The notes under the pieces: model-generated
What the model was told of the DNA's origin: nothing
Database searches by the model: none
What the model saw: the letters and a program-made list of their open reading frames with translations, nothing else
From: Dryococelus australis
Lineage: Eukaryota; Arthropoda; Insecta; Phasmatodea; Phasmatidae
Assembly: GCA_029891345.1 (NCBI GenBank)
Contig: CM057002.1
Location: 18,490,295-18,554,294, forward strand
Direction: 5' to 3'
DNA: 64,000 bases
In this document: one piece after another, positions 1 to 64,000 of the stretch
Layout: every line of letters begins with the position of its first letter
How positions within the stretch are numbered: the first letter of the stretch is position 1
Position numbers and translations under genes: made by a program

Positions 1-48
1 CACCACGCAGCTGTTTCTTCACGTCCTACTACAGCACGTTCATGAAAT

Positions 49-100
49 ACATAGACTAAGGATGATGCAGACAGCGTTCGTCTTCTGCACATGTACCCTC
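49..100 (+). repeat. Dispersed repeat X, uninterrupted copy
   Basis: A block containing CATAGACTAAGGATGA and, about 25 bp on, GTCTTCTGCACATGTACCC. The same two parts occur at 5300-5318 and 5557-5595, where a MITE-B lies between them, and more loosely at 15549-15600. This copy looks like the unoccupied form of the 5.3 kb site. Its nature is unknown. Confidence 0.45.
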
Positions 101-103
101 GAC

Positions 104-520
104 ATATAGTCTATACGCGGTTTGCTTCAGAATCAAACCTTTGAAAAATCACCCCATGTAAGACGTGTTTGGTTATTTCCTAATTATGTCATCTATCATA
201 ATCTTGTTCTACTTTTGTTGAACGTTAAATGATCTTATTTTTGGTTAAGATAGGTAGGCTTAACAGTTGGGCTTAACGTCTCGTCGATAGCGAGGTCATT
301 TGGGAAGAGGGATTGGGGAAACCATGAAAAACAGAAATCAGGATGGCCGAACTGGGAATCGAACCCGGGTCCTCCCGAATGCGAGTCTAGGAAGTTACCA
401 CTGCGCCACCTCGCTCGATATATTTTCAGCTAAATTTGACTTATTTTATGTATAAATTACAATATTTAATTAATAAATATTTTATACGTAATAATAAAGT
501 GTTTATCTAAAATTGCATTC
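104..520 (-). mobile_element. MITE-C copy, truncated and interrupted by SINE-2
   Basis: Reads in the reverse MITE-C orientation: tip TATAGTCTAT at 106, then AATCAAACCTTTGAAAAATC and the block ending CCCCATGTAAGACGTG that recurs at 35.5 kb and 61.5 kb. The element resumes after the SINE with ATAAATTACAATATTTAATT, as in the copy near 49.2 kb. The other end (the AAGCTTTGTTTGCATGAGG block) is missing, so the boundary near 520 is approximate. Confidence 0.6.
250..417 (-). mobile_element. SINE-2 (tRNA-derived) inserted in MITE-C
   Basis: On the minus strand the head reads GAGGTGGCGCAGTGGTAAC and then a good Pol III B box, GGTTCGATTCC, followed by the body CATCCTGATTTCTG and ATGGTTTCCCCAATC. A head of GCGCAGTGG...CATTCGGGAGG with a CATCCTGATTT body is a recurrent arthropod tRNA-SINE design. 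The host MITE-C is split here; flanks of the type GAT(N)2TATTTT on both sides may be a decayed target duplication. Confidence 0.7.
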
Positions 521-1637
521 CTGATAGTTTAATAATAAGAAACGTTATTTTTACGCACAACTTTACAAAGGCTATAAATAGCATTATGTAGTAAAACCAG
601 TACAGCTCTTTTTTTTTTGTTTTTAATAAATATTCATAATTAAATATTATAGTTTCCAGATAAAATTAAGTAGAAGTTTCGTTTAACAAAAAATGATTCT
701 TTTTATGTAAACTTGGAAGCACGAAACGCATTTCATATATTATTAAATACTCAGACGTTTTATGTAGAAAATGTGAAGAAGCAAGGAATAGAGTTCACGC
801 TGGAATTATAAGGAAACGGGAAAACATTCAAATCGCGGTCCCTCAGAACGTGAAATTGACCGCTGCGGTGAGCGGCCCATGAGCAAACATAAATATGCAT
901 GTGGTGTACAGAGGGGCCGTCGACGAGTGCAGTCGCTCACCGAAGTTTGCCTGCCGTATTTATTTTGTTTGGATACATTGAATTTACTATATCTGGCTTA
1001 TTACCATTGCCCCTTAAGGCTTTTGCGTCGTAAGACAATTTAACAAGTACTTACTAAATGATCACACCTAATTCAGAGTTCAAACAGGGCATCTCCATTA
1101 TGACTAGGGTCACCAGATTTTTCGCGAAAATAATTCTACGGTAGCTATCACACGTGCACGCCTGCGGTCATCTTTACATTATTGGCCGCGGGCCTTCGTC
1201 GGAGACAGTGTGGTATTTAACTGGACCAATGAGGCTTAAGCAGCTATGGCACTGAACGAATGAGATTCGCTGGCACGCGCCTAAGAAGCGCGCAGCAGTT
1301 GAAACCACCCAATGGCGAAAGTGGATCTGAGTTTGTGTGTAGCACTGAAATACAACTTGGCCCCTACTTATAACCTAGACCTTCATAACGACGTCTGAGT
1401 TATGGACGTCGTCTGTGTTGGGAATGAGAATTTAGAAAATATGTGAAAATCTTTCACACAAAAGTTGATTAAATTTGTGGCAATCAGATCTGAATCCATG
1501 TCAATGTTAGCACGAAGTGCTAAAAGGAACTAACAAAACAAGGCTCTCAAGGCTGTTAATTAAGAGTGAACCAAGTATACGATTATTAAATAAAAAACTA
1601 CGAGGCGACATTGACTGCTATCTGGCGGCCAGTCTGT
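521..1637. other. No gene or recognised repeat
   Basis: AT-rich to about 800, then mixed composition. Stop codons are frequent in all frames. I see no exon, RNA gene or terminal repeat that I can support. Confidence 0.5.
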
Positions 1638-2275
1638 AAGACTACTTACGATAAAGTGAGCACTTTTGAAATCAAGATTAGAAAAAAATCAGTGCTTCTA
1701 CCTGCATATATTTGAACGGGCGCACTGAGTGACGTGCGCCCAGTAAAGATGGTAACGATGGAGGGAAAGTAGTTCCGTATCTTAACGTCGAATAAAATGT
1801 GTTAAATAACTATTAGTGTTAACTTAAATTAACACTTTGGCTTTCGGGGCCTCAGTGCCTGAGCGGTTAGACTACCCACCTACCACCAAGGCGAACCGGG
1901 TTCAAACCCCGACCGGGACACACCCGGGTTTTCGCAAGTGGGAATCGTGCTGACAATGCCGCTGATCGGCGGGCATTTTCGGTGATCTCCCGTTTTCCCC
2001 GCCCTTGCATTTTCGCTGACGCTCCATTCTCACCTCATTCGCCCTCATCGGCTCTCAAGACCTCGGTGTTAAGAGCCGCCCAAATCTCACCACTCCACTC
2101 TCCATTCTTACCCTTTCAGTTTTATTTTTAATGCATCTTGAGTGTAAAAATGAGCATATTTGTAGCATGAATAAAGTGATGAGGCGCATGACAATGTTAA
2201 TTCTGCATAAGGCGGAAGAATACACAACGTGCTTACAAGCAGGGCGTTAAAAAAGTGCTCAGTTTACCGCAGTCT
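1638..2275 (-). mobile_element. MITE-A split by a SINE-1
   Basis: Left part 1638-1841 begins with a decayed tip (ACTTACGATAAAGTGAGCAC) and carries the subterminal hairpin GGGCGCAC...GTGCGCCC and the AAAGTAGTTCC block. The right part 2112-2275 has the AATAAAGTGATGAGGC and GGCGGAAGAATACACAACG blocks and ends at a degraded AAGTGCTCAGTTTACC tip. The SINE occupies 1846-2111. Removing it restores a normal MITE-A order. Confidence 0.8.
1846..2111 (+). mobile_element. SINE-1 (tRNA-derived), most complete copy
   Basis: The head is a Ser/Leu-like tRNA relic: A box TGCCTGAGCGG at 1856-1866 and B box GGTTCAAACCC at 1899-1909. The tRNA-unrelated body follows, with GTGGGAATCGTGC, GCCGCTGATCGGCGGG, and an end near CGGCTCTCAAGACCTCGGTG plus a C/T-rich tail. 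It is the reference for nine SINE-1 copies here. It lies inside a MITE-A, with CTTTCG on the left and CTTTCA on the right as a possible short target duplication. It would depend on a LINE elsewhere for movement; no such LINE is visible. Confidence 0.85.
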
Positions 2276-4545
2276 CTCCCGTGTGCACGTTTTCGCCCTG
2301 TCAGAGGAACACACCGGGCAGCACTGATGTGGCCAGCTTGTTCTCAGACGGTTTGTTTCTTGCGCGGCAACAAAGGCGCTCGCTACCTGCTGGGTTCTTC
2401 TCAGAATGGAAACCCAACTGGAAAGCAACTCTTACTCTAACTGACTCCATTCCTAAGAAACAATATCGTAAACTACGGTTGTTGGCATTTCTATACCGTC
2501 GGTAACGCAGGTATGGGTTACACCTACTACTATATCATTACACACCTCAGAAGCCAACGTGTTAATACGACTTTAGGCAACGAGGTTATGGTCGGCCCTT
2601 GTTGCATATTGCCGCTCCACTGATTTAAGATTTTTTTTTAACTACTTTTTGTATACCACGTTTGTCAAACGTGACAGTACTCGCGAGATCACAAGAATTT
2701 TCGATATTAAAGTCTTTGTCATTAGCATCGCAAATAGCAATTATTAGTTTGGTATAATTAATATCGAAATATAAAAAATCTTCCACCCACGACCCACTCC
2801 CATAAACTGCGTTACAAGCATACCCAGTTTTCGTACACGACTTTCTGTGCCGACCAATCACAAGCAAGAAATTATCAACTACTCATTATTTTTTCCATTT
2901 TTTAATATTTCGACACTATGATCAACATATGCATCGTGTGCGAATCTTAGTCACGTGAGAAATAGTTTTAGAAATCAATAATATAATAGAAAAACACGCA
3001 CACAGCCTAGAAACGCGTACTACCTGGTTGAGTTATGCGCTCGTATCTGTTTGGTTATGTAACGGCTTTCTTACTGCACTTGCATACAGCGATCCTCGAC
3101 CCCACAATAGACTCGACTGCGAATATAGCATGATCTTAATACATGGACAAGGGCATATTTTTACGTGGTGTCTACTTTAACATATAAGCCAGTTTTCCTT
3201 TTGGCGTGACACAGCGGGGTCGTTAATGTTTAACGCCTGAGATCAATCACTTGTATACATAAACAATTAACGAGATGCCGCCTGTCTTATGTTTTAGAGT
3301 CAAAATGAGTTGTTCTCGCTTGTAGAGCGGAGAAGCTAATGACGTACCTGGGAAGGAGCAACAGAGCAAATTCACATATCTCGGGCATGCGCAATGCTGG
3401 TTTCACGATACCCGCAGCTGGGTGTAGCGTGTCAGCTTCATCGTAGTACTGCCCGGTTAGGAGGTCCGAGGTTGGTTAGGTTTTTTTTGCCCCTGAGGGA
3501 ATATTATTTTGGGGGGAGGGGGGAATTTAGAAATGTTTATGGGGTTTTTTTTCGGTATTTTGATTGGCGCTGAAGGAGTTATTCTCAATTATTTCTGGCT
3601 ATTACATCCACAGCAAATTATCTGTTATCATTTCTGGCTGTAATAAAACGAATTCACCAACCATCTAAAGGAAAGATCTTAACTGTAGTCCATCCATTTT
3701 TTACAGTGTAACTTATTATATGAATACGTGTAACTTTATATATAGCAATAATTTTTCCATTGCATAGTACTCGCGAAATGAGGTGTTACATACATGAGAA
3801 ATTTTATAGTTGTATTATTAATTTATACGATACTTAAAAGCTGCATAATTCATGCACGAGAGTCAATGTATATTTCCGCGCAATTAAAAGTATTGTAGCG
3901 TATCGGCGCTCACGCCTATGTCACGCTTGAGTTAGTTATTTTTTGCTTCATTTCTAGAGATGTATCTTATGATAATTGGCCCTACTAACATAATTTCTGG
4001 TGATACATTCAAAACGTGAAATTAAAATTATCACATAGTATCAAAGCAACTAACTACTATCAAAACACAAAATTTTTCATAAGGCATGCGCAGAACTACG
4101 TAAATGTCACGATTACGAAACGCATTTATCAGAATTTTAATTACACAAGTTTGTGACTATTTAAGTGCCACGTGCATTCGCAGAAAACCGCGTCGGGTTG
4201 TGATGTGATAAAGTTACAGTAATGCGCCATCACTCAGCTATTGATATTTCTCATTACGGTAACAAGGTATCACATCTGTGAACAAATTGTGAACTTTCTT
4301 TCTTGTATTAAACAACAAAGTGTGAAAATAATCACCGCTATCCAGTCAGTCTGTGATGCGATACTTCCAAATCTAAAACCCGGATAGCCGCTACAAAAAT
4401 TCGTTTGTGCTATTTCAAAATCACTACTACTGAAGTTATTGAATCACAGGTTGCGATTGCTACTTATACGTGCGTGTGAAATTTTCACAGGTTGCAAGAA
4501 AGTAAGCATTGGAAGGGTGCATTTACAAAAGTAAATGAGTGTACA
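2276..4545. other. No gene or recognised repeat
   Basis: A long unassigned stretch. Short open frames at 2255-2505 and 2625-2867 have no recognisable domain. A T-run and G-run lie at 3481-3550. No terminal repeats or splice-flanked exon found. Confidence 0.5.
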
Positions 4546-4960
4546 TGCTTTTAACGATAAAGTGAGCACTTTTGAAATTAACATTAGAAAAAAGTCACTG
4601 CCCCTACCTTCATATATTTTAACGGGCGCACTGAGTGACATGCGCCCAGTAAAGTTGGTAACGATGAAAGGAAAGTAGTTGCGTATCTTAACGTAGAATA
4701 AAAAGTGTTAGGTAACCATATGTGATAACGTAAATTACTACTTTAGATTTTTTTCTAATGCATCGAAGTATAAAATGAGCATATTTGTAAAATATCTCGT
4801 TTTCTAATGATTTCACATTTTCACTTGACCGACGCATGAATAAAGTGACAAGGCCCATGACAATGTTAATTTTACATAAGACGGAAGACTACACAACGTT
4901 TATACAAACAGATCTTGAGCAGGGCTTTCAAAAGTGCTCAGTTTACCGTGAACAGCCTAT
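4546..4960 (-). mobile_element. MITE-A, near full-length reference copy
   Basis: Both tips are recognisable: ACGATAAAGTGAGCACTTTT at the left and GTGCTCAGTTTACCGTGAAC then AGCCT at the right, i.e. inverted repeats of about 30 bp. Interior landmarks in order on the plus strand are AAGTCACTGCCCC, a subterminal hairpin GGGCGCA/TGCGCCC (4624-4647), GTTGGTAACGATG, AAAGTAGTT, CACTTGACCGACGCATGAAT, and AGATCTTGAGCAGGGCTTTC. No open frame could encode a transposase, so it is non-autonomous. This order defines the minus orientation used in this annotation. Confidence 0.9.
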
Positions 4961-5318
4961 ACAGTTAGGAGTTGCCGAATGACTGGAGACTTCCTGTGAG
5001 CACGGACGCGCAGGTTTCCGGCTGGCGCTGCGTGGTGGGATCCGAACAACGTCTTGCCGGCGCGGCTTCGCTAATCTGTGTTAATTGCGGGAAAGCAGGA
5101 TGACGGCCCACGGGCGGCCAGGCCGGCCGCCGCGACAAGCAGTGCTGCCAACAGACATGGCCGCCAACGCGTCAGCCGGCTCAGAAACGTTCTCGGATAC
5201 CGGAGAGGAGATGGGTCGTCATCGCAGCTACTTTCTGTATCTGTTCCAAACTGATGCAGATCCAGACTTGTATCTGAGTAGGTACGTCACTACTTCGCCC
5301 ATAGACTAAGGATGAGGT
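4961..5318. other. GC-rich unassigned segment ending in repeat X left half
   Basis: 5000-5200 is noticeably GC- and CpG-rich compared with its surroundings and holds a 74-codon open frame (5085-5309) with no recognised domain. The last 19 bases match repeat X at 49-100. Confidence 0.4.
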
Positions 5319-5558
5319 ATAAGCTGTTCACGGTAAAGTGAGCACTCTTTAAGGCCCTTCCAACAGGTATTAGCCACTAATAAATATACCTTATTACAGA
5401 CTCGGGCATTAAATTTTGAGGGTGGTGAAACGTGTATGCTGCGTTTATTAGTCACAGTGCATTGTTTATATAAAAACCCAGCACGAAGATGTTAATTGGA
5501 TGAAAGGAAAAATTTAGAAGGCCTTATAAAGTGCTCACATTATCGTGAACAGACTATA
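5319..5558 (+). mobile_element. MITE-B (subtype a), full length
   Basis: Tips AGCTGTTCACGGTAAAGTGA (5321) and GTGCTCACATTATCGTGAAC to the right form the same inverted repeat as MITE-A. The interior is different: AAGGCCCTTCCAACAGG, CACTAATAAATATA, a TTTATTAGTCAC block and GATGAAAGGAAAAATTTAG. It is flanked by TATA/TATA, consistent with a TA target duplication. It sits between the two halves of repeat X. Confidence 0.88.
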
Positions 5559-6330
5559 GGCCTCTTATTCGTCTTCTGCGCATGTACCCAGCATTGACTT
5601 ACCCCAAAGGAACACAACTGTCAAAGCCACATGGTCAACAGTAATGAACAGGTTCGTTTATATCTTGATTTTAAAACGACAAGCACTATTATATTAATTA
5701 ACTACTTTTACCAATATGAATTTAATCACACTGCATTGCAAATTGGCTACAGGAAATATTAAAACATCTGAAAGCACTTGCTTACTATGTCCTAACCTCA
5801 AATTCCAATCCGTGCCGTTATTGTAAATCGTATTGGCAGAAAAGCAGTTCAATGTTGGGACAAGGAGATTGGTTGTGCACAGCCAGCGAGATCTTTAGTG
5901 GGTACCAGATACAAAGGAACAGATTGTTGATACTCTGCGAGCCACCTCTACCGGAAAGAGAGACATGCCCACCTGCGACACAAATAGTATCTATATACAC
6001 AACACATTACCACATCCGTTTGCACGCAGCTTATCAAACAACAAACGCACGTTCGAGAGTCCCGAAACGTGAAAATTGCTAAGCGAACTCCTTCCAAATT
6101 ACCCCCCCCCCCCCGCAAACAAATTCCGATACACGCACATTTATCATTATCACGCCATAAACTTTTATGTTGAAGTAATAAATGGCAATTACTTATATCG
6201 ACGTTACATTTTTACTGTTAAGTTATATTATTTTAATCGTGACGCTGCGTTGCAGTGTATTTCAAATCCAGTTTTTTTTTAACCAGTAAACGTGAGCCTA
6301 AGATACTTATCTACGAAAAGACAACACAGA
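5559..6330. other. Repeat X right half, then unassigned
   Basis: CGTCTTCTGCGCATGTACCC near 5570-5590 matches the right half of repeat X. The remainder has a C-run at 6102-6114 and overlapping short frames on both strands without recognisable protein features. Confidence 0.4.
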
Positions 6331-6567
6331 TATAGGCCGTTCCCGGTAAAGTGAGCACTTTGTGAAGCTGTTTCATCAGACATAATAACCAATTAATACA
6401 TTTCATTGTGGCCTTGGACTTTGTGTTTTGGGTATGGTAAATGTATAACTGTGTTTATTACTCACGTGGCAGGGTTTACATTAACAATTGGTGGAAGTAT
6501 ATAAATAGGTTGAAAGAAAAAAGTTACTGGGGCTTCAAAATTGCTCACTTTACGGTGAACGGCCTAT
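6331..6567 (+). mobile_element. MITE-B (subtype c), full length
   Basis: Tips GGCCGTTCCCGGTAAAGTGA and TTGCTCACTTTACGGTGAAC, flanked by TATA on both sides. The interior CATCAGACATAATAACCAAT and TTTTGGGTATGGTAAATGTA is shared with the copy at 42.4 kb, defining a third MITE-B subtype. Confidence 0.87.
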
Positions 6568-7598
6568 AAAACTAGTCGTTTATGATACTTGATAAGACAT
6601 CGCGCACATTGGTACCCCTCAAACAAGACTGAAAATGGCTTTTTCCAGTCTGCTATTTCTCAAAATACACGAACCGTATTCATACGTAACCACGATAGAT
6701 GGAGTGAACTATACTTTGCTACAGTGTCGCCGCGTCCAACACAATGATAGGCCCGCCTAGGCGGTCCTTCCATCAGTAGGACGGGGACACTGCAAGCGAG
6801 TTCATAACTTTGCACGTCGAGAAGATATCACTCTAAATACGCGTCATCGACTTCTGCCTCACAGACAGAACCCGCCCGTCAATAGGCGGCAGCCGTTACG
6901 GCGGGTTTACGATTGACTTAACAGAATAAGTGCGCCGTGTAAGATATGATTCAATGAATTCACGGGTATGAGTGTACGACTGTCGCGTGCGGGTCTTGAC
7001 AAGTCAAGACGAAGTAGCCAATCAGCGCCCAGTGACATTTGTTTTTGGCGGGAAACTGTATTTACATCTAGTTTATGTCATATTGTGAAATCGTATGAAA
7101 GTAACCATTTTAATCGAGAGACAGTATTCTCTTAATTTAAATAACGGTTCGTGGTAATGTTTTCTTTCTTGGAAGAGGTTATTGAATTCGCTTTAATTAA
7201 CCTTTTCAGATGTATTTATGTAAATGCCTAATGTTGGCATCAGGCTTCCTTTTCTATACGAAATCACGAGTTTTTCAAAACGATTACAAAAGCAGTAACC
7301 ACAAATAATTAAACATGTCTAAATAATCTCCACTCTAGTCCATATTTCCAGGTTATGTCGGTTGTTTTGGTCTCCTGCGATTCTCGTTGGCTAGACTTAA
7401 CTATTGCCGATTGAATCATAAACTGCAAAGCTATTTACTGTTCATTTTCCGTGTGCTTATCGAGTCATTAAGTACAAATCTTAATTCTTCAGTCTTTAAT
7501 CGTAAACCCACCTTGACAGTACCACATACGGAAAAACAGTTGAAGATCTATAGTTGCATCTTATCTCAATTCGTCGGCCACAGGAGATGTTCGCGTGT
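6568..7598. other. No gene or recognised repeat
   Basis: Moderately GC-rich around 6720-6920, otherwise AT-rich. No frame of note other than one that runs into the SINE downstream. Confidence 0.5.
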
Positions 7599-7792
7599 CT
7601 CTCAAAACGAGATCTTGAGAGCCGATGAGGCTGAAACGAAATGGATTTGGAGCAGCGCCGGAATGCAAGAGCAGGGGAAACGCGAGATCTCGAAGAACAC
7701 TCGCCCAGCGGCATCGTCCGACATGATTTCCACTGCGCGAAAACCCTGGAGCGACCAAGCCGAGGATCGAACCCGGTTCGCTTTGGCGGCGC
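7599..7792 (-). mobile_element. SINE-1, 5' head partly lost
   Basis: On the plus strand it reads CTTGAGAGCCGATGAGGCTG, GGAGCAGCGCCGGAATGCAA, GCGGCATCGTCCG and then the reverse B box GGATCGAACCC near 7764-7774, all matching the reverse complement of the copy at 1846. The A-box end is missing. The open frames of 168, 108 and 99 codons here are produced by this SINE. Confidence 0.85.
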
Positions 7793-7850
7793 CAATGACT
7801 GAAAGAGCGTTGCGTTTAAATGCCGTCACAATAGAGGGCGATGTAATGTC

Positions 7851-8244
7851 TATAGACCATTCAAGGTTACTTCCAACTTTTCCGAAGCCCTGATAAAGTT
7901 CTACTTCCAAGATATTCCTCCGCCTCATGCAAACAAAGCTTAACCAAGTCTACAAAATTACACCCAATGGACAACGCACCCAGTGTAATAATAGTTTGTA
8001 TACGGTAGGAACTATTTATTATTAGGTATTACCAACACACATAACTTCTCATTGTTTTATTCATATTAATTATAAATGAAATATTATGAGTTATAGATAA
8101 AATATAAGCAATATTTTATGTTAACGGAAGTATTAAACGCTTGTGATACATGGCATATTCAGGAAACAACAAAACACGTCGTACATGGGGTGATTTTTCA
8201 AAGGTTTGATTCGTAAAGTGTGAAGAAACAGCGAATAGACTATA
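7851..8244 (+). mobile_element. MITE-C, full-length reference copy
   Basis: Tips TATAGACCATTC and GAATAGACTATA form a short inverted repeat (about 12 bp, one mismatch). The left block reads CCGAAGCCCTGATAAAGTTC, CTCCGCCTCATGCAAAC, AAAGCTTAACC. The right block reads GGGGTGATTTTTCAAAGGTT. The left block resembles the AGCCCTGCTTAAGATCTACT ... TTCCGCCTTATG end of MITE-A, so the families appear related. No coding capacity. Confidence 0.8.
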
Positions 8245-8460
8245 GCGTGTCATGGTTAATACACTGCACTCTCATTCGGGAGGTCCCGGGCTGGATTCCC
8301 GGTTGTGACATCCTGATGTCGGCTTTCCATGGTTCTCAGACATCACTCAAGTCAGTGACAGGGATAGTTCTATGACGCGGGCATAACTACATACTCTCCC
8401 GCGCTCCAGACTATCCGAGCAACGGTACGTGAAGCCACACACACATAAATACATATCATG
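8245..8460 (+). mobile_element. SINE-2, directly abutting MITE-C
   Basis: CTCATTCGGGAGGTCCCGGG, a mutated B box GGCTGGATTCCC and CATCCTGATG with a TTCCATGGTT body match the SINE-2 at 250-417. It ends in ACACACACATAAATACATA, a simple A-rich tail. The head is degraded. It starts at the MITE-C tip, so insertion at or into that terminus is likely. Confidence 0.65.
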
Positions 8461-8529
8461 TCGTAGTTCTGAAAACCCACAGAGGGCAGAGTACTTGACT
8501 TTCACCTCGCGAAAAGGACACAAGCCAAA

Positions 8530-8946
8530 CGATGTTCACGGTAAAGTGAGCACTAATAAATTCAAGCTTTGGAAACTTTCACCGTCCTTACCTGTATATA
8601 TTTGAACGGGCACACTGTGTGGCATGCGCCCAGTAAAGTTGGTAACGATGAATGGAAAGTAGTTCCACATCTTAACGTCGAATAAAAAGTGTCAGGTAAC
8701 CATGTGATAACTTAAAATTATTTCTTTCACTTTGTTTTTTTTTATGCATCGAAGTGTAAAAATGAGCAGATTTGCAAAACATTATCTTCAGTAATAATTT
8801 CACGGTTGCACTTGACCGACGCATGAATAAAGTGATGAGGCCCATGGCAATGTTAATTTTGCATAAGGCGAAAGAATATACAACGTGCATACAAGTAGAT
8901 CGTAAGCAGGGCTTTCAAAAGCGCTAATTTTACCGTGAACAGCCTT
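8530..8946 (-). mobile_element. MITE-A, full length
   Basis: Tips ATGTTCACGGTAAAGTGAGC and TAATTTTACCGTGAACAGCC. Interior blocks follow the 4.5 kb reference: GGGC(A)CACTG...TGCGCCC hairpin (weakened), GTTGGTAACGATGAATGG, CACTTGACCGACGCATGAAT, AGTAGATCGTAAGCAGGGCT. Confidence 0.9.
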
Positions 8947-10238
8947 TACCTAACTTGATGCGGGGAATATTTCTACAATGCTGGATGTTTTTCAGTCAAC
9001 TGTAATGCGCCTTTCCAGTGCACATCTGGAGGGGCGCAATGAGGCTGTAGTTGCCTGGTTGAAAATTTGACTTGTTAACGAAATTCTGTTTTTTCGGCGT
9101 TCCTATTTTGGGCAGAAAAATAAGTACTTGTTTGCTATCGAGTTTCCTGGGAAAAAAATACTGAAAATTAATAATTAAATTTAAAAAAATACTGAAAAAC
9201 AGACTGTTATATTTGTCTTGATACAGAACTTGAAAGTATAATTTCTCACGCCAGGTTTTCGTTTCAAGTTTATATCTTCAAAACTGGCTTCAAAAAACCG
9301 AATTTCATTTACATGTATTTCCCTATAGCAAACACTCAATCAGGCAGCAGTTATACGGTAATATTTCTACTTTTTTTTTAATTCGGTTATCTGAATGAGC
9401 TTTCGAAAAGTTTTAGTTGTCAAATGATTATAGTTTTCAAAATATAACACTCAAAACTTTTTAAGTTCCCGAATTCTGCAGAATACTAGGCTTTGCTCCT
9501 AGATATTTTTTTTTCCAGTCAAATTGCATTTAGTACATTCTGTAGGGTGTGCAAACCATATTGATTCAGTATGAGTGCGAGTTATAAACAGGTGAGCGAG
9601 TATTGGCGCTCTGAATTTTGTTGAAAATAGGGGTCAGACTTGTCGTAAATATATTTTTGTTCATTCAAGCGAAACTGTTAACATTCATTTAATAAACAGT
9701 TTAAACCATAAACTGCAGAGGGGAAGTTGTTTTTGTTCATTTCGTAGCTTGTAACACAAATGCAGTATGCCGCGCTTAGGCTCTAATTCAACACTGAACT
9801 TGCCTATAACACTCTTGTGTCGGATTTTGAGTGTTATGCAAATTTGAAGCAAGAATAATAATGTTACAGTCGTCTCGAATAACAACCAAATACAGAATTG
9901 ATATCCTGTATATTGGCTCTGGAATCAACTATCAAATTACAACACAACCTTCATGTACCACAAGGGTGTATTCCTCCTAATGAGTTCCCTTCACCAACTG
10001 TAATTTCACTGTCAACTGACAGTCACGTATGTGTGAATCACTCTTTATGTATTCATTGGTGCAGGCGAACAGTTTTTTTCCTAGTTCGTTTGGTGCAGGC
10101 GGATTGGCCGTATAATACCACCAACATCATACTACGACACGCATTAAAAATTCGCTGTTATCTATGGACCAATTAATAAAATAAAGAACAGAAAAAATAA
10201 CAAAACCAAAACCGATTATTACGGCAAAAAGATTTATT
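8947..10238. other. No gene or recognised repeat
   Basis: Begins with an imperfect hairpin (GCGCC...GGCGC around 9008-9040). The rest is AT-rich with T-runs near 9370 and 9510. A 92-codon frame at 9898-10176 shows no domain. Confidence 0.45.
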
Positions 10239-10412
10239 ATGGATTATAATTCAATCCAGCATGACTATGAATATGCACGTCACCAGTCGTACCAACCAGG
10301 TAGCGATACAACCAAATCTGATCACCAATTTCCAACATCATCTTCTTACGCGAAAACATCGTCGCCTTATCAAATACGCTCAGGCAACCAAAGTCTAAAA
10401 AAAAAGAAGTGA
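10239..10412 (+). CDS. Possible short coding fragment, unrecognised
   Basis: An ATG-to-stop frame of 57 codons whose product is strikingly hydrophilic and rich in Ser, Gln, Tyr and Lys, beginning MDYNSIQHDYEYARHQ and ending in KKKK. The frame is open upstream to about 10185. That composition is unlike the random frames around it, but there is no known domain, no clear splice site pair and no neighbouring exon. It could equally be chance. Listed only as a candidate. Confidence 0.15.
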   Translation: MDYNSIQHDYEYARHQSYQPGSDTTKSDHQFPTSSSYAKTSSPYQIRSGNQSLKKKK

Positions 10413-10690
10413 AATATCACCTTAAGGAGTCCACCTGCCTGACGTCTAAATTGCGATTGAGAGTTTTTTAAATATTCAATGTGCTGACCTACGAACGCAT
10501 TGAGCATATTTCAGACGAGAGTCGTAGAGTGCTTCCATGACGCCACGCACATTAGAAACACCATTTCACAGAATTCCAACATACAGTAGCTGCATTGTTT
10601 TTCTCCCCAAAATATAAGCGTCGCATTCATACAGGAACACTCGAGGGCCCTGCATACAACCTTGCCACAGACTTTCGGCCAACTATATGA
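10413..10690. other. No gene or recognised repeat
   Basis: Unassigned spacer before the next MITE. Confidence 0.4.
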
Positions 10691-10936
10691 TATAGGCTGT
10701 TCATGGTAAAGTGAGCCCTTTTGACGGCCTGGTTACTTTTTCATTTTTGCCATTTTTTTCCCCCCCTTTAATGTCCTTTTTAAAATAAATACTGCCATGT
10801 AAGCAATAAACACAGTGTGAATATTCCACCGCACTCGGAAAATAACGCCTAAGGCTACAATAAAATATATTTATTGTCACTATTATTCCGAATGAGAGGG
10901 CTTCCAAAAGTGCTCAGTTTACCGTGAACATCCTAT
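10691..10936 (-). mobile_element. MITE-B (subtype b), full length
   Basis: Tips GGCTGTTCATGGTAAAGTGA and GTGCTCAGTTTACCGTGAAC, flanked TATA/TATA. The interior includes AAACACAGTGTGAATATTCC, CGCACTCGGAAAATAACGCC and ACAATAAAATATATTTATTG, the reverse of the subtype b copy at 35 kb. Confidence 0.88.
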
Positions 10937-11550
10937 AGGTACAGGCGGCACGACGAGAATGGTGCGCGTCTGTGCAGCGAGAACCTTGTGCTTAGAGGCG
11001 TAGGCGCACTTCATGTGCGTGACGTTGTAGCACTTATCGCCCCCGTGCTTCTCGGCCTCAAACGCTCCAGGTATGTGGACCTATTATCGGAGTGGAAATT
11101 TCCGTCGTCTGAATCGTAAAAATTAAGCAACGTACGTGGGGGGGGGGGGATGAATATAAAGGGTCTTTTATTTCCTTTCTTGACGTGACTAGTTAACTAA
11201 ATTTAATAACTATGCGTTTAATTTATTCTAATGTACCAAAGTTGACTTCCACAAGAAGGTCATGCGCGGCCGTTAGGAAGTTGCACGCGATGACCTTGAA
11301 ATGTTTAAACACAAACAAAAACACACACGTAACTGAATTTCTTGTAAGTTGTGTACAGTGTATCTGCAACACGGCAGTATTATTACGGACTGAGCTGAGC
11401 TGCATATGCCACTTTGTATCGTTCCTTTCCTCTGAAAGATACCGCGCAACGAAATTTTAAATCTGTTTTCTTTTATTTATTCGGACTTTATTTATAACGG
11501 CAAAGTTCAGGCTTCGATGCCTTACACTTAACCAGGTATAACATAGTGTA
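10937..11550. other. No gene or recognised repeat
   Basis: A G-run at 11140-11149 and short opposed frames at 11212-11460. Nothing recognised. Confidence 0.45.
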
Positions 11551-11943
11551 AAGGCTGTTTGTTCATGATAAAACTGCCCCTGCCTGCATATATTTTAATG
11601 GACGCGTTGACCGACACGCGCCCAGTAAAGTTGGTAACGAAGGATGGAAAGTAGTTCCATAACTTAACGTCGAATAATAAAAAGTGTAAGGCAATCATCT
11701 GTGATAATTAAATTATTTCTTTCGCTTTTGTTTCCTTTTTATGCATCAAAGTGTAAAAATGAGCTGATTTATAAAATATTTACATTTATAATTATTTCAA
11801 AGGTTCACTTGACCGACGCATCAACAAAGTGATGAGGCCCTTGCCAGTGTTAATTTTGCATCAGGCGGGAGAATATACATTGCGCATACAAGTAGATCTT
11901 AAGCAGGGCTTTAAAAAGTGCTCATTTTACCGTGAACAGCTAT
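11551..11943 (-). mobile_element. MITE-A, left tip damaged
   Basis: The left tip is GGCTGTTTGTTCATGATAAA and then jumps straight to CTGCCCCTGCCTGCATA, so about 40 bp of the usual subterminal region is deleted. The right tip GTGCTCATTTTACCGTGAAC is good. The hairpin arms are GGACGCG/CGCGCCC, differing from the usual GGGCGCA/TGCGCCC at a base pair on both sides. Confidence 0.88.
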
Positions 11944-12426
11944 TACACATACGTAACATAAAGAACAAGAAAATATACTTACATTAACAAGAGGCGAAAA
12001 ATAAAATGATGGCTCAAATAGTATTAAAACTGAAAATGATCAATGGTTTCATATCATGTACATATCTTGAGAAGGAATACAGACAAGGCAGTGTTTAAAG
12101 AAAAAAAAATCAGTAGCGCAATAATATTGATCTACAATCGCACAAAAATATGTTTCATAATCCGCACTTACAATCATAAATATAAATGTGCATAACCTAT
12201 AAATATAAAGTACCTTTGTAAAGTTCAAGTATTTTTACCGTCATATTTTTTTTGGGTTCAACTAACGAAACACGATTTTTAAAAAATGCGGATGTGGTTA
12301 TGTGTACAGAGTCGCTGTGGAGGTAGAGGGGAAAGGGGTACGACAGTGAGTTTTGTGCATAAATGTTTACGTTGGCGGGTCGCATTTCCTGTAGGATATG
12401 GGAATGAAATGAGTTACAAACCGGAT
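11944..12426. other. No gene or recognised repeat
   Basis: AT-rich spacer; an 80-codon frame on the minus strand (12197-12439) has no recognised features. Confidence 0.45.
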
Positions 12427-12724
12427 ATAGACGGTACACGGTGAAGTGAGATCTCTTGAAATAAACCTCTGAAAAATGTCACTGCCCCTGCCAGTCTACG
12501 TACATTTTAACGTGCATACTGACTAGTCTGCGTCCTGTAGAGTTGGTAACACACGAGAGAAACCAGTTCCACATCTCAACGTTGAATAAAAATATTAGTT
12601 AAATGCTCCTGGATAGCGAAATTTCGCAGTTTAGCGTGACCGACGCATGAATACGCAATGTACATAGCATTAAAGTAGATCTTAAGCAGGGCATTCGATA
12701 TCGGTTTACCTTGAACAGCTATTA
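12427..12724 (-). mobile_element. MITE-A, internally deleted (about 298 bp)
   Basis: Left tip TACACGGTGAAGTGAGAT, then GTCACTGCCCCTGCC and GAGTTGGTAACA. The middle third, including the ATGCATCGAAGTG block, is missing. The right end AGTAGATCTTAAGCAGGGC and TTTACCTTGAACAGC is retained. Strongly diverged, presumably old. Confidence 0.8.
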
Positions 12725-13370
12725 CTTGGCTATTATTGTATAAATCGAAACAACTCGACAAGTTGTTTCGTTTGGCATCGCTCAAGGTCATTCGTGCTCC
12801 CATCGCAATCGTATATTTGATCGAACGAGGACACGTTCATTCGAATCGTGTTATTAGCCAGGAAGTCGTAGTGTCGGTAATGGAAGACCCTGCAAACGTT
12901 AAGAAGTCGTTTCCGAGCTGGCACGTCATTGCTCCGTTAAAATTATTCCTATAATGTATTCACATTGAAGCAAGCGTGTACACACGCACGCACACTAACT
13001 ATACAAAAAAAATGGTTTTACTGCTTTGCACTGTAAGTGGAGTCCCCCCCCCCCCCAACCCCACCCAGCCATCTGGCCGGGTACTTTGTAGTAATAACCA
13101 ACCGTCACCCAACAGAGCGATTTTCAAACTTTCGATACTCGCGGACCTCAGGAGAATAACGAGGGTGAGAAATGATGGGACCTGGAAACTTTTTTTTTTT
13201 AATATTTTGTTATAAAAAATTCATAATTTTTATTATTTGAAATTAACAGCATGAATTTACGAATTGCAAATTTTACAGTCATATCTACAACTGACTGACT
13301 CGAACTGATTTAAATAATTTTCCTTTACCGCCGCGAACCGACGGCTGAAAACCGCTCAGCTATTCTCGGT
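12725..13370. other. No gene or recognised repeat
   Basis: C-run at 13045-13056 and T-run at 13190-13200. Opposed short frames at 12733-12954 overlap each other and show no domain. Confidence 0.45.
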
Positions 13371-13607
13371 ATAGGCTGTTCATGGTAAAGTGAGCACTTT
13401 TTAAGGCCCTTATACATTTTTCCTTTCATTTAATTTCCATTTTCCTGCTGCTTTTTAATATAAACATTGCAATGTGACAAACACAGTGTATACGTTTCAC
13501 CACCATCAAAATTTAATGCCCGAGGCTGCAATAATATATATTTAGTAGTGGTCAATGCATGTAGAGAGGGCCTTAAACAGTGTTCACATTATCGTGAACA
13601 GCCTGTA
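13371..13607 (-). mobile_element. MITE-B, diverged
   Basis: Tips GGCTGTTCATGGTAAAGTGA and GTGTTCACATTATCGTGAAC then AGCCTGTA. Reading TATAGGCTG...CAGCCTGTA supports a TA target duplication outside a TAGGCTG-type tip. Interior ACACAGTGTATACG and GCTGCAATAATATATATTTA are subtype-b/a like. Confidence 0.85.
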
Positions 13608-13767
13608 GAAATGTTGAGGTGACAAATGAAGGGCGAAATCATGTGCGCGTTGGTTCTAGTCCCTACGGTGTGTGACGAAGACGCTCAGTCTAGACGGTCT
13701 TGGCCTTCGCACGGGCTCCTGGAAATAACCGCCACTGTGCGAATGTGCAGCCCGCCACAGAAACACC

Positions 13768-14262
13768 ACGCGCACGACACGACGGCCAGCAGCCAATGAA
13801 ATACATGATAGATCGTCGTAAGCCCGACCGATTCTGCCGTACGACTAGCAATTTTCAATTAGAAATGATTTATATTCTTCGTCGTGTCGAGCGACACGAC
13901 GCGCAGTGTGTACAACCTTGCAAAATTAAATTGTATTGCCAGATTTCCCAACAACGGTAAATACGCAGCTTAAAAGAAAAATAAATTGAAACTTAGTGTA
14001 TCTAACTCTTAAAATTAATAACGTTACCTTTGTATACATTAGCGATACCAATTGGTATCATTATGTATTACAAATTTCCCTCTTGTTCACCGCCTGTGAG
14101 ACTTACGTAGCCTATCAGAGCCTTCTAAATATTTAGGTTAAATGCCGAGAACGTGGTGTCGGTCGTGCTGTAAATTCAAGCAGTCACATTGAATGTGTCG
14201 TAGTTGCGTATTTGGTCGTGTCGTGCTGTGTTGGTCGGGGTTATGTGATTCCGGCATAAGGA
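13768..14262. repeat. Duplicated 490 bp repeat, uninterrupted copy
   Basis: Matches 28347-28763 plus 29177-29236 with scattered differences. It starts GCGCACGACACGACGGCC, contains a perfect foldback CGTCGTGTCG-AG-CGACACGACG near 13879-13900, and ends near TGTGATTCCGGCAT. The left edge and a segment near the right edge (GGTCGTGTCGTGCTG) share an inverted CACGACACGAC motif, as expected for a DNA transposon. Flanks outside these limits do not match, so it is not a segmental duplication. The family is not known to me. It has an 86-codon frame spanning its left edge with no domain. Confidence 0.75.
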
Positions 14263-14348
14263 ATCCCGCCGGCACACCGGGCTAAACATAGTTTCACGTC
14301 TATTCCCGCCCACACACACACATCTGTTCGACTCGCTACTGGGTAAAG

Positions 14349-14546
14349 AGACTGCTCGCGGTAAAGTGACCCATTTTGAGGGCCATTTTTTTTAAAAATA
14401 AATATTGCCATATAAGAAATACACCGTGTGTGTATTCCATCGCAATTGGAACTTAACGCCTACGGCTAAAATATAACATATTTATTTACCATTATTCCGA
14501 ATGAGAGGGTTTACAAAAGTGATCACTTTACCGTGAATAGCTTATA
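14349..14546 (-). mobile_element. MITE-B (subtype b), slightly shortened
   Basis: Tips CTGCTCGCGGTAAAGTGACC and GTGATCACTTTACCGTGAAT. Interior ATATTGCCATATAAGAAATA, GGAACTTAACGCCTACGGCT and CATTATTCCGAATGAGAGGG. The stretch next to the left tip is deleted. Confidence 0.85.
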
Positions 14547-15652
14547 GTACTCGGCTTGGCGGTTCGTATATTTTTCTGATAATGTCTGTACTTAATTGCC
14601 TATGCTTAAGTTAGTAAGACACGTACATTTGTACACCGGCCTATGGCTGAATATGTGATGCATAAATAAATGAACAAACAGCAAGACGAGGGATGGTTTT
14701 GCTAGTGACTACCGCCTTCTTCTAGGCGAGGCGAGCCAGATGTAACGCAGCGACGCGCTAAAGGGCGGCAGCGGCAGGTTGGCGGGCCCAGCTGCCTCTA
14801 CCTGGCGAAGACGACGTGGAGGGAGGGTGGTGTCGTGATGGCGGTCACCTTGGAACACACTCCAGATTCCAGCGACAGTCCTGCCTCCCGTGCGTGGGGC
14901 TCCACGGGGAGGCCTACCGCGTCTCGCCCTGCTGTTAAGGACGACACTCCCACGCGCGGCTGGTGAACCGTCGCCTCTAGCGAGCCACCAGACATGCACG
15001 GCGGCCTTACAAGACGTTACTCTGCGAGTAGGCTGTCCCAAAACACCTTGGGTAAACGTTTTACTCGCTCTCGGCACTGTACTGCCCCAAAACTTCACAG
15101 TAGTTACTAGGAGAATCTTGCCAGAGCAAAACTTTAACACGCACTATTTCATGCGAGTAACGAGGGGTAAACTGGGATTTGCGGAAAGTTTATTAGAACT
15201 AAACAAATTTAAAGGAAATTAGGATATTCTATTTATAGACACACACGGCAAAATTACTAATGTGTGAAAAAAAAAATTGGTATTTTCATGTAAAAGTTAA
15301 CTTATAAAGATTATATTATTTTATATGTAATATTCTTGGTTTCTTTATCGCAAGTAGACCTGTTTACACTAATATTTTGGAAAGGACGAATTTGGGGAAA
15401 TGGACAAATATCAACTAGAATTTAGATTGGTTGCTTTATCAGTACATATTTGTAAACACAGAATGATATTTACATTATGCTTGTTCCAAAACCATGTTTA
15501 CTTTTGCTTTACTCTCTACTCTGAAGTACCGTTCTGGAACGTCGCCCATACACTAAAGATGACGTAGGCTAAGTAACTCACGTCTTCCTGCGCACTTCCT
15601 TTGTTCGCATTTGAACTCTAACGGACCCGTCGTTTTATACGAATAAAATGCG
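14547..15652. other. GC-rich island and repeat X relative; no gene assigned
   Basis: 14700-15010 is CpG-rich and gives opposed frames of 143 codons (minus) and 110 codons (plus). Neither translation shows a recognisable domain, and mirrored open frames in GC-rich DNA are expected by chance. 15549-15600 resembles repeat X (CCCATACACTAAAGATGACG). Confidence 0.4.
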
Positions 15653-16086
15653 ACTACAGTCAGTTCACGGTTACTTCAAACTTTTTGAAACCCTGCTCAA
15701 GTTCTACAATCACGCTATCCTTCCGCCTCATGCAAACAAAGCTTAACCGAGTCTAGAGAATATATAAAGGGACAACGCACCGCATTCGTGCGCACTCAGT
15801 GCAATCATATTTGGCACAAGAATTATTTATTACTAAGCATTACCAACACACATTTCTTCACTGTTTTATTCATATTAATTATAAATTAATTATTGTAATT
15901 TTTATAAATAAAATAATTAATTAATTTTAACTGAACCAAAAACTAGGTTCTTTAAATTTTTTTCATGTTAACTCAACTATAAAACGTTATAAACTACGTA
16001 ATTAGGAAACAACGAAAAACGTCCTACATGGAGTGATTTTTCAAAGATTTAATACAAAAACGGTGAAGAAACAGCGAATAGACTAT
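15653..16086 (+). mobile_element. MITE-C, full length
   Basis: Begins CAGTTCACGGTTACTTCAAA and GAAACCCTGCTCAAGTTCTA, then CCTCATGCAAACAAAGCTTA. It ends GAGTGATTTTTCAAAGATTT and GAAACAGCGAATAGACTAT. The interior carries ATAATTATAAATTAATTATT, AT-rich as in other copies. Confidence 0.82.
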
Positions 16087-17771
16087 CGTTAAAATGTATT
16101 AAAGTTGCATTGAAACTTGCCAAGACGCAGTGAACTCCTACGTTGGGACACGGAGTGTGGTTTATGCGCAACTCGAATGCGTACTCTGCCCCAGGTCACT
16201 CTGCCCCAGGTCACATCTACGTAGTCATCACGTCTTTAGCTAACGTAATACTGTTCTCGGGCGCGCGAACATTCTCTCGGAAAAACACCACGAAAGCTAA
16301 GTAACCGTATTTTAGGCCATTTTTGTGCAAAAATGGTAAGTAAATACGATGATGGGCGGAAACTGGAAACGTTAACCACTGAATGGACGCCATACGTTGT
16401 CATGATGTTACTCGACAATCCAGATTTAATTAATGTATCAAAACCTTATGGAAAATTTGATGCGGAGTGTACGCTCGTTGTAAATTTGTGAACAATCATT
16501 CGCTAATTCGACGGAGCATTTATTATTACTACATGTAAAAATACGATTTTTTTAAGTATTGGAAACGTGAATAAATCGTTAACGGCCAAATAAATAACTT
16601 TTCTCTCGACAAAACGAGGTAAGAGCTGATCTAGGCCTTACAATGCTACTTACAAGCTGTTGAACTCGAGATATTGAAAAGTTAACGGTCGTAAATATCA
16701 GTTAAGCGTTTCGCAAGCCAGGTGTGTGTGTGAAGATTTGCTTTGCAGCCAGACTATAATTCTGAAGCTCGTGGGTTTGATTCCGCACATCTAGACTGTG
16801 GCTTGTTTCACTCTAATGTCCGTGATAAACTTCTGATCAGTTAATTACATGTAAAAGGTTAACAGAGGAGTTGACAGAAAAAAGCCCCTACAAAGTAAAT
16901 TACATTCCGAGATCATGGTAGGTAATGGTTTTGAAGACTACTGTTTGTAATAAAAAAAAATACACGTCAATATCTACTAATAGGAAATACTCACTTTAAG
17001 GGAATAAGGGAATGACTACTATATATAATAAACGAAATCAAAGGAACTCATTTTTTTCCACAATATATAATTTTTCTAATTTGGTAGAGAATTTTTTTGC
17101 ACCCATCAATATAATCAATAAATTCAGTTCAAATGTTCTCCTTATTCCTGAAATAAACAAAACCAATCACAAACAAACATTACAGACAATATTATTCTGT
17201 CGCCATCTTTCGTTCTAACATTTCTTTTAGCAAAAAATAGAGCACAAGGTATCAATAATTACAAGATGTCAATCACTAACTGAAATATCAACATTAAATG
17301 TTTGCAAGCAATAATATAAAACCTGCTATTTTTTTTTTTTTTAATTCTGATAATCTGATTATTTAGAAAGGAAAATTAAAGCAACTTCCAAAAATGCTCT
17401 GCCATACAAAGTTGAATTTTGATGAACACCAAAATCCAGACACGCTTGCTAACTGTGAATGCTTTATCGGCTTCAGAATATACATAATGGTAGCAGTGTA
17501 GGTCCACAAACTAAACCATAACATCGTGAGGAATCTAGCTATAAATACCTAATTGTTACGGACAACTGGAACACGGTAAACTTTTTGGTGGGAGAAATAC
17601 CTTGACTTAACTAAATCCTTTCTTCCAGTCAACTCCCCAAATGCAGTCGATCGCTCCGTATCGTAAACTGGTGGGAAGTAGTAGCATGAGGGGGTGGAGA
17701 GGAGGGAAGTGCAGTAATATGGCCGACCTAGGTGGAGTTGACACATCATGGTATAGCAAACATTATGGTAG
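16087..17771. other. No gene or recognised repeat
   Basis: Contains a tRNA-like B-box GGTTTGATTCC near 16772, possibly a SINE relic too decayed to assign. T-runs at 17329-17342. Otherwise AT-rich and unassigned. Confidence 0.4.
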
Positions 17772-18283
17772 ACTCACAACCATCCGTCGTATCTGTCAGT
17801 CGCCCGTCCGTCCGACATCACGTGATCATCAAACAATCGCAGGGCACCTTTTTTTCTATCCGTCAATCCGACCCATATTTCTCAAACTTTAACTTTCGAC
17901 GGACGGACGGACGGACGGACGGACGGACGGGTCACCGCCTTCTGACGACATTCCGTAGACGTGAAGACGCACTTAGAAATACAATTCAAGGCAGTGGACG
18001 TGTTTACATTTTTAATCCCTGAATTTGCCACCAAAGATAAATAAAATAAACAATAATTCAGTATAAATTCTTATCACGTAACAATATTATTTCCCGAAAA
18101 GGTTTGTCTCATGAAAATGTGTTTCCAACCAATCTATACCTCCAACAAAAGAAAGATCACGATGTTAAGTTGTCACACTGAAACTGCCGTAAATAATTGA
18201 CGGCCGACGGATAGTTGTGAATAGCTTTCAACCGGCGAAGGACGTAAACACAGACGGATGACTGACTGACGGATGGTTGCGAA
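17772..18283. mobile_element. CCGT-rich inverted-repeat element (putative MITE)
   Basis: Left CACAACCATCCGTCGTATCT (17775) and, on the opposite strand at the right, GCAACCATCCGTCAGTCAGT (18283 downward) form an inverted repeat. A third related terminus GTTGTGAA...CGTCGG lies inverted at 18198-18225, suggesting a decayed or composite element. Inside is a GGAC tract (17897-17931). Boundaries and superfamily are uncertain. Confidence 0.5.
17897..17931. repeat. (GGAC)n microsatellite
   Basis: About eight tandem GGAC units on the plus strand inside the CCGT-rich element, complementary to the CCGTCCGTC sequence at 17803-17815, so it may have grown from the element's own terminus. Confidence 0.9.
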
Positions 18284-19170
18284 TCCAGCTTTATGCGCGA
18301 GGAAATATCGTGAAACGAAAACACGGGCGCCATTTCCGGGATATGGCTACAACACAATTCAATTCTTTTGCCCGTCACATCCCCTCCCCCCTCCCCCGCC
18401 CGGGTAGCTAATAACTTGCAAACATCACGTCGTTTTGACTATCCACTTCTTGGAGCATCGGCAGCCGTACGACCTTCAACTACAGCGATCCCCGGCAGAC
18501 CGCTGTCGGAGTTTCTCGCCAATGGCCGCTGGGTTACCTCTGGGTGCTCCCATCTCCCCAACAATACTATTACACCTTCAATGCAACCGGAATCTACCTG
18601 CGGGCGAGTAACTTCGTGCGTAAACTCGGACTCACGTCTTCAAACATTGTCTAAGACAGTCCGACTTCCGGCTGTGCAACTTGCAGGAATTTCTCAACGT
18701 CGCGCGCCTTGCAGTAATAAACGAACGTCATTCGCCCTGCGAACGTGTTGCAGTTAGGGCCGGTCCTTGATGTCAGCCAAGTAAGCAGTCGCGCAGGGCG
18801 CTACGCAAAAGAAGACGCCTATAGAATTCGCCATGAAAAGAATTTCAATGCACACGGTGAAACTGAAAAAAAATATTTCTGGGCTATTTTTGAAAGTATA
18901 CTTACATTATAATTTCAAATAATATTAAAATAAATTAAAAGACATGGTTTGAGGTCACTATAATTAATTACCTTTAAAGAAATTAGCATAACTCGTTGCT
19001 GTGTTGTGGAACAGGAAGGAGATCGTATAAAATTATGAACTTCCATGATGGCTCCGTATCGTTCTGATTATAATAAAATAGGTTTAAGATGCAAGAATAA
19101 ACACTCGTCACTGTACTCAATTACGTACTGGCCCACACCAACATTCTACAAAGTAGGGACCACAACTGCA
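18284..19170. other. No gene assigned; GC-rich 18370-18770
   Basis: A 129-codon frame at 18368-18757 shows no domain; it coincides with a local rise in GC. The rest is AT-rich. Confidence 0.4.
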
Positions 19171-19541
19171 TATAGACTATTCACGGGAAAATGAGCACTT
19201 TTGAAAGCCCTGCTTAAGATCTACTTATATGCACGTCATGTATTCTTCCGCCTTATGTGAAATTGACAATTTTTTGGGCATCATCACTTTATTCATGCGT
19301 CGGCCAAGTGAAAGTGTGAAAGTATTAGAAAAGTAAATATTTTACAAATGTGCTCATTTTTACGGAAAGCGAACGAAATAATATAAGTTATATCACAGAT
19401 ATGGAACTACTTTCCATCCATCGTTACCAACTTGACTGGGCGCATGTCACCCAGTGAGCCCGTTGAAATATATGCCAGGTAGGAGCAGTGACATTTTCTA
19501 AGGTATATTTCAAAAGTGCTCACTTTATCGTGAACAGCCTT
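19171..19541 (+). mobile_element. MITE-A, full length
   Basis: Begins GACTATTCACGGGAAAATGA then GAAAGCCCTGCTTAAGATCT and TTCTTCCGCCTTATGTG; ends AAGTGCTCACTTTATCGTGA then ACAGCC. The interior lost the stretch between the CTCATTTTTAC and GAAAGCGAA blocks. Confidence 0.9.
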
Positions 19542-19688
19542 CACCAGTTTAATAATATTTTTATTTTATCGAAGAAGAAGGCAGAGGGGAGGAACGCCAA
19601 AATATTGTTCGCTTATTACACTTGCAAACTGTCAAGGACTGTCCTGGTCGCAGAGCAGTGACACGATTGCGCTTCCAACTGTGTGGAC

Positions 19689-19852
19689 TTTCGCATGTGG
19701 GAATCGTGCCGCAGGTAGGCGGGTTTTCTAGGAGATCTCCCGTTTCCCCCTGCCCTTCCATTCCAGAACTGCTCCATACTCACCTTGCTTCACCTTCATC
19801 GGCTCTCAAGACCGCTATGTTTTAAGAGACGTCCAAATCTGGCCACTCTAAT
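19689..19852 (+). mobile_element. SINE-1, body only
   Basis: TTCGCATGTGGGAATCGTGC, GGCGGGTTTTCTAGGAGATC and CTTCATCGGCTCTCAAGACC match the body of the 1846 copy. The tRNA head is unrecognisable. TTAAGAGACGTCCAAATCTG extends the 3' end as in that copy. Confidence 0.85.
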
Positions 19853-20084
19853 CCTCGCCGACCCTGCCTTTAAGGATAATCCACAGTAAAAAAAAATAGT
19901 TTAATGCTTTAAGTTCACGTCTGATTATAAGCATGCATTGCTATGCGTCCTGAGTGAAGAGATTCGGGCGGTTATTAACAGCAAGGTTTTGAGTGCCGTA
20001 AAGATGAATTTATCGCAAATTAGTTCTGTAACAGTGCCACAGTATTACACGCGAAATGAGCAAATGGATTAAACTGCAGGTGAA

Positions 20085-20436
20085 TGCTGTTCACGATAAA
20101 GTGAGCACTTCAGAAATGAACCTTAGAAAAATGTCACTGCCCATACATGCATATATTTTATTGGGCGCACTGAGTGACATTCGCCCAATAAAGTTGGTAA
20201 CGACTGATTGAAAGTAGTTCCATATCTTACCGTCGAATAGAATGTCTCGGGTATTTCATTGGTGTCCTGTTTTTTTTTCTTAATTATTTAAGAGTTTCAC
20301 TTGACCGGCGCATGAATAAAGTAATGAGGCCCATGGCAATGTTAATTTTACATAATGGCGGAAGAAAACACAACGTGTATACAAGTAGATCTTAAGCAGG
20401 GCTTTCAAAAGTGACCATTTTACCGTGAACAGCCTA
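20085..20436 (-). mobile_element. MITE-A, modest internal deletion
   Basis: Tips GCTGTTCACGATAAAGTGAG and GTGACCATTTTACCGTGAAC. Hairpin GGGCGCACTG...TTCGCCC. The region between AATAGAATGT and TTAATTATTT is shortened. Confidence 0.9.
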
Positions 20437-20964
20437 CACCACTTCGTACATTTCTTCTTTTCTTAAGGAAACGATGCACGAAAGCCATAAAAATATTAAC
20501 ATTTTACAAACAATTTTTAGTGTTTTTTCTTGTCATTGAATACATTTAATACGATAAAAGTTAGAAGTGGTGGTTTTTGAATTTTTAACTATCAGGGGGG
20601 GGGGGTTAGCATTCCCTGGACATTTATTCAATGAGAGAACTCGTATACGCGCGCACACTGCACATCGACAGCCGAAAACAAAACATCCGGATACAGCGAA
20701 GCCTGAATGTGACTCCAATCCCCGATTTATTCCCCTTGAAATAGTATTTATAGAAACATATTTACGTAATATCCCTGACCACGTAATTAATACAATTGGC
20801 AGGGTCTCGTTATCTTTTCAGTTGTGGAGGCAGAACCCCCGGCAGTTACAACACGTAATTCAGGACTTGTGACAAGCCTTCGGAGGAAATGAAGGGCGTG
20901 GAGATCAGCGATTCATAAGTGGCAAACAGGTTTTACAGGCGCCTGGTATACAAGCAAGCCTGTG
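20437..20964. other. No gene or recognised repeat
   Basis: G-run at 20596-20605. A 101-codon frame (20567-20872) crosses it without any recognisable domain. Confidence 0.45.
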
Positions 20965-21202
20965 ATAGGCTGTTCACGGCAAAGTAAGCACTTTATAAGA
21001 CCCTCCCAAAAGGCATTTACACCCTAATAAATATATTTTATTGCAGTCTAAGACAAGTTTTGCGAGTGACGAAATATATGCACTGTGCTTATTACTCTTA
21101 TTGCAATGTATACATTAAAAAGTGGCGGAAAGGACGAAATTAATTCAAAGGAAAAATTTAGCAGGGCCTTGAAAAGTGCTCACTTTACGTGAATAGCATA
21201 TA
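20965..21202 (+). mobile_element. MITE-B (subtype a), full length
   Basis: Tips GGCTGTTCACGGCAAAGTAA and AGTGCTCACTTTACGTGAAT. Interior CCCAAAAGGCATTTACACC, AATAAATATATTTTATTGCA and GGCGGAAAGGACGAAA. Confidence 0.87.
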
Positions 21203-21284
21203 GGTTTCCGTGAAAAAGGCGATCCAAGAATTTCGGGAATAGCTTGCCAGCCACCAACTAGGTAGGCCTACATATACAAACACC

Positions 21285-21540
21285 TATAGTCCATTCCCCA
21301 TTGGAAGCAACTTTCTCGGAGCACTGCTAAATATCTACTTACAGGCCCGTTTCGTATCCTTCCGCCAAATGTAAACAAACATTGCCATGTGACTGCCATG
21401 TAGCATCTGTCAAAATCAATGTTAACATGCCATTGTGTGTGTACATGTGTTCGTATACTTTCGCTAAACCTAAAAATAAACATTGAAATGTGACTTCTAC
21501 TTTTATACCTGTCAAATGTGTTTACTGCTTTTCAAAGAAC
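21285..21540 (+). mobile_element. Outlying MITE-C/MITE-A relative with internal duplication
   Basis: Starts TATAGTCCATTCCCCATTGG, then AGCACTGCTAAATATCTACT and TATCCTTCCGCCAAATGTAA, i.e. the same block order as MITE-C and MITE-A ends. The segment 21351-21394 is repeated in diverged form at 21450-21495 (TTCGTATACTTTCGCTAAAC, ATTGAAATGTGACTT). No matching right tip was found. Confidence 0.55.
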
Positions 21541-22967
21541 GTGATATTCCAAAAACCATTCCGTATGAATATTCAGTTTAGGCCTCTAACATTATTTAAT
21601 CATCCCTTTGTTATTGATGTGTGTTGGGTCATTTCTTTAAAAGGACTTCAGTTGGAATAAATATTAAAACGAAGGAAAAAACCAGAGAAAAAGGCACATT
21701 AAATTCAAGCACGCAACTCGCGTTGCTCATTTTTGTCATACAAACTTTAAAAGATAGCGGTGAACATGCACACAAATAAGCCTACGATAACTTTTATCCC
21801 GCTCATATTTCTATGTATTGCTACTTACTGTTTCTTAGCTTTATTGAAATTTATCGGGCTGGGTTTAGTATTTTTCTTCTGGGATTGTGGCAAATTACGT
21901 TACACGACTGTGTTTCAAAACCCTGAGGGCAAAGGCATACGTTGAGATAAATAAATAGACGTGGATGTAAATAATTAACTTCGTGATAAAAACAATTCAC
22001 ATCCAAAAAGTATAAATAGTGCTAATCAAAATTTGAAACACACAGGGCCAGCGTATTGACCACGATGCACAAAGGCACGCCATTTCACAGACGCAATGAT
22101 TAACGAAACACACGTGACAGTATATTTATTTCTGCCGTGGAAATACAGATTTATCATAACACTGTAACTTGCCTACGTAGGTTAAAAAAAACACGTCTAC
22201 AAACTTGACGTGGTAAATTTGAAATATTTTTCGGAGTAAGAATAATTTATGTTTCGTTTGTCAAAAAGTAACACGCCATGTCATGGCTCGCCACGTCTGC
22301 CAACTTCACTTTGTTTCTGCCCCGCCATCATATATAAATATATTAAAATAAGTATTCAAACATTAAAATCTCTTTTCTGTTGAAAATTACAAATTCAAAA
22401 ATCATTATTTTGCTGCTACTATTGAAAGCATATATAAAGGTTACTGCTTACTAGCGAAGTGAAATTTCCCTAATGTGAAAGAGACGAAGAAAGAGAAAGA
22501 GAGCGCCAAGCCTCGCCAGTAGACAGTTTTTCAATTGCTTTCTCGCTCGATAAAACAATACCGTACCATTACAGCCTATTCACGATATTTTCCGCTCTTA
22601 TTTTAAACTGTAAAAATGAGATATGGTGCCATCGGGGATACTTAAATATTTCAATAGGCACCGTTTAATTTACAAATAGTGTACTAAAAAACTAGGTTAA
22701 AATAATATTTTAACTGTGAACTATTTCTTACCAGCCGTTGCCAACACGTCGCTGCTCTCGCTGTTGTTAAATTATTTTTAAAAGGAAATAAATATGACAA
22801 GTTATAGAAGATATTAAGGTAAAGTTTCATTCATTCAATTCGAAAATGACCACAGTTATATATTTATGTGGAATAAAGGTTATTGAAAAAAACAGGTGAC
22901 ATGTTATGCCTAGAGTGTTTTTTCAAAGGTTGATTTTCGTAAGTCGCCTCCAATAGGGAATGAATAT

Positions 22968-22968
<1 letters not shown>
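21541..22968. other. No gene or recognised repeat
   Basis: AT-rich. TTTTTTCAAAGGTTGATTTT near 22918-22938 resembles the right end of MITE-C and may be a remnant. A 61-codon frame at 21760-21945 is hydrophobic but unassigned. Confidence 0.4.

Positions 22969-23030
<62 letters not shown>
22969..23030. repeat. (TA)n microsatellite
   Basis: About 31 TA units, ending exactly where the MITE-A tip begins. Confidence 0.97.
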
Positions 23031-23032
<2 letters not shown>

Positions 23033-23448
23033 TGTTCACAATAAAGTGAGTACTTTTAAAATCATTCTTAGAAAAATGTCACTGCCCCATACCTGCAAAT
23101 ACTTCAACGGGTGCAATGACTGACATGCGCCCGGTAAAATTTACAGCGATACGTGGAAATAAGTTCCATATCGTAAAGTCGAATAAAAAGTGTTAGGTGA
23201 TATTTTATGATAATTTAAATTATTTATTTCGCTTTCTGTTTTTTTTTAATGCATCAGTGCGTCAAAATTAGTAGATTTAGTATTCTTTTACTTTTCTAAT
23301 AATTTCACAGTTTCGCTTGACCAACGCATGAACAAAGTGATCAGGCCCACGCTATGTTAATTTTACATAAGGCGGAAGAATACACAACGCGCATACATGT
23401 AGGTCTTAAGTATAACTTTCAAAAGTGCTCATTTTAACGCGAACAGCC
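23031..23448 (-). mobile_element. MITE-A, full length, at the edge of a TA tract
   Basis: Tips GCTGTTCACAATAAAGTGAG and GTGCTCATTTTAACGCGAAC. Interior GTCACTGCCCCATACC, TGCGCCCGGTAAAATTTACA, TTGACCAACGCATGAACAAA. The left neighbour is pure TA repeat, in keeping with a TA-containing target. Confidence 0.9.
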
Positions 23449-24450
23449 GACATGTATATATGCACACACATGTATACAGACATGCATATGTACATATGCA
23501 TACACATTCATACATACACACCACGCTCATGTACTCATAAGGAATATTCTCGGCAATGACCGAAGCTGACAGCGGTATCTACTGACCGTGGAATCTGGGA
23601 GGGGGGGGGGGGGAAGTACGGTGATCGGCCAAGAGGAATGTGTACAACGGACTGTAGGAAAAGAAAGTCAGGCAGGCGCCACATACCACAACAACCGTAT
23701 CACTTGCTCTCTCGCCCTGCCTACCCTCACATGTGTTTACAGAGGAGCTTCTAATATTTTATATTACTTGTCTCGCTTACCTGCGTTGATGCGTCCGCGT
23801 TTTGTTTTACTGAACTATTTACGTGCTCCCAATGTGCTGAACTGCGAAGAAAACGACACGCTTCAGACAAAGTCTATCAACTACATTCAAAACATGCACA
23901 TGTTTAGGAACACTCAGACATAGTTAAAGCGGATAATCTCAAAATATTCGCAATATTTCAGGGGCGGAAGTTTAATTATTAGACTACGGCTAGTTAACGA
24001 ACTTTCCTCATGCAAGAAGGTATTTTGCTGCAACCTTGATCTGAGGACTCGTTTCTAATGGGATTTTCCTGATATTCCCGTATGAGATTCTCATACCAAC
24101 CCCCCACCCCGCGGACAAAACGTAGAGGGCGCATTAGATAAAGAAAGAAATATCGTTATTAGTTAAATTAGAAATAGGCAAATAAAATAGTATAATAAAA
24201 CAGAGCATTAGAATATGTCAAATAGAAAATGCATAAGTCCGGATCTACTGCCGTTCTTCGGCTGAAAATAATTTTTAGGTGCAGTTTTACCGATGAAACT
24301 ATTGCTAAATGTTTACCGTCGTTGGAGCGTGCAACAGTTTACCGACAAACTTACAGAAGTCAACAACACTTCCAGCTTCCGAAAGCGGTGCTTCCATACA
24401 TATCGAGCTGTTAAGTCTATGTCATGCCACGTGAACAGCTGTATGTACTG
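23449..24450. other. No gene assigned
   Basis: Opens with CATA/TACA-rich simple sequence (23449-23520). G-run at 23598-23612. A 111-codon frame (23588-23923) begins in that G-run and has no domain. Confidence 0.4.
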
Positions 24451-24586
24451 GGTCACCCGGATTTTCGCATGCGGAAAACGTGGCGGACGATGTCACTGGT
24501 CGGCGGGTTTTCTCGGGGGTAACCCTCCCAACCCCTCTTCTACACTCGCATTCCGGCGTTGCTCCATACACTCTCACTCCCATCAG
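24451..24586 (+). mobile_element. SINE-1 fragment
   Basis: GGTCACCCGGATTTTCGCAT, GTCGGCGGGTTTTCTCGGGG and CATTCCGGCGTTGCTCCATA match the body of SINE-1. Both the tRNA head and the CTCTCAAGACC end are missing. Confidence 0.8.
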
Positions 24587-25184
24587 TAAGTCACGTGGTC
24601 AACACACGTGAACGTGTTAGTTTACATTTAAATTTCCACTCTTTTACAAGAATAAAATGCGTTGGCCAGCTTCGATGTATTCTAGTTGCATTGAAACTAA
24701 GTAGCAAGAATAAGAAGAAGAGTACAAACATTCCAAAGCACCACTTGCTTTGATAAAGATTGTTCTAACCTCAAATCCTACCGAAGATCCCGTCCTTAGC
24801 GCACGCAGTTCGTAAGTTACGGCCGTTCAGGAAAGCTTCCCCTCAGTGTCTGTTCTTGTGGAATGAGGCCACGTGTGAGCTGAGCAACACGGAAGCCATC
24901 TACACTGAAGGACGCTGCTTTTACAACAAGGGGAAACATTTCCTCGCCAGTGCCGGCATAACACTGTCAATAACACTAAATGTATTATTCATCAACTTTT
25001 TAAAAGTAGTTCCCTACAGCGGAGATGTTTCCATAACATGTATAACCTGTTTGCAAGGAATGTTTTATAATTTACATATTACCTTACCATCTATCTATAT
25101 TGAAAGTATACACTCGTAGGACCATTCTCCAGAAAAATTCATTAAGAATACATTTTGTTTGAAACGCCTGTCTTATAAATGTAA
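24587..25184. other. No gene or recognised repeat
   Basis: Short frames at 24559-24753 and 24856-25119 without domains. Confidence 0.4.
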
Positions 25185-25371
25185 GAATTAGCGCATTTAG
25201 AAAATAATTACTTTTTCTAATAATGTCAGAGTTTCAATTGACCTAAAAACGAATAAAGTTGCTAGGCCCTTGCCAGTGTTAATTTTACTTACGGTAGAAG
25301 AATATACAAGGTGCATTTAATCAGATCTTAAGCAGGGCTTTCAAAAGGGCTATTTTACCGTGTACAGCCTA
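25185..25371 (-). mobile_element. MITE-A, half copy
   Basis: Retains only the right half: TTTTTCTAATAATGTCAGAG, ACGAATAAAGTTGCTAGGCC, AGATCTTAAGCAGGGCTTTC and the tip ATTTTACCGTGTACAGCC. The other half is not seen upstream. Confidence 0.82.
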
Positions 25372-25388
25372 TAACTTGAAACTACATA

Positions 25389-25603
25389 TTGGCTGTTCGC
25401 CGTAAGGTGAGCACTTTCGAGCCATTTTTTAATCCTTCCACCACTTTAAACAAAAATCCATTAAAGTAATAAACACAGTGTGCAATCTATATTCCACCGC
25501 GCTCGGAAGTTAACGTCTAAGGCTGCAATAAAATATATTTATTGACTATTATTCCAAATGAGAAGGCTTCAAAAAGTGTTCATTTAACAGTGAATAGTTT
25601 ATA
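25389..25603 (-). mobile_element. MITE-B (subtype b), full length
   Basis: Tips GGCTGTTCGCCGTAAGGTGA and GTGTTCATTTAACAGTGAAT. Interior CCGCGCTCGGAAGTTAACGT and ATTATTCCAAATGAGAAGGC. It is the middle member of a three-element run and shares its flanking TATA with the next element. Confidence 0.87.
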
Positions 25604-25604
25604 T

Positions 25605-25965
25605 GCGCTGTTCACGGTAAAATGAGCACTTTTAAAAGCCCAGCTTAAAGATCTACTTGTATACACGATGTGTGTTCTTCCGCCTTATGTAAAATTAACA
25701 TGGCCATGGGTCTTCTCATCATTTTATTCATGCGTCGGCGAAGTGTAACTTTGAAATTATTGGAAAAGTAAAACTAGTACAAATTTGCTCATTTTTGTAC
25801 TTCGATGTATTTTTAAAAACATGAACAGAAAGCGAGAAAAATAATTTTACTCATCCCAATTGTTACCTAACGCTTTTTATTTGACGTTAAAATATATGCA
25901 GGTAGGGACAGTGACTTTTTTCGAAGGTTGGCATCAAAAGTGCTCACTTCATCGTGAACAGCCTT
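25605..25965 (+). mobile_element. MITE-A, full length, abutting a MITE-B
   Basis: Tips CGCTGTTCACGGTAAAATGA and GTGCTCACTTCATCGTGAAC. GCCCAGCTTAAAGATCTACT and TTCTTCCGCCTTATGTAAAA at the left. The hairpin region near the right end is deleted (TATATGCAGGTAGGGACAGT follows ACGTTAAAA directly). Confidence 0.88.
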
Positions 25966-27807
25966 TATCATCCAATTCTGAAGTAAAGCAGGCAGGGAGA
26001 CGTAATGACGACACACACACACACTTATCAAGTGTCCTCATCGCCTCTACGCGCACAGCTTGGCGTACTTGGTCAGCTAGAAGAATGGATGAAAGAGGGA
26101 TGGAGCAGACACGGAATGAAGACGGAGGAGGAGCAAAACCCAGAAAATCTAACCTGGCAGAAATACTTGGATTTAATAAATAACTGCGAAGGTAACGCGT
26201 AAAGACCTGCTTCTTATTTAAAATTGCTGCGCGTTTCCGCCCACATTGGGCAGACTGTAAATATTTCACGTACTCGATAAATTCTAATCAAAAATCAAAT
26301 AAAAGCCTACCAGGCCAAAACCGACAGGGTAAGAGTGCACTGCCTAGCGGAAACAAGATGGCTACAAACTTCAACTAGATACTTACAATTTTTAAAAATT
26401 ACCGCCAATCACGAAAGAGCTGTGCCACACATTATCACGTCTCGCGTTGCCATGACAACCAAATAAATTGCCCTTAGACACGTGACTTTCCGTTTACAGG
26501 CCTCTTTGCATTAATTTATAAAGACTTCCAAAACACTTAACACTATAAATAAATATAGACTTAAAAATCTTGCCATAAAAATTAATAAACTCATACTGCG
26601 ATAGCTGCCACATATAAGAAAACATTAAATAATTCAATATTACGTTTGATAAATGACAGAAAATAATAAACATGTTAATACCAAATGTTAAAATTCAATT
26701 TTAAGAAGTTGCAATAGGAACCAGGAAAATACGAAATTATATTAATATAAAGGTATATTACATAGTACAAATAAGTGAAATAACAAACACAGGTATCCAT
26801 GTCCATATACGCTGTTGTTCTTCAGATTAAAAATTGTTTTAGCCGCTGTTATATCAATGAAGGACCCCCTCCCTCTTACACTGTTTCCGGATTCACAAGA
26901 AATGCATACTTGTGTGTACCTGTCCCCGGAAGTGACATCATCGAATTCCCAGCATGGTATACACAGGCTCTGTACTTGGCAAGTATTTTAAATTTTATAT
27001 TTGCTGGGGATACTTGTGTACTTACGACAGTCGCCATATTGTATTTCAGGCCCCACTGAATTGTATTTGTCCTTCTTTTGTTATTAATGTGTATATTTCA
27101 AACACGTGGTAAAGTACATATCGAAAGACGAGGAAAGGATGCCAATTTCTGTGTAATGCCCCTTTACATAGATAAATAAATGCAACAAATCCCATTACAA
27201 ATGCCCTAATTTGTTTACATCCTTCCACGGATGTAATAAAGCAATATCCCAAGGCTATTGGTGTGGTATGAATACTTGTGAAATCGCGAGAAGCTGAACA
27301 GATATACATAACCTCAGGACACCGAGGTGCAAGAATTCTTATATTCCTGCGATATTTTTCTGTTGGATAATTTGTACTCAAGGTGTACAATGTCCAAAAC
27401 CATACATTATATTGGCAAAACAACACACACCTGTTGTCTTGCTGCTCTGCCAAGCAACCAGCGTACAACAATATTACTGCGCCGCCTTTCATTTCCCTCC
27501 TGTAAATAATACGCGTCCACTAATGCTCCTATTAATTCCTCATTCCAGGCTAAAGTCATGTTTCAACGATTAAACTCGTACATGTTAAGGTATACCACCA
27601 TTACTCCAAAATAAATAACAAATGTTTAAAAGGTTACGTGTGTCTTCTTATTGCACAACCATAGAAGTTGTAACGTATATATAACACCACATTGCACCGC
27701 ATTTTTCTGTTGTCACGTACTTTCTGATGTTCCGCCAGAATGCGTGACCAGTCTAACATGAATAATCGATTACATGTCCGAATAGTTTCAACAAGTACAC
27801 ATCACTG
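25966..27807. other. No gene assigned
   Basis: CA-run at 26010-26020. A 148-codon minus-strand frame (27046-27492) is the longest one not explained by a repeat, but its translation shows no recognisable motif. 26899-26940 is one arm of a distant inverted pair listed separately. Confidence 0.4.
26899..26940 (+). repeat. Dispersed repeat Y, plus copy
   Basis: AAATGCATACTTGTGTGTAC and CCCCGGAAGTGACATC. The reverse complement of 29935-29974 matches at nearly every position. The matches fade on both sides, so the full unit is unknown. Confidence 0.6.
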
Positions 27808-28210
27808 CTAGTATTCGCGGTAAACTGAGCACTTTTGTAAGCCCTGCTTTAGTTCTACTTGTATACGCGTTTTGTATTATTCCGCCTTACGTAAAATTAA
27901 CACTGCCACGGACCTCGTCACTTTATTCATGCGTCGGTCAAGTGAAATTATTAGAAAAGTAAATATTTTATAAATCTGCTGATTCTTACACTCAGATGTG
28001 TTGACAAGAATGAAATCATGTCAGCCATCACAAATGTTTGCCTAACAGGTTTAATCCGACGCAAAAAATTGAACTACTTTTCCCTCCATCGTTACCAACT
28101 TTACTGGACGCATGCCACTCAATGTACCCGTTAAAATACATGCAGGTAGGAGTAGTGATTTTTTTGTAACGTTGATTTCGAAAGTGCTCACTTTATCATT
28201 AACAGCCTAT
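27808..28210 (+). mobile_element. MITE-A, full length
   Basis: Tips TATTCGCGGTAAACTGAGCA and GTGCTCACTTTATCATTAAC. Interior AAGCCCTGCTTTAGTTCTAC, TTATTCATGCGTCGGTCAAG, CTTTACTGGACGCATGCCAC. Confidence 0.9.
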
Positions 28211-28346
28211 ACGCAATTGTATGTACTTACACGTATATATTAACAATCCGGAAACAGCCTCAGTGTATACGCGACTGCAGTGTATGGTAGCGGCGGCAGA
28301 CTCAGGATACTGACAGCGCCTCGCTGACTCTGCCGGAATCACATAG

Positions 28347-28763
28347 CCTCGACGCGCACGACACGACGGCCAACAGCCAATGAAAGACAAGATAGATCGT
28401 CGTAAGCCCCGCCGATTCTGTCTTACGAACAGCAATTTTGGATTAGAAATTATTTATATTCTTCGTCGTGTCGTGCGGCAAGACGCACAGAATGTACAAC
28501 ATTGCAAAACGAAATTGTATTGCAAGCTTTCCCTATAGCGGTAAATACGCAGCTTAAGAGAAAAATATATTAAAAATTACTGTACTTAATTCATAACAAT
28601 AATAATTTTACCTTTGAATGCATTAGCGATACCAATTTGTCACCATTATGTATTACGAATTTCCCTCTTATCCACCGCCTTAAATCTAATGTAGCCTACC
28701 AGCGCCTTCTAATAGTTACGTTAAATGCCGAGAGCGTGGTGTCGGTCGTGCTGTAAATACAAG
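28347..28763. repeat. Duplicated 490 bp repeat, left part of split copy
   Basis: GCGCACGACACGACGGCCAA onward matches 13768-14180. The foldback is decayed (CGTCGTGTCG-TG-CGGCAAGACG). It stops at GTGCTGTAAATACAAG where the MITE-A is inserted. Confidence 0.75.
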
Positions 28764-29176
28764 TATAGGCTATTCACGGTAAAATGAGCACTCTTGAAAG
28801 CCCTGCTTAAGATCTACTTGTATGAACGTTGTGTATTCTTCCGCTTTATGTAAAATTAACATTGCTGTGGGCCTCAACAATTAATTCATGCGCCGGTCAA
28901 TTAAAACTGGAGACTTATTATGAAAGTAAATATTACAAAAATCTGATCGTTTTTGCGCTTCGATGCATTAATAAAAAACACAAAACTAAAGAACTAATTT
29001 AAGTTATTACAAATGGTTACCTAACAATCATTGCTGGACGTCAAGATATTAGAACTATTTTCCATCCATAGTTACCAACTTTACTGGGCAGAGGTCACTC
29101 AGTGCGCCCATTAAAATGTATGCATTCAGGGGCAGTAACTTTTCTTTTCTAAGGTTCATTTCAAAAGTGCTCACTT
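28764..29176 (+). mobile_element. MITE-A inserted in the duplicated repeat, right tip lost
   Basis: Left tip TATAGGCTATTCACGGTAAA and AGCCCTGCTTAAGATCTACT are intact. The right end stops at AAAGTGCTCACTT, lacking the final 15 or so bases of the tip. The interrupted repeat resumes at once with AGTCACATTGAA, which is contiguous in the uninterrupted copy at 14180/14181. Confidence 0.9.
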
Positions 29177-29236
29177 AGTCACATTGAAATGTGTCGTGGT
29201 TACGTTTTTGGTCATGTCGGTGCTATGTGATACCGG
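29177..29236. repeat. Duplicated 490 bp repeat, right part of split copy
   Basis: AGTCACATTGAAATGTGTCG and TTTTTGGTCATGTCGG to GATACCGGCAT match 14182-14262. Confidence 0.7.
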
Positions 29237-31157
29237 CATCAAAGCTCAAGGTCACCCCAACAGAAGGCCACTGTGTGTGCGGAGCGAAGACGACGAGATA
29301 GGAGAAAAAAAACAGCAGACCGCAGACACGCCCCAGTTGTAACAGCGGCCGCCCTGGCCTACATCCGCCTGGGACTGCACTCCCGTGTCCGAATTCTGGT
29401 ACATACTTGTGTACTTGCTTCCTTACCTTTGGCACCAAAATTGATGAATTCGGACAGGCAGTCTTGTTGGCTTCTTCGGCAACATCTATTAGCCAGCTGA
29501 TTACTCTTTAATGAATGTGTATTCCTACAAATAACTTTATAATTGAAGAAAGTTATAGGGTTAAATAAATAATTCAATAATATTTCAAATTTATTTACAT
29601 AACGTTTGTTATCTTGCTGATTGTACGCCAGTTTGCAATTTTGATTGCTAGTTTTACCATAGTTTTGTAAGTTATGAAAATTTCTAATGCGAATTTACTG
29701 CTTAAACCTTTCTTCAATGTCACCTTACGATAATTATTTACGCAGTTCCAAATTCTACGCTACCAAGCAGTAAGGTAGCCCTACTAAAATTTAAATAAAA
29801 TAGTTACGTCATATATCGATAGTAACCTACAAATTCCTTCTGAAAACGGCGGCACATATACAGCAAGTACGCGAGAAGTATACATCTTCATATAGGTACT
29901 TGTATACTTAACTTGCAATTCGGAGAGTACTTGGGATGTCACTTCCGGAGAAAGTTACACACAAGTATGCATTTAAGGCAAATTCAGTCACAGTTGACAA
30001 TAATAATAATTATGCAGTAAGCGCTGATCTGACATACGGAAAACAAGTCTTCAATATTTGCAGTTTCCATTAATGTTTTAGTTCCAGCCAATGGAAACAG
30101 GTGACAAGCCTGTCATGTTTACTTTTATTCCTAACCTAACCTCGTTTATTGCAACCATATTTAAGCAGATCACACTTCAAAGCAGACGTTTTCTATCAAA
30201 GGAGATTATTTTTATGAACAAACATAATCGTAAACATGTGCGAACATACGCCTTTTTAATACTTAATACTTACATTACTGTAAAAAACAGTTTCCCCGCT
30301 AACACCACAGACTGCTCTGTTCTGATTGGTCGCCGCCTCATAACTTTCACTAAAATATCCAACCATAAAACATAACTATTTCTCTTAACGCTTAAGGAAA
30401 TCCCAACAACGCACACGACCTGCTAAGTACAATTGGAAACCAACACGTAAGATGACACACTTCCATTCCTCCGGCCATAACGAAGTCCGATAGAAAATTA
30501 TTATTTTTTTTTTATAGTTTAGGGTTTCGAACTGAGGGCCCCATGCACGCCTAACCGAGGGATATTATGAAAATGTATAGATTAAGAGGGTATTAAAACG
30601 TAAACATACAGAAAATCACGTACAAGTATAACTAAAAAATAATCGAATCGAGAGGTTGGCGCTCTGTGAAATTGAAACAACCATATCTTGTGTCTGTCAG
30701 GCGTCACACAGACAGCTAATAACAAGAAGGCGCAAATTCATGTTAAGCTAAAATCATGGTCATCGCTATGGGAAATAATTTTACATATTCAAAAAAAAAA
30801 TCCCAAATAGTTATAGCGCTACCGTAATAATTGCTGGCCCATTAAATACTATAAATTTTGTTGTTGTGTGAAGCATACCGACATACAAAGTCATACGGCC
30901 GACATTGATGAACGTGTGTTTATATCATGATTTTCAAAGCACAAGATATTTTACATGAATAAAATACTTGTATCAATTTTAATTTAATCTACTTGCATTA
31001 GAAATCGGTCAGAGGAAATATATACAAACTTCTTAAAGCACTTTATTACATACACAGTGTTCTAACTTCGAATTCTATCCACGTCGTTTACGATACTCGT
31101 ATTGGCAGGAAAACAGTCTAATTCTGGGATATAGAGAGAGGCTGTAACTCGATTACG
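29237..31157. other. No gene assigned; repeat Y minus arm inside
   Basis: Opposed short frames at 29223-29577 and a 94-codon frame at 30091-30375 have no domain. 29935-29974 pairs with 26899-26940. Otherwise AT-rich. Confidence 0.4.
29935..29974 (-). repeat. Dispersed repeat Y, minus copy
   Basis: GATGTCACTTCCGGAGAAAG then TTACACACAAGTATGCATTT, the reverse complement of the block at 26899-26940 with few differences. Confidence 0.6.
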
Positions 31158-31320
31158 CCACCAAGGAACCTCTGTGGAGGGGGGGGGGACGATCTCCCCG
31201 ATTTTCGCATGTGGGATACGTGGCGGGCGTTGGGTTTCCTCGGGGTAGTCCTGCTCTCTCGCGACATTGCTGCCTCAACCGTCCACATCGCGCCACCTCC
31301 AGTGTGGAATTGAAGACCAC
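31158..31320 (+). mobile_element. SINE-1, diverged
   Basis: CCACCAAGGAACC from the tRNA-like head, an expanded G-run (31179-31188), then ATTTTCGCATGTGGGATACG and TTTCCTCGGGGTAGTCCTG from the body. The B box is destroyed by the G-run. Confidence 0.7.
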
Positions 31321-31679
31321 AAATTTCTCACACTGTTGTACGATTACAAACAAAACTGTATAATGGTTTAGGGTACGGTTACAGTCACGGCTGAACTAAT
31401 TAATGTGATTATATTATACGTTCAATTAAATTGTTCAAAAAATGAACATGCAACTGAATTAAAGCAAACGGCAATCCTAATCTCATAAACACGCTCCCGA
31501 AATGATTTACAATCGTTTCGAAAACTTCACACTATTTTTATAACTAACTTCACTTTCGTCGTAATTATATTAAGTATATCGTTATGCGACTAGGCATTTT
31601 TTATTTATATCAATGAGTGAAGAAGACTCTGACTCTCCCTTTTCGAAGGTCAGACGACTGTCACGTTTTATAGGAAACA
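31321..31679. other. No gene or recognised repeat
   Basis: AT-rich spacer between two SINE-1 copies. Confidence 0.4.
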
Positions 31680-31897
31680 GCGAGGTCTTGAGAGCCGATG
31701 GAGGTGATTGAAGTGAATATGGAGCGGCGCCGAAATGAAGAGGGGGGGGGGCAGGAGATTCCCGAGAAAACCCCCAGATCAACGGCATCGTCCGGCACGA
31801 TTCCCACTTGCGTAAATCCGGTGACCCGGCCGGGGATTGAACCCGGTTCGCCTTGGTGGAAGGCAAGCGTGCTAATCGCTCAGCCACAGCGACACCC
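31680..31897 (-). mobile_element. SINE-1, near complete
   Basis: On the plus strand: AGGTCTTGAGAGCCGATGGA, AGCGGCGCCGAAATGAAGAG, GGCATCGTCCGGCACGATTC, reverse B box GGATTGAACCC (about 31834-31844), CCTTGGTGGAAGGCAAGCG and reverse A box CGCTCAGCCA (about 31877-31886). This is the best-preserved head after the 1846 copy. Confidence 0.88.
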
Positions 31898-32199
31898 AGT
31901 TAGAGCAGGATCTAACTGCCGATTCCGCGTGTGTTCAATAAAGGAAGCAGTAACACGTCCTAGTTTATTGCTATGAAAACGGCTAATAACCCTACTGTAA
32001 ATGTCCTGATTATCAATTGAGATGTGTATTAATAGGGAAGGGGATGACTTGAAAGAAGATAAGAGGGGGGGGGGGGGAGTAAATAAGAGGGCGGATACGG
32101 CCCTTGACCTACAGAGCGCGCTCATTCTAGCGCCGCCGAGAGCCGAGTTATGTGGGTGGCAGACGGGCAACAACGGCGCATGTCCAACTCCGAAGGTAC
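31898..32199. other. No gene or recognised repeat
   Basis: G-run at 32067-32078. Opposed frames here have no domain. Confidence 0.4.
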
Positions 32200-32241
32200 A
32201 GCTTTGCGCTGTAAACTGAGCACTCTTGAAAGCCCTGCTTA
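32200..32241 (+). mobile_element. MITE-A, left fragment of a split copy
   Basis: GCGCTGTAAACTGAGCACTC then TTGAAAGCCCTGCTTA, the left end of MITE-A. Its continuation is at 33538 after the inserted element. Confidence 0.75.
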
Positions 32242-33534
32242 AGGCCTTTTCACACGATCAAAGTTTCCTTCACATTACATTGAATTGAATTTATTGAATG
32301 CCATATGACTAGAGCCCCAAGTATTTTGCGATTGAGTTAGCAGCAAGCTAGGCTGAACAACCCTCTGTACACTCGAGACATTATCGTTTGCTTAATGGTA
32401 GAGACATGCATAGTTCGCATTATTATTTTGGGACACGCTAGATGTCATTGCCCTATTAGTTGCAGGCGATTGGTCACTCTGACGTTGAACTGTTACTATT
32501 GGTTAAAAGAGTCTGCCACGTCGTGCCACAAATACTCTCAGCCATTGAGGGACGTCAATAGCACACATAACACCCTGGAGTTTAGTCTGCTGCAGAAAAA
32601 TAACGCGAATTTTGCAGATCTCTACTTATTGGTTCCTGTGATCAAGTGAAGCCTCTGTACACGACTGTTAAACACTCACTCACACTACTACTTCTTGCTT
32701 ATTATTGGCTCACAGTTAAACGGGGCGTGTCTAAACAACTGTCGTCCAATCACAACAGTAGCATAAAATAAGTGTTTGGAGTCTACCTTGCCTCCGAATG
32801 AATTCGCGAAATACTCGTGGCTCTACATATGACTAGAGATCTGAAAAATTAGCGAGTTCAATCACATGTAGGCTAGACTCTACAGTCATATTTACAAATA
32901 TGGCAATATCAACTGCGTATTGGTTGTCTGCTGTCACAGTGGAAGGCGACGATCGGGCCGGCGGTCTCCAGGAGGTGTCAACCACCATGTAGACTAATGG
33001 CTAATGTTATATAAACACACATGTTTTGAATTCTAGCTTGTCCCAAAATGAATCTGCGAATTCTTCAGGTCTCTATATATGACGTCATAGAAACGCCATA
33101 ATCGAGGCCATTTTCTCATTCAATTTCTTGACTGTCTCGTTTTCCTCCAATATTTTCGTTTAGTCTACGTTCTAAATTTACTTGAATCCAAAATGTAAAT
33201 CGCTTTATCACAGCTTGTCTGCCAATAATGGAAATAACCTTATAATAATAGACTTGTGTGCATATATTTTGAAGTTGTTACAACATAAGAATGCATATTT
33301 AAAAACAAAACTGTAAATAATATGAAGAAAATTTGTTGTGGTTTAGCTTTATTATATTCATGTAGTACACGAGTCGCAGATACTTATAAAAAAAATTATT
33401 TTTGGTATTTCTTCCACTGGTTTCATTAAGAAGTTTGTGGAAAATTTTGATGTGGAGACTTATTGAATGCAATTCATTCAAATGCACATAGTGATTTTTG
33501 AATTCAATAAAAATGTGATCGTGTGACATGGCCG
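32242..33534. mobile_element. PIF/Harbinger-like non-autonomous element (1293 bp)
   Basis: Left tip AGGCCTTTTCACACGATCA; the right end, read inward on the minus strand, is CGGCCATGTCACACGATCA, 16 of 19 bases identical. Both ends are flanked by TTA (32239-32241 and 33535-33537). A 3 bp TTA/TAA duplication and GGCC-type tips fit the PIF/Harbinger superfamily. Subterminal TTGAATTTATTGAATGCC recurs inverted near the right end. Inside, 32776-32832 and 33022-33082 are a diverged direct repeat (GAATTCGCGAA/GAATCTGCGAA, CTCTA-ATATGAC). No transposase or Myb-like frame is visible. Confidence 0.75.
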
Positions 33535-33537
33535 TTA

Positions 33538-33655
33538 CGCACATTGTGCATCCTTCTGCAATGCGTAAAACTATGACATGAACCTGATCACTTTATTCGT
33601 GCATCGGTCAAGTGAAACTGTGGCGTTATATTAGAAAGGTGAATATTTCATAAAC
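33538..33655 (+). mobile_element. MITE-A, right fragment of the split copy
   Basis: CGCACATTGTGCATCCTTCT, CTGATCACTTTATTCGTGCA and TCGGTCAAGTGAAACTGTGG continue the MITE-A started at 32200, missing roughly ten bases at the junction. The distal half of the MITE is absent. Confidence 0.75.
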
Positions 33656-34042
33656 GTTAAACAAAAAATGTAACTGCCACCGTGATTCGACTGTGGGTAA
33701 ACGTCACGGTGTATTTTAGCCAGTTATGTTGGCCTATTTTCAGTTTATGGCCTTTCGTCAGCTGAGTGCGCAGTTATTTACGAGAAGCAAAAATATTACA
33801 GTGGCTTGGACGCTCAAGCTGAAATGAAGCCAAGAGCGCGGTAGAACTTGCCAGCCTGACAGCACGATTTAATCCCCCTCCTCCCTCCACCCCCCCCCCC
33901 GGATTCTTAACATTTTTATTAGTCGCCATTTGTATCAATATATGACCTTAAGAGGCCTCCATAGTTTGATTAGGGCCTCATAAAGCAATTATATATATTA
34001 GTATTATAAACTATAGGACCCAAGAAATGGAGTGTCTATTTT
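33656..34042. other. No gene or recognised repeat
   Basis: C-run near 33890-33900. A CACCGTG/CACGGTG inverted pair at 33680-33710 is short. Confidence 0.4.
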
Positions 34043-34416
34043 GCTGCTGTGACGATGGGATCGTCACGGGAGTTTTTAGTACTAAAATGTTTAGGTTGGC
34101 AATAAGGTTGGTAACGCCGTGCGCGGTGTCTTGTATTCGTTTGGAAACTCTTTGTATTTATTATGCGTATATTTTATATACATTTTTATTGCAAAGTATT
34201 TTCCATAAGTGCGGTCACGTATTTTATTATTTTTATATATAATGTATTATTCAGTAATTGCAATCCTTTATAAAGGTACGTGGCCGACGATACTCTATGT
34301 ATTTTTTAAGTTTGTTCAAGTAGCCGCCGCTACCGCGCAAGGTGTTACCAACCCTTATTGCCAACCTAAACATTTTAGTGTTAGAAACTCCAGTGACGAT
34401 CCCAACGTCACACTGC
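34043..34416. mobile_element. Foldback element with ~85-95 bp arms
   Basis: Left arm 34043-34127 and right arm 34321-34416 are inverted copies, both holding ACTAAAATGTTTAGGTTGGC then AATAAGG and GTTGGTAAC. The left tip is itself palindromic: GTGACGAT-GGG-ATCGTCAC. The central 190 bp is very AT-rich. No clear target duplication could be read. No coding capacity; the 71- and 75-codon frames across it are incidental. Superfamily unknown. Confidence 0.8.
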
Positions 34417-34971
34417 TAATACATAAATGTTACTAGAACGCAAATGTGGTGGTTGAAGAAAGAGGCAGTAAGTAGCAGTGATATTTATTTTTCTGTTTTG
34501 AACGGTAGCAACAACGCTTTTGTTGTATAAACCCTATTGTCTCGGCTTAAAACTCGGAGGAAACAGAACGGACAAAACCTTGTATATGCTGTTTACCATC
34601 GCCATAGCAGTCAGTGTTTTCTTATAACCGGTTGTGGATTCGAGGCGTGCGACCTGGATCCAAGATGGTGGTAGTAATCAGTAATGTAATATGCTCGTTG
34701 ACTTTTATGAATCTACTCAATTTTTTTCCTACAACTTTTGTTTTCAAGGTCATCTAAGGTCACAGAGTCAAGGCAAGTTCATTTGCACCCAATAAGTTTA
34801 CTAGGGACTCTGAAGGATACTTTCCCTGCAAGTTGGTATTTCGCCTCTCTTCCAGTTTGTTTTGCAAGAACATGTGCACGCGATGCATCAACAGTGCCGT
34901 CTCCACACTCGCAAAACAAACCTTTGAAAAAAATTATCCCCACACGCAATTTCCTATATGTTAACGCAAGT
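34417..34971. other. No gene or recognised repeat
   Basis: Unassigned; an 83-codon frame (34738-34989) runs into the following MITE. Confidence 0.4.
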
Positions 34972-35207
34972 ATAGGCTATTCACGGTAAATTGAACACTT
35001 CTGAAAGCACTCTCATTTGGAATAATAGTCAGTAAATATATTTTATTTTAGTTGATGTTAACTTTCGAGTGCGGTGGAATATACACACACTGTTTATTAC
35101 TTACATGGCGAAATTTATTTATAAAGGTGAGTAAAGAATGAAAAATGGCTGAAAGGAAAAAATAACTACGCCCTCAAAAGTGCTCACTTTACCGTGAACA
35201 GGATATA
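34972..35207 (+). mobile_element. MITE-B (subtype b), full length
   Basis: Tips GGCTATTCACGGTAAATTGA and GTGCTCACTTTACCGTGAAC. Interior CTCTCATTTGGAATAATAGT, AACTTTCGAGTGCGGTGGAA and GAAAAATGGCTGAAAGGAAA. Useful plus-orientation reference for subtype b. Confidence 0.9.
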
Positions 35208-35455
35208 CATACGAACATATCTGTAATTATATAGGTAGCGAAGCTAGTTAAAAGTATTTCTCATTTTTATGCCTCAAAAGTACTACGAAAACCGTAAACG
35301 TTTTCATGACTGCTATACTCTTTACACCTAAATAAAAAGTAATAACTGGTGTTACAGTAACATATTCACGTTTGTAACAATTTCACACTAATACTACATG
35401 TTAGGTCCACGCCTGTGTTGCACGGGAGAGACGTCATAGGAAGAAGGAAGACAAA

Positions 35456-35986
35456 CTACAGTATATTCACAGTGTCTTCATACTTTGTGTGTGAACCAAA
35501 CCTTTGAAAAATCACCCCAATAATGACGTGTTTGTTTTCTAAGTATGTCGTATCACAAACGTTTTATTAATCTGTTAACACGAACCTTATATTATTTTAA
35601 GACAAATACTAACATTAGTATATTTTTCATATTTCCTATTAGATAACATCATCAACATATATTGAGACAAAATAGTAAATTGAACTTATCATTTATGGTT
35701 AAATTTAACTTTTTATTAGAGTTTATATATAAAGTTTAATATTTCATTTATAATTAATAAGTACGAATAAAAACAGAGATAAAATATGTATGTTGCTAAC
35801 GCATAGCGTAGTGAGAAATAGTTTTCTCGCAAAATATTATTAAACTAAGAACGCACAAATGCGGTTCGTTGTCTCTTCCTTGTAAACACCTACACTTAGT
35901 TAAGCTTTGTTTGCATGAGGTGGAGGAATATCATGAAAGTAGAACCTAAGCAAGGCTTCAGAGAAGTTGCAAGTAACTACAGCATA
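35456..35986 (-). mobile_element. MITE-C, longest copy
   Basis: CAGTATATTCACAGTGTCTT, GAACCAAACCTTTGAAAAAT, AT-rich core, GCACAAATGCGGTTCGTTGT, AAGCTTTGTTTGCATGAGGT, and AAGGCTTCAGAGAAGTTGCA at the far end. About 100 bp longer than the other full copies because of its AT-rich core. It abuts a MITE-B at its right edge. Confidence 0.82.
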
Positions 35987-36201
35987 TAAGCTATTCGCGG
36001 TGAAGTGAGCAGTATTTGAGAGCCCTCTCATTTGGAAAAATAGTCAATAAATATATTTTATTTTAGTCTTAGACGTTAAGTTTGGAGTGCCGCGGAATAT
36101 ACAAACTGTGTTTATTACTTTCATGCCAATACTTAAATATAAAAAAATGGCTGAGAGAAAAAAGCCTCAAAAGTGCTCACTTTATCGTGAACTGGCTATA
36201 C
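35987..36201 (+). mobile_element. MITE-B (subtype b), full length
   Basis: Tips AGCTATTCGCGGTGAAGTGA and GTGCTCACTTTATCGTGAAC. Interior GCCCTCTCATTTGGAAAAAT and GAGTGCCGCGGAATATACAA. It shares its left TATA with the end of MITE-C. Confidence 0.88.
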
Positions 36202-37501
36202 GCGAACTTCTGTTAAATGTTCAGTCGCCTGTTTATCCAGAAAAGATTTCCGCTCACGCTACATTTCAATACTCTACGGGCATACTAGCTCTAATCTTCT
36301 GCGTATTAGTTGCGTGTCCGACATTTTCTTACTTGACTGACCAATCAGAATTAGGTTGCTCCCATACAGTACGTCTGTGATTCGAGGGCAGACACGTAAC
36401 AAGCGCGCGAGTTGAAATGATCCAATCGCGATTACTGGTTCTGATCTAACATGTTTTGGAGCACAACTTGTCGTGGGATCTTTCCGAGAAAAACAGGTAA
36501 CTACTTCAATAAGCGATTCAGCAAGTATTGCGTGAACTGTGTGTGTGTGTGTGGGGGGGGGGGGAGGCTTGTAACCCCAGCTACAATCACCGTAAGAATC
36601 AACAATAAAAAATTGAAATCACACTTGTATAAGGGACCAGCTACAACATAACGGCGTAAGATGGCGGCCTGCTCGCGGTAGCGGCGTAAAGAGGATTGAA
36701 TATTTTCAGTTCTCTTACGTCGAGTTCTACGCCGGCCAATCGCGAGACAACATTTCCAACCACGAGAGTCAGTGCAGTGCAAGCTTATAACAAGAACATA
36801 GTTACTAAATGAATTTTGCGGTACAGTTCCGATTTCCGTTTATTTAAACAGTCGACGCAATTATTAACATGTACGCCACACTTTAAATATCCCGAAACAC
36901 GATTCCCGCGAAACTTTTTTCGTCGCAAATAGATCAACAAAAATTAATATCAGGTTAGCCAACACAGCTTGTAAATATCCACGATACATGTACAGCAAAC
37001 CTTTTATTTTTGTGTCGTTTCTCATTAGTCGCGTTTTCTTACTGCGGTTGTAGCCAGTTCATTTTCATACTTCCACTGTTATTTTGTTACGGGAACGCTA
37101 CGGTGATTGTATCCCGCTCTGCCTCACACGGGAGCCTCCCTACCTGCAGTTGAAAACAAGCGTAACCGCCATTCTGCCAGCAGAACAGTCGTGCGGCACA
37201 GAGCGATTAGCACAAACGTTATCACTGCACGGCTGCATGTCCGACACACGCCGATATTCACACGTGCCCGAGTATGGCCGTGTGACACAGCAGTCCTTAC
37301 CTACTTTCCCATTCAACGTTTACGTGCAATCGCGCTAAAAGTTCTGACTTCTGGGGCCCTCATTTCCACTAACTTGATCTTGATCTTGCTCAATGGACAG
37401 TCAACGTGATCGTCTCTATCATCAAGATAGTTACTCGTCACCGTCTTTATGTGGTACTCTGTAAGCCATAATTATCTTATTGATATCTTTGCGTAAAGAT
37501 G
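36202..37501. other. No gene assigned
   Basis: GT-run then G-run at 36539-36564. CCAGCTACAA...GTAAGA occurs twice (about 36579 and 36640), possibly a terminus of an unrecognised element. Opposed frames at 37084-37409 show no domain. Confidence 0.4.
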
Positions 37502-37740
37502 TATAGGCTGTTCACGGTAAAGTGAGCACTTTTTAAGGCCCTTCCAACAGGCTTTAACCACTAATAAATATATCTTATTGCAGCATTGGGCATTAAATTT
37601 TGAAGGTAACGAAATATATACACTGTAATTCGTCACAAAGCAATTTTTATGTTAAAAAGCAGCAGGAAGATGGAAATAGGATGAAAGGAAAAATTTAGAA
37701 GGGCCTTAACAAGTTCTCACTTTACCGTGAACAGCCTATA
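37502..37740 (+). mobile_element. MITE-B (subtype a), full length
   Basis: Cleanest copy: TATAGGCTGTTCACGGTAAA at the left and CTTTACCGTGAACAGCCTAT at the right. TA lies outside each TAGGCTG/CAGCCTA tip, the expected TA duplication. Interior CCCTTCCAACAGGCTTTAAC and GATGAAAGGAAAAATTTAGA. Confidence 0.92.
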
Positions 37741-38872
37741 CGTTTGGCAACGCAGCAGGATGTGTTCTGAAATCAACGATCTGCTTGCTGAATTATATTT
37801 TTCCCGTTATTACAGCATGCATTGTATCACAAATTTCGTTATTATAGTGAATTTTTTAACTATAAGTGAGATTTATATCTTTAAAATTATTTAAAAAATG
37901 TATTAGTATTTAGGACACTGTTTAATTGTATGGAAATATAACAGAATATAATATTTCTCATGTTTAAGGCATTTTAAAACACGTTTACTGTAAGACTTCT
38001 TTGTTGAATAAACCTCTATATGTGGGCCATTTTCGTTCATAAAGACACCTTGTTGGCCAATCTTAAGGTCACAAGGCATTCGAAAGACCATCATGGAGAC
38101 ACGTTGAGTTACAGAAAACCCTCTCGCCTCGTAATGATAGATAAGCGGTAAATGTCTACATATCATGACAAGTAAAAAAGTTTTCAAATAGAGCCGCTGA
38201 TTCATTTGTACTCTACTCGTCACATGCTCTGGCAGGGGAAAATCCAGCTTATTTCGTTCAGGAGATACCGGGTTATATCCATCTTACATGGTTTTATGTG
38301 CCCTTTCCAAGTCACTATTTTCCGCCGGAAATGTGTATTAAAAATAATTTCCGACAGTTGACGCACCGCATTGGAGGTTTGTTTCCGAGGGGCAAATACA
38401 TGATCAAGTGCGAATATCGAACCCGGTTAGGGTTGTATCGCATACTACGTATGAGGCATAATTGGCATGCAGAGTTTCCACCATGAATTGTGCGTGTTCA
38501 TCCTAGCATCATACGAAGTTTAACAGCACGTGTTGAAAGTCACATTTCTTAGTTGCCTTACGAGTATTCTTTGCGTAGATATAGGTAGGGCCTTCTGTTA
38601 TTCGCGGAAAGATTCGTGTGCAGGATATACATAAACATTCTATGTGCACACAAGCAGGCATCCTTTGGCTATTGGCCGGGTGTCTGTGTGAGGATACATT
38701 CTCTAGGCCTATCAGAATTAAGCCACTCCGGCACTGAACTTCCGTGATTGGCTGGCAGACACCTCAGCTGCGTGAAATTTCAAATCATCCAACAACAAAA
38801 TTGTTTCTGAACTAAGTGTTTCCCAATACAAGTAGTTATGTAAACTTTTCGCGACAAACAGGTGGAGCTAGA
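37741..38872. other. No gene assigned
   Basis: A 106-codon minus-strand frame (37903-38223) has no recognisable domain. ATCGAACCCGG at 38416 resembles an inverted B box without the rest of a SINE. Confidence 0.4.
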
Positions 38873-39050
38873 TATACACCCTTCCCGGTTAAATGAGCAT
38901 TTTTGTAAACCCTGCTGCGGACCTATTTTTACTCTCGTTTTGCATCATCCCGCCAAATGTAAAAATTGTTGCCATGGAGCGGGCCACTTTATTCTTGCGC
39001 CCGGCACGGTGAACTGCCAAATTCTTCCAAATGTAGATACTCAAATATAT
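38873..39050 (+). mobile_element. MITE-A relative, strongly diverged, right half missing
   Basis: CCCGGTTAAATGAGCATTTT, AAACCCTGCTGCGGACCTAT, ATCATCCCGCCAAATGTAAA and CCACTTTATTCTTGCG follow MITE-A block order with many changes. Its version of the Cys-Pro region (CCGCCAAATGTAAA) is shared with the 21.3 kb relative. Confidence 0.6.
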
Positions 39051-39205
39051 GATCATTCCTACTTGTATCAGAACGAAAGAACGAACAGAAAGTCACCTAC
39101 ATTAAGTGTCCACGAATTTAAACGTCACATTTGTACTAGACTATATCGCTGTCCATCTTACTGGGATAATGTCGTTCAGCGTATCCTCACGATTTACGGA
39201 CTTAA

Positions 39206-39637
39206 ACGCTGTTCACGGTAAAATTAGCACTTTTGCAAGCCCTGCTAAAGATCTACGTGTGTGCACGCTGTGTATTTTTCTGCCTTTATATAAAATTAAC
39301 ACTTTCATGGGCCTCATCACTTTATTCGTGCGTCGATCAAGTGAAACTTTGAATTTATTGAAAAAAGTAGATATTTCACAAATATGCTCTTTTTTGTACT
39401 TACGTACATTTAAAAAAATTACAAAGGGAAGAAATAATTTAAGTTGTTACAAATGCTTGGTTACCTAACACATTTAATTTGACGTTAAAATAAGGAACTA
39501 CTTTCCATCCATCCTTGCCAACTTTACTGGACGCATGTCACAAAGTGCGCTTGTTATAATATATGCAGGCAGGGCAGTGACTTCTGTTTTCCCCCAAGGT
39601 TGATTTCAAAAGTGCTCACTTTATCGTGAACAGCCTT
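39206..39637 (+). mobile_element. MITE-A, full length
   Basis: Tips CGCTGTTCACGGTAAAATTA and GTGCTCACTTTATCGTGAAC. All standard blocks are present, including CATGGGCCTCATCACTTTAT, GCTTGGTTACCTAACAC and CTTTACTGGACGCATGTCAC. Confidence 0.92.
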
Positions 39638-39778
39638 TACATGTATGCATTTTTTTTTTTCAAAGGCTGATTGTAAATGTGTAGAATTAGCCATTAGCCT
39701 ACTACAAATACACTGGAAAGACTTTCGGCATTCTCCTTTAGAGATACGAATTAGAAACACGCTGCAGTGTACAATAGT

Positions 39779-40053
39779 AGAGGCTGTTCAGAGTAAAAAC
39801 AACACTTTTGAAAGCCTTGCATGAGATGTTGAATGCACATTGTGTATTCGACCATACATAAAATCAGCACTGCCATGGTCTTGGTACCAAATATAGTTGT
39901 GAAATTATTAAAAAAGTAAATATTACAATATTTTGCTTATTCTTACTCTCACCAAAGGAATTATTTCAGTAAACACTAATGTTTACCCAACACCTTAAAT
40001 CCAATGTTATGACATGGAACTACTTTCCCTCCGCTGTTACTAACTTTACTTGG
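39779..40053 (+). mobile_element. MITE-A split by a SINE-1 (left part)
   Basis: AGGCTGTTCAGAGTAAAAAC, GAAAGCCTTGCATGAGATGT and GTTACTAACTTTACT. The SINE begins where the hairpin region should start; TACTGGGCGCATTAAATACA after the SINE (40261-40285) is the remainder. The right tip is missing. Confidence 0.82.
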
Positions 40054-40260
40054 GGCCCCGGTGGCTGAGCGGTTAGACTGCTTACCTCCCACCAAGGCGA
40101 ACCAGGTTTAATTCCCGACCGGTTCACTCCGGATTTCCGTAAGTGGGAATCGTGCCGGACGATGCCGCTGGTCAGCGAGTTTTCTCGGGGATCCCCCCCC
40201 CCCCCCATCATTTCATTTTCACCTCACTTAACCCTCGTCGGCTCTCAAGACCTCGCTGCT
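40054..40260 (+). mobile_element. SINE-1 inserted in MITE-A
   Basis: A box TGGCTGAGCGG (40062-40072) and B box GGTTTAATTCC (40105-40115), then CGTAAGTGGGAATCGTGCCG, GCTGGTCAGCGAGTTTTCTC, a C-run, and CTCGTCGGCTCTCAAGACCT. It is flanked by TACTTGGGG and TACTGGGCG, a probable 7-9 bp target duplication within the MITE. Confidence 0.88.
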
Positions 40261-40285
40261 ACTGGGCGCATTAAATACATATTGG

Positions 40286-40560
40286 TCGAGTTGCACACAC
40301 ATGACCGGGTGGGTGGGTGGCGACAGTGAGCCAGCTGCGGCGGGAGGGTTGGCAGGCGTGTGCTGTGCGAGGCACGCAAGACTACCGGACAAGTCCCCCC
40401 TGCTGTCCCCCGGAGACAGGTGCCGTCCTCCGAGCACGTACTGCCAGCGATCAATACAGACCCTACGTCCGCCATAGTCCACGTCACCCCAGCACTCTCC
40501 AACACCAGCCCTACCTGCGTGCCTTCCAGGCCCAAGTGAAGACATCCCTACTACACTTTA
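40286..40560. other. GC-rich segment, no gene assigned
   Basis: Frames of 105, 96 and 86 codons on both strands overlap here and mirror one another. No domain recognised. Confidence 0.4.
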
Positions 40561-40951
40561 AGCTGGTTCCACAATAGTGCGATGCCTTGAGCTGCGACGA
40601 GCTATACTTGCCGTTTCACAACTGAGCGATGACCTGTCGCAGACGGACGCCGTCTCAGATGGTGCTGCTATCTAGCTTAAGAGTGGAAATTACATTTTCA
40701 GTCCTCACGTATGTAACAAAAGCCACGCTGTTGAAAATGTACGTTTTAAGTGGTAGAAGATAAAAACAGGGTCGTACGAACGCGATGCGTGATGAAAACT
40801 AGCGGGAACGAGACATAATAAGACGAAGAATAATTATTCTGATGTTAATAAACAAATGTTATGACACTGTCCATATCTATAGGAAGCCTCGTCTTCTATT
40901 TTGCACGACACAATAATACGAAAACGTTGGCGTAAACGTGATCGTAGTTTT

Positions 40952-41003
<52 letters not shown>

Positions 41004-41162
41004 TTTATTCTATTTGTAAACAAACACTCTTATTCTTCTTCTCCGTCGCAGGCTGACGCCGACAATCTTAACGCACTCGACGTCGACGCGCTGCGACGGA
41101 ATCTGCTTCGTCCTGATTGGCTACCGTTCATCGCAACGCATCGCACTATCGTGGAACCAGCT
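40561..41162. mobile_element. PIF/Harbinger-like non-autonomous element (602 bp)
   Basis: Left tip AGCTGGTTCCACAATAGTGC continuing GATGCCTTG; the right end read inward is AGCTGGTTCCACGATAGTGC then GATGCGTTG, 27 of 29 identical. TTA is duplicated immediately outside (40558-40560 and 41163-41165). Such a 3 bp TTA target with a GGTTCCACNAT tip fits PIF/Harbinger MITEs. It contains a TA tract and no transposase frame. It lies between two SINE-1 copies. Confidence 0.82.
40957..41000. repeat. (TA)n microsatellite
   Basis: About 22 TA units inside the Harbinger-like element. Responsible for the tyrosine/isoleucine repeat in the 175-codon frame here, which is therefore spurious. Confidence 0.97.
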
Positions 41163-41188
41163 TTACCGTCGAGATCATCCCAGCAGCT

Positions 41189-41329
41189 GAGGGTGAAGTG
41201 CGGTATGGAACGGAGACGGAATGCAAGGCCGGATAAACGGAAGATCCCCGAGAAAACCCGCAAACCAGCGGCATCGTCCGTGCGAAATTTCGGAAGCGAC
41301 CTCGCAGGGTATCGAACCCGGTTCGCCAA
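41189..41329 (-). mobile_element. SINE-1, partial
   Basis: GGAACGGAGACGGAATGCAA, GATCCCCGAGAAAACCCGCA, GCGGCATCGTCCGTGCGAA and reverse B box TATCGAACCC near 41310. The A-box end and the CTTGAGAGCC end are missing. Confidence 0.82.
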
Positions 41330-41721
41330 AGTGAGTAATCATACTATTTACGAGGCCGATAAACGGGGAGGGGGAGGGATAAGGCGGGCCTACAACTATT
41401 ATAATCATCGCCGCCAGGCGCAGGTATGTGTTCTCGTGATACTGCGTGGACTTATGGGACTTTAAACGGCGAACTTTATCATTTTGTTGGTTGAAAGTCT
41501 TTGGTAAGATTCAGTACAGAGCCGTCGAGTATTTATGTGCAGTACGTATCTGACGCGTATATTTTAAGACGCTATACAGCGCTCTGAAAAAGCCGTTTGT
41601 AAATTTGTTTTAGTGCTGGGAAACGGCATTTCTAATACGCGTCGCGTCTTGAAATAATTGACAGTCCTGGCCTGAAGTGTATGCTCTCTACGTAGATCAG
41701 CAAATTGGCCGCAACATTACT
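41330..41721. other. No gene or recognised repeat
   Basis: Unassigned spacer. Confidence 0.4.
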
Positions 41722-42127
41722 ATAGGCTGCTCACTATAAAGTGAGAACTTTTGAAAACCCTGCTTGAATGTAGATTGTGTATTCTTCCGCCTTTTGTAAA
41801 ATTAACATTACCATACGCCCCTTCACTTTATTCATGCGTCGGTCAAGTGAAATTCTGAAATTATTAAAAAAGTATATATTTTACAAATCTGCTCATTTTT
41901 TACACTTCGATTCATTAAAAAACCGAACGTGAGGGAAATTATTTTAGTTATTACAAATTGTTACCTGACAGTTTTCATTTCACGTTACAATATGGAACTA
42001 CTTTCCATCGTGACCAACTTTACCGGACGCATGTCACTCTGTGCGCTCGTGGAAGTACATGAAGGCATGGGCAGTGACTTTATCCTAAGGTTGATTTTAA
42101 AAATGCTCACTTTATCGTGAACAGCCT
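41722..42127 (+). mobile_element. MITE-A, full length
   Basis: Tips TATAGGCTGCTCACTATAAA and ATGCTCACTTTATCGTGAAC. Interior TTCTTCCGCCTTTTGTAAAA, TTATTCATGCGTCGGTCAAG and CTTTACCGGACGCATGTCAC. Confidence 0.92.
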
Positions 42128-42357
42128 AAAAAACATAGATAACACACGACAACGCAGTTCAAGCGCCTCAAGCTGTTCTTTTCTCAGAAGTGAGGGAGCT
42201 ATAGGGGCGCGAGTCGCCTGGCTTCTTCCCTACGCGCAAGACTCTGAACCAGCTTACAGCGTTCTCGTCGTTGGTTCTACTGTGCAAAGTAGATATGCAA
42301 CACTGGGACTTCATTACACGCGATGGAAACCACAAGATTTAACTACTACACACGTAT

Positions 42358-42577
42358 ATACGCCGTTCACGGTAAAGTGAGCACTTTTGAAGCTGTGTCA
42401 TCAGACATAATAACCAATAAATACATTTCATTGTGTCCTCGGACTTTTGGTTTTGGGTATGGTGAATGTATACAGAGTGTATATTACTCACATGAGAGGG
42501 GGAAGGCTATAGATTGGCTGAAAGAAAAAATTAACTAGGGCTTCAAAAGTGTTCACACTATCGTGAACGACCTATTG
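42358..42577 (+). mobile_element. MITE-B (subtype c), full length
   Basis: Tips GCCGTTCACGGTAAAGTGAG and GTGTTCACACTATCGTGAAC. Interior TCATCAGACATAATAACCAA and GGTTTTGGGTATGGTGAATG as at 6.3 kb. Confidence 0.87.
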
Positions 42578-42777
42578 TACTTTTCTCCTGCCTCTGGCGC
42601 AGGCAAGTTCTACAAATGCGACTTTTTATCATTTATCAATTCTTCTACTACACCTAATGTAATAAAGCAAAACTATGCGAACTTTGATAACTGGTGTTTA
42701 CATTTTCTGATGAAAGTTTTATTTCCTTAACATTTATTTTCTGAGTACACGCACAAGTAACGATTTCACAGAAATAG

Positions 42778-42915
42778 TGTTCTAAGTACACACATAGTCC
42801 TATCTTAAATATTGTTCTAAGTACACACACAGTCCTATCTTAAATATTGTTCTAAGTACACACACAGTCCTATCTTAAATATTGTTCTAAGTACACACAC
42901 AGTCCTATCTTAAAC
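42778..42915. repeat. 35 bp tandem repeat, four units
   Basis: Unit TGTTCTAAGTACACACACAG then TCCTATCTTAAATAT, repeated with starts at 42778, 42813, 42848 and 42883. The units differ at one position in the first copy (ACACATAG). Head-to-tail with no spacer, so a minisatellite rather than a spacer array. Confidence 0.95.
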
Positions 42916-43025
42916 GTTACGTTTCCAGTCTCGAAGAGATCGCATGCGTACGCTGATAGCGCGGAATAACAGAAGAAAGATGGGCAACTTCCTTCTCGTA
43001 ACCACTGTGGTTTCTAACTTCTGCT

Positions 43026-43062
43026 ATATGCCGTTCGTGATAAAGTGAGCACTTTTGAATCC
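43026..43062. repeat. Solo MITE tip
   Basis: ATGCCGTTCGTGATAAAGTG then AGCACTTTTGAATCC is one A/B-type terminus with no element attached; the next terminus starts at once in the same orientation. Confidence 0.75.
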
Positions 43063-43301
43063 TATAGGATGTTCACGGTAAAGTGAGCACCTTCGAAGTC
43101 CTAGTTTCTTTTTTCTTTCGACCATTTTTTAATTCTTTAGCCAAAGTTTTACATAAATATTTCTATGCAAGTAATAAATATAATACGTATATTCCACCAA
43201 ACTCGGTAGTTACCGTTTAAAGCTGAGATAAAATATATTTATTGACTATTATTCCAAACGAGAAGGCTCTCTAAAGTGCTCACTTTATCGTGAATAGATT
43301 A
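43063..43301 (-). mobile_element. MITE-B (subtype b), full length
   Basis: Tips GGATGTTCACGGTAAAGTGA and GTGCTCACTTTATCGTGAAT. Interior CCACCAAACTCGGTAGTTAC and ACTATTATTCCAAACGAGAA. Confidence 0.88.
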
Positions 43302-44156
43302 AAGTTACTCTTATCTTTCACCCAATTTATATCCTTCCACCACCTGTAGTGACGCAGTGCAGTCACAGCGAAGCCGTGTTCCAATCACAGACTAAAGGTG
43401 AACAGTTCCAATAGGCACACTTTGTCAACAAAATGGTCACTTGTTACAAAATATATTACGTAATTTTGTAGTAGATTGCGTCATGCCTCTTGTCAACTTC
43501 AAGACTCGCAAATTACGAAATAAAAATTACCAAACCAAACCCCAACCATAACCCTCGCAGCCGCAAAGGGCCTGAAAACTATTCCCACGAACACTTGTCA
43601 GGTCGCAGAAAATTCATGCTATGCGCAATTTTTTAATTGCACGTTTGTTTAGTGACAGTTTCACGTCCCAATTATTTTGTGATAATAAAGAGACCGCAAT
43701 TAATTGTTTTATTTTCAAATAAGCCAGGAACTTGCGATTACACATTCGTCTGGTATGACCAGTAGACAACTGAGCGTTGTCGTGGTGTTACAACTAGGGC
43801 ATTTCAGAATGCAAAGTGCAAAAAAAAAAAACCAAATGAATAGGAACAAGTTCGGAAACGTCTCGCTTGGTCATTGTACTTTTCCTTGCGCCACACACTT
43901 GTGTATGTACCTTGTAACTACAGTAGAAGCCGCCAGTGAGAGGAAGCTTATAGAGTAGAGCAAGGGCTGCGTTTACAACTACATGATAGTTCCTTCTCGT
44001 CTACAAATTAAGTAACTGTCAAGTCGACAGAGACAAAAGTACGCTGCTATCGCCCCAGTTAGTTATTTATGCAAATGTGAAGTTTAGTAGGAGGCAAAAC
44101 AAAAAAAAATTGCCATGTTTCTTATTTGATAAGCAACACGCATTCTGACAAGTTAA
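43302..44156. other. No gene or recognised repeat
   Basis: A-runs near 43820 and 44100. An 84-codon frame at 43704-43958 has no domain. Confidence 0.45.
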
Positions 44157-44547
44157 AAGCTGTTCACGATAAAGTGAGCACTTTTTTAATCAACCTTAGA
44201 AAAAAGTCACTGCCCATGCCTGTATATACTTCAACGGGCGCACTGAATGACACGCGCCCGGTAAAGTTGGTAACGATAGGTGGAAAGTAGTTCCATATCT
44301 TAACGTAGAATAAAAATTGTTTATTTCGCTTTCTGTTTTTTTTAATGCACCGGTGTGTAAAAATTAGACGGATTTTTAAATGTTTTCTTTTCTAATAATT
44401 TCACAGTTTCACTTGACCGACGCATTAATAAAGTGATGAGGCTCATGCCAATGTTGATTTTACGTAAGGTTGAATAATACACCACTTGCATACAAGTAGA
44501 TCTTAAGCAGGGCTTTTAAAAGTGTTCATTTTAACGTGAACAGACTA
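44157..44547 (-). mobile_element. MITE-A, full length
   Basis: Tips GCTGTTCACGATAAAGTGAG and GTGTTCATTTTAACGTGAAC. Interior GGGCGCACTG...CGCGCCC hairpin with one A:C mismatch, CACTTGACCGACGCATTAAT, AGTAGATCTTAAGCAGGGCT. Confidence 0.92.
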
Positions 44548-45400
44548 CAACTGTCACGGCGAAGGGACTTCTCTGGTAAAAAAATGTTTCACGTCTCAAG
44601 GTCATATCCAATAATCAAAAAGCATTACGACGGCGGTGGACAAGCTTCGCCTCGCGTGTGCTCCGTTTTCTCAGGATTTTAAGCGGCAACTATGAGGTTT
44701 TATTTAATACAGCAATCTGTCCAGAAAAGAGACAACATTGTCGCTATCGTTAAAAACACGGTTTTAAACTGTAATATACATTGTAAACAGAGGGCTACTT
44801 ACATTCATGTTTGTCGATTTATGACACTTTTAAAACATCACATTTATGTTTCGATAACCACATTTATGAATAGATGACAAACATTTCTATCGATAAAAAA
44901 GATTTATACTGAAATATTTCGACGTTTAAATAGAGATGCCCCTCAAAATAGATGTACACAATTGCAGCCAGCCTTTATCTTTCCTTCTTTTTTTATTAAA
45001 ATAGTAGCTCATGAACTTATAATTTATTTCTCTATGTTTGTTACTCCCTCTTAATAAATTTCCTTTTCGTCACATTTGATTATTTCCAAGTGGCGCAGAG
45101 TTTCTGATCAAGGACATTTCTCTAAGCAGCCTAATATCCTGAACCACGTCCAACACGACAAATTACAAACCTGCCGTGGAGTTCAACTCTAGCTGTGAGT
45201 AATTACTCAACGCAGTCTTCTCCTGCGGAGATGTTCTCGGCCACGTTGGAAGGGCTGGCTCGGGACCCCGGGGTCTCTGCAAGCGAGTGTCTGAAAAATT
45301 GATAGAACGGATGTCGTGCCCATCGTCGTTATTTGTGAAGTCCGCATCACACACTATCGATCAATCGCAGCTCGACCGGCGATATTCATGACGTTCGCCT
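44548..45400. other. No gene or recognised repeat
   Basis: Short frames at 44692-44877 and 45163-45354 have no domain. Confidence 0.45.
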
Positions 45401-45763
45401 GGTAGACATGTCCCGCTCACTTCCAACTTTCCTGAAGCCCTGGCTGCTAAAGTTCTACCTCCGCCTGATGCTAACAGCGCATTCGTACACATTGATTGTG
45501 ATAATATTTTGCAAAAGAACTATTTCGTACTAAGCATTATCATCAGACCTATTTTCACCCTTTATTTATTCATATTGATAATAAATTAAATATGGTAATT
45601 TATGAATGAACTGTAAGTAAAAGTTCATTTTAACCAAAAATATGATAATTTTATGTTAAAACTAGTATAAAATGCTTGTGATATATGAAGTATTTAGGAA
45701 ACAACCAAACATGGGGTGATTTTTCAAAGGTTTGATTTAAAGATACCGCGAATAAGACTATAG
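45401..45763 (+). mobile_element. MITE-C, full length, shortened left block
   Basis: CACTTCCAACTTTCCTGAAG, GCTGCTAAAGTTCTACCTCC and the end ACATGGGGTGATTTTTCAAA then ACCGCGAATAAGACTATAG. The CATGCAAACAAAGCTTAACC block is partly deleted. Confidence 0.8.
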
Positions 45764-45809
45764 TTCTATTACGTACAGTTGGTACCTCATTAAATTAACT
45801 AAAGTGTTT

Positions 45810-46399
45810 AGTAGTAGGAAAATTAGAGAGCTGGTACAACTGACTCCTGACTGCGGAGCCACGGTCAAATTGTATGACGTCACTCCGAAACCTCCTAACG
45901 GACGAGAGAGACAGGACGTAATGAGGGAGCATAAGAAAATAAAGGGGTTCGGAAGGAATATGAGAAAGACAGCAAAGGATAGTACGGGCGAGAGGGAATA
46001 AGAAAGGAATGAGAGAGCATGGGAAAATAAATGAGACTGGAATGAATGAGAAAACCCCAAGGGATAGAATGTGGGAGACGTGAGAGAAAATGGACACCGG
46101 GAGGATGATGAAGAATGGACAAGAGAGACAGACAGGAAGGAATGCCAGAGCGTGAGAAAAATAACACCGGAATGACAGTGCGAGAAAAAAGAATCTGAAT
46201 GCAATAGCATGAAGAGCCAAGGTGGAATGATACGAGTAAGTAAAAGGGAAATTCCAAAGGAAAAAAAGGGAAATTTAAGATGGCTGCTGCTGATGAGGAA
46301 TGACAGAGCAGATGGTTTCGGCGTGACATCATCAAAGATAGCCACCGTGGCTCCGCAGCTAGGAGTCAGTTGTCCCAGCTTTCTTATTTTCCTACTACT
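45810..46399. mobile_element. Foldback element with purine-rich core (590 bp)
   Basis: Left arm 45810-45892 and right arm 46314-46399 are inverted repeats: AGTAGTAGGAAAAT, AGCTGG, ACAACTGACTCCT, CTGCGGAGCCACGGT and CCGAAACC occur in order in both. The 420 bp between them is almost all A and G on the plus strand, with loose repeats of GGAATGAGAGA. The minus-strand frames of 195, 146 and 141 codons (Ser, Phe, Leu rich) are a by-product of this strand bias. A 27-base A-run follows at 46409. No target duplication or transposase found. Confidence 0.8.
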
Positions 46400-46408
46400 G
46401 TATTTGGA

Positions 46409-46434
46409 AAAAAAAAAAAAAAAAAAAAAAAAAC
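46409..46434. repeat. Poly-A run
   Basis: A near-uninterrupted run of A immediately outside the right arm of the foldback element. Confidence 0.95.
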
Positions 46435-48120
46435 AAGACTAACAGCAATTATTTCAATGCTAACGCCTAGGCCCCGATTACAAGTAGTTCGCGTAGGCGA
46501 TGCTGGTCAGAAGAACCTCAGCCAACCAAGTGGTTTGAAAAACCGTTAGAGTACACATATAGCTTGCTCATCTTCCGGGTTTGGCGATTTATCGTCATTT
46601 GTGGTACTGCAGAGGCGTGTCTCGCCAGGGCGTGGGATTAAAGTTGGAAGGTTCCGACTTCACATAGCCATAAGGGAATTGATATATCGTCTATAAATGT
46701 TCTACTAAACAATGAACTTCTGCCCTACCTGGCAGTTCAAGTTGCTTACCGTCCATACTATTAAGATATCATAAACAAAATCACAAGAACAATTCTGAAA
46801 TCTCGAGTAAGTACAGTACCTGAATTATATTTAAATACATTTTATCACTGCAACAAAAAGTTGCTTTCACAGGGGAAAAAAAAAACCCTTACTGCGCTCA
46901 AAGCTTGTGAAATGAGCGTAACTTTCGTGTTTACACGAATTATCTATTATCACCACATAAAAATTTCTAAGTGACCAAGGTTTGGTTCCCAGCCTATAAA
47001 CCGTGCGTCATCTATAGTAATAAACTGTGAGCAGCGTGCCTTGCTAAGCATCATTAAAGGGTTTTCCCTCTCAGCTGATAGCAGTCCACTTATCTCATTC
47101 TACAATCCGTCGTTTATGTTGCCACTACAGAGTAATTAAATAACAGTAATGTCAACTACTTTGGTAATATACAAAAACATCAGTGGAGGGGCGGGAACTT
47201 CATTTACTCGCAAATTCTTACTACAACGTTTCGATGCTATTTCTTTTAAAATCCATTAATTGCGATATATACATACCAAAGTCCTCTCGTTCCCACAAAC
47301 AAATCTAAACTAGGACGTGGATTAAAAACTTCTCAATTCCAATATGGTATCCACGTTTCCCCATGCCATGTCATCGAGTTAATGTGTACCTGAAACGTTA
47401 TAACATCTTAACTTAATAGTTTAACACACAGAACGTCAGTAACTATTCATTCGAAATCAACGTGTTCATTACACAACAAAGGCGAACTCTCTAAGCCCAG
47501 ACACATGGATGGCCACATGCTTACGAAACATTGAAGTTGGTATTTGGAGACTGCCTTCAAAGCAGTCCAGAAAATTTACGCCACTTGGCACGGTAACGTA
47601 ACTGAAATAGAAGAAGCACTGAACTACGGCGACCAAACAATTTCGTTTGAAGAAAAAAATTGCGAACGACATATTCAGACCGAAAAACTATTCTAAAGCA
47701 GGTCTCTCTAATACATACGTGAGACTGTTGCCCGGAGAGGCGTGGCCATGCGCCTTAAAAACGTTCCAAACAATCGACCAATTGCAGCCACGCTTCGTGC
47801 ACACCTGCCCCGCCAAGCTAGGGGCGTTGCCCCTCCGACAACTACTTCCGGTTATGACCGTATTTCCGCTATACACTTCTTTCCACCGCAGCTAGAATAT
47901 CACTGAAGGCTGCACAGGGTAACATTTTTTGCGCGGTTGACGAATAATTCTTTGGAAACTAATTGTGGAGAGTGGAGACGTCTGAGCGGCTCTTAAAACC
48001 CTTCCATTTCCACATTAATTAATTGTTTCTGGTGAGGCAAATAAGAACTTTTTGATACGTGCTGTGTTGGTTAAGAACTTGTTTTTTTTTATCACAACGT
48101 TGTGTTCAGTGGTTAGTGAT
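46435..48120. other. No gene or recognised repeat
   Basis: Long unassigned stretch; opposed frames around 47469-47895 show no domain. Confidence 0.45.
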
Positions 48121-48525
48121 ATAGGCTGTTCACGCTAAAATAAGGACGTTTGAAGCCATAGTTACTTTTTCCTTTCAGCCATTTTTTTAAATCCATTAAC
48201 CAACTTTACAAATAAATATTGCGATGTAAGAAATAAACAGAGTGTGTATATTCCACCTCACTCGAAGTTTACCTCTAAAGCTAAAACAAAATATATTTAT
48301 TGACCATTATTCCAAGCCGACCTTCCGTGGCGCAGTCGTTTGGTGCGCCACCGCTCTGGGTTCGAATCCCGGGTAAGGTATGGATGTTAATTTAAGTTAG
48401 GTTATAAGGTCTGTAACCCACCCCTGCCAAGCTTTCAAGCATAAAATCGGGGGACGTTAAAAAGCATTTTACAATACAATGCAATACCATTATTCCAAAA
48501 GTGGTCACTTTACCGCGATAGCATA
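48121..48525 (-). mobile_element. MITE-B (subtype b) split by a SINE-3
   Basis: Left tip GGCTGTTCACGCTAAAATAA, AGTTACTTTTTCCTTTCAGC, CACTCGAAGTTTACC and AAATATATTTATTGACCATT; right part ATTATTCCAAAAGTGGTCAC and TTTACCGCGATAGC. Removing 48316-48498 restores a normal subtype b sequence. Confidence 0.88.
48316..48485 (+). mobile_element. SINE-3 with 13 bp target duplication
   Basis: A 170 bp unit whose head is tRNA-like: CGTGGCGCAGTCGTTTGGTG and B box GGTTCGAATCC. The tail is ATTTTACAATACAATGCAAT. The 13 bp ACCATTATTCCAA is exactly duplicated at 48303-48315 and 48486-48498, as expected from target-primed reverse transcription. The host sequence is the MITE-B. Only copy of this SINE in the window. 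Confidence 0.9.
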
Positions 48526-48635
48526 TATGAGCCAGTCGTAATTAAGTCAGTTACTCCCAGGGAGAATAATCAGGCGCTGGTCTTCGTAGAGTACAGTGTC
48601 GGCCAAACATTAACTTCCTGTGCAACACCTACAAC

Positions 48636-48818
48636 GGGGTCTTGAGAGCCGATAAGGGTGGAGCGAGGTGGAAATGGAGCAGAGCCGGAACGCTAGGCCG
48701 GGGAGGGAGGCCGCCAACCCAGCGACTTCGTTCGGCACACGATTCCCACGTGCAAAAATCCAGCACGTATTGTCTTGGTGGGAGGCGAGCGGTCTAGCCG
48801 CTACGCCACTGCGGCCCC
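48636..48818 (-). mobile_element. SINE-1, with head
   Basis: GGTCTTGAGAGCCGATAAGG, GGAGCAGAGCCGGAACGCTA, GGCACACGATTCCCACGTGC, TTGGTGGGAGGCGAGCGGTC and the tRNA 5' end CGCTACGCCACTGCGGCCCC. The B-box region is deleted (CAGCACGTATTGTCTTGG). Confidence 0.85.
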
Positions 48819-49169
48819 AGGAAACTAGTTACCAAATATTTCATCATACAAGTCTGCCATACTTGCTTTTTAAAATCAGACTTGTTTAACACATTTCGCT
48901 GTTACGTAGTGCTACATTTGCTGCTATTTACATGCAACGCTACAGAAATAATTTTGGCAACTAGTGTCACAAATAATCGTTTCTGAAAAAGAAAAAAAAA
49001 AAAAAAAAAAGTTTATTTTGCCGCAAAGTTGTAGAACATTTCAATTTGTTTGTTTTCCTGGTGGCATTATGTCAATCTTCTTGTTTCTTATTCATGTAAA
49101 GTCTATTCATTGTATCTTCGCATATTTTGAAATACTTCTCAAAAATCACGTTTTATACTTCTGTTAACA
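48819..49169. other. No gene or recognised repeat
   Basis: A-run at 48992-49010; a 67-codon frame beginning in it is not convincing. Confidence 0.4.
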
Positions 49170-49462
49170 TACAAGTATTTTATTTTTGGCTAAATCTGAC
49201 TAACATATTTTATCTATAAATTACAATATTTAATTTATAATTAATTTGAATAAAAACAGAGAGGAAATAGGTATCTTGGTAATGCGAAGAGAAAGTTCTC
49301 ATGCAAAATATGATAAAACCCGAGTGCGCACAAATGCGGTGCGTTCTCTCTTTGGTGTAATTTTCTTATAGACTTGGTCAAAAGCTTTTTTTGCACGAGG
49401 TAGAGTAATAGCTTGAGGGTAGAAGTTTATTAAAGTTGAAAGAGACCATGAATAGAATATAA
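49170..49462 (-). mobile_element. MITE-C, left half missing
   Basis: ATTTTTGGCTAAATCTGACT, AATTACAATATTTAATTTAT, GCGCACAAATGCGGTGCGTT, TTTTGCACGAGGTAGAGTAA and the tip GACCATGAATAGAATATAA. Confidence 0.75.
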
Positions 49463-50350
49463 TAATTACACTTATTGCATTGCCTGCCCTGACTGTTTCA
49501 CCCTCACAAATATAATGTAATCCCGCATTCTAACTGCACTCGGGGTTTTACGGCCGTTTTGATTGGCCACTACAGCTGTGGAATTTCTGCAAACGTCACA
49601 CAGCGCTAGTTCGTTTTCAGTTTCTCCCCTACATTAATTTTTAAAATGTTTTGTTTCCGTTATTATTCCAATTGCGTTGGCGCCCACAAGGGCCATGGAG
49701 AGGGAAGCGAATGGTTGTATTCAAAAATATTTGTTTAGTGTTGGGAGCATAGTGGCAAAGGAATATGACGGGAGGAAAAAGAAAGTAGGCCTATATGTTG
49801 GTCGTGGAAAATAGCGAAGTGGGACAAAATGACGTGTGTGCAAACTACGACAAAAATATTTTCACCTCCTCTCATTTCCTGTCTATTTCTTTGGGGAAAA
49901 CAGGCTTAGCATATTAAATTGTCAAAACCCAATTGTACCCGTAACATAAATTTAACTATAGGCTACGTCGCAATTGTATTCATGTGACGGAACTGTAACA
50001 AACGACTAAACAGTTACTGCATAGATCTGTAACACCCAGAAACCAAACATATTACACTACTAAAACAGTTTGGTAAATCGGCAAAAATTTGTGTAATATT
50101 TTCGCTGAATTTGAACGAAGAATGCCTACCAAAAACTACTCAAGCTCTCTCTGCCACAAGGATCGCTGAGATCAATATTGTTCTGTGCTGCTCTACGGTG
50201 TTTTTGTCATAAGCTAGGACGTAAGTTATTTATCTATACGTATTTTGCTATTCACAGCGGTTCGCTCAATAGCCTCGAGGCAGGACTTCAAATGGAATTG
50301 GTGAAGAATTGCGGCGTGGCTGAGTAGGGCACACGACCGTGGCTTTTACA
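49463..50350. other. No gene or recognised repeat
   Basis: Unassigned, mixed composition. Confidence 0.45.
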
Positions 50351-50747
50351 TGGTTGCCAACCATCTGGAAAACAGGGAAATAAATGTCAGGGAATTTGAA
50401 AATTGTCAGGGAAATCAGGGAATTCCGAACAAGTTGTCTAAATGTCAGGGAATTCTGTGGCATGCCTGCTATATTTGGCAGTTCTATCATCAATCGTGCA
50501 CCATTACCGGAATCATATAAAATGGTTTTGATGATTGTGGACTAAATTCCAAGGCATTTTTGTTGCAATTTATGTAGGGAGCAATTTTGTAAGATCACAA
50601 AGTATTTTGGTATAAAATTGTGTTATAATGCACAGGCGTCAATCCTTACAGAAAAGAATGTTAGCAAAAGTCAGGGAAAAAAGATTATTTTTGTCTGGAA
50701 ATCAGGGAAATTTCAGGGAATTTCCCAATGGCAAAAAGGTGGCAATC
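50351..50747 (+). repeat. CAGGGAA-rich element with GGTTGCCA-type ends
   Basis: Left GGTTGCCAACC and right AGGTGGCAATC form a short inverted repeat. Eight CAGGGAA heptamers lie between them, all on the plus strand, five near the left end and three near the right, separated by about 190 bp of unrelated sequence. I recall similar TCAGGGAATTT repeats in other animal genomes but cannot name the family. Confidence 0.55.
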
Positions 50748-51035
50748 GTGTTTTACGTGAATGCTCCTGTGTTAGGTCATTTTCTTTGCGATATGGGGAT
50801 GAAATGAAAGCAACGAAGTAGATATTTGGCTATTATAGCTTAATCGACAGCTCTAGACGAGATATTTTATTTGGCACGGCAATGAGCGCGCTAGCACATC
50901 GCAGTCGCGAGATATCCTGCCCCGGAAACTCTCGCGCAACACAACGCCAGGGACCCTACACGCATGCGCGGCGCCAACTCAAGGTCATGCTCGCATCGTA
51001 CAGTCGTACACGCGATCGAACAAATGTTATTAGTT
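50748..51035. other. No gene or recognised repeat
   Basis: Spacer, locally GC-rich at 50880-51010. Confidence 0.4.
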
Positions 51036-51396
51036 ATAGGCTGCTCATTAAGACCTACTTGCATGCACAATGTAAGCCATATGTAAGATTGCCATGGGCC
51101 GGTAAAATCAAAACACTGAAATTATTATAAAAGCAAATATTTAAAAAATCTGCTCATTTGTACACTTTGACGAATTAAAATAAACAGAAAGCGAAATAAA
51201 TAATTTAAATTATCACAAATAATCACGTAACACTTTTTATTCGACTTTAAGTTATGGTGCTACTTTCTCTCCACCGTTACCAACTTTACTGGGCGCAAGT
51301 CACTCAGTGCGCCTGTTAAAATATATGCAATTAGGAGCAATGACTTTTTTTCTAAGGTTGAGTTCAATAGTGCTCACTTTATCGTGGACAGACTTT
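51036..51396 (+). mobile_element. MITE-A with damaged left tip
   Basis: TATAGGCTGCTCATTAAGAC joins the outer tip straight to the CTACTTGCATGCACAATG block; the GGTAAAGTGAGCAC part is deleted. The right end CTTTACTGGGCGCAAGTCAC and GTGCTCACTTTATCGTGGAC is good. Confidence 0.88.
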
Positions 51397-52312
51397 ACGA
51401 TGTTACAGCGCCGGAATGGATCATCATGCAAACGTTTCATCGACATTTCCGTCCTGGCACCACGAGTGTGTCTGATTTTAAACACGTATTCGCGTTTAAA
51501 AAGAATTGGGAATAAGTACGAGATGAAACGTGGCCAGCAAAGAACAGAAGAAGGCGTGTATACATCGTGTGTAGGATATAGTTGAGTGCGCCCGCCATTT
51601 GTTACTGCTGCCGGCCTGGCGAAACGTGACGTCGATATCGCCTCCAGCCATGACGATGGGTTGTTACGTCAAATCCCGGTTCACACCATCCCACACTTCT
51701 CTACACGCTTACACGACCATACATACACGTGGTATGGCCTGTTATGAATGGAACACCACTGCAGCAGATTCCTAGCTTGGAGTTAGTTTATAATTTCGCG
51801 CTTAATATTAAATTAATGCTGTAATTTTTTTTTTTTTCGAAACAAGTCCAGTCTTAAATATTACGATATTCATTATTTTTCTCTCCTTCCTCGACAAGAA
51901 AAACGGTCTTTATTCTTCCCCCCCCCCCCTACTTTTAAAGACGACGCATATTCAACGAAAATAAAAACTAATTTCGGGTGCCATGTCGCACGGTTAAGCA
52001 CAAGCATCCCTGGTTTTCGCGTTCCGAACCACTTGATCCAGACTGCGATGTCGAGAGGGTGGGCTCGGCGAGTATGGTAATGGAGGACCCGGATCTCGCA
52101 ACATTCTGATTACCCCACGGGTAATTACATGCTGCATGTACGGCGTCCCTTAGCATTTCCCGGACTGACCTAGAAGGAATAAGAGGGAGGGAGATGAACA
52201 CACAGTATATCGGACTGTGTAGGGGTGGAGAAACTGCAACTAGTTCACGCTGTCCGCCGCCCTCTAAAGCCATTTGGCTGCGTGGAGTGAATGACTGAGA
52301 TACACGCAAATA
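51397..52312. other. No gene assigned
   Basis: C-run near 51920. A 131-codon minus-strand frame (51968-52363) runs into the next MITE and has no domain. Confidence 0.45.
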
Positions 52313-52552
52313 TGAACTGTCCACGATAAAGTGAGCACTTTTTAAGGCCCTCCCAACAGGCATTAACCACTAATAAATATGTTCTATTGCAGCCTCAGAC
52401 ATTAACTTTTGAGAGTGGTGAAAGTATACACCGTATTTATTAGTCACGTGACAACGCTGATACTAAAAAATGTCTTAAATATAAAAATTGGCTTAAAAGA
52501 AAAAATTGGAAGGAGCCTTAAAAAGCGCTCACTTTATCGTGAACGGCCTATA
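52313..52552 (+). mobile_element. MITE-B (subtype a), full length
   Basis: Tips AACTGTCCACGATAAAGTGA and GCGCTCACTTTATCGTGAAC. Interior GCCCTCCCAACAGGCATTAA and GTTCTATTGCAGCCTCAGAC. Confidence 0.88.
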
Positions 52553-53322
52553 ACTTAACTGTTGAGAGAATGTTTTTCTACACCCCAAAAACTGCGAGGA
52601 TACGAATATGAGCTGACGTTCAAGGTGTAAAACGTTTTATTAGGAACAAATGAGTCATACTGAAAATTTCTAAAGAAACAATCAGTAGACTTTCCTATGA
52701 AAAATCACAGGAGAGTGTGTTTTGCGAGTAACTGCGAAAGAGAAAAAATAATTAATACTGCACCAGAAAGAATTTCATCCGCTGCAGCTTGCAGCACTAC
52801 ATGACCCACTGCTAAATAATCGAACGTATTCACACAAAACAACTAAAGATTGCGATCCGTGCTGAAAATATTAAGAAGCCTTGATTTTGTTTCCCTTCGA
52901 TTTAACGGAAAGCACGCGCGAATTACCAAGCTACAGCCAATTTGAATGGGTTACTCATGACGACTCAAAATTACCGAAGTGTCGCGATTACATTTTGCAT
53001 TTTAAATACAGTTGACGAATTGGGGATTGATTTTCTTTGCGTAGTTTTCGGCCGTGAGCGATACAGCGGAGAGGGTTAGAAGGGGAGCGTACAAACTGCT
53101 GCCCTCTGCTGACAAGCTGTGGAAACACCACTGGGGTTTCTCGCAAAAACATGCCAACTACCCGGTATTAGTACTGAATATTTAAAAAATATGAATTTTT
53201 AGAAGGAACGAACCCGAAGTTAGTTTCCTCCGGGTTTTTGGAGCTAACTTCCTAAATCGACATAAGCTCGATAATCACCCATTTGGTTATGGCGCCATCT
53301 TGTGACGATCCTAGTAACTTAA
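52553..53322. other. No gene or recognised repeat
   Basis: Unassigned; AGTTAGTTTCC...GGAGCTAACTTCC near 53218-53255 is a short local inverted repeat. Confidence 0.45.
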
Positions 53323-53928
53323 GCCATGTCCGAAACGGCTACGAGACGATTATTTAGGTTACTAAATCGACTACGTGACCAAGTTTAGACCGTAAATATT
53401 TGGGGATTTAGGGTTGAAATTTACTGACGTAAAGTAGCATACTAAATCCCCAAATAGGCCCGTAAAATCGACTGTTGTTTGTTTACGTTTTATTTCCCGC
53501 GTTATGACGGAAACGTCGGTATTTGCTGTTCTTGAAACGCTGCACAATACATGCACGTAAAATATGGAAAAAATCGGGTTATTTTTAAGTTATTATAAAA
53601 TAAAGTTCGTATGTTGTATTTAAAAAAAAGAAGACGATCGGTTGTTATTTGAAATGGAATGTTAATTGGAGGGAGCGAAGAAATAACGAGAAGGCTAATA
53701 TCGTCTAGAAAGAAATATGGTCAGTTATTCACAAGACAACGGGGTTATATGCAAATGCTTGGGAGTAAGTTATTTATTGATAGGGTGACAAACAAAAGAA
53801 CGTCGAAATTCCACAAGCCCGCAGTTTCCAACTTGGTCGCATGTAGTGCTCTTACAAGCCGTTGGAAACACCATTCACCCTAAATTCCTAAACCCTAATT
53901 CTTCAAATATGCCGTTTCGGACACGGAT
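53323..53928. mobile_element. Inverted-repeat element, tips ...TGTCCGAAACGGC (606 bp)
   Basis: Left GCCATGTCCGAAACGGC (53323-53339) and right, read inward, CCGTGTCCGAAACGGC (from 53926) match over 13 straight bases. TTAA stands just outside on each side (53319-53322 and 53929-53932), offset by one base relative to the tips, so a TTAA or TAA target is possible. An inner palindrome TATTTGGGGATTTAG/CTAAATCCCCAAATA (53397-53411 and 53442-53456) is perfect over 15 bp. No transposase frame. Could be piggyBac-like or Harbinger-like; I cannot choose. Confidence 0.65.
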
Positions 53929-54799
53929 TTAATGGTAGGATAGAAGGAAGGCAGTGAGAAAGAAGCGCAACGCTGTGAACTGGAGTGCAGTGCTGTCGCG
54001 CTCCGCGGTACAAGCGGGACTTAACGCGGTGACCTTATCATTTTATTGGTGGAAAGTATGCGGCAAAGTTCAATGCAGGTCCCTGTAATAGTTTGGTATT
54101 TTTGCGACCAGTATAGTACGAGATACAGCAGTTCGGAAATAGCATTTACAATGTCAATGATTTATTGAAAGTATTTTAAGTACCTCACCCCTCTTGGATT
54201 GCTTTTTGTTTTCTTACATCGGTATCACGGGGACACGTTTGGTGGTTTACCTCTGCACTCCATTTTCCTCCCCTCCAGTTGCAACTTTATCGGGGCCATT
54301 CCAGGAGATAGTTGCTAGCCCCCACCCCCACCCCGCCTAGGTCAGGAAACCTGCCGGCCTAATTTACATAAAAACCACATAACGCTAATTATCCAAGCCT
54401 CGCCACGTCGTGGGGCCGCCTGCCTGTGCGCAAGGAAAACTTGCCTTACGTTTACGAAGAACCGACGGAGTCAAGGCTGACCGCATACACACCTTACTCC
54501 TTTTTTTTTTTTTTAATCAACTCAACAGCAACGTAAAAAACACACCGCCGTATTTCTTTTGTGGGAACGCGAAAATTTTCATGTGCATGCGAGCTCTTTT
54601 GTGCGCACATATCCCAAGTCGCGCACCGCACGCCCCTTGGGCGGTTCATCCAATCCGTCGTAGGGATATTCTTAGGATAACCTGTTCGCCTTCGTTTTGA
54701 AGGACGCGTCGAATACCACGAAATTTCCCGTGTTACGTATACTGTCTGTTCATCAAATACTGTTTACGCGCAGTACAAAATTCACAAGCAATTGCCACT
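53929..54799. other. No gene assigned
   Basis: A 96-codon frame at 54410-54700 crosses a T-run and has no domain. Confidence 0.45.
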
Positions 54800-55150
54800 A
54801 TGAGCAATTCACAGTAAAGTACGCACTTTTGAAAAGAAAAATCACTGTCCGTTAACGCATATATGCTAATGCACACATTAGCACGTAAGTAGGCTCTCAG
54901 CAAAGTTTGCAGCGAATCAAATAAATTAGTTCTATGTCTTTAAGTTGTATTGCGATAGTATCTTTCAATTGACAACAAATAAAGACGATGTGTTTTTTTT
55001 TTTTTTTGCTTCATGCACGTTTGAATATGAATCAGCATATTGGTAACACAATTACAGTCCTCAAAATGTTACGTTTCCCACTGGATGGTGCACGAATAAA
55101 GGGAAGCGGTCCGTGACAATGTCAACTTGCGCATATGGCGGAAAATACAA
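54800..55150 (-). mobile_element. MITE-A, old diverged copy
   Basis: CAATTCACAGTAAAGTACGC, AAAAATCACTGTCC, CTTCATGCACGTTTGAATAT, TGGATGGTGCACGAATAAAG and GCATATGGCGGAAAATACAA retain the block order. It is cut off on the right by the next MITE-A in opposite orientation. Confidence 0.65.
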
Positions 55151-55154
55151 TTAT

Positions 55155-55581
55155 GGGCTGTTCACGGTAAAATGAGCACTTTTGAAAGCCCTGCTTAAGA
55201 TCTACTTACTTATATGCTTGTTGTGTATTCCTCCACCTTATGTAAAATTAACGTTACCATAGGCCTCATCACTTTATTCATGCGTCGGTAGAGTGAAAAC
55301 TCGAAATTATTACGAAAGTAAATACTTAGCAAATTTTCTCATTTTTGCAATTCGGTGCATTAAAATTAATTTAAAAAAAGATGAAAAGTATAATTTAAGT
55401 TATCACAAATGGTTATGCGACACTTTTTATTTGACGTTAAAATATGGAACTACATCCCCTTAGTTACCAACTTAACTGGGCGCATGTCACTCAGTTCACC
55501 CGTTAAAATATATGCGGGCAGGGGCAGTGACTTATTTCTAAAGCTGATTTCAAAAAGTGCTCACTTTATCTTGAACAGCCT
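55155..55581 (+). mobile_element. MITE-A, full length, inserted at the end of an older MITE-A
   Basis: Tips GGCTGTTCACGGTAAAATGA and GTGCTCACTTTATCTTGAAC. GCCCTGCTTAAGATCTACTT, AGGCCTCATCACTTTATTCA, CTTAACTGGGCGCATGTCAC. Much better preserved than its left neighbour. Confidence 0.92.
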
Positions 55582-55721
55582 TTGCAAGCAAGTTTGCGTG
55601 TATTCCTCTGGCGTACGCCCATGCGGGTGGCGCTTGTACGTACAGGAGAGGTACCTTCATCTTGTGTGCGAACCTATCACTCGGGGCGACCGCCTTACCA
55701 ACCAACCAGCTGGCGGCCCTC

Positions 55722-56038
55722 TATACACCATTCACGCTCACTTCCAACTTTTCTGAAGCCCTGCTAAAGTTCTACTTTCAGGATATTCCTCCGCCTCCCA
55801 CAGACAAAGCTTAACCTAGTCTACAAAATTACATCAAAGGGACAACGCGCCGTATTCGTGCGCACTCAATGTTCTAACAATATTTTGCATAAAAACAGTT
55901 TCTCACTAGGCAGTACCAACATAAGTACTTTCTCCCTAATTTTATTCACATTGACTATAAGCGAAACATTATAATTTATAGAGAATACGAGTAAAATTTC
56001 AATTGAACCTAAAATTAGGTAATTTTGTGATAACACGA
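55722..56038 (+). mobile_element. MITE-C, right end missing
   Basis: TATACACCATTCACGCTCAC, TTTTCTGAAGCCCTGCTAAA, GATATTCCTCCGCCTC and ACAAAGCTTAACCTAGTCTA. The AATCAAACC end is absent; sequence changes near 56038. Confidence 0.78.
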
Positions 56039-56278
56039 CTCTCTGTGTCAGAGGTAAAGGGGCACTATGTCACACATATGAAACTTTACAGGAGTGCTCT
56101 GTGGCACGACACCATTATGGCACATCCTTTCCTAGACGCTAAATAGCTTATTATTCCGTGTAGGAGAGAGTGCTTTGTGCATCCGCAAAGAGCATAAGAA
56201 ATACAATAAAACCTCAGTTTTGTAAAACCTCCAATAGCACAGAAGTACAAAACGATTTTTATACGCGGCACGTTTAGG
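56039..56278. other. No gene or recognised repeat
   Basis: Unassigned spacer. Confidence 0.4.
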
Positions 56279-56412
56279 AAACTAAACACAGTGTGTACAT
56301 TTCATCGCTCTCAAAAGTTAACGTCTGAGACTGCAATAAAAAATATTTATTAGGTGTTAATGCCTTTTGGGAGGGCCTTAAAAAGTGCTCACTTCACCGT
56401 GAACAGCCTATA
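56279..56412 (-). mobile_element. MITE-B, right half only
   Basis: AAACACAGTGTGTACATTTC, AACGTCTGAGACTGCAATAA and GTGCTCACTTCACCGTGAAC then AGCCTATA. The left tip and neighbouring half are missing. Confidence 0.82.
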
Positions 56413-56838
56413 ACAAGCTAATCCCAGAGGAAACCTGTTCACGCCACGAAATGGAGAAGAAGTAGACCCAAATATAGTCTTCAGCGCGGACCTGTCTGTG
56501 CACAGTATTTTAAAACAGGGGTCTTGCTCTGGTAGGGGCGCAGTGTATCCTTGATCCTCTGCCGAGTCGCAAGCCTTTTTTTCCCCTTCATGAGAAATAT
56601 TCGTTTAGATGCCTGTGTTCGTTTCCAACTCGAGTTTTATTCTGTCGGAGTTTACTTTATGCAAGTTTCGTTCGTCTTTGTGACATCAGCAGGTGTTTTC
56701 CGCGGTCGTGCACAATTGCAAACAAAACGTTTCAAACAGTTGCCCATCGGAAAGTGATCTAGGGCATGCATGAGAAGGGCACGCTGTTCGTGCCCTTGGC
56801 TGACGAGGGCACTCCAGGGTGCATAATGTCAGGTAGGT
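56413..56838. other. No gene or recognised repeat
   Basis: A 68-codon frame at 56551-56757 has no domain. Confidence 0.4.
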
Positions 56839-57077
56839 ATAGGCTATTCACGTCAAAGTGAGCACTTTCGAAAGCCCTCTCATTTGAAACAATAGTCAAT
56901 AAATGTGTTTTATTTTAGCTGTAGACATTAACTTCAGAGTGCCGTGGAATATAGACGCTCTGCTTGTTACTTACATAGTATTATTTATTTAGAAAGGTGG
57001 TTAAATGATAAAAGATGGGTGAAATAAAGAAGTAACTAGGGCCTCAGCAGTGCTCACTTTACCGTGAACAGCCTATA
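56839..57077 (+). mobile_element. MITE-B (subtype b), full length
   Basis: Tips AGGCTATTCACGTCAAAGTG and GTGCTCACTTTACCGTGAAC then AGCCTATA. Interior GCCCTCTCATTTGAAACAAT and TTCAGAGTGCCGTGGAATAT. Confidence 0.9.
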
Positions 57078-57481
57078 AGTGTTCCTGGTGAATTCTAACC
57101 CAGCCAAAGCTATTTATCAACTTTGCCTACAGCTTCACAACTGGTACAGCGCTGTTATTAAAAATATTGAAGAGACAACCAATATGGCATCACTTTTTAC
57201 ATGATAAAAATGAGATTGACGCAGTTTCCTTGTCAATTTTTTTAAATTCTGTTTCATATTTTTATTTCTTGCAATTCCATTTGAGACGCTTGACCCCCGG
57301 AAACCTATCCCATGCGTACGGCCCTGGTTTTGCGAATGTCCACAAAACACTCACTCGCATGTCAATGCAACCACAGACGCAGACTTCGTATTTTATAGAA
57401 GGACGGCAAGTCTTCACACTTTCCACGATAGTACCCGTGTAAATCTGCCCCCACCCCGGTTTTTCCCACCCATCCCCCAGA
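57078..57481. other. No gene or recognised repeat
   Basis: A 91-codon frame at 57167-57442 has no domain. Confidence 0.4.
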
Positions 57482-57932
57482 CATATTCTATATATACACA
57501 CATACATATTCTATATATACACACATACATATATTTATATATATACATATTTATATATATGTATATGTATGTATATAATATATATACATATATGTATTTA
57601 TATATACATATATTTATATATATATACATATATGTATTTATATATACATATATTTATATATATACATATATGTATATGTATTTATATATACATATATTTA
57701 TATATATACATATTTTTATATATATACATATTTTTATATATGTATATGTATATATAATATATATTTATATATATACATATTTTTATATATGTATATGTAT
57801 GTATATATAATATATACATATATGTATATGTATTTATATATACATACATATTTATTTATATACATATTTATATATATACATATTTATATATATACATATT
57901 TATATATATACATATTTATATATATTATATAT
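57482..57932. repeat. AT-rich minisatellite (TATATACATATTTATA-like)
   Basis: About 450 bp of variable higher-order units built from TATATACATA and TTTATATATA, with occasional TGTATATGTA. The tyrosine/isoleucine-rich open frames on both strands here are artefacts of it. Confidence 0.96.
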
Positions 57933-59018
57933 CACGCTCCCTTTCTCACTATCTCTCTCGCTCTACACACACACACACTGTGTACTGTATGTTTGTGCAC
58001 ACGTGAAACACTTATTTACCGGGGGGCAACGTTTTAAATATTTAAATGAAATTATTCTTACTGAAATATTGTTTCTGGCTATGTTGAGACCTATAAACAA
58101 GATATATTTAAGAAATACTGACGCATATAGTATGATGTACAGTAAATACATATTATAAACTGAAGTAGTGGCTAACCATATTTATCAACCCGACAGACTC
58201 TCCCCTTTATGACAAATACTTTGTGACTAAATATAATATATTCTCGTTTATGTTGGAAAAAAAGAAGAATACAAACAATTCCAAGCATTTACTTAAGTGA
58301 ACAGTGTTCTAATAGCAGTTGTAACACGATAAAGGGGCGGGGGGACTACGCAGCTCGCATGAGCACTCTATGCAGTTTTACTTATTTATGCGGGCTATAT
58401 TTTTAAATACTAGGAGACAGCTGTAGAAGTTATGCTGCAAAAACCATTTCACTAATCCCTTTAAAGTTAAAAGGTGCCAAATTGTGGCTTCCAGCAGAAA
58501 CCGTAAGGCATTCACCTTTCGCAATTATTATAATTTTTTTTAACGAAAAGGACCGCACAAGGTTTAATACAAATAACAGGATAATTGTCACTATTATAAA
58601 CATTAACATCGAAACACTTGTGAGCCAAAATGTTACTAAGATTTAAACCTATTGGTGTTTTAATGGAACTGTAGTCTGAATATTTATCTTGTCTTAATAT
58701 CAGCACTTCTGGCAATATACTACCAGTAAGCAAAACTGATTGTTCTAGGTAAAAACTTAATTTCATTTCCACCAGCGTTGCACTCTCATCAAGTTCATAT
58801 ATTGTAGACGTTATGTAATTGTTATTCTCCATTAGGGCCTGGCACTGCATAACTTTCTGAAACGTCGGTCTTGTATGCCTTCCATTTACAGCACACACTC
58901 TTTCTCTCCATCTCTGACTCCGCCCACGCCATGCCACGACGCGTGCGCTGGCGACTGGGAGACGACGAAACGCAATGGCGGAGGCAACGCCATGTGTTTA
59001 AAAATTCCGCCTCTCGAG
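57933..59018. other. No gene assigned
   Basis: A CA-run at 57967-57978 and G-run at 58335-58343. A 141-codon minus-strand frame (58512-58937) has no recognised domain. 58880-59230 is GC-rich. Confidence 0.4.
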
Positions 59019-59072
59019 ACGAGGCTTCGTACGTCATTTATTCCGCGACTGTGGAACGGCGTCCCTCGGGGC
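59019..59072 (+). pseudogene. Possible remnant of a non-LTR retrotransposon RT C-terminus
   Basis: One frame reads TRLRTSFIPRLWNGVPRG. The pattern R-x-S-F-x-P-R...L-W-N-x-x-P is typical of the region just after the reverse transcriptase domain in Jockey/CR1-type LINEs, where a few residues normally stand between PR and LWN. No upstream palm motif is visible in the surrounding GC-rich DNA. It could be chance. Confidence 0.25.
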
Positions 59073-59242
59073 GTATACCGCGCCAGTCTAATATACCGAA
59101 CACATCCCGCTCTTATATCCTGCCGTGGAAGTTGGCCCCGCGCCAACGCACGCGAGCAGACATGCTCGCCGCCTTGTCGTGTATGGACAGTCGCCACTCC
59201 TGACATCTTACACGCAGCACTCACACTGCAAGCTCGCCTTAT

Positions 59243-59356
59243 ACCTCAGGCTGTTCACGTTCAAGTCAGCTCTTTAGACAGCCCTGGTTATTTTTTTCCT
59301 ATCGGCAATTTTTTTTTTTTTAATCCTTTAACCACCTTTTTGAATAAATATTGCCA
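59243..59356 (-). mobile_element. MITE-B, left half, cut by a MITE-A fragment
   Basis: AGGCTGTTCACGTTCAAGTC, TTATTTTTTTCCTATCGGCA, TTTAACCACCTTTTTGAATA and AATATTGCCA. The MITE-A tip starts at this point and the rest of the MITE-B is absent. Confidence 0.82.
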
Positions 59357-59411
59357 AGCTGTTTAACGATAAAGTGAGCACTTCTGAAATCAACCTTACG
59401 AAAAAGTCTAA
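59357..59411 (-). mobile_element. MITE-A, terminal fragment
   Basis: GCTGTTTAACGATAAAGTGA, GCACTTCTGAAATCAACC and TTACGAAAAAGTC, then unrelated AT-rich sequence. Confidence 0.82.
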
Positions 59412-60150
59412 TTATTTCCTTTATTATTATTATTGCAATTTTCTTACAATCATTTTGACGATCTTCCTTTAGTATTTTCTTGCAAATTCTGCTTTCGGAA
59501 GCATCCAAAACGGAAATGCGCCCAAATTTTGTTACAAAAGCGGACTCTGCCGATTGTTTTTTTTTTTTTTTTTTTTTAACATTTAAAAAGTATATTTTAG
59601 TAAAATATTTTATAACGTAGCAAGATATATACATTCTTCTTTCGTATACGGCATAAATCGCACTTTTCTGACCATTTTCATGGCGTCTGTACTACTTCTT
59701 TACCAGTTCTTCATATTGTATAGTCAGGTGCAGTGCTCCATAGGCAGTTGATTTATTTTGAACCTTAAAAGCATTTCTACTAGCGTTGTATGTAAAAAAA
59801 AAAAAAAAAAAAAAAAAAAATGCAAATCCGCACGCTGTTCGCGCTTTGTTATACATGGGGTTGGCACATATTCGGAAAGTGTTTTGGATACATTGTGTTT
59901 AGGTTCAACCCTAAAATTAATAAACGTCATGTACATGCACAGCCAACATTTATGAAACAAACTTAGACCAATTAGCTAGTGATGATGGTGAGAAGTGTAT
60001 TTACAGTTATGAGGAAGCATTGGAAACACTGAAAGAGCAAATGTGCGAGCACGTTTATAGTTATTTGCGATTTTAATTAACAATTAAAGTACCTGCATTA
60101 AGCATCAGCATTGAAGAATTATGTGACTAAATAATTGTTTAGGTGGTCAA
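59412..60150. other. No gene or recognised repeat
   Basis: T-run at 59558-59578 and A-run at 59794-59820; frames here are made by these runs. Confidence 0.45.
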
Positions 60151-60580
60151 AGGCTGTTCACGATAAAGTGAGCAATATTGAAATCAACCATACAAGATAG
60201 TTACTGTCACTACCCTGCATGCATTGTAACGAGCGCACTTAGAATGACATGCACCCAGTAAAGTTGGTAATGATGGAGGGAAAGTAGTTCCATATCTTAA
60301 CGTTGATTTAAAAGTGTTAGGCAACCATTTTAAATAACTTAAATTATTAATTTCGCTTTCCGTTTTTTTTTATTGCATCGAAGTGTAAAAATGAGCAGAT
60401 TAGAAAAATAATGATTTTTGTCAACAATTTGTCACTTTCACTTGTTGACCGACGCGTGAATAAAGTGATGAGGCCCACGGCAATGTTAATTTCACATAAG
60501 GCGGAAGAATACACAACGTGCATACAATTAGATCTTAAGCAGCATTTTCAAAAGTGCTCATTTTACCGTGAACAGCCTAT
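60151..60580 (-). mobile_element. MITE-A, full length
   Basis: Tips GGCTGTTCACGATAAAGTGA and GTGCTCATTTTACCGTGAAC. Interior GTTGGTAATGATGGAGGGAA, ATTGCATCGAAGTGTAAAAA, TTGACCGACGCGTGAATAAA, TTAGATCTTAAGCAGC. Confidence 0.93.
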
Positions 60581-60716
60581 AGCAGTCAACGAAAAGCAAA
60601 GGTCACTGTGACGTCTTGTCTGACAATCTCAGCCCGACCAAGCAGTACTTCCCGTCGCGATGCGCAAAGCATTCAAGTACATTACAAAACAAAATTTCCC
60701 GTGTATTTCCCTACTG

Positions 60717-60990
60717 TTGCTTCGCATTTTTCTGAATCTCTGCTAAAGTTATATTTCCAGGATATTCCTCCGCCTCACGCAAACGAAACTTAACAGAGTC
60801 TAGAAAATTTCACCAAGGGGACAACGCATCGCATCTGTAGGTATTGCCAACATACATATTTTCTATTTGTTTTATTAATACTAATTATAAATTGAATATT
60901 ATGGCTTATAGATAAGATATTAATAAAATTTCAATTTAACCAAAAATAAATAAATATTATAAAACGAGTATAAAACACTTGTGATACGTG
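60717..60990 (+). mobile_element. MITE-C, both tips degraded
   Basis: GAATCTCTGCTAAAGTTATA, GATATTCCTCCGCCTCACGC, AACTTAACAGAGTCTAGAAA, GGGGACAACGCATCGCATC. The right end fades after AAAACACTTGTGATACGTG. Confidence 0.75.
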
Positions 60991-61444
60991 CCAAAATCAC
61001 GTTTCTGTTTGTTTTTAAATACTTGCTTTCTCTAGCATGGAGTCAAATATTGTCAAAAGCAAATAATCATTCATTTATCGCGAGTTTTAAATCGCAAAAT
61101 ATTGGATATTGTACGGATAACTTGCCGGCCAGATATCATCGGGCTGTTGTGAGCACTGAATAAAATACCAGATAACATGCCGTCGTTCTGTGACGTCATG
61201 TCGGGCTGTCGTGGCGTGTTTGTCGGGCTATTGTGGGGACCTTCACCCGTCATAACGAATTCATGGTTTTCCGAAATTGTTTATATTTTGAAAAGAAAAC
61301 TAGGAAATAGCCCCAATTGTAACTGGCTGGCCTATTGAACTCGCGCAGCAGCACAGCCATAATCATTCAACTACAAACTCGTATTCGTGTTACAATAATG
61401 ATTTTGCCAAATTTTTGCAGATTTAATTATCTAACGTAACTATG
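60991..61444. other. No gene or recognised repeat
   Basis: GTCGGGCT appears twice near 61200-61230. Nothing else noted. Confidence 0.4.
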
Positions 61445-61825
61445 AATTCGCAGTCTCTTCGCACTTTTTGAGTCAAACCTATGGAAAAAAATTACCTCAT
61501 GTATGACGCGTTTGATTATTTCCTAAACATGTAATTTATCACAAACCTCTGTTAAGAAAAAAAAAACTTATTTTGTGTTAAAATTGTAGTTTAACCATAT
61601 TTCCTTTATAATTTATAGTACATTTATAATAAAGACGCAAAAAGACAGTGAGAAAACAAATGTGTTGGAGGCCTAGTAAGAAATAGTTCTCAGGCAAGAT
61701 CTAACAACCTCCGTGTAATTTTGTAAACCTGGCTAAGCTCAGTTTGCACGAGGCGGAGGAATATCCTAGAAGTAGAACTTTATCAGGGCTTCAGAAAAGT
61801 TGGAAATACCCGTGAATGGACTATA
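61445..61825 (-). mobile_element. MITE-C, full length
   Basis: CTTCGCACTTTTTGAGTCAA, AATTACCTCATGTATGACGC, core, GTTTGCACGAGGCGGAGGAA, AGGGCTTCAGAAAAGTTGGA and the tip GTGAATGGACTATAG. Confidence 0.82.
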
Positions 61826-61952
61826 GTCTAAGGTGGCCATATTTTTCCGACCCGAATTCGGGACGCTCGTTTTGGCTCATAAATGGTCGGTAGGAGGAAG
61901 GGGGGGTAGAGGAGAGAGAAGGGGGAGGATGGAGGGGTGAGGGGGTAGGAGG

Positions 61953-62015
<63 letters not shown>

Positions 62016-62400
62016 AGAGTGAGGGATGGCCTGTTCACAAGGTGTTTTGTTAAAAAAAAAGAGAATACCATTGTTATTTGTTACAAATTATTTATCATAA
62101 GGCGTATGATTTATTGATAATGGACAATAAATAAAAACAATGACATTCTTTGTTATTTTACTTTGATCAAAAATTTGAGTTAAGTGTCAATAGTTAATTG
62201 AGTTTTGTCCGATGACCAAAAATCGTTCATCAATGAAAACACGCATTATGTTGGTGCATTAGTGCCTAAACTGGCCACACCACGAGTCATCGCTGTCAGG
62301 TCCCAACATTCGGGGCAAACGGCCGTCCCGAATTACCCTCTAAAAAATTAGGGACACGACCTCGAAAAACGGGACGTCTGGTAATCTTGTCCCATTGTCT
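61826..62400. repeat. Possible hAT-like element with GA microsatellite
   Basis: GGTGGCCATATTTTTCCGAC and CGAATTCGGGACG at the left and, inverted, GATTACCAGACGTCCCG and GGTAATTCGGGACG at the right have a loosely similar design. The match is weak and no 8 bp target duplication was read. Confidence 0.25.
61956..62006. repeat. (GA)n microsatellite
   Basis: About 25 GA units within a longer purine-rich tract that starts near 61890. It produces the serine/leucine repeat of the 64-codon minus-strand frame. Confidence 0.96.
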
Positions 62401-63677
62401 TGTCTATGCTACAGTGCAAGTTCAATTACTAGTTGGGCTAGGGCGAGTTACAATCAGGTTAGGAACAATACGGCACTTCTTATGGGAGAGTTTGGTATAG
62501 GGACAATTACCGCCGCTAGGTGCGCAATGTTCCAAAAAATTACTTTTAATTAAAACTTTAAGCTACGCGAATAATAAAAGAGAAGGATTTTACTCAGTTA
62601 CGAAGTTGTGTATCTGATTTATGATTATTAAAACTATCGGGATTTTTTTTTACTTAGTAAATACACAAAACCTGGTACGTTGCCGACACTAGCGCTTACC
62701 TAGTGGCGAATATTTTTGTTTGCCAAACTTTTCACATTGATCTTCCCAATCTGTAGTAGAATAAACATCAGTTGGCCGTGGCGGTACGTTCGGAATTATC
62801 TATTTGACGTGAATAAGTCTTTAAATTTGCGACCATAGTAGGAGGCAACTCAGAAAATCAGATGATAACAAAATCGGGAGATAGTTTGGAATTGCAACTC
62901 CGAATCTATCGTCTACATTCGTAATTCATTTACACCACTCGATTGTCAAAGGATCAAAGAATATGTTAGGTTGAGTGAGGAATGTGAAGCTTCAAGGGTG
63001 GGGGATGGGCCCGTAATTCTTAGTTCGTATCGCCACGTCTCATAACTTCCGCGTAGTATAACTTTCGACTAGGAGAAGCTACGACTCTCGTTTCATTTTC
63101 AATCGACAGCTCTCAGCGATATCAATCGATTGCATGTATAAAATATATGCGTAGCGTGGTTTTGGTGAAGTTGTACGAGTTTAATGTAAAAATTTAAGAA
63201 AACTTAACAAATGTAGGCATATACTCGTCAAAAAGCCAAGTCGAAACACAGAAATCGTATACGGTTGGAAAGAGCGTCTCAAAAGGAATCCAGTGATACC
63301 CATAAAACCCCATATGATCGAGTGAAGCAGTGCCGGGAACATAAAATAAACATCAAGGCGTCCGAGCGCGCCAACGTAGACGTATTCACGCAAAACAAAC
63401 GGCCGTGTCCTCAACACAGCCAAACCCCAATTTTTAAAAACATAAAACGGGCTAGTGATAGGAAGAATCCAATATGGCTCGGGGCAAGGTTCCCCTTAGG
63501 CAGGCTGGCGGATGGGTTGCGTCAGCGTGAAGACAGTTCTCGTCGTGGTCAGTGTTTGAGAACTGTTACTTCCTGGCTGTATCAGTAGACGAGGCATGCA
63601 AGAGACGTGAGAGCTACTTCCTGTCTGCAAACACGATCCGCTGACTGCGGCGACACACACACTGCCACGCCATTTCG
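62401..63677. other. No gene assigned
   Basis: AT-rich, with an 80-codon minus-strand and a 107-codon plus-strand frame at 63181-63588 overlapping each other. Neither shows a domain. Confidence 0.4.
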
Positions 63678-64000
63678 TAGTTCACGATCAAGTGAGCGCT
63701 TTTGAAATCAACCTTGGAAAAATTTCACTGCTCCTGCCTGGCATATATTTTAACGAGCATTCTGAACAACATGAGCCCAGTAAAGTTGGTAACGATGGAT
63801 GGAAAGTAGTTCCATATCTTAACGTCGAATAAAATATGTTAGGTAACCATCTGTGGTAGCTTAAATTATTTCTTTCGCTTTGTTTTTTTTTTTTTTGTTT
63901 TTAATATACCTAAACGTAAAAATTAGCAGATTTATTAAATATTTACTTTTCTAATAATCTCACACTTTGGCTTGTCCAACGCATGAACCAAAAGTGGTAA
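63678..64000 (-). mobile_element. MITE-A, truncated by the window end
   Basis: TAGTTCACGATCAAGTGAGC, AAATCAACCTTGGAAAAATT, GCCCAGTAAAGTTGGTAACG, GTTAGGTAACCATCTGTGG, CCAACGCATGAACCA. The last 50-100 bp lie beyond the window. Confidence 0.9.

Follow-up and report, generated by a model that had tools for sequence, protein, structure and literature searches.

Three MITE families with related ends in a 64-kb stretch of the Dryococelus australis genome

What relates three MITE families, A, B and C, that crowd a single 64-kb stretch of Dryococelus australis DNA (the window) and share some parts of their ends? The preliminary description offered two answers, one transposase line that mobilized several internal sequences or end-swapping between elements. 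We consider it likely that A, B and C are non-autonomous cut-and-paste MITEs of one TA-target lineage, with one transposase specificity for A and B and a sister specificity for C.

Census and setting of the three families

Profile models at a threshold of E<=1e-3 gave 59 non-overlapping matches in the window. With four split matches joined by hand (1641/2105, 12427/12620, 25603/25885 and 35456/35684), these correspond to 55 loci, comprising 26 of A, 18 of B and 11 of C (Table 1). The same models produced no matches in the reversed window sequence, and the initial impression of about 50 loci was right. The union of the loci spans 15,654 bp, or 24.5% of the 64 kb. Consensus lengths are ~423 bp for A, ~215-240 bp for B and ~420-430 bp for C, with B divided by eye into subfamilies B1, B2 and B3 from the copy alignment before the consensus sequences were built. 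The mean K2P distance to consensus is 0.151 for A, 0.133 for B1, 0.134 for B2 and 0.175 for C, as well as 0.078 for B3 from two copies only. With family means ~13-18% off consensus, amplification seems to have halted or slowed.

The GC content of the window is 39.5%, a value that would fit the genome report for Dryococelus australis (PMC10268593), which gives 38.5% GC and 63% repeats, mostly unclassified. An Rfam search of the window at gathering thresholds returned no matches. Reading frames carried by SINEs in the window presumably resemble those in Dryococelus australis predicted proteins.

Table 1. MITE loci in the window, by family, with positions counted from its first letter
Family	Position	Strand	Description
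A	1641..2269	-	Split by tRNA-type SINE (~1846-2095)
A	4543..4960	-	Full length
A	8527..8947	-	Full length
A	11573..11942	-	Without right end
A	12427..12722	-	Internal deletion, degraded tips
A	19172..19542	+	Both ends
A	20083..20437	-	Both ends
A	21320..21394	+	Left subterminal fragment
A	23027..23451	-	Full length, adjoins AT microsatellite
A	25154..25372	-	Left part
A	25603..25966	+	Both ends, abuts B at 25388-25603
A	27812..28210	+	Both ends
A	28765..29180	+	Without right tip
A	32200..32247	+	Left-end fragment
A	33536..33656	+	Fragment
A	38882..39183	+	Decayed copy
A	39204..39638	+	Full length
A	39779..40056	+	Left and middle part
A	41722..42128	+	Full length
A	44155..44548	-	Both ends
A	51041..51396	+	Without left tip
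A	54804..55148	-	Decayed copy, without left end
A	55153..55583	+	Full length
A	59357..59408	-	Right-end fragment, abuts B fragment
A	60149..60580	-	Full length
A	63680..63996	-	Right and middle part, close to window edge
B1	5319..5558	-	Full length
B3	6331..6568	-	Full length
B2	10691..10937	+	Full length
B1	13370..13606	+	Full length
B2	14347..14546	+	Both ends
B1	20965..21202	-	Full length
B2	25388..25603	+	Both ends
B2	34971..35206	-	Full length
B2	35985..36200	-	Both ends, adjoins C copy
B1	37503..37740	-	Both tips match exactly the tip in the preliminary description
B3	42357..42575	-	Both ends
B	43025..43059	+	Outer copy, left end; interrupted by 43064..43302, resumes after 43302
B2	43064..43302	+	Nested inside B copy
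B2	48120..48315	+	Without right end
B1	52312..52552	-	Full length
B1	56276..56411	+	Right half
B2	56838..57077	-	Full length
B2	59248..59357	+	Left part
C	106..252	-	Right part
C	585..792	+	C-like fragment, weak (27.9 bits)
C	7860..8245	+	Full length
C	15664..16088	+	Full length
C	22701..22934	+	C-like fragment, weak (37.2 bits)
C	35456..35977	-	Both ends, two pieces
C	45411..45763	+	Nearly whole model covered; left end aligns poorly
C	49099..49452	-	Decayed, both ends
C	55731..56042	+	Without right end
C	60714..60993	+	Without right end
C	61446..61816	-	Both ends

The 55 loci have the properties of MITEs in that they are short, carry inverted tips and display no coding capacity that we could see. 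No transposase was found among the 10 stop-to-stop ORFs, out of 173 of at least 70 aa, that were run against Pfam, where the only matches lay below the curated cut-offs. We also rejected the idea of a longer coding element within the window: facing unpaired tips within 8 kb occur only at 48124-51393 and 54803-56408, and in both spans the tips belong to pieces from different families, with further copies lying in between. Searches for the exact tip pattern gave no match in the genome-contig collection or the viral-contig collection, an A copy had none among phage sequences, and three tip strings had none in literature text, where sequence strings are rarely printed.

Target duplication and superfamily

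TA, the one duplication that recurs consistently at the junctions, is most likely that of the target. In the end logos, T-A occupies positions -4 and -3 in all three end sets, with no strong preference further out. At position -2, A-left ends carry T in 9 of 13 cases and A-right ends carry A in 8 of 13, and because the two disagree, the base at -2 belongs to the element. Of four paralogous sites read, the empty site near 50770-50885 for the A copy at 12430-12720 agrees with a TA duplication of 2 bp; that for the nested B2 at 43067-43299 is one base off under either a 2-bp or a 4-bp duplication and is ambiguous, and those for 5322 and 15664 give no clean fit. A fifth junction match (23030) sits in a microsatellite and is uninformative.

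We also compared the flanks of 13 B and 13 A copies at shifts of 2 to 15 with the expectation from swapped flanks, over which no shift stands out. The largest excesses, as raw counts, are 38 vs 32.5 expected for B at shift 11 and 53 vs 46.3 for A at shift 13. A 3-bp TWA duplication (PIF/Harbinger) is rejected, with no excess at shift 3 or shift 7 in B (2 vs 1.9 and 16 vs 16.7) or in A (10 vs 9.2 and 18 vs 17.6) and with position -5 unconserved in the end logos. The same holds for an 8-bp duplication (P, or hAT, the type of maize Ac/Ds): in these copies none of the shifts 8, 10 and 12 shows a clear excess, the largest being 47 vs 43.3 of 130 positions for B at shift 10. A TTAA duplication (piggyBac/Kolobok) is rejected on the junctions, which read TA or TATA, with TTAA in single flanks only (for example left of 39207 and of 44158).

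The TA duplication and the element start, TAGGCTGTTCACGG, are a pointer to Tc1/mariner, which, judged by the TA duplication alone, is most likely the superfamily. It is distinctly improbable that the elements make a 4-bp TATA duplication or fall in a different superfamily whose target is short and TA-like. Such a reading would account for the TATA on both sides of most B copies and for the ambiguity of the nested site at 43067, but the consistent difference between A-left and A-right at -2 led us to reject the 4-bp duplication, and TA fits the empty site of the copy at 12430. The elements were probably moved by mariner-type enzymes whose genes lie elsewhere in the genome.

Non-autonomous Tc1/mariner elements, including Stowaway-type MITEs, share with A, B and C the TA duplication, short length, inverted tips, many copies and no coding capacity seen. 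They differ in the tip, here TAGGCTGTTCACGG, and the membership of A, B and C among them is presumptive, with no master seen in the window. Stowaway's own tip differs from TAGGCTGTTCACGG. Stowaway MITEs have been linked to mariner (PMC6881990).

Tips, tip cores and subterminal blocks

The tip GGCTGTTCACGGTAAAGTGA occurs 57 times in the window at up to 4 mismatches and 68 times at up to 6, with 53 of the latter in 27 facing pairs, which enclose 193-429 bp, and 15 unpaired. The inverted tips extend over ~30-45 bp (z 6.9-12.8, 0/500 shuffles each). The reported likeness of the A and B tips is borne out at positions 15-36, where all 12 A-B end pairs score z 4.8-7.1 (0/200 shuffles each). The C tips had been described as different, which holds for a core of 8-9 bp at both ends but not for the outer and inner parts, which resemble those of A. 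In the alignment, the C left tip has both an outer TTCACGGT and an inner ACTTTT in common with the A left tip; the C right tip, TTCGCTGT followed by ACTTTT, is less like its A counterpart. The core is of A/B type in 36 of 37 A ends, with one tie, and in all 32 B ends, and of C type in all 16 C ends. None of the 30 two-ended pieces (14 B, 11 A and 5 C) mixes core types.

The right tip of B is of the left type. Among 12 A and 14 B copies with ends judged present (A 12430-12720 excluded), B right tips are nearer A-left than A-right in 14/14, some B tips preferring A-left by just 1 point, and in the control A right tips are nearer A-right in 12/12.

Beyond the tips, a left subterminal block is common to A, B and C in the same place and order. 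The A and B interiors, once thought unrelated, are homologous in the left block of A and B1 (z 5.6, 0/500 shuffles). The left blocks of B2 and B3 are weaker than that of B1, with z 3.1 (2/500) for A-B2 and z 1.2 (67/500, not significant in that stretch) for A-B3. The proposed subterminal kinship of C and A is real (left block z 5.5, 0/500), and B1 and C are likewise related (z 4.3, 0/500). On the right, A and C score z 3.5 (1/200), and more weakly in other stretches (z 2.5, 10/500; z 2.7, 2/200), while A-left against C-right reaches z 3.1 (0/200) at positions 29-90, in end comparisons that tested 45 pairs per stretch. Among the C ends judged present, 7 on the left and 7 on the right, A-right gives a better score than A-left for all 7 right ends.

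In the right subterminal parts, the shuffle test detected no homology of A with B1 or B3 (for B2, z 2.4, 4/200). Together with the finding that the tips are the most similar parts of A and B, this is what one would expect if A, B and C were independent MITEs whose tips were made alike by the demand of one transposase. We consider such convergence scarcely credible, and it was already disfavored, since beyond the tip there is homology between collinear left blocks in each of the pairs A-B1, A-C and B1-C, with 0/500 shuffles each.

The A ends have conflicting affinities, with tips nearest B and subterminal blocks nearest C in 15/15 left and 12/12 right ends judged present (12430-12720 excluded); these counts, like the 14/14 for B right tips, are not independent because the copies share ancestry. 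The conflict favors a true modular exchange, in which A arose when recombination or template switching in gap repair put B-type tips on C-like ends, or vice versa, giving tips and subterminal blocks different histories. Coral CMITEs, which combine different TIRs with a shared interior, offer a precedent (PMC2872659). However, C keeps TTCACGGT at the left end and ACTTTT at both ends around the changed core, and with the outer and inner tip parts retained, local co-change fits better than a swapped tip. The core change also affects both ends, none of the two-ended pieces is mixed, and constraint on the tips alone can keep those of A and B alike. An exchange of this kind is unlikely. The same 0/30 leads us to reject a recent swap of ends between A/B and C within the window, and end-swapping stands only in a restricted sense, in that the B right tip is left-type and A joins B-type tips to C-type subterminal blocks. 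One transposase line acting on several interiors is a good fit for A and B, given the match of their tips at either end, although these interiors are partly homologous.

Proposed origin of the clan and known systems

In the account that we prefer, A and C would descend from one master lineage as sister derivatives that both kept their two ends. B would have retained ~110 bp on the left and had its right tip replaced by a second copy of the left one. A transposase encoded elsewhere would use the core common to A and B to pair the two ends of each, and C would have been served by a related transposase whose binding preference had changed. In a comparison that includes no outgroup, the symmetric tips of B could also represent the ancestral state, from which A and C became asymmetric.

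Acropora coral CMITEs (PMC2872659) resemble A, B and C in combining conserved blocks with different TIRs and in having several families per genome, but they have TTAA duplications and are linked to piggyBac. Their interior is conserved and their TIRs vary, whereas in A, B and C the subterminal block is conserved and mainly the 8-9 bp core varies. The P-MITEs of Anopheles gambiae, which are reported to have arisen by internal deletion and repair from ectopic sequence (PMC1562414), likewise have TIRs common to a transposon family; unlike A, B and C, they belong to the P superfamily, their target is not TA and a likely master family was found. Maize Ds (PMC3260210) differs in its 11-bp TIRs and known master. 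The arrangement of B resembles that of mariner donors in which two copies of the preferred end beat the natural pair in transposition, 26-fold for Mos1 and 2-fold for Mboumar-9 (PMC4505599). Like B, these carry a single tip type twice, but they are laboratory constructs assayed in vitro, whereas B is a natural element.

The general kind of element, short, gene-less and mariner-like, is already well known, and within it A, B and C offer a neat, testable example of how ends are re-used. MITEs seldom reveal how their ends changed. We suggest, tentatively, that two steps of end evolution may be recorded here, namely a concerted switch of the transposase-binding core at both ends between the A/B type and the C type, which left the subterminal blocks in place, and the formation of B as a natural left-left element, in which the preferred end took the place of the other. 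Two matched core types on homologous blocks, along with an element that carries one tip type twice, form a natural series for the evolution of transposase binding and end pairing, and recognition of a clan that occupies a quarter of the 64-kb stretch is an aid to genome annotation.

Repeat content and copy census

Self-comparison of the window (GC 39.5% over 64,000 bases) gave linked repeat groups of 25, 17 and 10 segments, recovering the three MITE families, A, B and C, of the preliminary description. Search profiles made from 16 A, 5 B1, 8 B2 and 8 C copies (B1–B3 being subfamilies of B, separated by eye from the alignment) returned 59 non-overlapping matches in the window at E<=1e-3, as well as 0 in the control on its reversed sequence. 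With four matches merged by hand, these represent 55 loci, of which 26 belong to A, 18 to B and 11 to C. This total is in line with the roughly 50 first estimated, and the union of the loci covers 15,654 bp, or 24.5% of the window; the C loci at 585 and 22701 are weak matches. The tip originally reported occurs 57 times at <=4 mismatches, and no start-to-stop ORF in the window is longer than 195 aa.

The window looks like repeat-rich, animal-type DNA with tRNA-type SINEs. The eight SINE-like segments, linked in self-comparison, have a tRNA-like head as judged by eye, and their reading frames presumably resemble predicted proteins of stick insects; one copy sits within the A element at 1641-2269. 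The tRNA-Ala call, directly followed by a tail like that of a second SINE type, is probably a SINE head rather than a tRNA gene. The second copy of the longer two-copy repeat ends next to the A element at 28765.

Other repeats and features of the window
Feature	Positions	Strand	Basis
SINE-like segment	1846-2095		self-comparison
SINE-like segment	7597-7789		self-comparison
SINE-like segment	19684-19848		self-comparison
SINE-like segment	24447-24537		self-comparison
SINE-like segment	31675-31900		self-comparison
SINE-like segment	40048-40261		self-comparison
SINE-like segment	41206-41327		self-comparison
SINE-like segment	48638-48762		self-comparison
tRNA-Ala (CGC)	344-416 (within 245-416)	-	ARAGORN
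Two-copy repeat, about 413 bp	13768-14180 and 28352-28763		self-comparison; linked to each other only
Two-copy dispersed repeat, about 260 bp	5622-5876 and 30886-31145		self-comparison
TATA-type microsatellite, about 440 bp	57489-57932

Tips and subterminal blocks

Consensus sequences of A, the B subfamilies and C were compared end against end. At tip positions 15-36, all 12 A–B end pairs match (z 4.8-7.1, 0/200 shuffles each), as expected of the tips proposed to be common to these families, and C matches neither A nor B (z -0.1 to 1.7). The C tips, described earlier as different, are so mainly in the tip core: the A/B core is RTAAARTGAGC-ACTTTT and those of C are GTTACTTCCA-ACTTTT (left) and GTTTCTTCAC-ACTTTT (right), the inner ACTTTT being common to all. 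Among the ends scored, 36/37 in A (one tie), 32/32 in B and 16/16 in C carry their own core type, with no mixing in the 30 pieces scored at both ends (14 B, 11 A, 5 C). A perfect inverted repeat, AAAGTG-AG-CACTTT, is present in most B consensus tips (e.g., 37506-37532) and the A right tip, is imperfect in the A left tip and is lost in C. This palindromic core may be a two-fold binding site.

Further inwards, in the subterminal block (positions 29-90), A-left matches C-left with z 9.0, confirming the kinship claimed between the C block and an A end, and B-left matches both A-left (B1 z 4.6, B2 3.3, B3 3.4) and C-left (4.1, 3.3 and 4.4), with <=1/200 shuffles in each case. A-right matches C-right (z 3.5, 1/200 shuffles), matches B2-right weakly (z 2.4, 4/200) and matches neither B1-right nor B3-right. 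The supposedly unrelated interiors of A and B are thus unmatched in the right blocks of B1 and B3 and related beyond the tip on the left. In positions 29-90 A-left also matches C-right (z 3.1), which counts against a simple picture; 45 pairs were tested per stretch. Over positions 37-130, left-block homology is upheld for A-B1, A-C and B1-C, weak for A-B2 (z 3.1, 2/500) and B2-C (z 1.9, 21/500), and absent for A-B3 (z 1.2, 67/500).

When A copies were assigned region by region to the nearest consensus, the tip fell to B and the subterminal block to C in 15/15 left and 12/12 right ends. A-left scores best in 6/7 C left ends, the remaining one carrying a deletion there, and A-right outscores A-left in 7/7 C right ends, one of which has B2-right as overall best. 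B right tips (44 bases) are nearer A-left in 14/14 copies, by a margin of 1 point in some, as are B left tips in 12/14 (two ties); B therefore has left-type tips at both ends. Control A-left and A-right tips were each assigned to their own type (12/12). For comparison, CMITEs are described as families with common interiors and different TIRs (PMC2872659), and a catalogue of 98 insect genomes reports 6012 MITE families, about 95% novel at that time (PMC5199201).

Target site and element boundary

Logos from 28 B, 13 A-left and 13 A-right ends have T-A at -4,-3 alike, with no strong preference at -5 and outwards. The base at -2 is T in 25/28 B and 9/13 A-left ends and A in 8/13 A-right ends. Because it varies by end and not by copy, it is part of the element, which therefore begins TAGGCTG (AAGGCTG at the A right end) and most likely duplicates TA. 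For 13 B and 13 A copies, left and right flanks were matched at every shift from 2 to 15 against a baseline of flanks exchanged among copies. No shift stands out beyond the TA/TATA common to nearly all copies; the top excesses, given without a significance test, are at shift 11 in B (38 vs 32.5 matches) and shift 13 in A (53 vs 46.3). For the copy at 12430-12720, whose tips are degraded, a paralogous empty site (GATA-TTTGGC vs filled GATA[element]TA-CTTGGC) fits a 2-bp TA duplication. The empty site of the nested B at 43067 is one base off under 2-bp and 4-bp models alike, and paralogous sites for 5322 and 15664 give no clean fit.

Proposed transposase specificity and age of the copies

Mean divergence from consensus (A 0.151, B1 0.133, B2 0.134, C 0.175) suggests that the copies are old, with B perhaps slightly younger than the other families. 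From the element sequences alone, one transposase specificity would have moved A and B, and a sister specificity C. Judged by distance from the tip, the core change between A and C lies in a part of the repeat comparable to that contacted in Mos1 (PMC4505599): there the linker touches bases 15-18, and HTH1 contacts the inverted repeat further in. The same source reports that, for mariners in vitro, two preferred ends beat the natural pair (26-fold in Mos1, 2-fold in Mboumar-9) and a pair of poorer ends performs worse; transposition of bamboo Ppmar2 is described as also influenced by TIR affinity (PMC6696609). By analogy, the two left-type tips of B could be a natural counterpart of mariners with a doubled preferred end.
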